64,000 nt of DNA. Origin: Allacma fusca (taxonomy: Eukaryota > Arthropoda > Collembola > Symphypleona > Sminthuridae). This document shows positions 1 to 64,000 of this stretch, piece after piece (position 1 is the stretch's first letter; the number at the start of each line of letters is the position of its first letter). The position numbers and the translations under genes are program-made. The DNA lies in NCBI GenBank assembly GCA_947179485.1, contig OX359250.1, forward strand, positions 8,041,873 to 8,105,872, written 5' to 3'. A model generated the notes under the pieces. That model had not been told where the DNA came from. It did not search any database and saw only the letters and a program-made list of their open reading frames with translations.

Positions 1-444
1 ATTTTGTAGTTAATTTTGTAGTTAATTTTGTAAGTAATTTTGTAGTTAATTTTGTAGTTAATTTTGTAGTTAATTTTGTAGTTAATTTTGTAGTTAATTT
101 TGTAGTTAATTTTGTAGTTAATTTTGTAGTTAATTTTGTAGTTAATTTTGTAGTTAATTTTGTAGTTAATTTTGTAGTTAATTTTGTAGTTAATTTTGTA
201 GTTAATTTTGTAGTTAATTTTGTAGTTAATTTTGTAGTTAATTTTGTAGTTAATTTTGTAGTTAATTTTGTAGTTAATTTTGTAGTTAATTTTGTAGTTA
301 ATTTTGTAGTTAATTTTGTAGTTAATTTTGTAGTTAATTTTGTAGTTAATTTTGTAGTTAATTTGTAAGTAATTTTGTAGTTAATTTTGTAGTTAATTTT
401 GTAGTTAATTTTGTAGTTAATTTTGTAGTTAATTTTGTAGTTAA

Positions 445-540
445 GCTTGCAGTTAAACTTGTAGTTAAGCGTGTAGTTAAGCTTGTTGTTAAGCTTGTAG
501 TTAAGCTAGTAGTTAAGCTTGTAGTTAAGCTTGTAGTTAA
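445..540 (+). repeat. 96-bp type I K cassette (reference copy)
   Basis: Eight monomers in fixed order: GCTTGCAGTTAA, ACTTGTAGTTAA, GCGTGTAGTTAA, GCTTGTTGTTAA, GCTTGTAGTTAA, GCTAGTAGTTAA, then two plain K monomers. The same ordered cassette starts at 2723, 3538, 4617, 5312 (one GTTAGGC variant), 5756, 6223 and 9675 (GTGG variant), and in the second 9.5-kb copy at 12213, 13076, 14143, 14838, 15282, 15749 and 19225. Fixed internal order means the whole cassette, not single monomers, has been copied. Most copies are followed by two T monomers, an 11-bp monomer and TTATGTAGTAAA, or else by TTTCGTAGTTAA. Confidence 0.9.
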
Positions 541-1271
541 TTTTGTAGTTAATTTTGTAGTAATTTTGTAGTTAATTATGTAGTAAATTTTGTAGTTAAT
601 TTTGTAGTTAATTTTGTAGTTAATTTTGTAGTTAATTTTGTAGGTAATTTTGTAGTTAATTTTGTAGTTAATTTTGTAGTTAATTTTGTAGTTAATTTTG
701 TAGTTAATTTTGTAGTTAATTTTGTAGTTAATTTTGTAGTTAATTTTGTAGTTAATTTTGTAGTTAATTTTGTAGTTAATTTTGTAGTTAATTTTGTAGT
801 TAATTTTGTAGTTAATTTTGTAGTTAATTTTGTAGTTAATTTTGTAGTTAATTTTGTAGTTAATTTTGTAGTTAATTTTGTAGTTAATTTTGTAGTTAAT
901 TTTGTAGGTAATTTTGTAGTTAATTTTGTAGTTAATTTTGTAGTTAATTTTGTAGTTAATTTTGTAGTTAATTTTGTAGTTAATTTTGTAGTTAATTTTG
1001 TAGTTAATTTTGTAGTTAATTTTGTAAGTAATTTTGTAGTTAATTTTGTAGTTAATTTTGTACTTAATTTTGTAGTTAATTTTGTAGTTAATTTTGTAGT
1101 TAATTTTGTAGTTAATTTTGTAGTTAATTTTGTAGTTAATTTTGTAGTTAATTTTGTAGTTAATTTTGTAGTTAATTTTGTAGTTAATTTTGTAGTTAAT
1201 TTTGTAGTTAATTTTGTAGTTAATTTTGTAGTTAATTTTGTAGTTAATTTTGTAGTTAATTTTGTAGTTAA

Positions 1272-1319
1272 GCTTGTAGTTAAGCTAGTAGTTAAGCTTG
1301 TAGTTAAGCTTGTAGTTAA
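1272..1319 (+). repeat. 5'-truncated K cassette (4 monomers)
   Basis: Keeps only the last four monomers of the 96-bp cassette (K, GCTAG variant, K, K), with the same downstream T-T-11mer-TTATG signature. The header and the GTTG monomer are missing and T monomers abut directly, as expected if a deletion or unequal exchange broke the cassette at a monomer boundary. Confidence 0.85.
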
Positions 1320-4300
1320 TTTTGTAGTTAATTTTGTAGTAATTTTGTAGTTAATTATGTAGTAAATTTTGTAGTTAATTTTGTAGTTAATTTTGTAGTT
1401 AATTTTGTAGTTAATTTTGTAGGTAATTTTGTAGTTAATTTTGTAGTTAATTTTGTAGTTAATTTTGTAGTTAATTTTGTAGTTAATTTTGTAGTTAATT
1501 TTGTAGTTAATTTTGTAGTTAATTTTGTAGTTAATTTTGTAGTTAATTTTGTAGTTAATTTTGTAGTTAATTTTGTAGGTAATTTTGTAGTTAATTTTGT
1601 AGTTAATTTTGTAGTTAATTTTGTAGTTAATTTTGTAGTTAATTTTGTAGTTAATTTTGTAGTTAATTTTGTAGTTAATTTTGTAGTTAATTTTGTAGTT
1701 AATTTTGTAGTTAATTTTGTAGTTAATTTTGTAGTTAATTTTGTAGTTAATTTTGTAGTTAATTTTGTAGTTAATTTTGTAGTTAATTTTGTAGTTAATT
1801 TTGTAGTTAATTTTGTAGTTAATTTTGTAGTTAATTTTGTAGTTAATTTTGTAGTTAATTTTGTAGTTAATTTTGTAGTTAATTTTGTAGTTAATTTTGT
1901 AGTTAATTTTGTAGTTAATTTTGTAGTTAATTTTGTAGTTAATTTTGTAGTTAATTTTGTAGTTAATTTTGTAGTTAATTTTGTAGTTAATTTTGTAGTT
2001 AATTTTGTAGTTAATTTTGTAGTTAATTTTGTAGTTAATTTTGTAGTTAAGCTTGCAGTTAAGCGTGTAGTTAAGCTTGTTGTTAAGCTTGTTGTTAAGC
2101 TTGTAGTTAAGCTTGTAGTTAATTTCGTAGTTAATTTTGTAGTTAATTTTGTAGTTAATTTTGTAGTTAATTTTGTAGTTAATTTTGTAGTTAATTTTGT
2201 AGTTAATTTTGTAGTTAATTTTGTAGTTAATTTTGTAGTTAATTTTGTAGTCAATTTTGTAGTTAATTTTGTAGTCAATTTTGTAGTTAATTTTGTAGTT
2301 AATTTTGTAGTTAATTTTGTAGTTAATTTTGTAGTTAATTTTGTAGTTAATTTTGTAGTTAATTTTGTAGTTAATTTTGTAGTTAATTTTGTAGTTAATT
2401 TTGTAGTTAATTTTGTAGTTAATTTTGTAGTTAATTTTGTAGTTAATTTTGTAGTTAATTTTGTAGTTAATTTTGTAGTTAATTTTGTAGTTAATTTTGT
2501 AGTTAATTTTGTAGTTAATTTTGTAGTTAATTTTGTAGTTAATTTTGTAGTTAATTTTGTAGTTAATTTTGTAGTTAATTTTGTAGTTAATTTTGTAGTC
2601 AATTTTGTAGTTAATTTTGTAGTTAATTTTGTAGTTAATTTTGTAGTTAATTTTGTAAGTAATTTTGTAGTTAATTTTGTAGTTAATTTTGTAGTTAATT
2701 TTGTAGTTAATTTTGTAGTTAAGCTTGCAGTTAAACTTGTAGTTAAGCGTGTAGTTAAGCTTGTTGTTAAGCTTGTAGTTAAGCTAGTAGTTAAGCTTGT
2801 AGTTAAGCTTGTAGTTAATTTTGTAGTTAATTTTGTAGTAATTTTGTAGTTAATTATGTAGTAAATTTTGTAGTTAATTTTGTAGTTAATTTTGTAGTTA
2901 ATTTTGTAGTTAATTTTGTAGGTAATTTTGTAGTTAATTTTGTAGTTAATTTTGTAGTTAATTTTGTAGTTAATTTTGTAGTTAATTTTGTAGTTAATTT
3001 TGTAGTTAATTTTGTAGGTAATTTTGTAGTTAATTTTGTAGTTAATTTTGTAGTTAATTTTGTAGTTAATTTTGTAGTTAATTTTGTAGTTAATTTTGTA
3101 GTTAATTTTGTAGTTAATTTTGTAGTTAATTTTGTAGTTAATTTTGTAGTTAATTTTGTAGTTAATTTTGTAGTTAATTTTGTAGTTAATTTTGTAGTTA
3201 ATTTTGTAGTTAATTTTGTAGTTAATTTTGTAGTTAATTTTGTAGTTAATTTTGTAGTTAATTTTGTAGTTAATTTTGTAGTTAATTTTGTAGTTAATTT
3301 TGTAGTTAATTTTGTAGTTAATTTTGTAGTTAATTTTGTAGTTAATTTTGTAGTTAATTTTGTAGTTAATTTTGTAGTTAATTTTGTAGTTAATTTTGTA
3401 GTTAATTTTGTAGTTAATTTTGTAGTTAATTTTGTAGTTAATTTTGTAGTTAATTTTGTAAGTAATTTTGTAGTTAATTTTGTAGTTAATTTTGTAGTTA
3501 ATTTTGTAGTTAATTTTGTAGTTAATTTTGTAGTTAAGCTTGCAGTTAAACTTGTAGTTAAGCGTGTAGTTAAGCTTGTTGTTAAGCTTGTAGTTAAGCT
3601 AGTAGTTAAGCTTGTAGTTAAGCTTGTAGTTAATTTTGTAGTTAATTTTGTAGTAATTTTGTAGTTAATTATGTAGTAAATTTTGTAGTTAATTTTGTAG
3701 TTAATTTTGTAGTTAATTTTGTAGTTAATTTTGTAGGTAATTTTGTAGTTAATTTTGTAGTTAATTTTGTAGTTAATTTTGTAGTTAATTTTGTAGTTAA
3801 TTTTGTAGTTAATTTTGTAGTTAATTTTGTAGTTAATTTTGTAGTTAATTTTGTAGTTAATTTTGTAGTTAATTTTGTAGTTAATTTTGTAGTTAATTTT
3901 GTAGTTAATTTTGTAGTTAATTTTGTAGTTAATTTTGTAGTTAATTTTGTAGTTAATTTTGTAGTTAATTTTGTAGTTAATTTTGTAGTTAATTTTGTAG
4001 TTAATTTTGTAGTTAATTTTGTAGGTAATTTTGTAGTTAATTTTGTAGTTAATTTTGTAGTTAATTTTGTAGTTAATTTTGTAGTTAATTTTGTAGTTAA
4101 TTTTGTAGTTAATTTTGTAGTTAATTTTGTAGTTAATTTTGTAGTTAATTTTGTAGTTAATTTTGTAGTTAATTTTGTAGTTAATTTTGTAGTTAATTTT
4201 GTAGTTAATTTTGTAGTTAATTTTGTAGTTAATTTTGTAGTTAATTTTTTAAGTAATTTTGTAGTTAATTTTGTAGTTAATTTTGTAGTTAATTTTGTAG

Positions 4301-6438
4301 TTAATTTTGTAGTTAATTTTGTAGTTAATTTTGTAGTTAATTTTGTAGTTAATTTTGTAGTTAATTTTGTAGTTAATTTTGTAGTTAATTTTGTAGTTAA
4401 TTTTGTAGTTAATTTTGTAGTTAATTTTGTAGTTAATTTTGTAGTTAATTTTGTAGTTAATTTTGTAGTTAATTTTGTAGTTAATTTTGTAGTTAATTTT
4501 GTAGTTAATTTTGTAGTTAATTTTGTAGTTAATTTTGTAAGCAATTTTGTAGTTAATTTTGTAGTTAATTTTGTAGTTAATTTTGTAGTTAATTTTGTAG
4601 TTAATTTTGTAGTTAAGCTTGCAGTTAAACTTGTAGTTAAGCGTGTAGTTAAGCTTGTTGTTAAGCTTGTAGTTAAGCTAGTAGTTAAGCTTGTAGTTAA
4701 GCTTGTAGTTAATTTTGTAGTTAATTTTGTAGTAATTTTGTAGTTAATTATGTAGTAAATTTTGTATGTAATTTTGTAGTTAATTTTGTAGTTAATTTTG
4801 TAGTTAATTTTGTAGTTAATTTTGTAGTTAATTTTGTAGTTAATTTTGTAGTTAATTTTGTAGTTAATTTTGTAGTTAATTTTGTAGTTAATTTTGTAGT
4901 TAATTTTGTAGTTAATTTTGTAGTTAATTTTGTAGTTAATTTTGTAGTTAATTTTGTAGTTAATTTTGTAGTTAATTTTGTAGTTAATTTTGTAGTTAAT
5001 TTTGTAGTTAATTTTGTAGTTAATTTTGTAGTTAATTTTGTAGTTAATTTTGTAGTTAATTTTGTAGTTAATTTTGTAGTTAATTTTGTAGTTAATTTTG
5101 TAGTTAATTTTGTAGTTAATTTTGTAGTTAATTTTGTAGTTAATTTTGTAGTTAATTTTGTAGTTAATTTTGTAGTTAATTTTGTAGTTAATTTTGTAGT
5201 TAATTTTGTAGTTAATTTTGTAGTTAATTTTTTAAGTAATTTTGTAGTTAATTTTGTAGTTAATTGTGTAGTTAATTTTGTAGTTAATTTTGTAGTTAAT
5301 TTTGTAGTTAAGCTTGCAGTTAAACTTGTAGTTAAGCGTGTAGTTAAGCTTGTTGTTAGGCTTGTAGTTAAGCTAGTAGTTAAGCTTGTAGTTAAGCTTG
5401 TAGTTAATTTCGTAGTTAATTTTGTAGTTAATTTTGTAGTTAATTTTGTAGTAAATTTTGTAGTTAATTTTGTAGTTAATTTTGTAGTTAATTTTGTAGT
5501 TAATTTTGTAGTTAATTTTGTAGTTAAGCTTGCAGTTAAACTTGTAGTTAAGCGTGTAGTTAAGCTTGTAGTTAAGCTTGTAGTTAAGCTTGTAGTTAAG
5601 CTTGTAGTTAAGCTTGTAGTTAAGCTTGTAGTTAATTTTGTAGTTAATTTTGTAGTTAATTTTGTAGTTAAATTTGTAGTTAATTTTGTAGTTAATTTTG
5701 TAGTTAATTTTGTAGTTAATTTTGTAGTTAATTTTGTAGTTAATTTTGTAGTTAAGCTTGCAGTTAAACTTGTAGTTAAGCGTGTAGTTAAGCTTGTTGT
5801 TAAGCTTGTAGTTAAGCTAGTAGTTAAGCTTGTAGTTAAGCTTGTAGTTAATTTTGTAGTTAATTTTGTAGTAATTTTGTAGTTAATTATGTAGTAAATT
5901 TTGTATGTAATTTTGTAGTTAATTTTGTAGTTAATTTTGTAGTTAATTTTGTAGTTAATTTTGTAGTTAATTTTGTAGTTAATTTTGTAGTTAATTTTGT
6001 AGTTAATTTTGTAGTTAATTTTGTAGTTAATTTTGTAGTTAATTTTGTAGTTAATTTTGTAGTTAATTTTGTAGTTAATTTTGTAGTTAATTTTGTAGTT
6101 AATTTTGTAGTTAATTTTGTAGTTAATTTTGTAGTTAATTTTGTAGTTAATTTTGTAGTTAATTTTGTAGTTAATTTTGTAGTTAATTTTGTAGTTAATT
6201 TTGTAGTTAATTTTGTAGTTAAGCTTGCAGTTAAACTTGTAGTTAAGCGTGTAGTTAAGCTTGTTGTTAAGCTTGTAGTTAAGCTAGTAGTTAAGCTTGT
6301 AGTTAAGCTTGTAGTTAATTTCGTAGTTAATTTTGTAGTTATATTTGTAGTTAATTTTGTAGTTAATTTTGTAGTTAATTTTGTAGTTAATTTTGTAGTT
6401 AATTTTGTAGTTAATTTTGTAGTTAATTTTGTAGTTAA

Positions 6439-6798
6439 GCTTGCAGTTAAACTTGTAGTTAAGCGTGTAGTTAAGCTTGTAGTTAAGCTTGTAGTTAAGC
6501 GTGTAGTTAAGCTTGTAGTTAAGCTTGTAGTTAAGCTTGTAGTTAAGCTTGTAGTTAAGCTTGTAGTTAAGCTTGTAGTTAAGCTTGTAGTTAAGCTTGT
6601 AGTTAAGCTTGTAGTTAAGCTTGTAGTTAAGCTTGTAGTTAAGCTTGTAGTTAAGCTTGTAGTTAAGCTTGTAGTTAAGCTTGTAGTTAAGCTTGTAGTT
6701 AAGCTTGTAGTTAAGCTTGTAGTTAAGCTTGTAGTTAAGCTTGTAGTTAAGCTTGTAGTTAAGCTTGTAGTTAAGCTTGTAGTTAAGCTTGTAGTTAA
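6439..6798 (+). repeat. 30-monomer K block, copy 1
   Basis: Begins with the type I header, has a second GCGTG monomer three monomers later, then a long run of plain GCTTGTAGTTAA to 6798. It is followed by a T monomer, then a unique TACTGTAGTTAA and, further on, an AAGTTTG variant, which together identify the same site in the second 9.5-kb copy. Every monomer contributes an AAGCTT palindrome at 12-bp spacing. Confidence 0.9.
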
Positions 6799-7798
6799 TT
6801 TTGTAGTTAATACTGTAGTTAATTTTGTAGTTAATTTTGTAGTTAATTTTGTAGTTAAGTTTGTAGTTAATTTTGTAGTTAATTTTGTAGTTAATTTTGT
6901 AGTTAATTTTGTAGTTAATTTTGTAGTTAATTTTGTAGTTAATTTTGTAGTTAATTTTGTAGTTAATTTTGTAGTTAATTTTGTAGGTTATTTTGTAGTT
7001 AATTTTGTAGTTAATTTTGTAGTTAATTTTGTAGTTAATTTTGTAGTTAATTTTGTAGTTAATTTTGTAGTTAATTTTGTAGTTAATTTTGTAGTTAATT
7101 TTGTAGTTAATTTTGTAGTTAATTTTGTAGTTAATTTTGTAAGTAATTTTGTAGTTAATTTTGTAGTTAATTTTGTAGTTAATTTTGTAGTTAATTTTGT
7201 AGTTAATTTTGTAGTTAAGCTTGCAGTTAAACTTGTAGTTAAGCGTGTAGTTAAGCTTGTTGTTAAGCTTGTAGTTAAGCTTGTAGTTAAGCTTGTAGTT
7301 AAGCTTGTAGTTAATTTCGTAGTTAATTTTGTAGTTAATTTTGTAGTTAATTTTGTAGTTAATTTTGTAGTTAATTTTGTAGTTAATTTTGTAAGTAATT
7401 TTGTAGTTAATTTTGTAGTTAATTTTGTAGTTAATTTTGTAGTTAATTTTGTAGTTAATTTTGTAGTTAAGCTTGCAGTTAAACTTGTAGTTAAGCGTGT
7501 AGTTAAGCTTGTTGTTAAGCTTGTAGTTAAGCTTGTAGTTAAGCTTGTAGTTAAGCTTGTAGTTAATTTCGTAGTTAATTTTGTAGTTAATTTTGTAGTT
7601 AATTTTGGAGTTAATTTTGTAGTTAATTTTGTAGTTAATTTTGTAGTTAATTTTGTAGTTAATTTTGTAGTTAATTTTGTAGTTAATTTTGTAGTTAATT
7701 TTGTAGTTAATTTTGTAGTTAATTTTGTAGTTAATTTTGTAGTTAATTTTGTAGTTAATTTTGTAGTTAATTTTGTAGTTAATTTTGTAGTCAATTTT

Positions 7799-9665
7799 GT
7801 AGTTAATTTTGTAGTTAATTTTGTAGTTAATTTTGTAGTTAATTTTGTAGTTAATTTTGTAGTTAATTTTGTAGTTAATTTTGTAGTTAATTTTGTAGTT
7901 AATTTTGTAGTTAATTTTGTAGTTAATTTTGTAGTTAATTTTGTAGTTAATTTTGTAGTTAATTTTGTAGTTAATTTTGTAGTTAATTTTGTAGTTAATT
8001 TTGTAGTTAATTTTGTAGTTAATTTTGTAGTTAATTTTGTAGTTAATTTTGTAGTAATTTTGTAGTTAATTTTGTAGTTAATTTTGTAGTTAATTTTGTA
8101 GTTAATTTTGTAGTTAATTTTGTAGTTAATTTTGTAGTTAATTTTGTAGTTAATTTTGTAGTTAATTTTGTAGTTAATTTTGTAGTTAATTTTGTAGTTA
8201 ATTTTGTAGTTAATTTTGTAGTTAATTTTGTAGTTAATTTTGTAGTTAATTTTGTAGTTAATTTTGTAGTTAATTTTGTAGTTAATTTTGTAGTTAATTT
8301 TGTAGTTAATTTTGTAGTTAATTTTGTAGTTAATTTTGTAGTTAATTTTGTAGTTAATTTTGTAGTTAATTTTGTAGTAATTTTGTAGTTAATTATGTAG
8401 TAAATTTTGTAGTTAATTTTGTAGTTAATTTTGTAGTTAATTTTGTAGTTAATTTTTTAGTTAATTTTGTAGTTAATTTTGTAGTTAATTTTGTAGTTAA
8501 TTTTTTAGTTAATTTTGTAGTTAATTTTGTAGTTTATTTTGTAGTTAATTTTGTAGTTAATTTTGTAGTTAATTTTGTAGTTAATTTTGTAGTTAATTTT
8601 GTAGGTAATTTTGTAGTTAATTTTGTAGTTAATTTTGTAGTTAATTTTGTAGTTAATTTTGTAGTTAATTTTGTAGTTAATTTTGTAGTTAATTTTGTAG
8701 TTAATTTTGTAGTTAATTTTGTAGTTAATTTTGTAGTTAATTTTGTAGTTAATTTTGTAAGTAATTTTGTAGTTAATTTTGTAGTTAATTTTGTAGTTAA
8801 TTTTGTAGTTAATTTTGTAGTTAATTTTGTAGTAATTTTGTAGTTAATTTTGTAGTTAATTTTGTAGTTAATTTTGTAGTAATTTTGTAGTTAATTATGT
8901 AGTAAATTTTGTAGTTAATTTTGTAGTTAATTTTGTAGTTAATTTTGTAGTTAATTTTGTAGGTAATTTTGTAGTTAATTTTGTATTTAATTTTGTAGTT
9001 AATTTTGTAGTTAATTTTGTAGTTAATTTTGTAGTTAATTTTGTAGTTAATTTTGTAGTTAATTTTGTAGTTAATTTTGTAGTTAATTTTGTAGTTAATT
9101 TTGTAGTTAATTTTGTAGTTAATTTTGTAGTTAATTTTGTAGTTAATTTTGTAGTTAATTTTGTAGTTAATTTTGTAGTTAATTTTGTAGTTAATTTTGT
9201 AGTTAATTTTGTAGTTAATTTTGTAGTTAATTTTGTAGTTAATTTTGTAGTTAATTTTGTAGTTAATTTTGTAGTTAATTTTGTAGTTAATTTTGTAGTT
9301 AATTTTGTAGTTAATTTTGTAGTTAATTTTGTAGTTAATTTTGTAGTTAATTTTGTAGTTAATTTTGTAGTTAATTTTGTAGTTAATTTTGTAGTTAATT
9401 TTGTAGTTAATTTTGTAAGTAATTTTGTAGTTAATTTTGTAGTTAATTTTGTAGTTAATTTTGTAGTTAATTTTGTAGTTAATTTTGTAAGTAATTTTGT
9501 AGTTAATTTTGTAGTTAATTTTGTAGTTAATTTTGTAGTTAATTTTGTAGTTAATTTTGTAGTTAATTTTGTAGTTAGTTTTGTAGTTAATTTTGTAGTT
9601 AATTTTGTAAGTAATTTTGTAGTTAATTTTGTAGTTAATTTTGTAGTTAATTTTGTAGTTAATTT
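7799..9665 (+). repeat. Long T-monomer block without K cassettes
   Basis: About 1.9 kb of nearly pure TTTTGTAGTTAA with scattered single-base variants (GTAGGTAA, GTAAGTAA, TTTTTTAG, GTATTTAA) and 11-bp TTTTGTAGTAA monomers near 8050, 8376, 8830 and 8877. This is the lowest-GC and least structured stretch of the 9.5-kb unit; its counterpart is about 17325-19215. No gene or other feature seen. Confidence 0.85.
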
Positions 9666-9950
9666 TGTAGTTAAGCTTGCAGTTAAACTTGTAGTTAAGC
9701 GTGTAGTTAAGCTTGTTGTTAAGCTTGTGGTTAAGCTAGTAGTTAAGCTTGTAGTTAAGCTTGTAGTTAATTTCGTAGTTAATTTTGTAGTTAATTTTGT
9801 AGTTAATTTTGTAGTTAATTTTGTAGTTAATTTTGTAGTTAATTTTGTAGTTAATTTTGTAGTTAATTTTGTAGTTAATTTTGTAGTTAATTTTGTAGTT
9901 AATTTTGTAGTTAATTTTGTAGTTAATTTTGTAGTTAATTTTGTAGTTAA

Positions 9951-10130
9951 GCTTGCAGTTAAACTTGTAGTTAAGCGTGTAGTTAAGCTTGTTGTTAAGC
10001 TTGCAGTTAAACTTGTAGTTAAGCGTGTAGTTAAGCTTGCAGTTAAACTTGTAGTTAAGCGTGTAGTTAAGCTTGTTGTTAAGCTTGTGGTTAAGCTAGT
10101 AGTTAAGCTTGTAGTTAAGCTTGTAGTTAA
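9951..10130 (+). repeat. K block with header repeated three times, copy 1
   Basis: Fifteen monomers in which the GCTTGC/ACTTG/GCGTG header recurs at 9951, 9999 and 10035 before a single normal cassette ending (GTTG, GTGG, GCTAG, K, K). The nested header spacing (48 then 36 bp) is what repeated out-of-register exchange within a cassette would leave. The same structure is at 19501-19680. Confidence 0.9.
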
Positions 10131-13100
10131 TTTCGTAGTTAATTTTGTAGTAAATTTTGTAGTTAATTTTGTAGTTAATTTTGTAGTTAATTTTGTAGTT
10201 AATTTTGTAGTTAATTTTGTAGTTAATTTTGTAGTTAATTTTGTAGTTAATTTTGTAGTTAAGCTTGCAGTTAAGCGTGTAGTTAAGCTTGTTGTTAAGC
10301 TTGTAGTTAAGCTAGTAGTTAAGCTTGTAGTTAAGCTTGTAGTTAATTTCGTAGTTAATTTCGTAGTTAATTTTGTAGTTAATTTTGTAGTTAATTTTGT
10401 AGTTAATTTTGTAGTTAATTTTGTAGTTAATTTTGTAGTTAATTTTGTAGTTAATTTTGTAGTTAATTTTGTAGTTAATTTTGTAGTTAATTTTGTAGTT
10501 AATTTTGTAGTCAATTTTGTAGTTAATTTTGTAGTCAATTTTGTAGTCAATTTTGTAGTTAATTTTGTAGTTAATTTTGTAGTTAATTTTGTAGTTAATT
10601 TTGTAGTTAATTTTGTAGTTAATTTTGTAGTTAATTTTGTGGTTAATTTTGTAGTTAATTTTGTAGTTAATTTTGTAGTTAATTTTGTAGTTAATTTTGT
10701 AGTTAATTTTGTAGTTAATTTTGTAGTTAATTTTGTAGTTAATTTTGTAGTTAATTTTGTAGTTAATTTTGTAGTTAATTTTGTAGTTAATTTTGTAGTT
10801 AATTTTGTGGTTAATTTTGTAGTTAATTTTGTAGTTAATTTTGTAGTTAATTTTGTAGTTAATTTTGTAGTTAATTTTGTAGTTAATTTTGTAGTTAATT
10901 TTGTAGTTAATTTTGTAGTTAATTTTGTAGTTAATTTTGTAGTCAATTTTGTAGTTAATTTTGTAGTCAATTTTGTAGTCAATTTTGTAGTTAATTTTGT
11001 AGTTAATTTTGTAGTTAATTTTGTAGTTAATTTTGTAGTTAATTTTGTAGTTACTTTTGTAGTTAATTTTGTAGTTAATTTTGTAGTTAATTTTGTAGTT
11101 AATTTTGTAGTTAATTTTGTAGTTAATTTTGTAGTTAATTTTGTAGTTAATTTTGTAGTTAATTTTGTAGTTAATTTTGTAGTTAATTTTGTAGTTAATT
11201 TTGTAGTTAATTTTGTAGTTAATTTTGTAGTTAATTTTGTAGTTAATTTTGTAGTTAATTTTGTAGTTAATTTTGTAGTTAATTTTGTAGTTAATTTTGT
11301 AGTTAATTTTGTAGTTAATTTTGTAGTTAATTTTGTAGTTAATTTTGTAGTAATTTTGTAGTTAATTTTGTAGTTAATTTTGTAGTTAATTTTGTAGTAA
11401 TTTTGTAGTTAATTTTGTAGTTAATTTTGTAGTTAATTTTGTAGTTAATTTTGTAGTTAATTTTGTAGTAATTTTGTAGTTAATTTTGTAGTTAATTTTG
11501 TAGTTAATTTTGTAGTAATTTTGTAGTTAATTTTGTAGTTAATTTTGTAGTTAATTTTGTAGTAATTTTGTAGTTAATTTTGTAGTTAATTTTGTAGTAA
11601 TTTTGTAGTTAAGTATGTAGTAAATTTTGTAGTTAATTTTGTAGTTAATTTTGTAGTTAATTTTGTAGTTAATTTTGTAGTTAATTTTGTAGTTAATTTT
11701 GTAGTTAATTTTGTAGTTAATTTTGTAGTTAATTTTGTAGTCAATTTTGTAGTTAATTTTGTAGTCAATTTTGTAGTTAATTTTGTAGTTAATTTTGTAG
11801 TTAATTTTGTAGTTAATTTTGTAGTTAATTTTGTAGTTAATTTTGTAGTTAATTTTGTAGTTAATTTTGTAGTTAATTTTGTAGTTAATTTTGTAGTTAA
11901 TTTTGTAGTTAATTTTGTAGTTAATTTTGTAGTTAATTTTGTAGTTAATTTTGTAGTTAATTTTGTAGTTAATTTTGTAGTTAATTTTGTAGTTAATTTT
12001 GTAGTTAATTTTGTAGTTAATTTTGTAGTTAATTTTGTAGTTAATTTTGTAGTTAATTTTGTAGTTAATTTTGTAGTTAATTTTGTAGTCAATTTTGTAG
12101 TTAATTTTGTAGTTAATTTTGTAGTTAATTTTGTAGTTAATTTTGTAAGTAATTTTGTAGTTAATTTTGTAGTTAATTTTGTAGTTAATTTTGTAGTTAA
12201 TTTTGTAGTTAAGCTTGCAGTTAAACTTGTAGTTAAGCGTGTAGTTAAGCTTGTTGTTAAGCTTGTAGTTAAGCTAGTAGTTAAGCTTGTAGTTAAGCTT
12301 GTAGTTAATTTTGTAGTTAATTTTGTAGTAATTTTGTAGTTAATTATGTAGTAAATTTTGTAGTTAATTTTGTAGTTAATTTTGTAGTTAATTATGTAGT
12401 TAATTTTGTAGGTAATTTTGTAGTTAATTTTGTAGTTAATTTTGTAGTTAATTTTGTAGTTAATTTTGTAGTTAATTTTGTAGTTAATTTTGTAGTTAAT
12501 TTTGTAGGTAATTTTGTAGTTAATTTTGTAGTTAATTTTGTAGTTAATTTTGTAGTTAATTTTGTAGTTAATTTTGTAGTTAATTTTGTAGTTAATTTTG
12601 TAGTTAATTTTGTAGTTAATTTTGTAGTTAATTTTGTAGTTAATTTTGTAGTTAATTTTGTAGTTAATTTTGTAGTTAATTTTGTAGTTAATTTTGTAGT
12701 TAATTTTGTAGTTAATTTTGTAGTTAATTTTGTAGTTAATTTTGTAGTTAATTTTGTAGTTAATTTTGTAGTTAATTTTGTAGTTAATTTTGTAGTTAAT
12801 TTTGTAGTTAATTTTGTAGTTAATTTTGTAGTTAATTTTGTAGTTAATTTTGTAGTTAATTTTGTAGTTAATTTTGTAGTTAATTTTGTAGTTAATTTTG
12901 TAGTTAATTTTGTAGTTAATTTTGTAGTTAATTTTGTAGTTAATTTTGTAGTTAATTTTGTAGTTAATTTTGTAGTTAATTTTGTAGTTAATTTTGTAAG
13001 TAATTTTGTAGTTAATTTTGTAGTTAATTTTGTAGTTAATTTTGTAGTTAATTTTGTAGTTAATTTTGTAGTTAAGCTTGCAGTTAAACTTGTAGTTAAG

Positions 13101-15964
13101 CGTGTAGTTAAGCTTGTTGTTAAGCTTGTAGTTAAGCTAGTAGTTAAGCTTGTAGTTAAGCTTGTAGTTAATTTTGTAGTTAATTTTGTAGTAATTTTGT
13201 AGTTAATTATGTAGTAAATTTTGTAGTTAATTTTGTAGTTAATTTTGTAGTTAATTTTGTAGTTAATTTTGTAGGTAATTTTGTAGTTAATTTTGTAGTT
13301 AATTTTGTAGTTAATTTTGTAGTTAATTTTGTAGTTAATTTTGTAGTTAATTTTGTAGTTAATTTTGTAGTTAATTTTGTAGTTAATTTTGTAGTTAATT
13401 TTGTAGTTAATTTTGTAGTTAATTTTGTAGTTAATTTTGTAGTTAATTTTGTAGTTAATTTTGTAGTTAATTTTGTAGTTAATTTTGTAGTTAATTTTGT
13501 AGTTAATTTTGTAGTTAATTTTGTAGTTAATTTTGTAGTTAATTTTGTAGTTAATTTTGTAGGTAATTTTGTAGTTAATTTTGTAGTTAATTTTGTAGTT
13601 AATTTTGTAGTTAATTTTGTAGTTAATTTTGTAGTTAATTTTGTAGTTAATTTTGTAGTTAATTTTGTAGTTAATTTTGTAGTTAATTTTGTAGTTAATT
13701 TTGTAGTTAATTTTGTAGTTAATTTTGTAGTTAATTTTGTAGTTAATTTTGTAGTTAATTTTGTAGTTAATTTTTTAAGTAATTTTGTAGTTAATTTTGT
13801 AGTTAATTTTGTAGTTAATTTTGTAGTTAATTTTGTAGTTAATTTTGTAGTTAATTTTGTAGTTAATTTTGTAGTTAATTTTGTAGTTAATTTTGTAGTT
13901 AATTTTGTAGTTAATTTTGTAGTTAATTTTGTAGTTAATTTTGTAGTTAATTTTGTAGTTAATTTTGTAGTTAATTTTGTAGTTAATTTTGTAGTTAATT
14001 TTGTAGTTAATTTTGTAGTTAATTTTGTAGTTAATTTTGTAGTTAATTTTGTAGTTAATTTTGTAAGCAATTTTGTAGTTAATTTTGTAGTTAATTTTGT
14101 AGTTAATTTTGTAGTTAATTTTGTAGTTAATTTTGTAGTTAAGCTTGCAGTTAAACTTGTAGTTAAGCGTGTAGTTAAGCTTGTTGTTAAGCTTGTAGTT
14201 AAGCTAGTAGTTAAGCTTGTAGTTAAGCTTGTAGTTAATTTTGTAGTTAATTTTGTAGTAATTTTGTAGTTAATTATGTAGTAAATTTTGTATGTAATTT
14301 TGTAGTTAATTTTGTAGTTAATTTTGTAGTTAATTTTGTAGTTAATTTTGTAGTTAATTTTGTAGTTAATTTTGTAGTTAATTTTGTAGTTAATTTTGTA
14401 GTTAATTTTGTAGTTAATTTTGTAGTTAATTTTGTAGTTAATTTTGTAGTTAATTTTGTAGTTAATTTTGTAGTTAATTTTGTAGTTAATTTTGTAGTTA
14501 ATTTTGTAGTTAATTTTGTAGTTAATTTTGTAGTTAATTTTGTAGTTAATTTTGTAGTTAATTTTGTAGTTAATTTTGTAGTTAATTTTGTAGTTAATTT
14601 TGTAGTTAATTTTGTAGTTAATTTTGTAGTTAATTTTGTAGTTAATTTTGTAGTTAATTTTGTAGTTAATTTTGTAGTTAATTTTGTAGTTAATTTTGTA
14701 GTTAATTTTGTAGTTAATTTTGTAGTTAATTTTGTAGTTAATTTTGTAGTTAATTTTTTAAGTAATTTTGTAGTTAATTTTGTAGTTAATTGTGTAGTTA
14801 ATTTTGTAGTTAATTTTGTAGTTAATTTTGTAGTTAAGCTTGCAGTTAAACTTGTAGTTAAGCGTGTAGTTAAGCTTGTTGTTAGGCTTGTAGTTAAGCT
14901 AGTAGTTAAGCTTGTAGTTAAGCTTGTAGTTAATTTCGTAGTTAATTTTGTAGTTAATTTTGTAGTTAATTTTGTAGTAAATTTTGTAGTTAATTTTGTA
15001 GTTAATTTTGTAGTTAATTTTGTAGTTAATTTTGTAGTTAATTTTGTAGTTAAGCTTGCAGTTAAACTTGTAGTTAAGCGTGTAGTTAAGCTTGTAGTTA
15101 AGCTTGTAGTTAAGCTTGTAGTTAAGCTTGTAGTTAAGCTTGTAGTTAAGCTTGTAGTTAATTTTGTAGTTAATTTTGTAGTTAATTTTGTAGTTAAATT
15201 TGTAGTTAATTTTGTAGTTAATTTTGTAGTTAATTTTGTAGTTAATTTTGTAGTTAATTTTGTAGTTAATTTTGTAGTTAAGCTTGCAGTTAAACTTGTA
15301 GTTAAGCGTGTAGTTAAGCTTGTTGTTAAGCTTGTAGTTAAGCTAGTAGTTAAGCTTGTAGTTAAGCTTGTAGTTAATTTTGTAGTTAATTTTGTAGTAA
15401 TTTTGTAGTTAATTATGTAGTAAATTTTGTATGTAATTTTGTAGTTAATTTTGTAGTTAATTTTGTAGTTAATTTTGTAGTTAATTTTGTAGTTAATTTT
15501 GTAGTTAATTTTGTAGTTAATTTTGTAGTTAATTTTGTAGTTAATTTTGTAGTTAATTTTGTAGTTAATTTTGTAGTTAATTTTGTAGTTAATTTTGTAG
15601 TTAATTTTGTAGTTAATTTTGTAGTTAATTTTGTAGTTAATTTTGTAGTTAATTTTGTAGTTAATTTTGTAGTTAATTTTGTAGTTAATTTTGTAGTTAA
15701 TTTTGTAGTTAATTTTGTAGTTAATTTTGTAGTTAATTTTGTAGTTAAGCTTGCAGTTAAACTTGTAGTTAAGCGTGTAGTTAAGCTTGTTGTTAAGCTT
15801 GTAGTTAAGCTAGTAGTTAAGCTTGTAGTTAAGCTTGTAGTTAATTTCGTAGTTAATTTTGTAGTTATATTTGTAGTTAATTTTGTAGTTAATTTTGTAG
15901 TTAATTTTGTAGTTAATTTTGTAGTTAATTTTGTAGTTAATTTTGTAGTTAATTTTGTAGTTAA

Positions 15965-16324
15965 GCTTGCAGTTAAACTTGTAGTTAAGCGTGTAGTTAA
16001 GCTTGTAGTTAAGCTTGTAGTTAAGCGTGTAGTTAAGCTTGTAGTTAAGCTTGTAGTTAAGCTTGTAGTTAAGCTTGTAGTTAAGCTTGTAGTTAAGCTT
16101 GTAGTTAAGCTTGTAGTTAAGCTTGTAGTTAAGCTTGTAGTTAAGCTTGTAGTTAAGCTTGTAGTTAAGCTTGTAGTTAAGCTTGTAGTTAAGCTTGTAG
16201 TTAAGCTTGTAGTTAAGCTTGTAGTTAAGCTTGTAGTTAAGCTTGTAGTTAAGCTTGTAGTTAAGCTTGTAGTTAAGCTTGTAGTTAAGCTTGTAGTTAA
16301 GCTTGTAGTTAAGCTTGTAGTTAA
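15965..16324 (+). repeat. 30-monomer K block, copy 2
   Basis: Exact-position counterpart (+9526) of the block at 6439-6798, also 360 bp and with the same downstream TACTG monomer. No change in monomer number since duplication, unlike several other points of the 9.5-kb unit. Confidence 0.9.
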
Positions 16325-19300
16325 TTTTGTAGTTAATACTGTAGTTAATTTTGTAGTTAATTTTGTAGTTAATTTTGTAGTTAAGTTTGTAGTTAATTTT
16401 GTAGTTAATTTTGTAGTTAATTTTGTAGTTAATTTTGTAGTTAATTTTGTAGTTAATTTTGTAGTTAATTTTGTAGTTAATTTTGTAGTTAATTTTGTAG
16501 TTAATTTTGTAGGTTATTTTGTAGTTAATTTTGTAGTTAATTTTGTAGTTAATTTTGTAGTTAATTTTGTAGTTAATTTTGTAGTTAATTTTGTAGTTAA
16601 TTTTGTAGTTAATTTTGTAGTTAATTTTGTAGTTAATTTTGTAGTTAATTTTGTAGTTAATTTTGTAAGTAATTTTGTAGTTAATTTTGTAGTTAATTTT
16701 GTAGTTAATTTTGTAGTTAATTTTGTAGTTAATTTTGTAGTTAAGCTTGCAGTTAAACTTGTAGTTAAGCGTGTAGTTAAGCTTGTTGTTAAGCTTGTAG
16801 TTAAGCTTGTAGTTAAGCTTGTAGTTAAGCTTGTAGTTAATTTCGTAGTTAATTTTGTAGTTAATTTTGTAGTTAATTTTGTAGTTAATTTTGTAGTTAA
16901 TTTTGTAGTTAATTTTGTAAGTAATTTTGTAGTTAATTTTGTAGTTAATTTTGTAGTTAATTTTGTAGTTAATTTTGTAGTTAATTTTGTAGTTAAGCTT
17001 GCAGTTAAACTTGTAGTTAAGCGTGTAGTTAAGCTTGTTGTTAAGCTTGTAGTTAAGCTTGTAGTTAAGCTTGTAGTTAAGCTTGTAGTTAATTTCGTAG
17101 TTAATTTTGTAGTTAATTTTGTAGTTAATTTTGGAGTTAATTTTGTAGTTAATTTTGTAGTTAATTTTGTAGTTAATTTTGTAGTTAATTTTGTAGTTAA
17201 TTTTGTAGTTAATTTTGTAGTTAATTTTGTAGTTAATTTTGTAGTTAATTTTGTAGTTAATTTTGTAGTTAATTTTGTAGTTAATTTTGTAGTTAATTTT
17301 GTAGTTAATTTTGTAGTCAATTTTGTAGTTAATTTTGTAGTTAATTTTGTAGTTAATTTTGTAGTTAATTTTGTAGTTAATTTTGTAGTTAATTTTGTAG
17401 TTAATTTTGTAGTTAATTTTGTAGTTAATTTTGTAGTTAATTTTGTAGTTAATTTTGTAGTTAATTTTGTAGTTAATTTTGTAGTTAATTTTGTAGTTAA
17501 TTTTGTAGTTAATTTTGTAGTTAATTTTGTAGTTAATTTTGTAGTTAATTTTGTAGTTAATTTTGTAGTTAATTTTGTAGTAATTTTGTAGTTAATTTTG
17601 TAGTTAATTTTGTAGTTAATTTTGTAGTTAATTTTGTAGTTAATTTTGTAGTTAATTTTGTAGTTAATTTTGTAGTTAATTTTGTAGTTAATTTTGTAGT
17701 TAATTTTGTAGTTAATTTTGTAGTTAATTTTGTAGTTAATTTTGTAGTTAATTTTGTAGTTAATTTTGTAGTTAATTTTGTAGTTAATTTTGTAGTTAAT
17801 TTTGTAGTTAATTTTGTAGTTAATTTTGTAGTTAATTTTGTAGTTAATTTTGTAGTTAATTTTGTAGTTAATTTTGTAGTTAATTTTGTAGTTAATTTTG
17901 TAGTAATTTTGTAGTTAATTATGTAGTAAATTTTGTAGTTAATTTTGTAGTTAATTTTGTAGTTAATTTTGTAGTTAATTTTTTAGTTAATTTTGTAGTT
18001 AATTTTGTAGTTAATTTTGTAGTTAATTTTTTAGTTAATTTTGTAGTTAATTTTGTAGTTTATTTTGTAGTTAATTTTGTAGTTAATTTTGTAGTTAATT
18101 TTGTAGTTAATTTTGTAGTTAATTTTGTAGGTAATTTTGTAGTTAATTTTGTAGTTAATTTTGTAGTTAATTTTGTAGTTAATTTTGTAGTTAATTTTGT
18201 AGTTAATTTTGTAGTTAATTTTGTAGTTAATTTTGTAGTTAATTTTGTAGTTAATTTTGTAGTTAATTTTGTAGTTAATTTTGTAAGTAATTTTGTAGTT
18301 AATTTTGTAGTTAATTTTGTAGTTAATTTTGTAGTTAATTTTGTAGTTAATTTTGTAGTAATTTTGTAGTTAATTTTGTAGTTAATTTTGTAGTTAATTT
18401 TGTAGTAATTTTGTAGTTAATTATGTAGTAAATTTTGTAGTTAATTTTGTAGTTAATTTTGTAGTTAATTTTGTAGTTAATTTTGTAGGTAATTTTGTAG
18501 TTAATTTTGTATTTAATTTTGTAGTTAATTTTGTAGTTAATTTTGTAGTTAATTTTGTAGTTAATTTTGTAGTTAATTTTGTAGTTAATTTTGTAGTTAA
18601 TTTTGTAGTTAATTTTGTAGTTAATTTTGTAGTTAATTTTGTAGTTAATTTTGTAGTTAATTTTGTAGTTAATTTTGTAGTTAATTTTGTAGTTAATTTT
18701 GTAGTTAATTTTGTAGTTAATTTTGTAGTTAATTTTGTAGTTAATTTTGTAGTTAATTTTGTAGTTAATTTTGTAGTTAATTTTGTAGTTAATTTTGTAG
18801 TTAATTTTGTAGTTAATTTTGTAGTTAATTTTGTAGTTAATTTTGTAGTTAATTTTGTAGTTAATTTTGTAGTTAATTTTGTAGTTAATTTTGTAGTTAA
18901 TTTTGTAGTTAATTTTGTAGTTAATTTTGTAGTTAATTTTGTAGTTAATTTTGTAGTTAATTTTGTAAGTAATTTTGTAGTTAATTTTGTAGTTAATTTT
19001 GTAGTTAATTTTGTAGTTAATTTTGTAGTTAATTTTGTAAGTAATTTTGTAGTTAATTTTGTAGTTAATTTTGTAGTTAATTTTGTAGTTAATTTTGTAG
19101 TTAATTTTGTAGTTAATTTTGTAGTTAGTTTTGTAGTTAATTTTGTAGTTAATTTTGTAAGTAATTTTGTAGTTAATTTTGTAGTTAATTTTGTAGTTAA
19201 TTTTGTAGTTAATTTTGTAGTTAAGCTTGCAGTTAAACTTGTAGTTAAGCGTGTAGTTAAGCTTGTTGTTAAGCTTGTGGTTAAGCTAGTAGTTAAGCTT

Positions 19301-19500
19301 GTAGTTAAGCTTGTAGTTAATTTCGTAGTTAATTTTGTAGTTAATTTTGTAGTTAATTTTGTAGTTAATTTTGTAGTTAATTTTGTAGTTAATTTTGTAG
19401 TTAATTTTGTAGTTAATTTTGTAGTTAATTTTGTAGTTAATTTTGTAGTTAATTTTGTAGTTAATTTTGTAGTTAATTTTGTAGTTAATTTTGTAGTTAA

Positions 19501-19680
19501 GCTTGCAGTTAAACTTGTAGTTAAGCGTGTAGTTAAGCTTGTTGTTAAGCTTGCAGTTAAACTTGTAGTTAAGCGTGTAGTTAAGCTTGCAGTTAAACTT
19601 GTAGTTAAGCGTGTAGTTAAGCTTGTTGTTAAGCTTGTGGTTAAGCTAGTAGTTAAGCTTGTAGTTAAGCTTGTAGTTAA
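19501..19680 (+). repeat. K block with header repeated three times, copy 2
   Basis: Counterpart at +9550 of the block at 9951-10130 with identical monomer order. It shows that the nested-header rearrangement predates the 9.5-kb duplication. Confidence 0.9.
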
Positions 19681-21165
19681 TTTCGTAGTTAATTTTGTAG
19701 TAAATTTTGTAGTTAATTTTGTAGTTAATTTTGTAGTTAATTTTGTAGTTAATTTTGTAGTTAATTTTGTAGTTAATTTTGTAGTTAATTTTGTAGTTAA
19801 TTTTGTAGTTAAGCTTGCAGTTAAGCGTGTAGTTAAGCTTGTTGTTAAGCTTGTAGTTAAGCTAGTAGTTAAGCTTGTAGTTAAGCTTGTAGTTAATTTC
19901 GTAGTTAATTTCGTAGTTAATTTTGTAGTTAATTTTGTAGTTAATTTTGTAGTTAATTTTGTAGTTAATTTTGTAGTTAATTTTGTAGTTAATTTTGTAG
20001 TTAATTTTGTAGTTAATTTTGTAGTTAATTTTGTAGTTAATTTTGTAGTTAATTTTGTAGTCAATTTTGTAGTTAATTTTGTAGTCAATTTTGTAGTCAA
20101 TTTTGTAGTTAATTTTGTAGTTAATTTTGTAGTTAATTTTGTAGTTAATTTTGTAGTTAATTTTGTAGTTAATTTTGTAGTTAATTTTGTGGTTAATTTT
20201 GTAGTTAATTTTGTAGTTAATTTTGTAGTTAATTTTGTAGTTAATTTTGTAGTTAATTTTGTAGTTAATTTTGTAGTTAATTTTGTAGTTAATTTTGTAG
20301 TTAATTTTGTAGTTAATTTTGTAGTTAATTTTGTAGTTAATTTTGTAGTTAATTTTGTGGTTAATTTTGTAGTTAATTTTGTAGTTAATTTTGTAGTTAA
20401 TTTTGTAGTTAATTTTGTAGTTAATTTTGTAGTTAATTTTGTAGTTAATTTTGTAGTTAATTTTGTAGTTAATTTTGTAGTTAATTTTGTAGTCAATTTT
20501 GTAGTTAATTTTGTAGTCAATTTTGTAGTCAATTTTGTAGTTAATTTTGTAGTTAATTTTGTAGTTAATTTTGTAGTTAATTTTGTAGTTAATTTTGTAG
20601 TTACTTTTGTAGTTAATTTTGTAGTTAATTTTGTAGTTAATTTTGTAGTTAATTTTGTAGTTAATTTTGTAGTTAATTTTGTAGTTAATTTTGTAGTTAA
20701 TTTTGTAGTTAATTTTGTAGTTAATTTTGTAGTTAATTTTGTAGTTAATTTTGTAGTTAATTTTGTAGTTAATTTTGTAGTTAATTTTGTAGTTAATTTT
20801 GTAGTTAATTTTGTAGTTAATTTTGTAGTTAATTTTGTAGTTAATTTTGTAGTTAATTTTGTAGTTAATTTTGTAGTAATTTTGTAGTTAATTTTGTAGT
20901 TAATTTTGTAGTTAATTTTGTAGTAATTTTGTAGTTAATTTTGTAGTTAATTTTGTAGTTAATTTTGTAGTTAATTTTGTAGTTAATTTTGTAGTAATTT
21001 TGTAGTTAATTTTGTAGTTAATTTTGTAGTTAATTTTGTAGTAATTTTGTAGTTAATTTTGTAGTTAATTTTGTAGTTAATTTTGTAGTAATTTTGTAGT
21101 TAATTTTGTAGTTAATTTTGTAGTAATTTTGTAGTTAAGTATGTAGTAAATTTTGTAGTTAATTT

Positions 21166-21500
21166 TGTAGTTAATTTTGTAGTTAATTTTGTAGTTAATT
21201 TTGTAGTAATTTTGTAGTTAAGTATGTAGTAAATTTTGTAGTTAATTTTGTAGTTAATTTTGTAGTTAATTTTGTAGTTAATTTTGTAGTTAATTTTGTA
21301 GTTAATTTTGTAGTTAATTTTGTAGTTAATTTTGTAGTTAATTTTGTAGTTAATTTTGTAGTTAATTTTGTAGTTAATTTTGTAGTTAATTTTGTAGTTA
21401 ATTTTGTAGTTAATTTCGTAGTTAATTTTGTAGTAAATTTTGTAGTTAATTTTGTAGTTAATTTTGTAGTTAATTTTGTAGTTAATTTTGTAGTTAATTT
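21166..21500 (+). repeat. T-monomer tail up to the gap
   Basis: T monomers with one extra copy of the 11-mer plus AAGTATGTAGTAAA signature (near 21221, repeating the one near 21136) and one TTTCG monomer near 21416. Beyond the end of copy 2 no register with copy 1 is evident. Confidence 0.8.
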
Positions 21501-21700
21501 NNNNNNNNNNNNNNNNNNNNNNNNNNNNNNNNNNNNNNNNNNNNNNNNNNNNNNNNNNNNNNNNNNNNNNNNNNNNNNNNNNNNNNNNNNNNNNNNNNNN
21601 NNNNNNNNNNNNNNNNNNNNNNNNNNNNNNNNNNNNNNNNNNNNNNNNNNNNNNNNNNNNNNNNNNNNNNNNNNNNNNNNNNNNNNNNNNNNNNNNNNNN
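21501..21700. other. Assembly gap of 200 N
   Basis: Exactly 200 undetermined bases. A round number like this is a conventional scaffolding placeholder rather than a measured length, so the true missing length is unknown. Satellite in the same orientation lies on both sides (T monomers on the left, K monomers on the right). The K-block header type changes across the gap, so the two flanks need not be close neighbours in the real chromosome. Confidence 0.98.
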
Positions 21701-21707
21701 TAGTTAA

Positions 21708-22139
21708 GCTTGTAGTTAAGCTTGTTGTTAAGCTTGTAGTTAAGCTTGTAGTTAAGCTTGTAGTTAAGCTTGTAGTTAAGCTTGTAGTTAAGCTTGTAGT
21801 TAAGCTTGTAGTTAAGCTTGTAGTTAAGCTTGTAGTTAAGCTTGTAGTGAAGCGTGTAGTTAAGCTTGTAGTTAAGCTTGTAGTTAAGCTTGTTGTTAAG
21901 CTTGTAGTTAAGCTTGTAGTTAAGCTTGTAGTTAAGCTTGTAGTTAAGCTTGTAGTTAAGCTTGTAGTTAAGCTTGTAGTTAAGCTTGTAGTTAAGCTTG
22001 TAGTTAAGCTTGTAGTTAAGCTTGTAGTTAAGCTTGTAGTTAAGCTTGTAGTTAAGATTGTAGTTAGGGTTGTAGTTAAGCTTGTAGTTAAACTTGTAGT
22101 TAAGCTTGTAGTTAAACTTGTAGTTAAGATTGTAGTTAA
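21708..22139 (+). repeat. K block right of the gap, with type II header at 21840
   Basis: A run of K monomers emerges from the gap, then the type II header (GCTTGTAGTGAA, GCGTGTAGTTAA) starts at 21840. It is followed by plain K, a GTTG variant, a long K run, and an ending with GATTG, AGGGTTG, ACTTG and finally GATTGTAGTTAA at 22128-22139. From the header to the end is exactly 25 monomers. The block is open on its left side because of the gap. Confidence 0.85.
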
Positions 22140-23290
22140 TTTTGTAGTTAATTTTGTAGTTAATTTTGTAGTTAATTTTGTAGTTAATTTTGTAGTTAAT
22201 TTTGTAGTTAATTTTGTAGTTAATTTTGTAGTTAATTTTGTAGTTAATTTTGTAGTTAATTTTGTAGTTAATTTTGTAGTTAATTTTGTAGTTAATTTTG
22301 TAGTTAATTTTGTAGTTAATTTTGTAGTTAATTTTGTAGTTAATTTTGTAGTTAATTTTGTAGTTAATTTTGTAGTTAATTTTGTAGTTAATTTTGTAGT
22401 TAATTTTGTAGTTAATTTTGTAGTTAATTTTGTAGTTAATTTTGTAGTTAATTTTGTAGTTAATTTTGTAGTTAATTTTGTAGTTAATTTTGTAGTTAAT
22501 TTTGTAGTTAATTTTGTAGTTAATTTTGTAGTTAGTTTTGTAGTTAATTTTGTAGTTAATTTTGTAGTTAATTTTGTAGTTAATTTTGTAGTTATTTTGT
22601 AGTTGATTTTGTAGTTAATTTTGTAGTTAATTTTGTAGTTATTTTGTAGTTAATTTTGTAGTTAATTTTGTAGTTAATTTTGTAGTTAATTTTGTAGTTA
22701 ATTTTGTAAATAATTTTGTAGTTAATTTTGTAGTTAATTTTGTAGTTAATTTTGTAGTTAATTTTGTAGTTAATTTTGTAGTTAATTTTGTAGTTAATTT
22801 TGTAGTTAATTTTGTAGTTAATTTTGTAGTTAATTTTGTGGTTAAGCTTGTAGTGAAGCGTGTAGTTAAGCTTGTAGTTAAACTTGTAGTTAAGATTGTA
22901 GTTAATTTTGTAGTTAATTTTGTAGTTAATTTTGTAGTTAATTTTGTAGTTAATTTTGTAGTTAATTTTGTAGTTAATTTTGTAGTAAATTTTGTAGTTA
23001 ATTTTGTAGTTAATTTTGTAGTTAATTTTGTAGTTAATTTTGTAGTTAATTTTGTAGTTAATTTTGTAGTTAATTTTGTAGTTAGTTTTGTAGTTAATTC
23101 TGTAGTTCATTTTGTAGTTCATTTTGTAGTTAATTTTGTAGTTAATTTTGTAGTTAATTTTGTAGTTAATTTTGTAGTTAATTTTGTAGTTAATTTTGTA
23201 GTTAATTTTGTAGTTAATTTTGTAGTTAATTTTGTAGTTAATTTTGTAGTTATTTTGTAGTTAATTTTGTAGTTAATTTTGTAGTTATTT
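22140..23290 (+). repeat. T block with mini K block (22846-22905)
   Basis: Mostly T monomers. Contains 11-bp GTTATTTTG monomers near 22592 and 22638, a GTAAATAA variant near 22707, a five-monomer type II mini block (header, K, ACTTG, GATTG) at 22846-22905 and a GTTCATTTTG pair near 23106-23122. The mini block is preceded by TTTTGTGGTTAA. Similar six-monomer mini blocks lie at 30244-30315 and 34404-34475. Confidence 0.85.
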
Positions 23291-26200
23291 TGTAGTTAAT
23301 TTTGTAGTTAATTTTGTAGTTAATTTTGTAGTTAATTTTGTAGTTAAGCTTGTAGTGAAGCGTGTAGTTAAGCTTGTAGTTAAGCTTGTAGTTAAGCTTG
23401 TTGTTAAGCTTGTAGTTAAGCTTGTAGTTAAGCTTGTAGTTAAGCTTGTAGTTAAGCTTGTAGTTAAGCTTGTAGTTAAGCTTGTAGTTAAGCTTGTAGT
23501 TAAGCTTGTAGTTAAGCTTGTAGTTAAGCTTGTAGTTAAGCTTGTAGTTAAGCTTGTAGTTAAGATTGTAGTTAAGATTGTAGTTAGGGTTGTAGTTAAG
23601 CTTGTAGTTAAACTTGTAGTTAAGCTTGTAGTTAAACTTGTAGTTAAGATTGTAGTTAATTTTGTAGTTAATTTTGTAGTTAATTTTGTAGTTAATTTTG
23701 TAGTTAATTTTGTAGTTAATTTTGTAGTTAATTTTGTAGTTAATTTTGTAGTTAATTTTGTAGTTAATTTTGTAGTTAATTTTGTAGTTAATTTTGTAGT
23801 TAATTTTGTAGTTAATTTTGTAGTTAATTTTGTAGTTAATTTTGTAGTTAATTTTGTAGTTAATTTTGTAGTTAATTTTGTAGTTAATTTTGTAGTTAAT
23901 TTTGTAGTTAATTTTGTAGTTAATTTTGTAGTTAATTTTGTAGTTAATTTTGTAGTTAATTTTGTAGTTAATTTTGTAGTTAATTTTGTAGTTAGTTTTG
24001 TAGTTAATTTTGTAGTTAATTTTGTAGTTAATTTTGTAGTTAATTTTGTAGTTAATTTTGTAGTTATTTTGTAGTTAATTTTGTAGTTAATTTTGTAGTT
24101 AATTTTGTAGTTAATTTTGTAGTTAATTTTGTAGTTAATTTTGTAGTAAATTTTGTAGTTAATTTTGTAGTTAATTTTGTAGTTAATTTTGTAGTTAATT
24201 TTGTAGTTAATTTTGTAGTTAATTTTGTAGTTAATTTTGTAGTTAGTTTTGTAGTTAATTCTGTAGTTAATTTTGTAGTTCATTTTGTAGTTAATTTTGT
24301 AGTTAATTTTGTAGTTAATTTTGTAGTTAATTTTGTAGTTAATTTTGTAGTTAATTTTGTAGTTAATTTTGTAGTTAATTTTGTAGTTATTTTGTAGTTA
24401 ATTTTGTAGTTAATTTTGTAGTTATTTTGTAGTTAATTTTGTAGTTAATTTTGTAGTTAATTTTGTAGTTAATTTTGTAGTTAAGCTTGTAGTGAAGCGT
24501 GTAGTTAAGCTTGTAGTTAAGCTTGTAGTTAAGCTTGTTGTTAAGCTTGTAGTTAAGCTTGTAGTTAAGCTTGTAGTTAAGCTTGTAGTTAAGCTTGTAG
24601 TTAAGCTTGTAGTTAAGCTTGTAGTTAAGCTTGTAGTTAAGCTTGTAGTTAAGCTTGTAGTTAAGCTTGTAGTTAAGCTTGTAGTTAAGCTTGTAGTTAA
24701 GCTTGTAGTTAAACTTGTAGTTAAGATTGTAGTTAATTTTGTAGTTAATTTTGTAGTTAATTTTGTAGTTAATTTTGTAGTTAATTTTGTAGTTAATTTA
24801 GTAGTTAATTTTGTAGTTAATTTTGTAGTTCATTTTGTAGTTCATTTTGTAGTTAATTTTGTAGTTAATTTTGTAGTTAATTTTGTAGTTAATTTTGTAG
24901 TTAATTTTGTAGTTAATTTTGTAGTTAATTTTGTAGTTAATTTTGTAGTTAATTTGGTAGTTAAGCTTGTAGTGAAGCGTGTAGTTAAGCTTGTAGTTAA
25001 GCTTGTAGTTAAGCTTGTTGGTAAGCTTGTAGTTAAGCTTGTAGTTAAGCTTGTAGTTAAGCTTGTACTTAAGCTTGTAGTTAAGCTTGTAGTTAAGCTT
25101 GTAGTTAAGCTTGTAGTTAAGCTTGAAGTTAAGCTTGTAGTTAAGCTTGTAGTTAAGCTTGTAGTTAAGCTTGTAGTTAAGCTTGTAGTTAAGCTTGTAG
25201 TTAAGCTTGTAGTTAAGCTTGTAGTTAATTTTGTAGTTAATTTTGTAGTTAATTTTGTAGTTAATTTTGTAGTTAATTTTGTAGTTAATTTTGTAGTTAA
25301 TTTTGTAGTTAATTTTGTAGTTAATTTAGTAGTTAATTTTGTAGTTAATTTTGTAGTTCATTTTGTAGTTCATTTTGTAGTTAATTTTGTAGTTAATTTT
25401 GTAGTTAATTTTGTAGTTAATTTTGTAGTTAATTTTGTAGTTAATTTTGTAGTTAATTTTGTAGTTAATTTTGTAGTTAGTTTTGTAGTTAATTCTGTAG
25501 TTAATTTTGTAGTTCATTTTGTAGTTAATTTTGTAGTTAATTTTGTAGTTAATTTTGTAGTTAATTTTGTAGTTAATTTTGTAGTTAATTTTGTAGTTAA
25601 TTTTGTAGTTAATTTTGTAGTTAATTTTGTAGTTATTTTGTAGTTAATTTTGTAGTTAATTTTGTAGTTATTTTGTAGTTAATTTTGTAGTTAATTTTGT
25701 AGTTAATTTTGTAGTTAATTTTGTAGTTAAGCTTGTAGTGAAGCGTGTAGTTAAGCTTGTAGTTAAGCTTGTAGTTAAGCTTGTTGTTAAGCTTGTAGTT
25801 AAGCTTGTAGTTAAGCTTGTAGTTAAGCTTGTAGTTAAGCTTGTAGTTAAGCTTGTAGTTAAGCTTGTAGTTAAGCTTGTAGTTAAGCTTGTAGTTAAGC
25901 TTGTAGTTAAGCTTGTAGTTAAGCTTGTAGTTAAACTTGTAGTTAAGATTGTAGTTAATTTTGTAGTTAATTTTGTAGTTAATTTTGTAGTTAATTTTGT
26001 AGTTAATTTTGTAGTTAATTTTGTAGTAAATTTTGTAGTTAATTTTGTAGTTAATTTTGTAGTTAATTTTGTAGTTAATTTTGTAGTTAATTTTGTAGTT
26101 AATTTTGTAGTTAATTTTGTAGTTAATTTTGTAGTTAATTTTGTAGTTAATTTTGTAGTTAATTTTGTAGTTAATTTTGTAGTTAATTTTGTAGTTAATT

Positions 26201-26440
26201 TTGTAGTTAATTTTGTAGTTAATTTTGTAGTTAATTTTGTAGTTAATTTTGTAGTTAATTTTGTAGTTAGTTTTGTAGTTAATTCTGTAGTTAATTTTGT
26301 AGTTCATTTTGTAGTTAATTTTGTAGTTAATTTTGTAGTTAATTTTGTAGTTAATTTTGTAGTTAATTTTGTAGTTAATTTTGTAGTTAATTTTGTAGTT
26401 ATTTTGTAGTTAATTTTGTAGTTAATTTTGTAGTTATTTT
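23291..26440 (+). repeat. A-B-C higher-order unit, copy 1
   Basis: Three subunits separated by a double 11-bp monomer motif (two GTTATTTTG about 36 bp apart): A from about 23291, B from about 24430, C from about 25675. Type II headers start at 23348, 24485 and 25731. A ends its K block with the AGGGTTG/ACTTG/GATTG trailer; B carries TTTAGTAG and paired GTTCATT variants; C has a shorter K block and a GTAGTAAA variant. B holds a second K block (header near 24965) absent from the next copy. Confidence 0.85.
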
Positions 26441-29240
26441 GTAGTTAATTTTGTAGTTGATTTTGTAGTTAATTTTGTAGTTAATTTTGTAGTTAAGCTT
26501 GTAGTGAAGCGTGTAGTTAAGCTTGTAGTTAAGCTTGTAGTTAAGCTTGTTGTTAAGCTTGTAGTTAAGCTTGTAGTTAAGCTTGTAGTTAAGCTTGTAG
26601 TTAAGCTTGTAGTTAAGCTTGTAGTTAACCTTGTAGTTAAGCTTGTAGTTAAGCTTGTAGTTAAGCTTGTAGTTAAGCTTGTAGTTAAGCTTGTAGTTAA
26701 GCTTGTAGTTAAGATTGTAGTTAAGATTGTAGTTAGGGTTGTAGTTAAGCTTGTAGTTAAACTTGTAGTTAAGCTTGTAGTTAAACTTGTAGTTAAGATT
26801 GTAGTTAATTTTGTAGTTAATTTTGTAGTTAATTTTGTAGTTAATTTTGTAGTTAATTTTGTAGTTAATTTTGTAGTTAATTTTGTAGTTAATTTTGTAG
26901 TTAATTTTGTAGTTAATTTTGTAGTTAATTTTGTAGTTAATTTTGTAGTTAATTTTGTAGTTAATTTTGTAGTTAATTTTGTAGTTAATTTTGTAGTTAA
27001 TTTTGTAGTTAATTTTGTAGTTAATTTTGTAGTTAATTTTGTAGTTAATTTTGTAGTTAATTTTGTAGTTAATTTTGTAGTTAATTTTGTAGTTAATTTT
27101 GTAGTTAATTTTGTAGTTAATTTTGTAGTTAATTTTGTAGTTAGTTTTGTAGTTAATTTTGTAGTTAATTTTGTAGTTAATTTTGTAGTTAATTTTGTAG
27201 TTAATTTTGTAGTTAATTTTGTAGTTAATTTTGTAGTTAATTTTGTAGTTAATTTTGTAGTTAATTTTGTAGTTAATTTTGTAGTTAATTTTGTAGTTAA
27301 TTTTGTAGTTAATTTTGTAGTTAATTTTGTAGTTAGTTTTGTAGTTAATTTTGTAGTTAATTTTGTAGTTAATTTTGTAGTTAATTTTGTAGTTAATTTT
27401 GTAGTTATTTTGTAGTTAATTTTGTAGTTAATTTTGTAGTTAATTTTGTAGTTAATTTTGTAGATAATTTTGTAGTTAATTTTGTAGTAAATTTTGTAGT
27501 TAATTTTGTAGTTAATTTTGTAGTTAATTTTGTAGTTAATTTTGTAGTTAATTTTGTAGTTAATTTTGTAGTTAATTTTGTAGTTAATTTTGTAGTTAGT
27601 TTTGTAGTTAATTCTGTAGTTAATTTTGTAGTTCATTTTGTAGTTAATTTTGTAGTTAATTTTGTAGTTAATTTTGTAGTTAATTTTGTAGTTAATTTTG
27701 TAGTTAATTTTGTAGTTAATTTTGTAGTTAATTTTGTAGTTATTTTGTAGTTAATTTTGTAGTTAATTTTGTAGTTATTTTGTAGTTAATTTTGTAGTTA
27801 ATTTTGTAGTTAATTTTGTAGTTAATTTTGTAGTTAAGCTTGTAGTGAAGCGTGTAGTTAAGCTTGTAGTTAAGCTTGTAGTTAAGCTTGTTGTTAAGCT
27901 TGTAGTTAAGCTTGTAGTTAAGCTTGTAGTTAAGCTTGTAGTTAAGCTTGTAGTTAAGCTTGTAGTTAAGCTTGTAGTTAAGCTTGTAGTTAAGCTTGTA
28001 GTTAAGCTTGTAGTTAAGCTTGTAGTTAAGCTTGTAGTTAAGCTTGTAGTTAAGCTTGTAGTTAAACTTGTAGTTAAGATTGTAGTTAATTTTGTAGTTA
28101 ATTTTGTAGTTAATTTTGTAGTTAATTTTGTAGTTAATTTTGTAGTTAATTTAGTAGTTAATTTTGTAGTTAATTTTGTAGTTCATTTTGTAGTTCATTT
28201 TGTAGTTAATTTTGTAGTTAATTTTGTAGTTAATTTTGTAGTTAATTTTGTAGTTAATTTTGTAGTTAGTTTTGTAGTTAATTCTGTAGTTAATTTTGTA
28301 GTTCATTTTGTAGTTAATTTTGTAGTTAATTTTGTAGTTAATTTTGTAGTTAATTTTGTAGTTAATTTTGTAGTTAATTTTGTAGTTAATTTTGTAGTTA
28401 ATTTTGTAGTTAATTTTGTAGTTATTTTGTAGTTAATTTTGTAGTTAATTTTGTAGTTATTTTGTAGTTAATTTTGTAGTTAATTTTGTAGTTAATTTTG
28501 TAGTTAATTTTGTAGTTAAGCTTGTAGTGAAGCGTGTAGTTAAGCTTGTAGTTAAGCTTGTAGTTAAGCTTGTTGTTAAGCTTGTAGTTAAGCTTGTAGT
28601 TAAGCTTGTAGTTAAGCTTGTAGTTAAGCTTGTAGTTAAGCTTGTAGTTAAGCTTGTAGTTAAGCTTGTAGTTAAGCTTGTAGTTAAGCTTGTAGTTAAG
28701 CTTGTAGTTAAGCTTGTAGTTAAGCTTGTAGTTAAACTTGTAGTTAAGATTGTAGTTAATTTTGTAGTTAATTTTGTAGTTAATTTTGTAGTTAATTTTG
28801 TAGTTAATTTTGTAGTTAATTTTGTAGTAAATTTTGTAGTTAATTTTGTAGTTAATTTTGTAGTTAATTTTGTAGTTAATTTTGTAGTTAATTTTGTAGT
28901 TAATTTTGTAGTTAATTTTGTAGTTAATTTTGTAGTTAATTTTGTAGTTAATTTTGTAGTTAATTTTGTAGTTAATTTTGTAGTTAATTTTGTAGTTAAT
29001 TTTGTAGTTAATTTTGTAGTTAATTTTGTAGTTAATTTTGTAGTTAATTTTGTAGTTAATTTTGTAGTTAGTTTTGTAGTTAATTCTGTAGTTAATTTTG
29101 TAGTTCATTTTGTAGTTAATTTTGTAGTTAATTTTGTAGTTAATTTTGTAGTTAATTTTGTAGTTAATTTTGTAGTTAATTTTGTAGTTAATTTTGTAGT
29201 TATTTTGTAGTTAATTTTGTAGTTAATTTTGTAGTTATTT
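26441..29240 (+). repeat. A-B-C higher-order unit, copy 2
   Basis: Same subunit order as 23291-26440: headers at 26497 (A, +3149), 27838 (B, +3353) and 28520 (C, +2789). Subunit A gained 204 bp (17 monomers) and B lost 564 bp (47 monomers, including the second K block) relative to copy 1. One K monomer in A carries a private AACCTTG change near 26628. A third A starts at about 29241 (header 29298), giving the order A-B-C-A-B-C-A. Confidence 0.85.
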
Positions 29241-29639
29241 TGTAGTTAATTTTGTAGTTGATTTTGTAGTTAATTTTGTAGTTAATTTTGTAGTTAAGCT
29301 TGTAGTGAAGCGTGTAGTTAAGCTTGTAGTTAAGCTTGTAGTTAAGCTTGTTGTTAAGCTTGTAGTTAAGCTTGTAGTTAAGCTTGTAGTTAAGCTTGTA
29401 GTTAAGCTTGTAGTTAAGCTTGTAGTTAAGCTTGTAGTTAAGCTTGTAGTTAAGCTTGTAGTTAAGCTTGTAGTTAAGCTTGTAGTTAAGCTTGTAGTTA
29501 AGCTTGTAGTTAAGCTTGTAGTTAAGATTGTAGTTAAGATTGTAGTTAGGGTTGTAGTTAAGCTTGTAGTTAAACTTGTAGTTAAGCTTGTAGTTAAACT
29601 TGTAGTTAAGATTGTAGTTAATTTTGTAGTTAATTTTGT

Positions 29640-32600
29640 AGTTAATTTTGTAGTTAATTTTGTAGTTAATTTTGTAGTTAATTTTGTAGTTAATTTTGTA
29701 GTTAATTTTGTAGTTAATTTTGTAGTTAATTTTGTAGTTAATTTTGTAGTTAATTTTGTAGTTAATTTTGTAGTTAATTTTGTAGTTAATTTTGTAGTTA
29801 ATTTTGTAGTTAATTTTGTAGTTAATTTTGTAGTTAATTTTGTAGTTAATTTTGTAGTTAATTTTGTAGTTAATTTTGTAGTTAATTTTGTAGTTAATTT
29901 TGTAGTTAATTTTGTAGTTAATTTTGTAGTTAGTTTTGTAGTTAATTTTGTAGTTAATTTTGTAGTTAATTTTGTAGTTAATTTTGTAGTTAATTTTGTA
30001 GTTATTTTGTAGTTAATTTTGTAGTTAATTTTGTAGTTAATTTTGTAGTTATTTTGTAGTTAATTTTGTAGTTAATTTTGTAGTTAATTTTGTAGTTAAT
30101 TTTGTAGTTAATTTTGTAAATAATTTTGTAGTTAATTTTGTAGTTAATTTTGTAGTTAATTTTGTAGTTAATTTTGTAGTTAATTTTGTAGTTAATTTTG
30201 TAGTTAATTTTGTAGTTAATTTTGTAGTTAATTTTGTGGTTAAGCTTGTAGTGAAGCGTGTAGTTAAGCTTGTAGTTAAGCTTGTAGTTAAACTTGTAGT
30301 TAAGATTGTAGTTAATTTTGTAGTTAATTTTGTAGTTAATTTTGTAGTTAATTTTGTAGTTAATTTTGTAGTTAATTTTGTAGTTAATTTTGTAGTTAAT
30401 TTTGTAGTTAATTTTGTAGTTAATTTTGTAGTCAATTTTGTAGTTAATTTTGTAGTTAATTTTGTAGTTAATTTTGTAGTTAATTTTGTAGTTAATTTTG
30501 TAGTTAATTTTGTAGTTAATTTTGTAGTTAATTTTGTAGTTAATTTTGTAGTTAATTTTGTAGTTAATTTTGTAGTTAGTTTTGTAGTTAATTTTGTAGT
30601 TAATTTTGTAGTTAATTTTGTAGTTAATTTTGTAGTTAATTTTGTAGTTAATTTTGTAGTTAATTTTGTAGTTAATTTTGTAGTTAATTTTGTAGTTAAT
30701 TTTGTAGTTAATTTTGTAGTTATTTTGTAGTTATTTTGTAGTTAATTTTGTAGTTAATTTTGTAGTTAATTTTGTAGTTAATTTTGTAGTTAATTTTGTA
30801 GTTAATTCTGTAGTTAATTTTGTAGTTAATTTTGTAGTTAATTTTGTAGTTAATTTTGTAGTTAATTTTGTAGTTAATTTTGTAGTTAATTTTGTAGTTA
30901 ATTTTGTAGTTAATTTTGTAGTTAATTTTGTAGTTAATTTTGTAGTTAATTTTGTAGTTAATTTTGTAGTTAATTTTGTAGTTAATTTTGTAGTTAATTT
31001 TGTAGTTAATTTTGTAGTTAATTTTGTAGTTAATTTTGTAGTTAATTTTCTAGTTAATTTTCTAGTTAATTTTGTAGTTAATTTTGTAGTTAATTTTGAA
31101 GTTAAGCTTGTAGTGAAGCGTGTAGTTAAGCTTGTAGTTAAGCTTGTAGTTAAGCTTGTTGTTAAGCTTGTAGTTAAGCTTGTAGTTAAGCTTGTAGTTA
31201 AGCTTTTACTTAAGCTTGTAGTTAATTTTGTAGTTAATTTTGTAGTTAATTTTGTAGTTAATTTTGTAGTTAATTTTGTAGTTAATTTTGTAGTTAATTT
31301 TGTAGTTAATTTTGTAGTTAATTTTGTAGTTAATTTTGTAGTTAATTTTGTAGTTAATTTTGTAGTTAATTTTGTAGTTAATTTTGTAGTTAATTTTGTA
31401 GTTAATTTTGTAGTTAATTTTGTAGTTAATTTTGTAGTTAATTTTGTAGTTAATTTTGTAGTTAATTTTGTAGTTAATTTTGTAGTTAATTTTGTAGTTA
31501 ATTTTGTAGTTAATTTTGAAGTTAATTTTGTAGTTAATTTTGTAGTTAATTTTGTAGTTAATTTTGTAGTTAATTTGGTAGTTAAGCTTGTAGTGAAGCG
31601 TGTAGTTAAGCTTGTAGTTAAGCTTGTAGTTAAGCTTGTTGTTAAGCTTGTAGTTAAGCTTGTAGTTAAGCTTGTAGTTAAGCTTGTACTTAAGCTTGTA
31701 GTTAAGCTTGTAGTTAAGCTTGTAGTTAAGCTTGAAGTTAAGCTTGTAGTTAAGCTTGTAGTTAAGCTTGTAGTTAAGCTTGTAGTTAAGCTTGTAGTTA
31801 AGCTTGTAGTTAAGCTTGTAGTTAAGCTTGTAGTTAATTTTGTAGTTAATTTTGTAGTTAATTTTGTAGTTAATTTTGTAGTTAATTTTGTAGTTAATTT
31901 TATGGTTAATTTTGTAGTTAATTTTGTAGTTAATTTTGTAGTTAATTTTGTAGTTAATTTTGTAGTTAATTTTGTAGTTAATTTTGTAGTTAATTTTGTA
32001 GTTAAGCTTGTAGTGAAGCGTGTAGTTAAGCTTGTAGTTAAGCTTGTAGTTAAGCTTGTTGTTAAGCTTGTAGTTAAGCTTGTTGTTAAGCTTGTAGTTA
32101 AGCTTGTACTTAAGCTTGTAGTTAAGCTTGTAGTTAAGCTTGTAGTTAAGCTTGTAGTTAAGCTTGTAGTTAAGCTTGTAGTTAAGCTTGTAGTTAAGCT
32201 TGTAGTTAAGCTTGTAGTTAGGCTTGTAGTTAAGCTTGTAGTTAAGCTTGTAGTTAAGCTTGTAGTTAATTTTGTAGTAAATTTTGTAGTTAATTTTGTA
32301 GTTAATTTTGTACTTAATTTTGTACTTAATTTTGTAGTTAATTTTGTAGTTAATTTTGTAGTTAATTTTGTAGTTAATTTTGTAGTTAATTTTGTAGTTA
32401 ATTTTGTAGTTAATTTTGTAGTTCATTTTGTAGTTAATTTTGTAGTTAAGCTTGTAGTGAAGCGTGTAGTTAAGCTTGTAGTTAAGCTTGTAGTTAAGCC
32501 TGTAGTTAAGCCTGTAGTTAAGCTTTTAGTTAAGCTTGTACTTAAGCTTGTACATAAGCTTGTAGATAGGCTTGTAGTTAAGCTTGTAGTTAAGCTTGTA

Positions 32601-33799
32601 GTTAAGCCTGTAGTTAAGCTTGTAGTTAAGCTTGTAGTTAAGCTTGTAGTTAAGCTTGTAGTTAAGCTTGTAGTTAAGCTTGTAGTTAAGCTTGTAGTTA
32701 AGCTTGTAGTTAGGCTTGTAGTTAAGCTTGTAGTTAAGCTTGTAGTTAAGCTTGTAGTTAATTTTGTAGTTAATTTTGTAGTTATTTTTGTAGTTAATTT
32801 TGTAGTTAATTTTGTAGTTAATTTTGTAGTTAATTTTGTAGTTAATTTTGTAGTTAATTTTGTAGTTAATTTTGTAGTTAATTTTGTAGTTAATTTTGTA
32901 GTTAATTTTGTAGTTAATTTTGTAGTTAATTTGGTAGTTAAGCTTGTAGTGAAGCGTGTAGTTAAGCTTGTAGTTAAGCTTGTAGTTAAGCTTGTAGTTA
33001 AGCTTGTAGTTAAGCTTGTAGTTAAGCTTGTAGTTAAGCTTGTACTTAAGCTTGTAGTTAAGCTTGTAGTTAAGCTTGAAGTTAAGCTTGTAGTTAAGCT
33101 TGTAGTTAAGCTTGTAGTTAAGCTTGTAGTTAAGCTTGTAGTTAAGCTTGTAGTTAAGCTTGTAGTTAAGCTTGTAGTTAATTTTGTAGTTAATTTTGTA
33201 GTTAATTTTGTAGTTAATTTTGTAGTTAATTTTGTAGTTAATTTTGTAGTTAATTTTGTAGTTAATTTTGTAGTTAATTTTGTAGTTAATTTTGTAGTTA
33301 ATTTTGTAGTTAATTTTGTAGTTAATTTTGTAGTTAATTTTGTAGTTAATTTTGTAGTTAAGCTTGTAGTGAAGCGTGTAGTTAAGCTTGTAGTTAAGCT
33401 TGTAGTTAAGCTTGTTGTTAAGCTTGTAGTTAAGCTTGTAGTTAAGCTTGTAGTTAAGCTTGTACTTAAGCTTGTAGTTAAGCTTGTAGTTAAGCTTGTA
33501 GTTAAGCTTGTAGTTAAGCTTGTAGTTAAGCTTGTAGTTAAGCTTGTAGTTAAGCTTGTAGTTAAGCTTGTAGTTAAGCTTGTAGTTAGGCTTGTAGTTA
33601 AGCTTGTAGTTAAGCTTGTAGTTAAGCTTGTAGTTAATTTTGTAGTTAATTTTGTAGTTAATTTTGTAGTAAATTTTGTAGTTAATTTTGTAGTTAATTT
33701 TGTACTTAATTTTGTAGTTAATTTTGTACTTAATTTTGTAGTTAATTTTGTAGTTAATTTTGTAGTTAATTTTGTAGTTAATTTTGTAGTTAATTTTGT
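29640..33799 (+). repeat. 4.16-kb higher-order repeat, copy 1
   Basis: Matches 33800-37960 in ordered variants: TTAGTTTTG at 29931 (+4160), GTAAATAA near 30118, mini K block at 30244 (+4160), double 11-mer near 30720, TTTTCTAG pair near 31050, then type II K blocks with headers at about 31106, 31586, 32006, 32450, 32942 and 33362. The K block near 32450 carries the marker GTACATAAG followed by GTAGATAGG. A private GTCAATT lies at 30431. The last third of the unit alternates K and T blocks at 420-490-bp spacing. Confidence 0.85.
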
Positions 33800-36700
33800 A
33801 GTTAATTTTGTAGTTAATTTTGTAGTTAATTTTGTAGTTAATTTTGTAGTTAATTTTGTAGTTAATTTTGTAGTTAATTTTGTAGTTAATTTTGTAGTTA
33901 ATTTTGTAGTTAATTTTGTAGTTAATTTTGTAGTTAATTTTGTAGTTAATTTTGTAGTTAATTTTGTAGTTAATTTTGTAGTTAATTTTGTAGTTAATTT
34001 TGTAGTTAATTTTGTAGTTAATTTTGTAGTTAATTTTGTAGTTAATTTTGTAGTTAATTTTGTAGTTAATTTTGTAGTTAATTTTGTAGTTAGTTTTGTA
34101 GTTAATTTTGTAGTTAATTTTGTAGTTAATTTTGTAGTTAATTTTGTAGTTAATTTTGTAGTTATTTTGTAGTTAATTTTGTAGTTAATTTTGTAGTTAA
34201 TTTTGTAGTTATTTTGTAGTTAATTTTGTAGTTAATTTTGTAGTTAATTTTGTAGTTAATTTTGTAGTTAATTTTGTAAATAATTTTGTAGTTAATTTTG
34301 TAGTTAATTTTGTAGTTAATTTTGTAGTTAATTTTGTAGTTAATTTTGTAGTTAATTTTGTAGTTAATTTTGTAGTTAATTTTGTAGTTAATTTTGTGGT
34401 TAAGCTTGTAGTGAAGCGTGTAGTTAAGCTTGTAGTTAAGCTTGTAGTTAAACTTGTAGTTAAGATTGTAGTTAATTTTGTAGTTAATTTTGTAGTTAAT
34501 TTTGTAGTTAATTTTGTAGTTAATTTTGTAGTTAATTTTGTAGTTAATTTTGTAGTTAATTTTGTAGTTAATTTTGTAGTTAATTTTGTAGTTAATTTTG
34601 TAGTTAATTTTGTAGTTAATTTTGTAGTTAATTTTGTAGTTAATTTTGTAGTTAATTTTGTAGTTAATTTTGTAGTTAATTTTGTAGTTAATTTTGTAGT
34701 TAATTTTGTAGTTAATTTTGTAGTTAATTTTGTAGTTAGTTTTGTAGTTAATTTTGTAGTTAATTTTGTAGTTAATTTTGTAGTTAATTTTGTAGTTAAT
34801 TTTGTAGTTAATTTTGTAGTTAATTTTGTAGTTAATTTTGTAGTTAATTTTGTAGTTAATTTTGTAGTTAATTTTGTAGTTATTTTGTAGTTATTTTGTA
34901 GTTAATTTTGTAGTTAATTTTGTAGTTAATTTTGTAGTTAATTTTGTAGTTAATTTTGTAGTTAATTCTGTAGTTAATTTTGTAGTTAATTTTGTAGTTA
35001 ATTTTGTAGTTAATTTTGTAGTTAATTTTGTAGTTAATTTTGTAGTTAATTTTGTAGTTAATTTTGTAGTTAATTTTGTAGTTAATTTTGTAGTTAATTT
35101 TGTAGTTAATTTTGTAGTTAATTTTGTAGTTAATTTTGTAGTTAATTTTGTAGTTAATTTTGTAGTTAATTTTGTAGTTAATTTTGTAGTTAATTTTGTA
35201 GTTAATTTTGTAGTTAATTTTCTAGTTAATTTTCTAGTTAAATTTGTAGTTAATTTTGTAGTTAATTTTGAAGTTAAGCTTGTAGTGAAGCGTGTAGTTA
35301 AGCTTGTAGTTAAGCTTGTAGTTAAGCTTGTTGTTAAGCTTGTAGTTAAGCTTGTAGTTAAGCTTGTAGTTAAGCTTTTACTTAAGCTTGTAGTTAATTT
35401 TGTAGTTAATTTTGTAGTTAATTTTGTAGTTAATTTTGTAGTTAATTTTGTAGTTAATTTTGTAGTTAATTTTGTAGTTAATTTTGTAGTTAATTTTGTA
35501 GTTAATTTTGTAGTTAATTTTGTAGTTAATTTTGTAGTTAATTTTGTAGTTAATTTTGTAGTTAATTTTGTAGTTAATTTTGTAGTTAATTTTGTAGTTA
35601 ATTTTGTAGTTAATTTTGTAGTTAATTTTGTAGTTAATTTTGTAGTTAATTTTGTAGTTAATTTTGTAGTTAATTTTGTAGTTAATTTTGAAGTTAATTT
35701 TGTAGTTAATTTTGTAGTTAATTTTGTAGTTAATTTTGTAGTTAATTTGGTAGTTAAGCTTGTAGTGAAGCGTGTAGTTAAGCTTGTAGTTAAGCTTGTA
35801 GTTAAGCTTGTTGTTAAGCTTGTAGTTAAGCTTGTAGTTAAGCTTGTAGTTAAGCTTGTACTTAAGCTTGTAGTTAAGCTTGTAGTTAAGCTTGTAGTTA
35901 AGCTTGAAGTTAAGCTTGTAGTTAAGCTTGTAGTTAAGCTTGTAGTTAAGCTTGTAGTTAAGCTTGTAGTTAAGCTTGTAGTTAAGCTTGTAGTTAAGCT
36001 TGTAGTTAATTTTGTAGTTAATTTTGTAGTTAATTTTGTAGTTAATTTTGTAGTTAATTTTGTAGTTAATTTTATGGTTAATTTTGTAGTTAATTTTGTA
36101 GTTAATTTTGTAGTTAATTTTGTAGTTAATTTTGTAGTTAATTTTGTAGTTAATTTTGTAGTTAATTTTGTAGTTAAGCTTGTAGTGAAGCGTGTAGTTA
36201 AGCTTGTAGTTAAGCTTGTAGTTAAGCTTGTTGTTAAGCTTGTAGTTAAGCTTGTTGTTAAGCTTGTAGTTAAGCTTGTACTTAAGCTTGTAGTTAAGCT
36301 TGTAGTTAAGCTTGTAGTTAAGCTTGTAGTTAAGCTTGTAGTTAAGCTTGTAGTTAAGCTTGTAGTTAAGCTTGTAGTTAAGCTTGTAGTTAGGCTTGTA
36401 GTTAAGCTTGTAGTTAAGCTTGTAGTTAACCTTGTAGTTAATTTTGTAGTAAATTTTGTAGTTAATTTTGTAGTTAATTTTGTACTTAATTTTGTACTTA
36501 ATTTTGTAGTTAATTTTGTAGTTAATTTTGTAGTTAATTTTGTAGTTAATTTTGTAGTTAATTTTGTAGTTAATTTTGTAGTTAATTTTGTAGTTCATTT
36601 TGTAGTTAATTTTGTAGTTAAGCTTGTAGTGAAGCGTGTAGTTAAGCTTGTAGTTAAGCTTGTAGTTAAGCCTGTAGTTAAGCCTGTAGTTAAGCTTTTA

Positions 36701-37960
36701 GTTAAGCTTGTACTTAAGCTTGTACATAAGCTTGTAGATAGGCTTGTAGTTAAGCTTGTAGTTAAGCTTGTAGTTAAGCCTGTAGTTAAGCTTGTAGTTA
36801 AGCTTGTAGTTAAGCTTGTAGTTAAGCTTGTAGTTAAGCTTGTAGTTAAGCTTGTAGTTAAGCTTGTAGTTAAGCTTGTAGTTAGGCTTGTAGTTAAGCT
36901 TGTAGTTAAGCTTGTAGTTAAGCTTGTAGTTAATTTTGTAGTTAATTTTGTAGTTATTTTTGTAGTTAATTTTGTAGTTAATTTTGTAGTTAATTTTGTA
37001 GTTAATTTTGTAGTTAATTTTGTAGTTAATTTTGTAGTTAATTTTGTAGTTAATTTTGTAGTTAATTTTGTAGTTAATTTTGTAGTTAATTTTGTAGTTA
37101 ATTTTGTAGTTAATTTTGTAGTTAATTTGGTAGTTAAGCTTGTAGTGAAGCGTGTAGTTAAGCTTGTAGTTAAGCTTGTAGTTAAGCTTGTAGTTAAGCT
37201 TGTAGTTAAGCTTGTAGTTAAGCTTGTAGTTAAGCTTGTACTTAAGCTTGTAGTTAAGCTTGTAGTTAAGCTTGAAGTTAAGCTTGTAGTTAAGCTTGTA
37301 GTTAAGCTTGTAGTTAAGCTTGTAGTTAAGCTTGTAGTTAAGCTTGTAGTTAAGCTTGTAGTTAAGCTTGTAGTTAATTTTGTAGTTAATTTTGTAGTTA
37401 ATTTTGTAGTTAATTTTGTAGTTAATTTTGTAGTTAATTTTGTAGTTAATTTTGTAGTTAATTTTGTAGTTAATTTTGTAGTTAATTTTGTAGTTAATTT
37501 TGTAGTTAATTTTGTAGTTAATTTTGTAGTTAATTTTGTAGTTAATTTTGTAGTTAAGCTTGTAGTGAAGCGTGTAGTTAAGCTTGTAGTTAAGCTTGTA
37601 GTTAAGCTTGTTGTTAAGCTTGTAGTTAAGCTTGTAGTTAAGCTTGTAGTTAAGCTTGTACTTAAGCTTGTAGTTAAGCTTGTAGTTAAGCTTGTAGTTA
37701 AGCTTGTAGTTAAGCTTGTAGTTAAGCTTGTAGTTAAGCTTGTAGTTAAGCTTGTAGTTAAGCTTGTAGTTAAGCTTGTAGTTAGGCTTGTAGTTAAGCT
37801 TGTAGTTAAGCTTGTAGTTAAGCTTGTAGTTAATTTTGTAGTTAATTTTGTAGTTAATTTTGTAGTAAATTTTGTAGTTAATTTTGTAGTTAATTTTGTA
37901 CTTAATTTTGTAGTTAATTTTGTAGTTAATTTTGTAGTTAATTTTGTAGTTAATTTTGTA
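33800..37960 (+). repeat. 4.16-kb higher-order repeat, copy 2
   Basis: Directly adjacent second copy. Landmark offsets from copy 1 are 4160 at the mini block, 4172 at the second to fifth K blocks and 4196 at the last two, so copy 2 gained one and then two monomers. Few substitutions are visible: AAATTTG near 35240 instead of a T monomer, AACCTTG near 36429 instead of a K monomer, and loss of GTCAATT. Confidence 0.85.
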
Positions 37961-40900
37961 GTTAATTTTGTAGTTAATTTTGTAGTTAATTTTGTAGTTA
38001 ATTTTGTAGTTAATTTTGTAGTTAATTTTGTAGTTAATTTTGTAGTTAATTTTGTAGTTAATTTTGTAGTTAATTTTGTAGTTAATTTTGTAGTTAATTT
38101 TGTAGTTAATTTTGTAGTTAAGCTTGTAGTGAAGCGTGTAGTTAAGCTTGTAGTTAAGCTTGTAGTTAAGCTTGTTGTTAAATTTGTAGTTAAGCTTGTA
38201 GTTAAGCTTGTAGTTAAGCTTGTACTTAAGCTTGTAGTTAAGCTTGTAGTTAAGCTTGTAGTTAAGCTTGTAGTTAAGCTTGTAGTTAAGCTTGTAGTTA
38301 AGCTTGTAGTTAAGCTTGTAGTTAGGCTTGTAGTTAAGCTTGTAGTTAAGCTTGTAGTTAAGCTTGTAGTTAATTTTGTAGTTAAGCTTGTAGTTAATTT
38401 TGTAGTTAATTTTGTAGTAAATTTTGTAGTTAATTTTGTAGTTAATTTTGTACTTAATTTTGTAGTTAATTTTGTAGTTAATTTTGTAGTTAATTTTGTA
38501 GTTAATTTTGTAGTTAATTTTGTAGTTAATTTTGTAGTTAATTTTGTAGTTAATTTTGTAGTTAATTTTGTAGTTAATTTTGTAGTTAATTTTGTAGTTA
38601 ATTTTGTAGTTAATTTTGTAGTTAATTTTGTAGTTAATTTTGTAGTTAAGCTTGTAGTGAAGCGTGTAGTTAAGCTTGTAGTTAAGCTTGTAGTTAAGCT
38701 TGTTGTTAAGCTTGTAGTTAAGCTTGTAGTTAAGCTTGTAGTTAAGCTTGTACTTAAGCTTGTAGTTAAGCTTGTAGTTAAGCTTGTAGTTAAGCTTGTA
38801 GTTAAGCTTGTAGTTAAGCTTGTAGTTAAGCTTGTAGTTAAGCTTGTAGTTAAGCTTGTAGTTAAGCTTGTAGTTAGGCTTGTAGTTAAGCTTGTAGTTA
38901 AGCTTGTAGTTAAGCTTGTAGTTAATTTTGTAGTTAATTTTGTAGTTAATTTTGTAGTAAATTTTGTAGTTAATTTTGTAGTTAATTTTGTACTTAATTT
39001 TGTAGTTAATTTTGTAGTTAATTTTGTAGTTAATTTTGTAGTTAATTTTGTAGTTAATTTTGTAGTTAATTTTGTAGTTAATTTTGTAGTTAATTTTGTA
39101 GTTAATTTTGTAGTTAATTTTGTAGTTAATTTTGTAGTTAATTTTGTAGTTAATTTTGTAGTTAATTTTGTAGTTAATTTTGTAGTTAATTTTGTAGTTA
39201 ATTTTGTAGTTAATTTTGTAGTTAATTTTGTAGTTAAATTTGTAGTTAATTTTGTAGTTAATTTTGTAGTTAATTTTGTAGTTAATTTTGTAGTTAATTT
39301 TGTAGTTAATTTTGTAGTTAATTTTGTAGTTAATTTTGTAGTTAATTTTGTAGTTAATTTTGTAGTTAATTTTGTAGTTAATTTTGTAGTTAATTTTGTA
39401 GTTAATTTTGTAGTTAATTTTGTAGTTAATTTTGTAGTTAATTTTGTAGTTAATTTTGTAGTTAATTTTGTAGTTAATTTTGTAGTTAATTTTGTAGTTA
39501 AGCTTGTAGTGAAGCGTGTAGTTAAGCTTGTAGTTAAGCTTGTAGTTAAGCTTGTTGGTAAGCTTGTAGTTAAGCTTGTAGTTAAGCTTGTAGTTAAGCT
39601 TGTACTTAAGCTTGTAGTTAAGCTTGTAGTTAAGCTTGTAGTTAAGCTTGTAGTTAAGCTTGAAGTTAAGCTTGTAGTTAAGCTTGTAGTTAAGCTTGTA
39701 GTTAAGCTTGTAGTTAAGCTTGTAGTTAAGCTTGTAGTTAAGCTTGTAGTTAAGCTTGTAGTTAATTTTGTAGTTAATTTTGTAGTTAATTTTGTAGTTA
39801 ATTTTGTAGTTAATTTTGTAGTTAATTTTGTAGTTAATTTTGTAGTTAATTTTGTAGTTAATTTTGTAGTTAATTTTGTAGTTAATTTTGTAGTTAATTT
39901 TGTAGTTAATTTTGTAGTTAATTTTGTAGTTAATTTTGTAGTTAATTTTGTAGTTAATTTTGTAGTTAATTTTGTAGTTAATTTTGTAGTTAATTTTGTA
40001 GTTAGTTTTGTAGTTAATTTTGTAGTTAATTTTGTAGTTAATTTTTTAGTTAATTTTGTAGTTAGTTTTGTAGTTAATTTTGTAGTTAATTTTGTAGTTA
40101 ATTTTGTAGTTAATTTTGTAGTTAATTTTGTAGTTAATTTTGTAGTTAATTTTGTAGTTAATTTTGTAGTTAATTTTGTAGTTAATTTTGTAGTTAATTT
40201 TGTAGTTAATTTTGTAGTTAATTTTGTAGTTAATTTTGTAGTTAATTTTGTAAGTAATTTTGTAGTTAATTTTGTAGTTAATTTTGTAGTTAATTTTGTA
40301 GTTAATTTTGTAGTTAATTTTGTAGTTAGTTTTGTAGTTAGTTTTGTAGTTAATTTTGTAGTTAATTTTGTAGTTAATTTTGTAGTTAATTTTGTAGTTA
40401 ATTTTGTAGTTAATTTTGTAGTTAATTTTGTAGTTAATTTTGTAGTTAATTTTGTAGTTAATTTTGTAGTTAATTTTGTAGTTAATTTGGTAGTTAAGCT
40501 TGTAGTGAAGCGTGTAGTTAAGCTTGTAGTTAAGCTTGTAGTTAAGCTTGTTGTTAAGCTTGTAGTTAAGCTTGTAGTTAAGCTTGTAGTTAAGCTTGTA
40601 CTTAAGCTTGTAGTTAAGCTTGTAGTTAAGCTTGTAGTTAATTTTGTAGTTAATTTTGTAGTTAAGCTTGTAGTGAAGCGTGTAGTTAAGCTTGTAGTTA
40701 AGCTTGTAGTTAAGCCTGTAGTTAAGCCTGTAGTTAAGCTTGTAGTTAAGCTTGTACTTAAGCTTGTACATAAGCTTGTAGATAGGCTTGTAGATAAGCT
40801 TGTAGTTAAGCTTGTAGTTAAGCCTGTAGTTAAGCTTGTAGTTAAGCTTGTAGTTAAGCTTGTAGTTAAGCTTGTAGTTAAGCTTGTAGTTAAGCTTGTA

Positions 40901-42856
40901 GTTAAGCTTGTAGTTAAGCTTGTAGTTAGGCTTGTAGTTAAGCTTGTAGTTAAGCTTGTAGTTAAGCTTGTAGTTAATTTTGTAGTTAATTTTGTAGTTA
41001 ATTTTGTAGTTAATTTTGTAGTTAATTTTGTAGTTAATTTTGTAGTTAATTTTGTAGTTAATTTTGTAGTTAATTTTGTAGTTAATTTTGTAGTTAATTT
41101 TGTAGTTAATTTTGTAGTTAATTTTGTAGTTAATTTTGTAGTTAATTTTGTAGTTAATTTGGTAGTTAAGCTTGTAGTGAAGCGTGTAGTTAAGCTTGTA
41201 GTTAAGCTTGTAGTTAAGCTTGTTGTTAAGCTTGTAGTTAAGCTTGTAGTTAAGCTTGTAGTTAAGCTTGTACTTAAGCTTGTAGTTAAGCTTGTAGTTA
41301 AGCTTGTAGTTAAGCTTGTAGTTAAGCTTGAAGTTAAGCTTGTAGTTAAGCTTGTAGTTAAGCTTGTAGTTAAGCTTGTAGTTAAGCTTGTAGTTAAGCT
41401 TGTAGTTAAGCTTGTAGTTAAGCTTGTAGTTAATTTTGTAGTTAATTTTGTAGTTAATTTTGTAGTTAATTTTGTAGTTAATTTTGTAGTTAATTTTGTA
41501 GTTAATTTTGTAGTTAATTTTGTAGTTAATTTTGTAGTTAATTTTGTAGTTAATTTTGTAGTTAATTTTGTAGTTAATTTTGTAGTTAATTTTGTAGTTA
41601 ATTTTGTAGTTAATTTTGTAGTTAATTTTGTAGTTAATTTTGTAGTTAATTTTGTAGTTAATTTTGTAGTTAGTTTTGTAGTTAATTTTGTAGTTAATTT
41701 TGTAGTTAATTTTGTAGTTAATTTTGTAGTTAATTTTGTAGTTAATTTTGTAGTTAATTTTGTAGTTAATTTTGTAGTTAATTTTGTAGTTAATTTTGTA
41801 GTTAGTTTTGTAGTTAGTTTTGTAGTTAATTTTGTAGTTAATTTTGTAGTTAATTTTGTAGTTAATTTTGTAGTTAATTTTGTAGTTAATTTTGTAGTTA
41901 ATTTTGTAGTTAATTTTGTAGTTAAGCTTGTAGTGAAGCGTGTAGTTAAGCTTGTAGTTAAGCTTGTAGTTAAGCTTGTTGTTAAGCTTGTAGTTAAGCT
42001 TGTAGTTAAGCTTGTAGTTAAGCTTGTACTTAAGCTTGTAGTTAAGCTTGTAGTTAAGCTTGTAGTTAAGCTTGTAGTTAAGCTTGAAGTTAAGCTTGTA
42101 GTTAAGCTTGTAGTTAAGCTTGTAGTTAAGCTTGTAGTTAAGCTTGTAGTTAAGCTTGTAGTTAAGCTTGTAGTTAAGCTTGTAGTTAATTTTGTAGTTA
42201 ATTTTGTAGTTAATTTTGTAGTTAATTTTGTAGTTAATTTTGTAGTTAATTTTGTAGTTAATTTTGTAGTTAATTTTGTAGTTAATTTTGTAGTTAATTT
42301 TGTAGTTAATTTTGTAGTTAATTTTGTAGTTAATTTTGTAGTTAATTTTGTAGTTAATTTTGTAGTTAATTTTGTAGTTAATTTTGTAGTTAATTTTGTA
42401 GTTAATTTTGTAGTTAATTTTGTAGTTAATTTTGTAGTTAATTTTGTAGTTAATTTTGTAGTTAGTTTTGTAGTTAATTTTGTAGTTAATTTTGTAGTTA
42501 ATTTTGTAGTTAGTTTTGTAGTTAATTTTGTAGTTAATTTTGTAGTTAATTTTGTAGTTAATTTTGTAGTTAATTTTGTAGTTAATTTTGTAGTTAATTT
42601 TGTAGTTAATTTTGTAGTTAATTTTGTAGTTAATTTTGTAGTTAATTTTGTAGTTAATTTTGTAGTTAATTTTGTAGTTAATTTTGTAGTTAATTTTGTA
42701 GTTAATTTTGTAGTTAATTTTGTAGTTAGTTTTGTAGTTAGTTTTGTAGTTAATTTTGTAGTTAATTTTGTAGTTAATTTTGTAGTTAATTTTGTAGTTA
42801 ATTTTGTAGTTAATTTTGTAGTTAATTTTGTAGTTAATTTTGTAGTTAATTTTGTA
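37961..42856 (+). repeat. Series of 0.5-0.9-kb K/T units in unbroken 12-bp register
   Basis: Type II headers at about 38122, 38650, 39502, 40498, 40666, 41170 and 41926. The first units (spacings 564 and 528 bp counting from 37558) share a GTACTTAATT variant in the T block. Later units carry GCTTGAAGTTAA in the K block and TTAGTTTTG variants in the T block. The unit between 40498 and 40666 is only 168 bp, a short chimera leading straight into the GTACATAAG-marked K block. There are no 11-bp monomers from 35285 to 42868, so one frame stays open for 7.6 kb; this is not a gene. Confidence 0.85.
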
Positions 42857-45348
42857 GTTATTTTGTAGTTATTTTGTAGTTAATTTTGTAGTTAATTTTG
42901 TATTAAATTTTGTAGTTAATTTTGTAGTTAATTTTGTAGTTAATTTTGTAGTTAATTTTGTAGTTAATTTTGTAGTTAATTTTGTAGTTAATTTTGTAGT
43001 TAATTTTGTAGTTAATTTTGTAGTTAATTTTGTAGTTAATTTTGTAGTTAATTTTGTAGTTAATTTTGTAGTTAATTTTGTAGTTAATTTTGTAGTTAAT
43101 TTTGTAGTTAATTTTGTAGTTAATTTTGTAGTTAATTTTGTAGTTAATTTTGTAGTTAATTTTCTAGTTAATTTTGTAGTTAATTTTGTAGTTAATTTTG
43201 TAGTTAATTTTGTAGTTAATTTTGTAGTTAATTTTGTAGTTAATTTTGTAGTTAATTTTGTAGTTAATTTTGTAGTTAATTTTGTAGTTAATTTTGTAGT
43301 TAATTTTGTAGTTAATTTTGTAGTTAATTTTGTAGTTAATTTTGTAGTTAAGCTTGTAGTTAAGCTTGTAGTTAAGCTTGTAGTTAAGCTTGTTGTTAAG
43401 CTTGTTGTTAAGCTTGTAGTTAAGCTTGTAGTTAAGCTTGTAGTTAAGCTTGTACTTAAGCTTGTAGTTAAGCTTGTAGTTAAGCTTGTAGTTAAGCTTG
43501 TAGTTAAGCTTGTAGTTAAGCTTGTAGTTAAGCTTGTAGTTAAGCTAGTAGTTAGGCTTGTAGTTAAGCTTGTAGTTAAGCTTGTAGTTAAGCTTGTAGT
43601 TAATTTTGTAGTTAATTTTGTAGTAAATTTTGTAGTAAATTTTGTAGTAAATTTTGTAGTTAATTTTGTAGTTAATTTTGTAGTTAATGTTGTAGTTAAT
43701 TTTGTAGTTAATTTTGTAGTTAATTTTGTAGTTAATTTTGTAGTTAATTTTGTAGTTAATTTTGTAGTTAATTTTGTAGATAATTCTGTAGTTAATTTTG
43801 TAGTTAATTTTGTAGTTAAGCTTGTAGTGAAGCGTGTAGTTAAGCTTGTAGTTAAGCTTGTAGTTAAGCCTGTAGTTAAGCCTGTAGTTAAGCTTGTAGT
43901 TAAGCTTGTACTTAAGCTTGTACATAAGCTTGTAGATAGGCTTGTAGTTAAGCTTGTAGTTAAGCTTGTAGTTAAGCCTGTAGTTAAGCTTGTAGTTAAG
44001 CTTGTAGTTAAGCTTGTAGTTAAGCTTGTAGTTAAGCTTGTAGTTAAGCTTGTAGTTAAGCTTGTAGTTAAGCTTGTAGTTAAGCTTGTAGTTAAGCTTG
44101 TAGTTAAGCTTGTAGTTAAGCTTGTAGTTAAGCTTGTTGTTAAGCTTGTAGTTAAGCTTGTAGTTAAGCTTGTAGTTAAGCTTGTACTTAAGCTTGTAGT
44201 TAAGCTTGTAGTTAAGCTTGTAGTTAAGCTTGTAGTTAAGCTTGAAGTTAAGCTTGTAGTTAAGCTTGTAGTTAAGCTTGTAGTTAAGCTTGTAGTTAAG
44301 CTTGTAGTTAAGCTTGTAGTTAAGCTTGTACTTAAGCTTGTAGTTAAGCTTGTAGTTAAGCTTGTAGTTAAGCTTGTAGTTAAGCTTGTAGTTAAGCTTG
44401 AAGTTAATTTTGTAGTTAATTTTGTAGTTAATTTTGTAGTTAATTTTGTAGTTAATTTTGTAGTTAATTTTGTAGTTAATTTTGTAGTTAATTTTGTAGT
44501 TAATTTTGTAGTTAATTTTGTAGTTAATTTTGTAGTTATTTTGTAGTTATTTTGTAGTTAATTTTGTAGTTAATTTTGTAGTTAATTTTGTAGTTAATTT
44601 TGTAGTTAATTTTGTAGTTAATTCTGTAGTTAATTTTGTAGTTAATTTTGTAGTTAATTTTGTAGTTAATTTTGTAGTTAATTTTGTAGTTAATTTTGTA
44701 GTTAATTTTGTAGTTAATTTTGTAGTTAATTTTGTAGTTAATTTTGTAGTTAATTTTGTAGTTAATTTTGTAGTTAATTTTGTAGTTAATTTTGTAGTTA
44801 ATTTTGTAGTTAATTTTGTAGTTAATTTTGTAGTTAATTTTGTAGTTAATTTTGTAGTTAATTTTGTAGTTAATTTTGTAGTTAGTTTTGTAGTTAATTT
44901 TGTAGTTAATTTTGTAGTTAATTTTGTAGTTAGTTTTGTAGTTAATTTTGTAGTTAATTTTGTAGTTAATTTTGTAGTTAATTTTGTAGTTAATTTTGTA
45001 GTTAATTTTGTAGTTAATTTTGTAGTTAATTTTGTAGTTAATTTTGTAGTTAATTTTGTAGTTAATTTTGTAGTTAATTTTGTAGTTAATTTTGTAGTTA
45101 ATTTTGTAGTTAATTTTGTAGTTAATTTTGTAGTTAATTTTGTAGTTAATTTTGTAGTTAATTTTGTAGTTAATTTTGTAGTTAATTTTGTAGTTAATTT
45201 TGTAGTTAGTTTTGTAGTTAGTTTTGTAGTTAATTTTGTAGTTAATTTTGTATTTAATTTTGTAGTTAATTGTGTAGTTAATTTTGTAGTTAATTTTGTA
45301 GTTAATTTTGTAGTTAATTTTGTAGTTAATTTTGTAGTTAATTTTGTA
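42857..45348 (+). repeat. 2.5-kb higher-order unit, copy a
   Basis: Begins with a double 11-bp monomer followed by GTATTAAATT (42901). Order: T block with TTTTCTAG, K block from about 43355 with GTTG and GTACTT monomers, GCTAG and AGGCTTG near its end, T block with GTAAATT and GTAGATAATTC variants, then a long type II K block from 43820 carrying CCTG monomers and GTACATAAG/GTAGATAGG, then a T block with a second double 11-mer near 44538. Confidence 0.85.
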
Positions 45349-47506
45349 GTTATTTTGTAGTTATTTTGTAGTTAATTTTGTAGTTAATTTTGTATTAAAT
45401 TTTGTAGTTAATTTTGTAGTTAATTTTGTAGTTAATTTTGTAGTTAATTTTGTAGTTAATTTTGTAGTTAATTTTGTAGTTAATTTTGTAGTTAATTTTG
45501 TAGTTAATTTTGTAGTTAATTTTGTAGTTAATTTTGTAGTTAATTTTGTAGTTAATTTTGTAGTTAATTTTGTAGTTAATTTTGTAGTTAATTTTGTAGT
45601 TAATTTTGTAGTTAATTTTCTAGTTAATTTTGTAGTTAATTTTGTAGTTAATTTTGTAGTTAATTTTGTAGTTAATTTTGTAGTTAATTTTGTAGTTAAT
45701 TTTGTAGTTAATTTTGTAGTTAATTTTGTAGTTAATTTTGTAGTTAATTTTGTAGTTAATTTTGTAGTTAATTTTGTAGTTAATTTTGTAGTTAAGCTTG
45801 TAGTTAAGCTTGTAGTTAAGCTTGTAGTTAAGCTTGTTGTTAAGCTTGTTGTTAAGCTTGTAGTTAAGCTTGTAGTTAAGCTTGTAGTTAAGCTTGTACT
45901 TAAGCTTGTAGTTAAGCTTGTAGTTAAGCTTGTAGTTAAGCTTGTAGTTAAGCTTGTAGTTAAGCTTGTAGTTAAGCTTGTAGTTAAGCTTGTAGTTAAG
46001 CTAGTAGTTAGGCTTGTAGTTAAGCTTGTAGTTAAGCTTGTAGTTAAGCTTGTAGTTAATTTTGTAGTTAATTTTGTAGTTAATTTTGTAGTAAATTTTG
46101 TAGTAAATTTTGTAGTTAATTTTGTAGTTAATTTTGTAGTTAATTTTGTAGTTAATTTTGTAGTTAATTTTGTAGTTAATTTTGTAGTTAATTTTGTAGT
46201 TAATTTTGTAGTTAATTTTGTAGTTAATTTTGTAGATAATTCTGTAGTTAATTTTGTAGTTAATTTTGTAGTTAAGCTTGTAGTGAAGCGTGTAGTTAAG
46301 CTTGTAGTTAAGCTTGTAGTTAAGCCTGTAGTTAAGCCTGTAGTTAAGCTTGTAGTTAAGCTTGTACTTAAGCTTGTACATAAGCTTGTAGATAGGCTTG
46401 TAGTTAAGCTTGTAGTTAAGCTTGTAGTTAAGCCTGTAGTTAAGCTTGTAGTTAAGCTTGTAGTTAAGCTTGTAGTTAAGCTTGTAGTTAAGCTTGTAGT
46501 TAAGCTTGTAGTTAAGCTTGTAGTTAAGCTTGTAGTTAAGCTTGTAGTTAAGCTTGTAGTTAAGCTTGTAGTTAAGCTTGTAGTTAAGCTTGTTGTTAAG
46601 CTTGTAGTTAAGCTTGTAGTTAAGCTTGTAGTTAAGCTTGTACTTAAGCTTGTAGTTAAGCTTGTAGTTAAGCTTGTAGTTAAGCTTGTAGTTAAGCTTG
46701 AAGTTAAGCTTGTAGTTAAGCTTGTAGTTAAGCTTGTAGTTAAGCTTGTAGTTAAGCTTGTAGTTAAGCTTGTAGTTAAGCTTGTAGTTAAGCTTGTAGT
46801 TAATTTTGTAGTTAATTTTGTAGTTAATTTTGTAGTTAATTTTGTAGTTAATTTTGTAGTTAATTTTGTAGTTAATTTTGTAGTTAATTTTGTAGTTAAT
46901 TTTGTAGTTAATTTTGTAGTTAATTTTGTAGTTAATTTTGTAGTTAATTTTGTAGTTAATTTTGTAGTTAATTTTGTAGTTAATTTTGTAGTTAATTTTG
47001 TAGTTAATTTTGTAGTTAATTTTGTAGTTAATTTTGTAGTTAATTTTGTAGTTAATTTTGTAGTTAGTTTTGTAGTTAATTTTGTAGTTAATTTTGTAGT
47101 TAATTTTGTAGTTAGTTTTGTAGTTAATTTTGTAGTTAATTTTGTAGTTAATTTTGTAGTTAATTTTGTAGTTAATTTTGTAGTTAATTTTGTAGTTAAT
47201 TTTGTAGTTAATTTTGTAGTTAATTTTGTAGTTAATTTTGTAGTTAATTTTGTAGTTAATTTTGTAGTTAATTTTGTAGTTAATTTTGTAGTTAATTTTG
47301 TAGTTAATTTTGTAGTTAATTTTGTAGTTAATTTTGTAGTTAATTTTGTAGTTAGTTTTGTAGTTAGTTTTGTAGTTAATTTTGTAGTTAATTTTGTAGT
47401 TAATTTTGTAGTTAATTTTGTAGTTAATTTTGTAGTTAATTTTGTAGTTAATTTTGTAGTTAATTTTGTAGTTAATTTTGTAGTTAATTTTGTAGTTAAT
47501 TTTGTA
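45349..47506 (+). repeat. 2.16-kb higher-order unit, copy b
   Basis: Same order as copy a: GTATTAAATT at 45393 (+2492) and header at 46276 (+2456), so three monomers fewer before the header. Its T-block ending, with TTAGTTTTG variants at about 47065, 47113 and 47353-47365, matches that of the unit ending at 42868, showing mosaic ancestry. Confidence 0.85.
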
Positions 47507-49350
47507 GTTATTTTGTAGTTATTTTGTAGTTAATTTTGTAGTTAATTTTGTATTAAATTTTGTAGTTAATTTTGTAGTTAATTTTGTAGTTAATTTTGTA
47601 GTTAATTTTGTAGTTAATTTTGTAGTTAATTTTGTAGTTAATTTTGTAGTTAATTTTGTAGTTAATTTTGTAGTTAATTTTGTAGTTAATTTTGTAGTTA
47701 ATTTTGTAGTTAATTTTGTAGTTAATTTTGTAGTTAATTTTGTAGTTAATTTTGTAGTTAATTTTCTAGTTAATTTTGTAGTTAATTTTGTAGTTAATTT
47801 TGTAGTTAATTTTGTAGTTAATTTTGTAGTTAATTTTGTAGTTAATTTTGTAGTTAATTTTGTAGTTAATTTTGTAGTTAATTTTGTAGTTAATTTTGTA
47901 GTTAATTTTGTAGTTAATTTTGTAGTTAAGCTTGTAGTTAAGCTTGTAGTTAAGCTTGTAGTTAAGCTTGTAGTTAAGCTTGTTGTTAAGCTTGTAGTTA
48001 AGCTTGTAGTTAAGCTTGTAGTTAAGCTTGTACTTAAGCTTGTAGTTAAGCTTGTAGTTAAGCTTGTAGTTAAGCTTGTAGTTAAGCTTGTAGTTAAGCT
48101 TGTAGTTAAGCTTGTAGTTAAGCTTGTAGTTAAGCTAGTAGTTAGGCTTGTAGTTAAGCTTGTAGTTAAGCTTGTAGTTAAGCTTGTAGTTAATTTTGTA
48201 GTTAATTTTGTAGTTAATTTTGTAGTAAATTTTGTAGTAAATTTTGTAGTTAATTTTGTAGTTAATTTTGTAGTTAATTTTGTAGTTAATTTTGTAGTTA
48301 ATTTTGTAGTTAATTTTGTAGTTAATTTTGTAGTTAATTTTGTAGTTAATTTTGTAGTTAATTTTGTAGATAATTCTGTAGTTAATTTTGTAGTTAAGCT
48401 TGTAGTGAAGCGTGTAGTTAAGCTTGTAGTTAAGCTTGTAGTTAAGCCTGTAGTTAAGCCTGTAGTTAAGCCTGTAGTTAAGCTTGTAGTTAAGCTTGTA
48501 CTTAAGCTTGTACATAAGCTTGTAGATAGGCTTGTAGTTAAGCTTGTAGTTAAGCTTGTAGTTAAGCCTGTAGTTAAGCTTGTAGTTAAGCTTGTAGTTA
48601 AGCTTGTACTTAAGCTTGTAGTTAAGCTTGTAGTTAAGCTTGTAGTTAAGCTTGTAGTTAAGCTTGTAGTTAAGCTTGTAGTTAAGCTTGTAGTTAAGCT
48701 TGTAGTTAAGCCTGTAGTTAAGCTTGTAGTTAAGCTTGTAGTTAAGCTTGTAGTTAAGCTTGTAGTTAAGCTTGTAGTTAAGCTTGTAGTTAAGCTTGTA
48801 GTTAAGCTTGTAGTTAAGCTTGTAGTTAAGCTTGTAGTTAAGCTTGTAGTTAAGCTTGTAGTTAAGCTTGTAGTTAAGCTTGTAGTTAAGCTTGTAGTTA
48901 AGCTTGTAGTTAAGCTTGTAGTTAAGCTTGTAGTTAAGCTTGTAGTTAAGCTTGTAGTTAAGCTTGTAGTTAAGCTTGTAGTTAAGCTTGTAGTTAAGCT
49001 TGTAGTTAAGCTTGTAGTTAAGCTTGTAGTTAAGCTTGTAGTTAAGCTTGTAGTTAAGCTTGTAGTTAAGCTTGTAGTTAAGCTTGTAGTTAAGCTTGTA
49101 GTTAAGCTTGTAGTTAAGCTTGTAGTTAAGCTTGTAGTTAAGCTTGTAGTTAAGCTTGTAGTTAAGCTTGTAGTTAAGCTTGTAGTTAATTTTGTAGTTA
49201 ATTTTGTAGTTAATTTTGTAGTTAATTTTGTAGTTAATTTTGTAGTTAATTTTGTAGTTAATTTTGTAGTTAATTTTGTAGTTAATTTTGTAGTTAATTT
49301 TGTAGTTAATTTTGTAGTTAATTTTGTAGTTAATTTTGTAGTTAATTTTG
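47507..49350 (+). repeat. 1.84-kb higher-order unit, copy c
   Basis: GTATTAAATT at 47551 (+2158) and header at 48398 (+2122): again exactly three monomers fewer before the header than in the preceding copy. The K block has three CCTG monomers instead of two near its start and continues into an exceptionally long pure K run. The unit then passes into T monomers and the GTTCATT-rich zone. Confidence 0.85.
48722..49189 (+). repeat. 39 consecutive perfect K monomers
   Basis: 468 bp of uninterrupted, identical GCTTGTAGTTAA after a CCTG variant and before the first T monomer at 49190. It is the longest identical K run I found. Each junction is an AAGCTT palindrome, so restriction at that site would give a 12-bp ladder. 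Perfect identity suggests very recent local expansion. Confidence 0.9.
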
Positions 49351-51770
49351 TATTTAATTTTGTAGTTCATTTTGAATTAATTTTGTAGTTAATTTTGTAT
49401 TTAATTTTGTAGTTAATTTTGTAGTTAATTTTGTAGTTAATTTTGTAGTTAATTTTGTAGTTAATTTTGTAGTTAATTTTGTAGTTAGTTTTGTAGTTAA
49501 TTTTGGAGTTAATTTTGTAGTAAATTTTGTAGTTAATTTTGTATTTGATTTTGTAGTTCATTTTGTAGTTAATTTTGTAGTTAATTGTGTAGTTAATTTT
49601 GTATTTAATTTTGTAGTTCATTTTGTAGTTAATTTTGTAGTTCATTTTGTAGTTCATTTTGTAGTTCATTTTGTAGTTAATTTTGTAGTTAATTTTGTAG
49701 TTAATTTTGTAGTTAATTTTGTAGTTAATTTTGTAGTTAATTTTGTAGTTAAGCTTGCAGTTAAACTTGTAGTTAAGCGTGTAGTTAAGCTTGTAGTTAA
49801 GCTTGTAGTTAAGCTTGTAGTTAAGCTTGTAGTTAAGCTTGTAGTTAAGCTTGTAGTTAAGCTTGTAGTTAAGCTTGTAGTTAAGCTTGTAGTTAAGCTT
49901 GTAGTTAAGCTTGTAGTTAAGCTTGTAGTTAGGGTTGTAGTTAAGCTTGTAGTTAAACTTGTAGTTAAGATTGTGGTTAATTTTGTACTTAATTTTGTAG
50001 TTAATTTTGTAGTTAATTTTGTATTTAATTTTGTAGTTAATTTTGTAGTTAATTTTGTAGTTAATTTTGTAGTTAAACTTGTAGTTAATTTTGTAGTTAA
50101 TTTTGTAGTTAATTTTGTAGTTAATTTTGTAGTTAATTTTGTAGTTAAGTTTGTAGTTATTTTTTAGTTAATTTTGTAGTTAATTTTGTAGTTAATTTTG
50201 TAGTTAATTTTGTAGTTAATTTTGTAGTTAATTTTGTAGTTAATTTTGTAGTTAATTTTGTAGTTAATTTTGTAGTTAATTTTGTAGTTAATTTTGTAGT
50301 TAATTTTGTAGTTAATTTTGTTGTTAATTTTGTAGTTAATTTTGTAGTTAATTTTGTAGTTAATTTTGTAGTTAATTTTGTAGTTAATTTTGTAGTTAAT
50401 TTTGTAGTTAATTTTGTAGTTAATTTTGTAGTTAATTTTGTAGTTAATTTTGTAGTTAATTTTGTAGTTAATTTTGTAGTTAATTTTGTAGTTAAACTTG
50501 TAGTTAATTTTGTAGTTAATTTTGTAGTTAATTTTGTAGTTAATTTTGTAGTTAATTTTGTAGTTAAGTTTGTAGTTAATTTTGTAGTTAATTTTGTAGT
50601 TAATTTTGTAGTTAATTTTGTAGTTAATTTTGTAGTTAATTTTGTAGTTAATTTTGTAGTTAATTTTGTAGTTAATTTTGTAGTTAATTTTGTAGTTAAT
50701 TTTGTAGTTAATTTTGTAGTTAATTTTGTAGTTAATTTTGTAGTTAATTTTGTAGTTAATTTTGTAGTTAATTTTGTAGTTAATTTTGTAGTTAATTTTG
50801 TAGTTAATTTTGTAGTTAATTTTGTAGTTAATTTTGTAGTTAATTTTGTAGTTAATTTTGTAGTTAATTTTGTAGTTAATTTTGTAGTTAATTTTGTAGT
50901 TAATTTTGTAGTTAATTTTGTAGTTAATTTTGTAGTTAATTTTGTAGTTAATTTTGTAGTTAATTTTGTAGTTAATTCTGTAGTTAATTTTGTAGTTAAT
51001 TTTGTAGTTAATTTGTAGTTAATTTTGTAGTTAATTTTGTAGTTAATTTGTAGTTAATTTTGTAGTTAATTTTGTAGTTAATTTTGTAGTTAATTTTGTA
51101 GTTAATTTTGTAGTTAATTTTGTAGTTAATTTTGTAGTTAATTTTGTAGTTAATTTTGTAGTTAATTTTGTAGTTAATTTTGTAGTTAATTTTGTAGTTA
51201 ATTTTGTAGTTAATTTTGTAGTTAATTTTGTAGTTAATTTTGTAGTTAATTTTGTAGTTAATTTTGTAGTTAATTTTGTAGTTAATTTTGTACTTAATTT
51301 TGTAGTTAATTTTGTAGTTAATTTTGTAGTTAATTTTGTAGTTAATTTTGTAGTTAATTTTGAAGTTAATTTTGTAGTTAAGCTTGTAGTTAAGCTTGTA
51401 GTTAAGCTTGTAGTTAGGGTTGTAGTTAAGCTTGTAGTTAAACTTGTGATTAAGATTGTAGTTCATTTTGTAGTTAATTTTGTAGTTCATTTTGTAGTTC
51501 ATTTTGTAGTTAATTTTGTAGTTAATTTTGTAGTTAAACTTGTAGTTAATTTTGTAGTTAATATTGTAGTTAATTTTGTAGTTAATTTTGTAGTCAATTT
51601 TGTAGTTAATTTTGTAGGTAATTTTGTAGTTAATTTTGTAGTTAATTTTGTAGTTAATTTTGTAGTTAATTTTGTAGTTAATTTTGTAGTTAAGCTTGTA
51701 GTGAAGCGTGTAGTTAAGCTTGTAGTTAAGCTTGTAGTTAAGCTTGTAGTTAAGCTTGTAGTTAAGCTTG
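49351..51770 (+). repeat. Transition zone: GTTCATT clusters and return of type I header
   Basis: 49350-49680 is rich in GTATTTAATT, GTTCATTTTG, GAATTAATT and GGAGTTAA variants. A 19-monomer K block with the type I header spans 49753-49980 and ends AGGGTTG, K, ACTTG, GATTGTGG. A long T block follows, with 9-12-monomer runs, a GTTAAACTTG variant near 50070 and 50494, and 11-bp TTTGTAGTTAA monomers near 51014 and 51049. A short K/AGGGTTG block lies near 51380-51465, and the last type II header is at about 51694. The 49.35-49.98-kb part recurs at 52.1-52.7 kb (offsets 2744-2780). Confidence 0.85.
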
Positions 51771-54700
51771 TAGTTAAGCTTGTACTTAAGCTTGTACTTA
51801 AGCTTGTACTTAAGCTTGTAGTTAAGATTGTAGTTAAGCTTGTAGTTAAGCTTGTAGTTAAGCTTGTAGTTAAGCTTGTAGTTAAGCTAGTAGTTAAGCT
51901 TGTAGTTAAGCTTGTAGTTAAGCTTGTAGTTAAGCTTGTAGTTAAGCTTGTAGTTAAGCTTGTAGTTAATTTTGTAGTTAATTTTGTAGTTAATTTTGTA
52001 GTTAATTTTGTAGTTAATTTTGTAGTTAATTTTGTAGTTAATTTTGTAGTTAATTTTGTAGTTATTTTTGTAGTTAATTTTGTAGTTAATTTTGTAGTTA
52101 ATTTTGTAGTTAATTTTGTATTTAATTTTGTAGTTCATTTTGAATTAATTTTGTAGTTAATTTTGTATTTAATTTTGTAGTTAATTTTGTAGTTAATTTT
52201 GTAGTTAATTTTGTAGTTAATTTTGTAGTTAATTTTGTAGTTAGTTTTGTAGTTAATTTTGGAGTTAATTTTGTAGTAAATTTTGTAGTTAATTTTGTAT
52301 TTGATTTTGTAGTTCATTTTGTAGTTAATTTTGTAGTTAATTGTGTAGTTAATTTTGTAGTTAATTTTGTATTTAATTTTGTAGTTCATTTTGTAGTTAA
52401 TTTTGTAGTTCATTTTGTAGTTCATTTTGTAGTTCATTTTGTAGTTCATTTTGTAGTTAATTTTGTAGTTAATTTTGTAGTTAATTTTGTAGTTAAGCTT
52501 GCAGTTAAACTTGTAGTTAAGCGTGTAGTTAAGCTTGCAGTTAAGCTTGTAGTTAAGCTTGTAGTTAAGCTTGTAGTTAAGCTTGTAGTTAAGCTTGTAG
52601 TTAAGCTTGTAGTTAAGCTTGTAGTTAAGCTTGTAGTTAAGCTTGTAGTTAAGCTTGTAGTTAAGCTTGTAGTTAGGGTTGTAGTTAAGCTTGTAGTTAA
52701 ACTTGTAGTTAAGATTGTGGTTAATTTTGTACTTAATTTTGTAGTTAATTTTGTAGTTAATTTTGTAGTTAATTTTGTAGTTAATTTTGTAGTTAATTTT
52801 GTAGTTAATTTTGTAGTTAATTTTGTAGTTAATTTTGTAGTTAATTTTGTAGTTAATTTTGTAGTTAATTTTGTAGTTAATTTTGTAGTTAATTTTGTAG
52901 TTAATTTTGTAGTTAATTTTGTAGTTAATTTTGTAGTTAATTTTGTAGTTAATTTTGTAGTTAATTTTGTAGTTAATTTTGTAGTTAATTTTGTACTTAA
53001 TTTTGTAGTTAATTTTGTAGTTAATTTTGTAGTTAATTTTGTAGTTAATTTTGTAGTTAATTTTGTAGTTAATTTTGTAGTTAATTTTGTAGTTAATTTT
53101 GTAGTTAATTTTGTAGTTAATTTTGTATTTAATTTTGTAGTTAATTTTGTATTTAATTTTGTAGTTAATTTTGTAGTTAATTTTGTAGTTAATTTTGTAG
53201 TTAATTTTGTAGTTACGCTTGTAGTTAATTTTGTAGTTAATTTTGTAGTTAATTTTGTAGTTAATTTTGTAGTTAATTTTGTAGTTAATTTTGTAGTTAA
53301 TTTTGTAGTTAATTTTGTAGTTAATTTTGTAGTTAATTTTGTAGTTAATTTTGTAGTTAATTTTGTAGTTAATTTTGTAGTTAATTTTGTAGTTAATTTT
53401 GTAGTAATTTTGTAGTTAATTTTGTTGTTAATTTTGTAGTTAAGCTTGTAGTTAAGCGTGTAGTTAAGCTTGTAGTTAAGCTTGTAGTTAAGCTTGTAGT
53501 TAAGCTTGTAGTTAGGGTTGTAGTTAAGCTTGTAGTTAAACTTGTAGTTAAGATTGTGGTTAATTTTGTACTTAATTTTGTAGTTAATTTTGTAGTTAAT
53601 TTTGTAGTTAATTTTGTAGTTAATTTTGTAGTTAATTTTGTATTTAATTTTGTAGTTAATTTTGTAGTTAATTTTGTAGTTAATTTTGTAGTTAATTTTG
53701 TAGTTAATTTTGTAGTTACGCTTGTAGTTAATTTTGTAGTTAATTTTGTAGTTAATTTTGTAGTTAATTTTGTAGTTAATTTTGTAGTTAATTTTGTAGT
53801 TAATTTTGTAGTTAATTTTGTAGTTAATTTTGTAGTTAATTTTGTAGTTAATTTTGTAGTTAATTTTGTAGTTAATTTTGTAGTTAATTTTGTAGTTAAT
53901 TTTGTAGTTAATTTTGTAGTTAATTTTGTAGTTAATTTTGTAGTTAATTTTGTAGTTAATTTTGTAGTTAATTTTGTAGTTAATTTTGTAGTTAATTCTG
54001 TAGTTAATTTTGTATTTAATTTTGTAGTTAATTTGTAGTTAATTTTGTAGGTAATTTTGTAGTTAATTTTGTATTTGATTTTGTAGTTCATTTTGTAGTT
54101 CATTTTGTAGTTAATTTTGTAGTTAATTTTGTAGTTAATTTTGTAGTTAAGCTTGCAGTTAAACTTGTAGTTAAGCGTGTAGTTAAGCTTGTAGTTAAGC
54201 TTGTAGTTAAGCTTGTAGTTAAGCTCTTAGTTAAGCTTGTAGTTAAGCTTGTAGTTAAGCTTGTAGTTAGGGTTGTAGTTAAGCTTGTAGTTAAACTTGT
54301 AGTTAAGATTGTAGTTAATTTTGTACTTAATTTTGTAGTTAATTTTGTAGTTAATTTTGTAGCTAATTTTGTAGTTAATTTTGTAGTTAATTTTGTAGTT
54401 AATTTTGTAGTTAATTTTGTAGTTAATTTTGTAGTTAATTTTGTAGTTAATTTTGTTGTTAATTTTGTAGTTAATTTTGTAGTTAATTTTGTAGTTAATT
54501 TTGTAGTTAATTTTGTAGTTAATTTTGTCGTTAATTTTGTAGTTAATTTTGTAGTTAATTTTGTAGTTAATTTTGTAGTTAATTTTGTAGTTAATTTTGT
54601 AGTTAATTTTGTAGTTAATTTTGTAGTTAATTTTGTAGTTAATTTTGTAGTTAATTTTTTAGTTAATTTTGTAGTTAATTTTGTAGTTAATTTTGTAGTT

Positions 54701-56205
54701 AATTTTGTAGTTAATTTTGTAGTTAATTTTGTAGTTAATTTTGTAGTTAATTTTGTAGTTAATTTTGTAGTTAATTTTGTAGTTAATTTTGTAGTTAATT
54801 TTGTAGTTAATTTTGTAGTTAATTTTGTATTTAATTTTGTAGTTAATTTTGTAGTTAATTTTGTAGTTAATTTTGTAGTTAAGCTTGTAGTTAAGCTTGT
54901 AGTTAAGCTTGTAGTTAAGCTTGTAGTTAAGCTTGTAGTTAGGGTTGTAGTTAAGCTTGTAGTTAAACTTGTAGTTAAGATTGTGGTTAATTTTGTACTT
55001 AATTTTGTAGTTAATTTTGTAGTTAATTTTGTAGTTAATTTTGTAGTTAATTTTGTAGTTAATTTTGTAGTTAATTTTGTAGTTAATTTTGTAGTTAATT
55101 TTGTAGTTAATTTTGTAGTTAATTCTGTAGTTAATTTTGTATTTAATTTTGTAGTTAATTTTGTCGTTAATTTTGTAGTTAATTTTGTAGTTAATTTTGT
55201 AGTTAATTTTGTAGATAATTTTGTAGTTAAGCTTGCAGTTAAACTTGTAGTTAAGCGTGTAGTTAAGCTTGTAGTTAAGCTTGTAGTTAAGCTTGTAGTT
55301 AAGCGTGTAGTTAAGCTTGTAGTTAAGCTTGCAGTTAAACTTGTAGTTAAGCGTGTAGTTAAGCTTGTAGTTAAGCTTGTAGTTAAGCTTGTAGTTAGGG
55401 TTGTAGTTAAGCTTGTAGTTAAACTTGTAGTTAAGATTGTAGTTAATTTTGTACTTAATTTTGTAGTTAATTTTGTAGTTAATTTTGTAGCTAATTTTGT
55501 AGTTAATTTTGTAGTTAATTTTGTAGTTAATTTTGTAGTTAATTTTGTAGTTAATTTTGTAGTTAATTTTGTAGTTAATTTTGTAGTTAATTTTGTCGTT
55601 AATTTTGTAGTTAATTTTGTAGTTAATTTTGTAGTTAATTTTGTAGTTAATTTTGTAGTTAATTTTGTAGTTAATTTTGTAGTTAAGCTTGCAGTTAAAC
55701 TTGTAGTTAAGCGTGTAGTTAAGCTTGTAGTTAAGCTTGTAGTTAAGCTTGTAGTTAAGCGTGTAGTTAAGCTTGTAGTTAAGCTTGTAGTTAAGCTTGT
55801 AGTTAAGCTTGTAGTTAAGCTTGTAGTTAAGCTTGTAGTTAAGCTTGTAGTTAAGCTTGTAGTTAAGCTTGTAGTTAAGCTTGTAGTTAAGCTTGTAGTT
55901 AATTTCGTAGTTAATTTTGTAGTTAATTTTGTAGTTAATTTTGTAGTTAATTTTGTAGTTAATTTTGTAGTTAATTTTGTAGTTAATTCTGTAGTTAATT
56001 TTGTATTTAATTTTGTAGTTAATTTGTAGTTAATTTTGTAGGTAATTTTGTAGTTAATTTTGTATTTGATTTTGTAGTTCATTTTGTAGTTAATTTTGTA
56101 GTTAATTTTGTAGTTAATTTTGTAGTTAATTTTGTAGTTAATTTTGTAGTTAAGCTTGCAGTTAAACTTGTAGTTAAGCGTGTAGTTAAGCTTGTAGTTA
56201 AGCTT
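51771..56205 (+). repeat. 4.4-kb higher-order repeat, copy 1
   Basis: Matches 56206-60461. Landmarks: triple GTACTT K monomers from about 51783 (+4436), GAATTAATT near 52141 (+4436), 19-monomer type I K block at 52497-52724 (+4436), GTTACGCTTG near 53215 (+4424), GTATTTGATT at 54071 (+4424), a GCTCTTAG monomer near 54225 (+4424), and GTATTTGATT at 56062 (+4400). K blocks here use the type I header and the AGGGTTG/ACTTG/GATTG trailer together. Confidence 0.88.
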
Positions 56206-59200
56206 GTAGTTAAGCTTGTACTTAAGCTTGTACTTAAGCTTGTACTTAAGCTTGTAGTTAAGATTGTAGTTAAGCTTGTAGTTAAGCTTGTAGTTAAGCT
56301 TGTAGTTAAGCTTGTAGTTAAGCTAGTAGTTAAGCTTGTAGTTAAGCTTGTAGTTAAGCTTGTAGTTAAGCTTGTAGTTAAGCTTGTAGTTAAGCTTGTA
56401 GTTAATTTTGTAGTTAATTTTGTAGTTAATTTTGTAGTTAATTTTGTAGTTAATTTTGTAGTTAATTTTGTAGTTAATTTTGTAGTTAATTTTGTAGTTA
56501 TTTTTGTAGTTAATTTTGTAGTTAATTTTGTAGTTAATTTTGTAGTTAATTTTGTATTTAATTTTGTAGTTCATTTTGAATTAATTTTGTAGTTAATTTT
56601 GTATTTAATTTTGTAGTTAATTTTGTAGTTAATTTTGTAGTTAATTTTGTAGTTAATTTTGTAGTTAATTTTGTAGTTAGTTTTGTAGTTAATTTTGGAG
56701 TTAATTTTGTAGTAAATTTTGTAGTTAATTTTGTATTTGATTTTGTAGTTCATTTTGTAGTTAATTTTGTAGTTAATTGTGTAGTTAATTTTGTAGTTAA
56801 TTTTGTATTTAATTTTGTAGTTCATTTTGTAGTTAATTTTGTAGTTCATTTTGTAGTTCATTTTGTAGTTCATTTTGTAGTTCATTTTGTAGTTAATTTT
56901 GTAGTTAATTTTGTAGTTAATTTTGTAGTTAAGCTTGCAGTTAAACTTGTAGTTAAGCGTGTAGTTAAGCTTGCAGTTAAGCTTGTAGTTAAGCTTGTAG
57001 TTAAGCTTGTAGTTAAGCTTGTAGTTAAGCTTGTAGTTAAGCTTGTAGTTAAGCTTGTAGTTAAGCTTGTAGTTAAGCTTGTAGTTAAGCTTGTAGTTAA
57101 GCTTGTAGTTAGGGTTGTAGTTAAGCTTGTAGTTAAACTTGTAGTTAAGATTGTGGTTAATTTTGTACTTAATTTTGTAGTTAATTTTGTAGTTAATTTT
57201 GTAGTTAATTTTGTAGTTAATTTTGTAGTTAATTTTGTAGTTAATTTTGTAGTTAATTTTGTAGTTAATTTTGTAGTTAATTTTGTAGTTAATTTTGTAG
57301 TTAATTTTGTAGTTAATTTTGTAGTTAATTTTGTAGTTAATTTTGTAGTTAATTTTGTAGTTAATTTTGTAGTTAATTTTGTAGTTAATTTTGTAGTTAA
57401 TTTTGTAGTTAATTTTGTAGTTAATTTTGTACTTAATTTTGTAGTTAATTTTGTAGTTAATTTTGTAGTTAATTTTGTAGTTAATTTTGTAGTTAATTTT
57501 GTAGTTAATTTTGTAGTTAATTTTGTAGTTAATTTTGTAGTTAATTTTGTAGTTAATTTTGTATTTAATTTTGTAGTTAATTTTGTATTTAATTTTGTAG
57601 TTAATTTTGTAGTTAATTTTGTAGTTAATTTTGTAGTTAATTTTGTAGTTACGCTTGTAGTTAATTTTGTAGTTAATTTTGTAGTTAATTTTGTAGTTAA
57701 TTTTGTAGTTAATTTTGTAGTTAATTTTGTAGTTAATTTTGTAGTTAATTTTGTAGTTAATTTTGTAGTTAATTTTGTAGTTAATTTTGTAGTTAATTTT
57801 GTAGTTAATTTTGTAGTTAATTTTGTAGTAATTTTGTAGTTAATTTTGTTGTTAATTTTGTAGTTAAGCTTGTAGTTAAGCGTGTAGTTAAGCTTGTAGT
57901 TAAGCTTGTAGTTAAGCTTGTAGTTAAGCTTGTAGTTAGGGTTGTAGTTAAGCTTGTAGTTAAACTTGTAGTTAAGATTGTGGTTAATTTTGTACTTAAT
58001 TTTGTAGTTAATTTTGTAGTTAATTTTGTAGTTAATTTTGTAGTTAATTTTGTAGTTAATTTTGTATTTAATTTTGTAGTTAATTTTGTAGTTAATTTTG
58101 TAGTTAATTTTGTAGTTAATTTTGTAGTTAATTTTGTAGTTACGCTTGTAGTTAATTTTGTAGTTAATTTTGTAGTTAATTTTGTAGTTAATTTTGTAGT
58201 TAATTTTGTAGTTAATTTTGTAGTTAATTTTGTAGTTAATTTTGTAGTTAATTTTGTAGTTAATTTTGTAGTTAATTTTGTAGTTAATTTTGTAGTTAAT
58301 TTTGTAGTTAATTTTGTAGTTAATTTTGTAGTTAATTTTGTAGTTAATTTTGTAGTTAATTTTGTAGTTAATTTTGTAGTTAATTTTGTAGTTAATTTTG
58401 TAGTTAATTTTGTAGTTAATTCTGTAGTTAATTTTGTATTTAATTTTGTAGTTAATTTGTAGTTAATTTTGTAGGTAATTTTGTAGTTAATTTTGTATTT
58501 GATTTTGTAGTTCATTTTGTAGTTCATTTTGTAGTTAATTTTGTAGTTAATTTTGTAGTTAATTTTGTAGTTAAGCTTGCAGTTAAACTTGTAGTTAAGC
58601 GTGTAGTTAAGCTTGTAGTTAAGCTTGTAGTTAAGCTTGTAGTTAAGCTCTTAGTTAAGCTTGTAGTTAAGCTTGTAGTTAAGCTTGTAGTTAGGGTTGT
58701 AGTTAAGCTTGTAGTTAAACTTGTAGTTAAGATTGTAGTTAATTTTGTACTTAATTTTGTAGTTAATTTTGTAGTTAATTTTGTAGCTAATTTTGTAGTT
58801 AATTTTGTAGTTAATTTTGTAGTTAATTTTGTAGTTAATTTTGTAGTTAATTTTGTAGTTAATTTTGTAGTTAATTTTGTTGTTAATTTTGTAGTTAATT
58901 TTGTAGTTAATTTTGTAGTTAATTTTGTAGTTAATTTTGTAGTTAATTTTGTCGTTAATTTTGTAGTTAATTTTGTAGTTAATTTTGTAGTTAATTTTGT
59001 AGTTAATTTTGTAGTTAATTTTGTAGTTAATTTTGTAGTTAATTTTGTAGTTAATTTTGTAGTTAATTTTGTAGTTAATTTTTTAGTTAATTTTGTAGTT
59101 AATTTTGTAGTTAATTTTGTAGTTAATTTTGTAGTTAATTTTGTAGTTAATTTTGTAGTTAATTTTGTAGTTAATTTTGTAGTTAATTTTGTAGTTAATT

Positions 59201-60461
59201 TTGTAGTTAATTTTGTAGTTAATTTTGTAGTTAATTTTGTAGTTAATTTTGTATTTAATTTTGTAGTTAATTTTGTAGTTAATTTTGTAGTTAATTTTGT
59301 AGTTAAGCTTGTAGTTAAGCTTGTAGTTAAGCTTGTAGTTAAGCTTGTAGTTAAGCTTGTAGTTAGGGTTGTAGTTAAGCTTGTAGTTAAACTTGTAGTT
59401 AAGATTGTGGTTAATTTTGTACTTAATTTTGTAGTTAATTTTGTAGTTAATTTTGTAGTTAATTTTGTAGTTAATTTTGTAGTTAATTTTGTAGTTAATT
59501 TTGTAGTTAATTTTGTAGTTAATTTTGTAGTTAATTCTGTAGTTAATTTTGTATTTAATTTTGTAGTTAATTTTGTCGTTAATTTTGTAGTTAATTTTGT
59601 AGTTAATTTTGTAGTTAATTTTGTAGATAATTTTGTAGTTAAGCTTGCAGTTAAACTTGTAGTTAAGCGTGTAGTTAAGCTTGTAGTTAAGCTTGTAGTT
59701 AAGCTTGTAGTTAAGCGTGTAGTTAAGCTTGTAGTTAAGCTTGCAGTTAAACTTGTAGTTAAGCGTGTAGTTAAGCTTGTAGTTAAGCTTGTAGTTAAGC
59801 TTGTAGTTAGGGTTGTAGTTAAGCTTGTAGTTAAACTTGTAGTTAAGATTGTAGTTAATTTTGTACTTAATTTTGTAGTTAATTTTGTAGTTAATTTTGT
59901 AGCTAATTTTGTAGTTAATTTTGTAGTTAATTTTGTAGTTAATTTTGTAGTTAATTTTGTAGTTAATTTTGTAGTTAATTTTGTAGTTAATTTTGTAGTT
60001 AATTTTGTCGTTAATTTTGTAGTTAATTTTGTAGTTAATTTTGTAGTTAATTTTGTAGTTAATTTTGTAGTTAATTTTGTAGTTAAGCTTGCAGTTAAAC
60101 TTGTAGTTAAGCGTGTAGTTAAGCTTGTAGTTAAGCTTGTAGTTAAGCTTGTAGTTAAGCGTGTAGTTAAGCTTGTAGTTAAGCTTGTAGTTAAGCTTGT
60201 AGTTAAGCTTGTAGTTAAGCTTGTAGTTAAGCTTGTAGTTAAGCTTGTAGTTAAGCTTGTAGTTAAGCTTGTAGTTAAGCTTGTAGTTAAGCTTGTAGTT
60301 AATTTCGTAGTTAATTTTGTAGTTAATTTTGTAGTTAATTTTGTAGTTAATTTTGTAGTTAATTTTGTAGTTAATTTTGTAGTTAATTCTGTAGTTAATT
60401 TTGTATTTAATTTTGTAGTTAATTTGTAGTTAATTTTGTAGGTAATTTTGTAGTTAATTTT
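56206..60461 (+). repeat. 4.4-kb higher-order repeat, copy 2
   Basis: Adjacent second copy with every landmark in order. It lost 12 bp between 57153 and 57839 and a further 24 bp between 59407 and 60429 relative to copy 1, again whole monomers. The left junction falls inside a K block near 56200, where a type I header runs directly into the GTACTT monomers; the corresponding K block in the left copy begins with a type II header at about 51694. This places the recombination point within a K block. Confidence 0.88.
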
Positions 60462-61732
60462 GTATTTGATTTTGTAGTTCATTTTGTAGTTAATTTTGTA
60501 GTTAATTTTGTAGTTAATTTTGTAGTTAATTTTGTAGTTAATTTTGTAGTTAAGCTTGCAGTTAAACTTGTAGTTAAGCGTGTAGTTAAGCTTGTAGTTA
60601 AGCTTGTAGTTAAGCTTGTAGTTAAGCTTGTAGTTAAGCTTGTAGTTAAGCTTGTAGTTAAGCTTGTAGTTAAGCTTGTAGTTAAGCTTGTAGTTAAGCT
60701 TGTAGTTAGGATTGTAGTTAAGCTTGTAGTTAAACTTGTAGTTAAGATTGTAGTTAATTTTGTACTTAATTTTGTAGTTAATTTTGTAGTTAATTTTGTA
60801 GCTAATTTTGTAGTTAATTTTGTAGTTAATTTTGTAGTTAATTTTGTAGTTAATTTTGTAGTTAATTTTGTAGTTAATTTTGTAGTTAATTTTGTAGTTA
60901 ATTTTGTCGTTAATTTTGTAGTTAATTTTGTAGTTAATTTTGTAGTTAATTTTGTAGTTAATTTTGTAGTTAAGCTTGCAGTTAAACTTGTAGTTAAGCG
61001 TGTAGTTAAGCTTGTAGTTAAGCTTGTAGTTAAGCTTGTAGTTAAGCGTGTAGTTAAGCTTGTAGTTAAGCTTGTAGTTAAGCTTGTAGTTAAGCTTGTA
61101 GTTAAGCTTGTAGTTAAGCTTGTAGTTAAGCTTGTAGTTAAGCTTGTAGTTAAGCTTGTAGTTAAGCTTGTAGTTAATTTTGTAGTTAATTTTGTAGTTA
61201 ATTTTGTAGTTAATTTTGTAGTTAATTTTGTAGTTAATTTTGTAGTTAATTTTGTAGTTAAGCTTGCAGTTAAACTTGTAGTTAAGCGTGTAGTTAAGCT
61301 TGTAGTTAAGCTTGTAGTTAAGCTTGTAGTTAAGCTTGTAGTTAAGCTTGTAGTTAAGCTTGTAGTTAAGCTTGTAGTTAAGCTTGTAGTTAAGCTTGTA
61401 GTTAAGCTTGTAGTTAAGCTTGTAGTTAAGCTTGTAGTTAAGCTTGTAGTTAAGCTTGTAGTTAAGCTTGTAGTTAAGCTTGTAGTTAAGCTTGTAGTTA
61501 AGCTTGTAGTTAAGCTTGTAGTTAAGCTTGTAGTTAAGCTTGTAGTTAAGCTTGTAGTTAAGCTTGTAGTTAATTTCGTAGTTAATTTTGTAGTTAATTT
61601 CGTAGTTAATTTTGTAGTTAATTTTGTAGTTAATTTTGTAGTTAATTTTGTAGTTAATTCTGTAGTTAATTTTGTATTTAATTTTGTAGTTAATTTGTAG
61701 TTAATTTTGTAGGTAATTTTGTAGTTAATTTT
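60462..61732 (+). repeat. 1271-bp K-rich unit
   Basis: Bounded by GTATTTGATT-GTTCATT markers at 60462 and 61733. It contains three K blocks with type I headers (60554, about 60974, 61262). The first ends in AGGATTG rather than the AGGGTTG used up to 60 kb. The third has 23 plain K monomers in a row (61298-61573) before TTTCGTAG. It ends with the TTAATTTG 11-mer and GTAGGTAA signature also seen before 56062 and 60462. Confidence 0.85.
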
Positions 61733-63639
61733 GTATTTGATTTTGTAGTTCATTTTGTAGTTAATTTTGTAGTTAATTTTGTAGTTAATTTTGTAGTTAA
61801 TTTTGTAGTTAATTTTGTAGTTAAGCTTGCAGTTAAACTTGTAGTTAAGCGTGTAGTTAAGCTTGTAGTTAAGCTTGTAGTTAAGCTTGTAGTTAAGCTT
61901 GTAGTTAAGCTTGTAGTTAAGCTTGTAGTTAAGCTTGTAGTTAAGCTTGTAGTTAAGCTTGTAGTTAGGATTGTAGTTAAGCTTGTAGTTAAACTTGTAG
62001 TTAAGATTGTAGTTAATTTTGTACTTAATTTTGTAGTTAATTTTGTAGTTAATTTTGTAGCTAATTTTGTAGTTAATTTTGTAGTTAATTTTGTAGTTAA
62101 TTTTGTAGTTAATTTTGTAGTTAATTTTGTAGTTAATTTTGTAGTTAATTTTGTCGTTAATTTTGTAGTTAATTTTGTAGTTAATTTTGTAGTTAATTTT
62201 GTAGATAATTTTGTAGTTAAGCTTGCAGTTAAACTTGTAGTTAAGCGTGTAGTTAAGCTTGTAGTTAAGCTTGTAGTTAAGCTTGTAGTTAAGCGTGTAG
62301 TTAAGCTTGTAGTTAAGCTTGTAGTTAAGCTTGTAGTTAAGCTTGTAGTTAAGCTTGTAGTTAAGCTTGTAGTTAAGCTTGTAGTTAAGCTTGTAGTTAA
62401 GCTTGTAGTTAAGCTTGTAGTTAATTTTGTAGTTAATTTTGTAGTTAATTTTGTAGTTAATTTTGTAGTTAATTTTGTAGTTAATTTTGTAGTTAATTTT
62501 GTAGTTAAGCTTGCAGTTAAACTTGTAGTTAAGCGTGTAGTTAAGCTTGTAGTTAAGCTTGTAGTTAAGCTTGTAGTTAAGCTTGTAGTTAAGCTTGTAG
62601 TTAAGCGTGTAGTTAAGCTTGTAGTTAAGCTTGTAGTTAAGCTTGTAGTTAAGCTTGTAGTTAAGCTTGTAGTTAAGCTTGTAGTTAAGCTTGTAGTTAA
62701 GCTTGTAGTTAAGCTTGTAGTTAAGCTTGTAGTTAAGCTTGTAGTTAAGCTTGTACTTAAGCTTGTAGTTAAGCTTGTAGGTAATTTCGTAGTTAAGCTT
62801 GTAGTTAAGCTTGTAGTTAAGCTTGTAGTTAAGCTTGTAGTTAATTTTGTAGTTAATTTTGTAGTTAATTTTGTAGTTAATTTTGTAGTTAATTTTGTCG
62901 TTAATTTTGTAGTTAATTTTGTAGTTAATTTTGTAGTTAATTTTGTAGTTAATTTTGTAGTTAATTTTGTAGTTAAGCTTGCAGTTAAACTTGTAGTTAA
63001 GCGTGTAGTTAAGCTTGTAGTTAAGCTTGTAGTTAAGCTTGTAGTTAAGCGTGTAGTTAAGCTTGTAGTTAAGCTTGTAGTTAAGCTTGTAGTTAAGCTT
63101 GTAGTTAAGCTTGTAGTTAAGCTTGTAGTTAAGCTTGTAGTTAAGCTTGTAGTTAAGCTTGTAGTTAAGCTTGTAGTTAATTTTGTAGTTAATTTTGTAG
63201 TTAATTTTGTAGTTAATTTTGTAGTTAAGCTTGCAGTTAAACTTGTAGTTAAGCGTGTAGTTAAGCTTGTAGTTAAGCTTGTAGTTAAGCTTGTAGTTAA
63301 GCTTGTAGTTAAGCTTGTAGTTAAGCTTGTAGTTAAGCTTGTAGTTAAGCTTGTAGTTAAGCTTGTAGTTAAGCTTGTAGTTAAGCTTGTAGTTAAGCTT
63401 GTAGTTAAGCTTGTAGTTAAGCTTGTAGTTAAGCTTGTAGTTAAGCTTGTAGTTAAGCTTGTAGTTAAGCTTGTAGTTAAGCTTGTAGTTAATTTCGTAG
63501 TTAATTTTGTAGTTAATTTTGTAGTTAATTTTGTAGTTAATTTTGTAGTTAATTTTGTAGTTAATTCTGTAGTTAATTTTGTATTTAATTTTGTAGTTAA
63601 TTTGTAGTTAATTTTGTAGGTAATTTTGTAGTTAATTTT
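61733..63639 (+). repeat. 1907-bp K-rich unit
   Basis: Same boundaries and the same first K block (header 61825, +1271; AGGATTG trailer) as the preceding unit, but 636 bp (53 monomers) longer. The extra length lies in additional type I K blocks around 62.5-63.2 kb, including a GTAGGTAATTTCG interruption of a K run near 62778. The last K block again runs into TTTCGTAG and the same boundary signature. Confidence 0.85.
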
Positions 63640-64000
63640 GTATTTGATTTTGTAGTTCATTTTGTAGTTAATTTTGTAGTTAATTTTGTAGTTAATTTTG
63701 TAGTTAATTTTGTAGTTAATTTTGTAGTTAAGCTTGCAGTTAAACTTGTAGTTAAGCGTGTAGTTAAGCTTGTAGTTAAGCTTGTAGTTAAGCTTGTAGT
63801 TAAGCTTGTAGTTAAGCTTGTAGTTAAGCTTGTAGTTAAGCTTGTAGTTAAGCTTGTAGTTAAGCTTGTAGTTAGGATTGTAGTTAAGCTTGTAGTTAAA
63901 CTTGTATTTAAGATTGTAGTTAATTTTGTACTTAATTTTGTAGTTAATTTTGTAGTTAATTTTGTAGCTAATTTTGTAGTTAATTTTGTAGTTAATTTTG
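63640..64000 (+). repeat. Start of a third K-rich unit, cut by the window end
   Basis: GTATTTGATT at 63640, type I header at 63732 (+1907), K run, AGGATTG and ACTTG followed by a private GTATTTAAG change near 63906, then T monomers with GTACTT and GTAGCTAA variants in the same order as in the two units before it. The array evidently continues beyond the window. Confidence 0.85.

Follow-up and report, generated by a model that had tools for sequence, protein, structure and literature searches.

Here, we describe a long array of a 12-bp satellite, built from the monomers TTTTGTAGTTAA and GCTTGTAGTTAA, that very probably lies on chromosome X2, a sex chromosome of the springtail Allacma fusca, and that we regard as most likely ordinary non-coding satellite DNA, set in a heterochromatin-like part of X2, grown by repeated duplication and packing (peri)centromeric-type heterochromatin. 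The stretch of DNA analyzed (the window, 64,000 nucleotides) is part of an array of ~123 kb on the forward strand (C9:7986063-8109165), delimited by TRF, by monomer cores at its edges and by matches to a variant cassette (DBA, below) along its length; the array stretches 7987501-8011000 and 8041001-8041872 (C9 coordinates) lay outside the sequence examined, and the right array edge is 3.3 kb beyond the window end. TRF reported the whole window (1-64000) as a single row with period 12, 5339.5 copies and 95% matches, and lag-12 identity across it was 0.954. Decomposition into monomers gave 5,342 pieces (5,259 of 12 bp, 80 of 11 bp and 3 others), with TTTTGTAGTTAA in 3,249 and GCTTGTAGTTAA in 1,035, together 80.5% of the 5,324 N-free pieces, and the monomer core was found 4,635 times forward (GTAGTTAA) vs 0 times reversed (TTAACTAC). 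An earlier note on this DNA, which had described it as a 12-bp satellite of two monomers and their variants in one orientation, was thus borne out. Both canonical units are A+T-rich, with 2 or 4 G/C each, and the monomers of the window form two classes, TT-starting and GC-starting, that stand in alternating blocks. No transposon or unique insert was found in 120-bp tiles at a step of 60 (N-containing tiles excluded), with 0 tiles below the cut-off of 0.80 in lag-12 identity. As is typical of satellite DNA, the window thus consists of short units that follow one another head to tail over a long distance; a telomeric repeat was ruled out by 0 TTAGG matches (three units, up to 1 mismatch).

The variant monomers divide the window into three domains on the forward strand. 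Throughout the left domain (1..21500; symbol map, counts and genome matches), many GC-type blocks within long TT-type runs are started by the DBA cassette, GCTTGCAGTTAA-ACTTGTAGTTAA-GCGTGTAGTTAA, of which 29 exact copies occur here, and this domain extends leftward beyond the window as far as the array reaches. In the middle domain (21701..51729; cassette matches and counts), it is the GA cassette, GCTTGTAGTGAA-GCGTGTAGTTAA, that starts many GC-type blocks, and 35 of 35 exact genome matches to its 36-mer fall within 21840-51729 of the window. DBA cassettes reappear in the right domain (49753..64000; symbol map and cassette positions), where 21 exact copies from 49753 to 63732 overlap the final GA cassettes. 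Between the left and middle domains, the decomposition exposed a 200-N assembly gap (21501..21700); to its left, DBA cassettes stop at 19585, and to its right, GA cassettes begin at 21840. The earlier description of an array free of unique DNA and transposons stands as regards inserts but had missed this gap, so that the array may not be continuous.

Superimposed on these domains are nested duplications, all on the forward strand and identified by local alignment. The largest is a 9.5-kb tandem duplication (2000..20971; 2000-11398 vs 11516-20971), whose copies are 99.96% identical outside gaps, differing at 4 of 9,345 ungapped pairs and by 10 gaps. It is accompanied by a 4.2-kb tandem duplication (29620..37996; 29620-33800 vs 33780-37996; 99.90% outside 2 gaps), by shorter duplications at lags of 2,444 and 2,134 bp (43000..48700; also from the symbol map; 99.7 and 99.5% outside gaps) and by a 4.4-kb tandem duplication (50919..60500; 50919-56100 vs 55306-60500; 98.8% outside 16 gaps). 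Two out-of-register controls reached 96.6% identity, vs 98.8-99.96% for the 9.5-, 4.2- and 4.4-kb lagged copies, so that units resemble each other most when compared in register, whereas one further pair (23-30 kb), at only 97.3%, was little above the controls. Gap lengths were divisible by 12 in 2/2 cases for the 4.2-kb pair, 1/1 and 4/6 for the shorter copies and 3/4 for the 23-30 kb pair, in favor of the preferred reading, vs only 4/10 and 4/16 for the 9.5- and 4.4-kb pairs, which counts against it, although the aligner may have split steps there. The longest exact non-overlapping repeat, with copies starting at 4041 and 13567, spans 448 monomers or 5,370 bp, and under the rule applied (non-overlapping, at least 6 variant monomers inside) a repeat was found in 0/15 full and 0/15 class-preserving shuffles. 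The nested higher-order structure previously claimed is therefore real as layering (0/30 shuffles), but its large units are few and irregular: among the pairs aligned they occur two or three times each at irregular spacing, lags are likewise irregular and copies few across the window and the 30 kb to its left, and no single unit recurs in many regular tandem repeats. Because the copies are few and irregular, the array is one of serial tandem duplication rather than a regular higher-order array, matching the strict alpha-type pattern only in part.

Such layering could in principle be the work of the assembler, which would then have created the duplications or determined how long the array is. 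The N gap between two cassette domains keeps part of this concern alive, and the near-identity of the 9.5-kb copies adds to it, their size being near a typical long-read length. However, the mismatches and gaps between those copies exceed what is expected from the stated QV of 58.7, and the several duplications differ in size and identity. The sequenced animal was moreover a male, described with one X2 copy in the available portion of the A. fusca genome note, so a stacking of two haplotypes is not expected; if X2 is single-copy as described there, false haplotype duplication is unlikely, and overall we consider an artifact very improbable. As for a biological origin, we propose that a 12-bp unit was amplified into an array in which TT- and GC-starting monomer classes arose and were carried along as alternating blocks, and that repeated out-of-register exchange or slippage may have copied segments as long as 9.5 kb, which would leave both nested near-identical copies and array-specific variant cassettes.

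A search of the source assembly with the monomer, which the earlier note had suggested, proved informative: among the matches listed, the family occurs on chr1, chr2, chr4, X1 and X2, at least five of the six large scaffolds (the sixth being chr3, C10). X2 has two arrays ~1.4 Mb apart and chr2 two loci ~13.6 Mb apart. Exact DBA (151 matches) and GA (35) cassettes were found in this X2 array only. A satellite confined to X2 is thus ruled out at the family level and retained for the two exact cassettes, and the combination of several chromosomal loci with array-specific variants is again that of satellite DNA. Six samples of chr1 and chr2 arrays contained 42-57% TTTTGTAGTTAA plus GCTTGTAGTTAA, vs 80.5% in the window. 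Sampled chr1 and chr2 arrays of the family had lag-12 identities of 0.82-0.91, below that of the window. Around the array, reverse transcriptase, RNase H and integrase domains are encoded by ORFs within 20 kb of its left edge, in favor of the preferred reading. Conversely, an ORF ~84 kb to its right has a 7tm_1 match, and a period of 12 is lacking in 9 of 10 samples from the stretch that separates the two X2 arrays; from this ORF and these samples, it follows that the satellite lies in mixed DNA, which counts against that reading.

Given this spread, the active centromere of X2 might include the array, with kinetochore chromatin on the 12-bp satellite or on a sister array, a reading that we consider possible but rather unlikely. 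The presence of the family on at least five of six chromosomes and the greater homogeneity of this array relative to the sampled chr1 and chr2 arrays fit it, whereas the array length of only ~123 kb as assembled and the distances within the X2 and chr2 pairs do not. With two arrays on X2 and two loci on chr2, position alone names no centromere. A CENP-B box, whose absence also weighs against this reading, was not found with up to 1 mismatch; the box is missing in many animals. Fly satellites are often 5-12 bp, centromeric ones mostly so, and fly kinetochores sit among them, as far as the accessible text of two reports goes (PMC8122249, PMC7214746), which speaks in favor of a centromere. The available portions of the genome descriptions of A. 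fusca give no centromere position.

Other 12-bp families exist as well, namely the sisters ACTTGGAATTAA, ACTTGGAGTTTA and ACTTGGAATTAT; a mixed ACTTGGAATTAA and ACTTGGAATTAT pattern gave 0 matches. Kinship was scored as the best match over rotations and strands against 20,000 shuffles, with counts uncorrected for the choice of families. GCTTGTAGTTAA matched ACTTGGAATTAA and ACTTGGAGTTTA at 9/12 positions each (reached by 454 and 468 shuffles) and ACTTGGAATTAT at 8/12 (3,081), whereas the values for TTTTGTAGTTAA were 8/12 (4,331), 8/12 (4,177) and 7/12 (15,284), respectively. TTTT and GCTT monomers agreed at 10/12 (79 shuffles), and the three sisters among themselves at 10 (79), 11 (14) and 9 (555) of 12. 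These similarities make a common kinship of the 12-bp families likely, though not proven. Because such sisters exist and the family is spread over five or more of the six chromosomes, we consider the packaging of (peri)centromeric-type heterochromatin to be its most likely role.

The confinement of exact DBA and GA cassettes to this array also invites the idea that they are a cis signal for elimination of X2, since early male embryos of A. fusca lose one X1 and one X2 by elimination (according to the available part of the genome note). Yet X1 is eliminated as well and yielded no exact DBA or GA cassette in the genome search, the family is also on autosomes, which stay, and any satellite would be expected to have variants specific to an array; we find such a signal extremely improbable. 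A broader conjecture, that a 12-bp superfamily (TTTTGTAGTTAA, GCTTGTAGTTAA, ACTTGGAATTAA, ACTTGGAGTYTA) would form the (peri)centromeric DNA of globular springtails with a cassette "barcode" per chromosome, that of X2 aiding its recognition during programmed X loss in male embryos, is highly doubtful. The DBA and GA cassettes provide two sequence tags with exact matches in one X2 array only, which could be used as FISH or k-mer probes tracking X2 loss in male embryos. A 12-bp springtail family is now described together with its chromosome spread, and the array displays, base by base, multi-kb layering growing out of a very short unit.

Satellites of springtails seem barely described in the literature searched, and this 12-bp family has apparently been undescribed so far: no satellite report naming it was found in print (12 monomer strings, not all rotations; titles), in line with the earlier note's failure to recognize it. 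That note also held 1-10-kb units built from a 12-bp monomer to be less familiar than those of longer monomers, a suggestion that finds no support in view of the human 5-bp GAATG/CATTC satellites, with units of 3.36, 3.6 and 5.63 kb in the accessible text of the reports (PMC2588610, PMC4022460). As far as that text describes them, HSat3/DYZ1 arrays resemble the springtail array in their very short monomer, multi-kb units, array lengths of at least tens of kb and chromosome-specific subfamilies, but in human Yq12 one 3.6-kb unit runs over the full length, whereas the large springtail units are few and irregular. Human satellite II/III itself is ruled out, the springtail unit being 12 bp, not 5 bp, and lacking a CATTC/GAATG pentamer base. 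Closer in unit length and arthropod host is Drosophila dodeca, described in the available part of its source as a G+C-rich 12/11-bp unit (CGGTCCCGTACT) at the chr3 centromere (PMC7214746). In contrast to the G+C-rich dodeca, the springtail unit is A+T-rich, and its monomers are not CGGTCCCGTACT, which rules out dodeca as well. In alpha satellite, units agree better in register than out of register and variants follow an array-specific order, and the springtail array shares both features. It differs in having a 12-bp rather than a 171-bp monomer, irregular copies in place of regular chromosome-specific units, and no CENP-B box. We therefore read the kind of satellite as one already known, and the family itself as a new member of it.

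The whole window (1-64000) forms a single tandem array with a period of 12 bp, 5339.5 copies and 95% matches (TRF), which bears out the earlier note's reading of a 12-bp satellite spanning its full length. Wrap-around decomposition yielded 5,342 pieces (5,259 measuring 12 bp, 80 measuring 11 bp and 3 neither), the commonest of which, TTTTGTAGTTAA (n = 3,249) and GCTTGTAGTTAA (n = 1,035), together make up 80.5% of the 5,324 N-free pieces. The single orientation claimed was likewise confirmed, with 4,635 monomer cores forward and 0 reverse. The array had also been described as free of interspersed unique DNA and transposons, and no 120-bp tile without N was out of period, but an assembly gap of 200 N at 21501-21700 had been overlooked. 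This gap follows the last left-hand DBA cassette (three monomers), at 19585, and precedes the first GA cassette, at 21840.

Blocks of units that start with TT or are 11 bp long alternate with blocks of all other units, 117 of each, with medians of 20 and 10 units, respectively. The 92 non-TT blocks with at least four units opened with DBA (44), GA (34), DAC (3) or other units (11). Superimposed on these blocks are tandem copies of 9.5 kb (differing at 4 of 9,345 ungapped pairs, plus 10 gaps), 4.2 kb (99.90% identity) and 4.4 kb (98.8%), and two shorter ones (99.7% and 99.5%), while a pair in the 23-30 kb region (97.3%) barely exceeded two out-of-register controls (96.6%). Gap lengths were divisible by 12 in 2/2 cases for the 4.2-kb pair, 1/1 and 4/6 for the shorter pairs and 3/4 for the 23-30 kb pair, and in just 4/10 and 4/16 for the 9.5-kb and 4.4-kb pairs. 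The longest exact repeat measured 5,370 bp, and no repeat meeting the longest-repeat rule occurred in 15 full and 15 class-preserving shuffles of the window. Similar cassettes recur at irregular lags in the 30 kb to the left. Given duplications of differing size and irregular lags, the array is built of nested duplications and lacks the regularity of a strict higher-order array; the nested higher-order structure proposed from sequence alone thus holds for the layered copies but not for regularity. Out-of-register exchange or slippage within the satellite probably generated this layering, along with array-specific variants and irregular lags.

The assembly searched comprises 392,743,791 bases in 91 contigs, among which we strongly infer that C1, C8, C10, C12, C5 and C9 represent Allacma fusca chr1, chr2, chr3, chr4, X1 and X2. 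Its mitochondrial contig is 14,936 bp; near full-length COX1 copies also lie inside the large scaffolds of chr4 (two), X1 and chr2 (L009, L010, L011 and L013), each with 11-13 in-frame stops, all TGA, and either were inserted recently into the nuclear genome or are mitochondrial sequence placed there by mistake. On X2, outermost cores at C9:7986063 and C9:8109165 delimit an array of ~123 kb, whose left half was fetched in part, with DBA matches running through it. Matches were found for 7/8 flanking ORFs searched: four on the left, <20 kb from the array edge, bear reverse transcriptase, RNase H or integrase domains, and on the right ORFs ~15 kb and ~84 kb away match RNase_H and 7tm_1, respectively, with reverse-transcriptase zinc-binding matches falling under the curated cut-off. 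A 188-aa frame occurs in three copies right of the array (L026:1303-1866, L026:6186-6749 and L027:6744-7307), one on the opposite strand; the copy searched gave a weak zinc-binding match of this kind, also under cut-off. At L024:8356-9345, a repeat of ~81-bp period keeps a 330-aa repetitive frame open.

Searching the source assembly, as the earlier note had suggested, located the TTTTGTAGTTAA/GCTTGTAGTTAA family on at least five of the six chromosomes, namely chr1, chr2, chr4, X1 and X2, among the matches listed. The TTTT-GCTT 24-mer had 188 matches: among 100 listed, 5 were on chr1, 67 on chr2 and 28 on X2; beyond these, 3 lay in the window, and 3 of the other 85 in a chr4 sample (L060), leaving 82 without placement. 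A 36-mer matched seven times (chr4 at 58.69 Mb, 2; chr1, 3; X2, 2), and sixteen tandem GCTTGTAGTTAA units 4,239 times, those listed being 4 on chr1 and all others on X1 at 41.62 Mb. Probable sister families occur too. ACTTGGAGTYTA (50/50 matches on X2, 6.476-6.614 Mb) marks a second array at C9:6476143-6613835, with outermost matches 138 kb apart and contiguity sampled at three places (L028, L039 and L040); sequence at 6.65 Mb (L041) still has a 12-bp period but is more diverged. ACTTGGAATTAA had 7,777 matches, all those listed on chr1 at 18.80 Mb, where a very homogeneous array runs from C1:18801694 onward; of these genome-wide 48-mer matches, 7,747 were in reverse and 30 forward, the majority without placement, and a 490-bp tract lies on chr2 at 58.508 Mb.

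The cassettes are more restricted. DBA had 151 exact matches, the 100 listed all inside the ~123-kb X2 array and the remaining 51 in the window (46) or just beyond it (5), and GA, counted as a 36-mer, had 35/35 within the window; this confinement is judged from exact matches in one assembly, and diverged copies may exist elsewhere. The sequenced animal was male, and passages of the A. fusca genome note (PMC10427803) describe early loss of X1 and X2 copies in males. That the array or its cassettes act in X2 elimination is speculation and highly improbable, because the family is also present on autosomes and X1, likewise eliminated, lacks exact DBA and GA cassettes. A review mentions springtail X elimination, with no satellite signal in the passages available (PMC9292451). 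A centromere role is plausible, though less likely than not. Folsomia candida centromeres were called from clusters of tandem repeats, and the passages available of PMC13194869 name no repeat unit; "centromere" and "satellite" each occur 0 times in the main text of PMC9630974.

Multi-kb units built from a 12-bp monomer had been thought less familiar than those of longer monomers, a view that did not survive comparison with human GAATG arrays. Their unit is 5 bp, and the parts of PMC2588610 and PMC4022460 available describe multi-kb units in them, a feature that the window satellite shares; multi-kb architecture from a very short monomer is thus already known.
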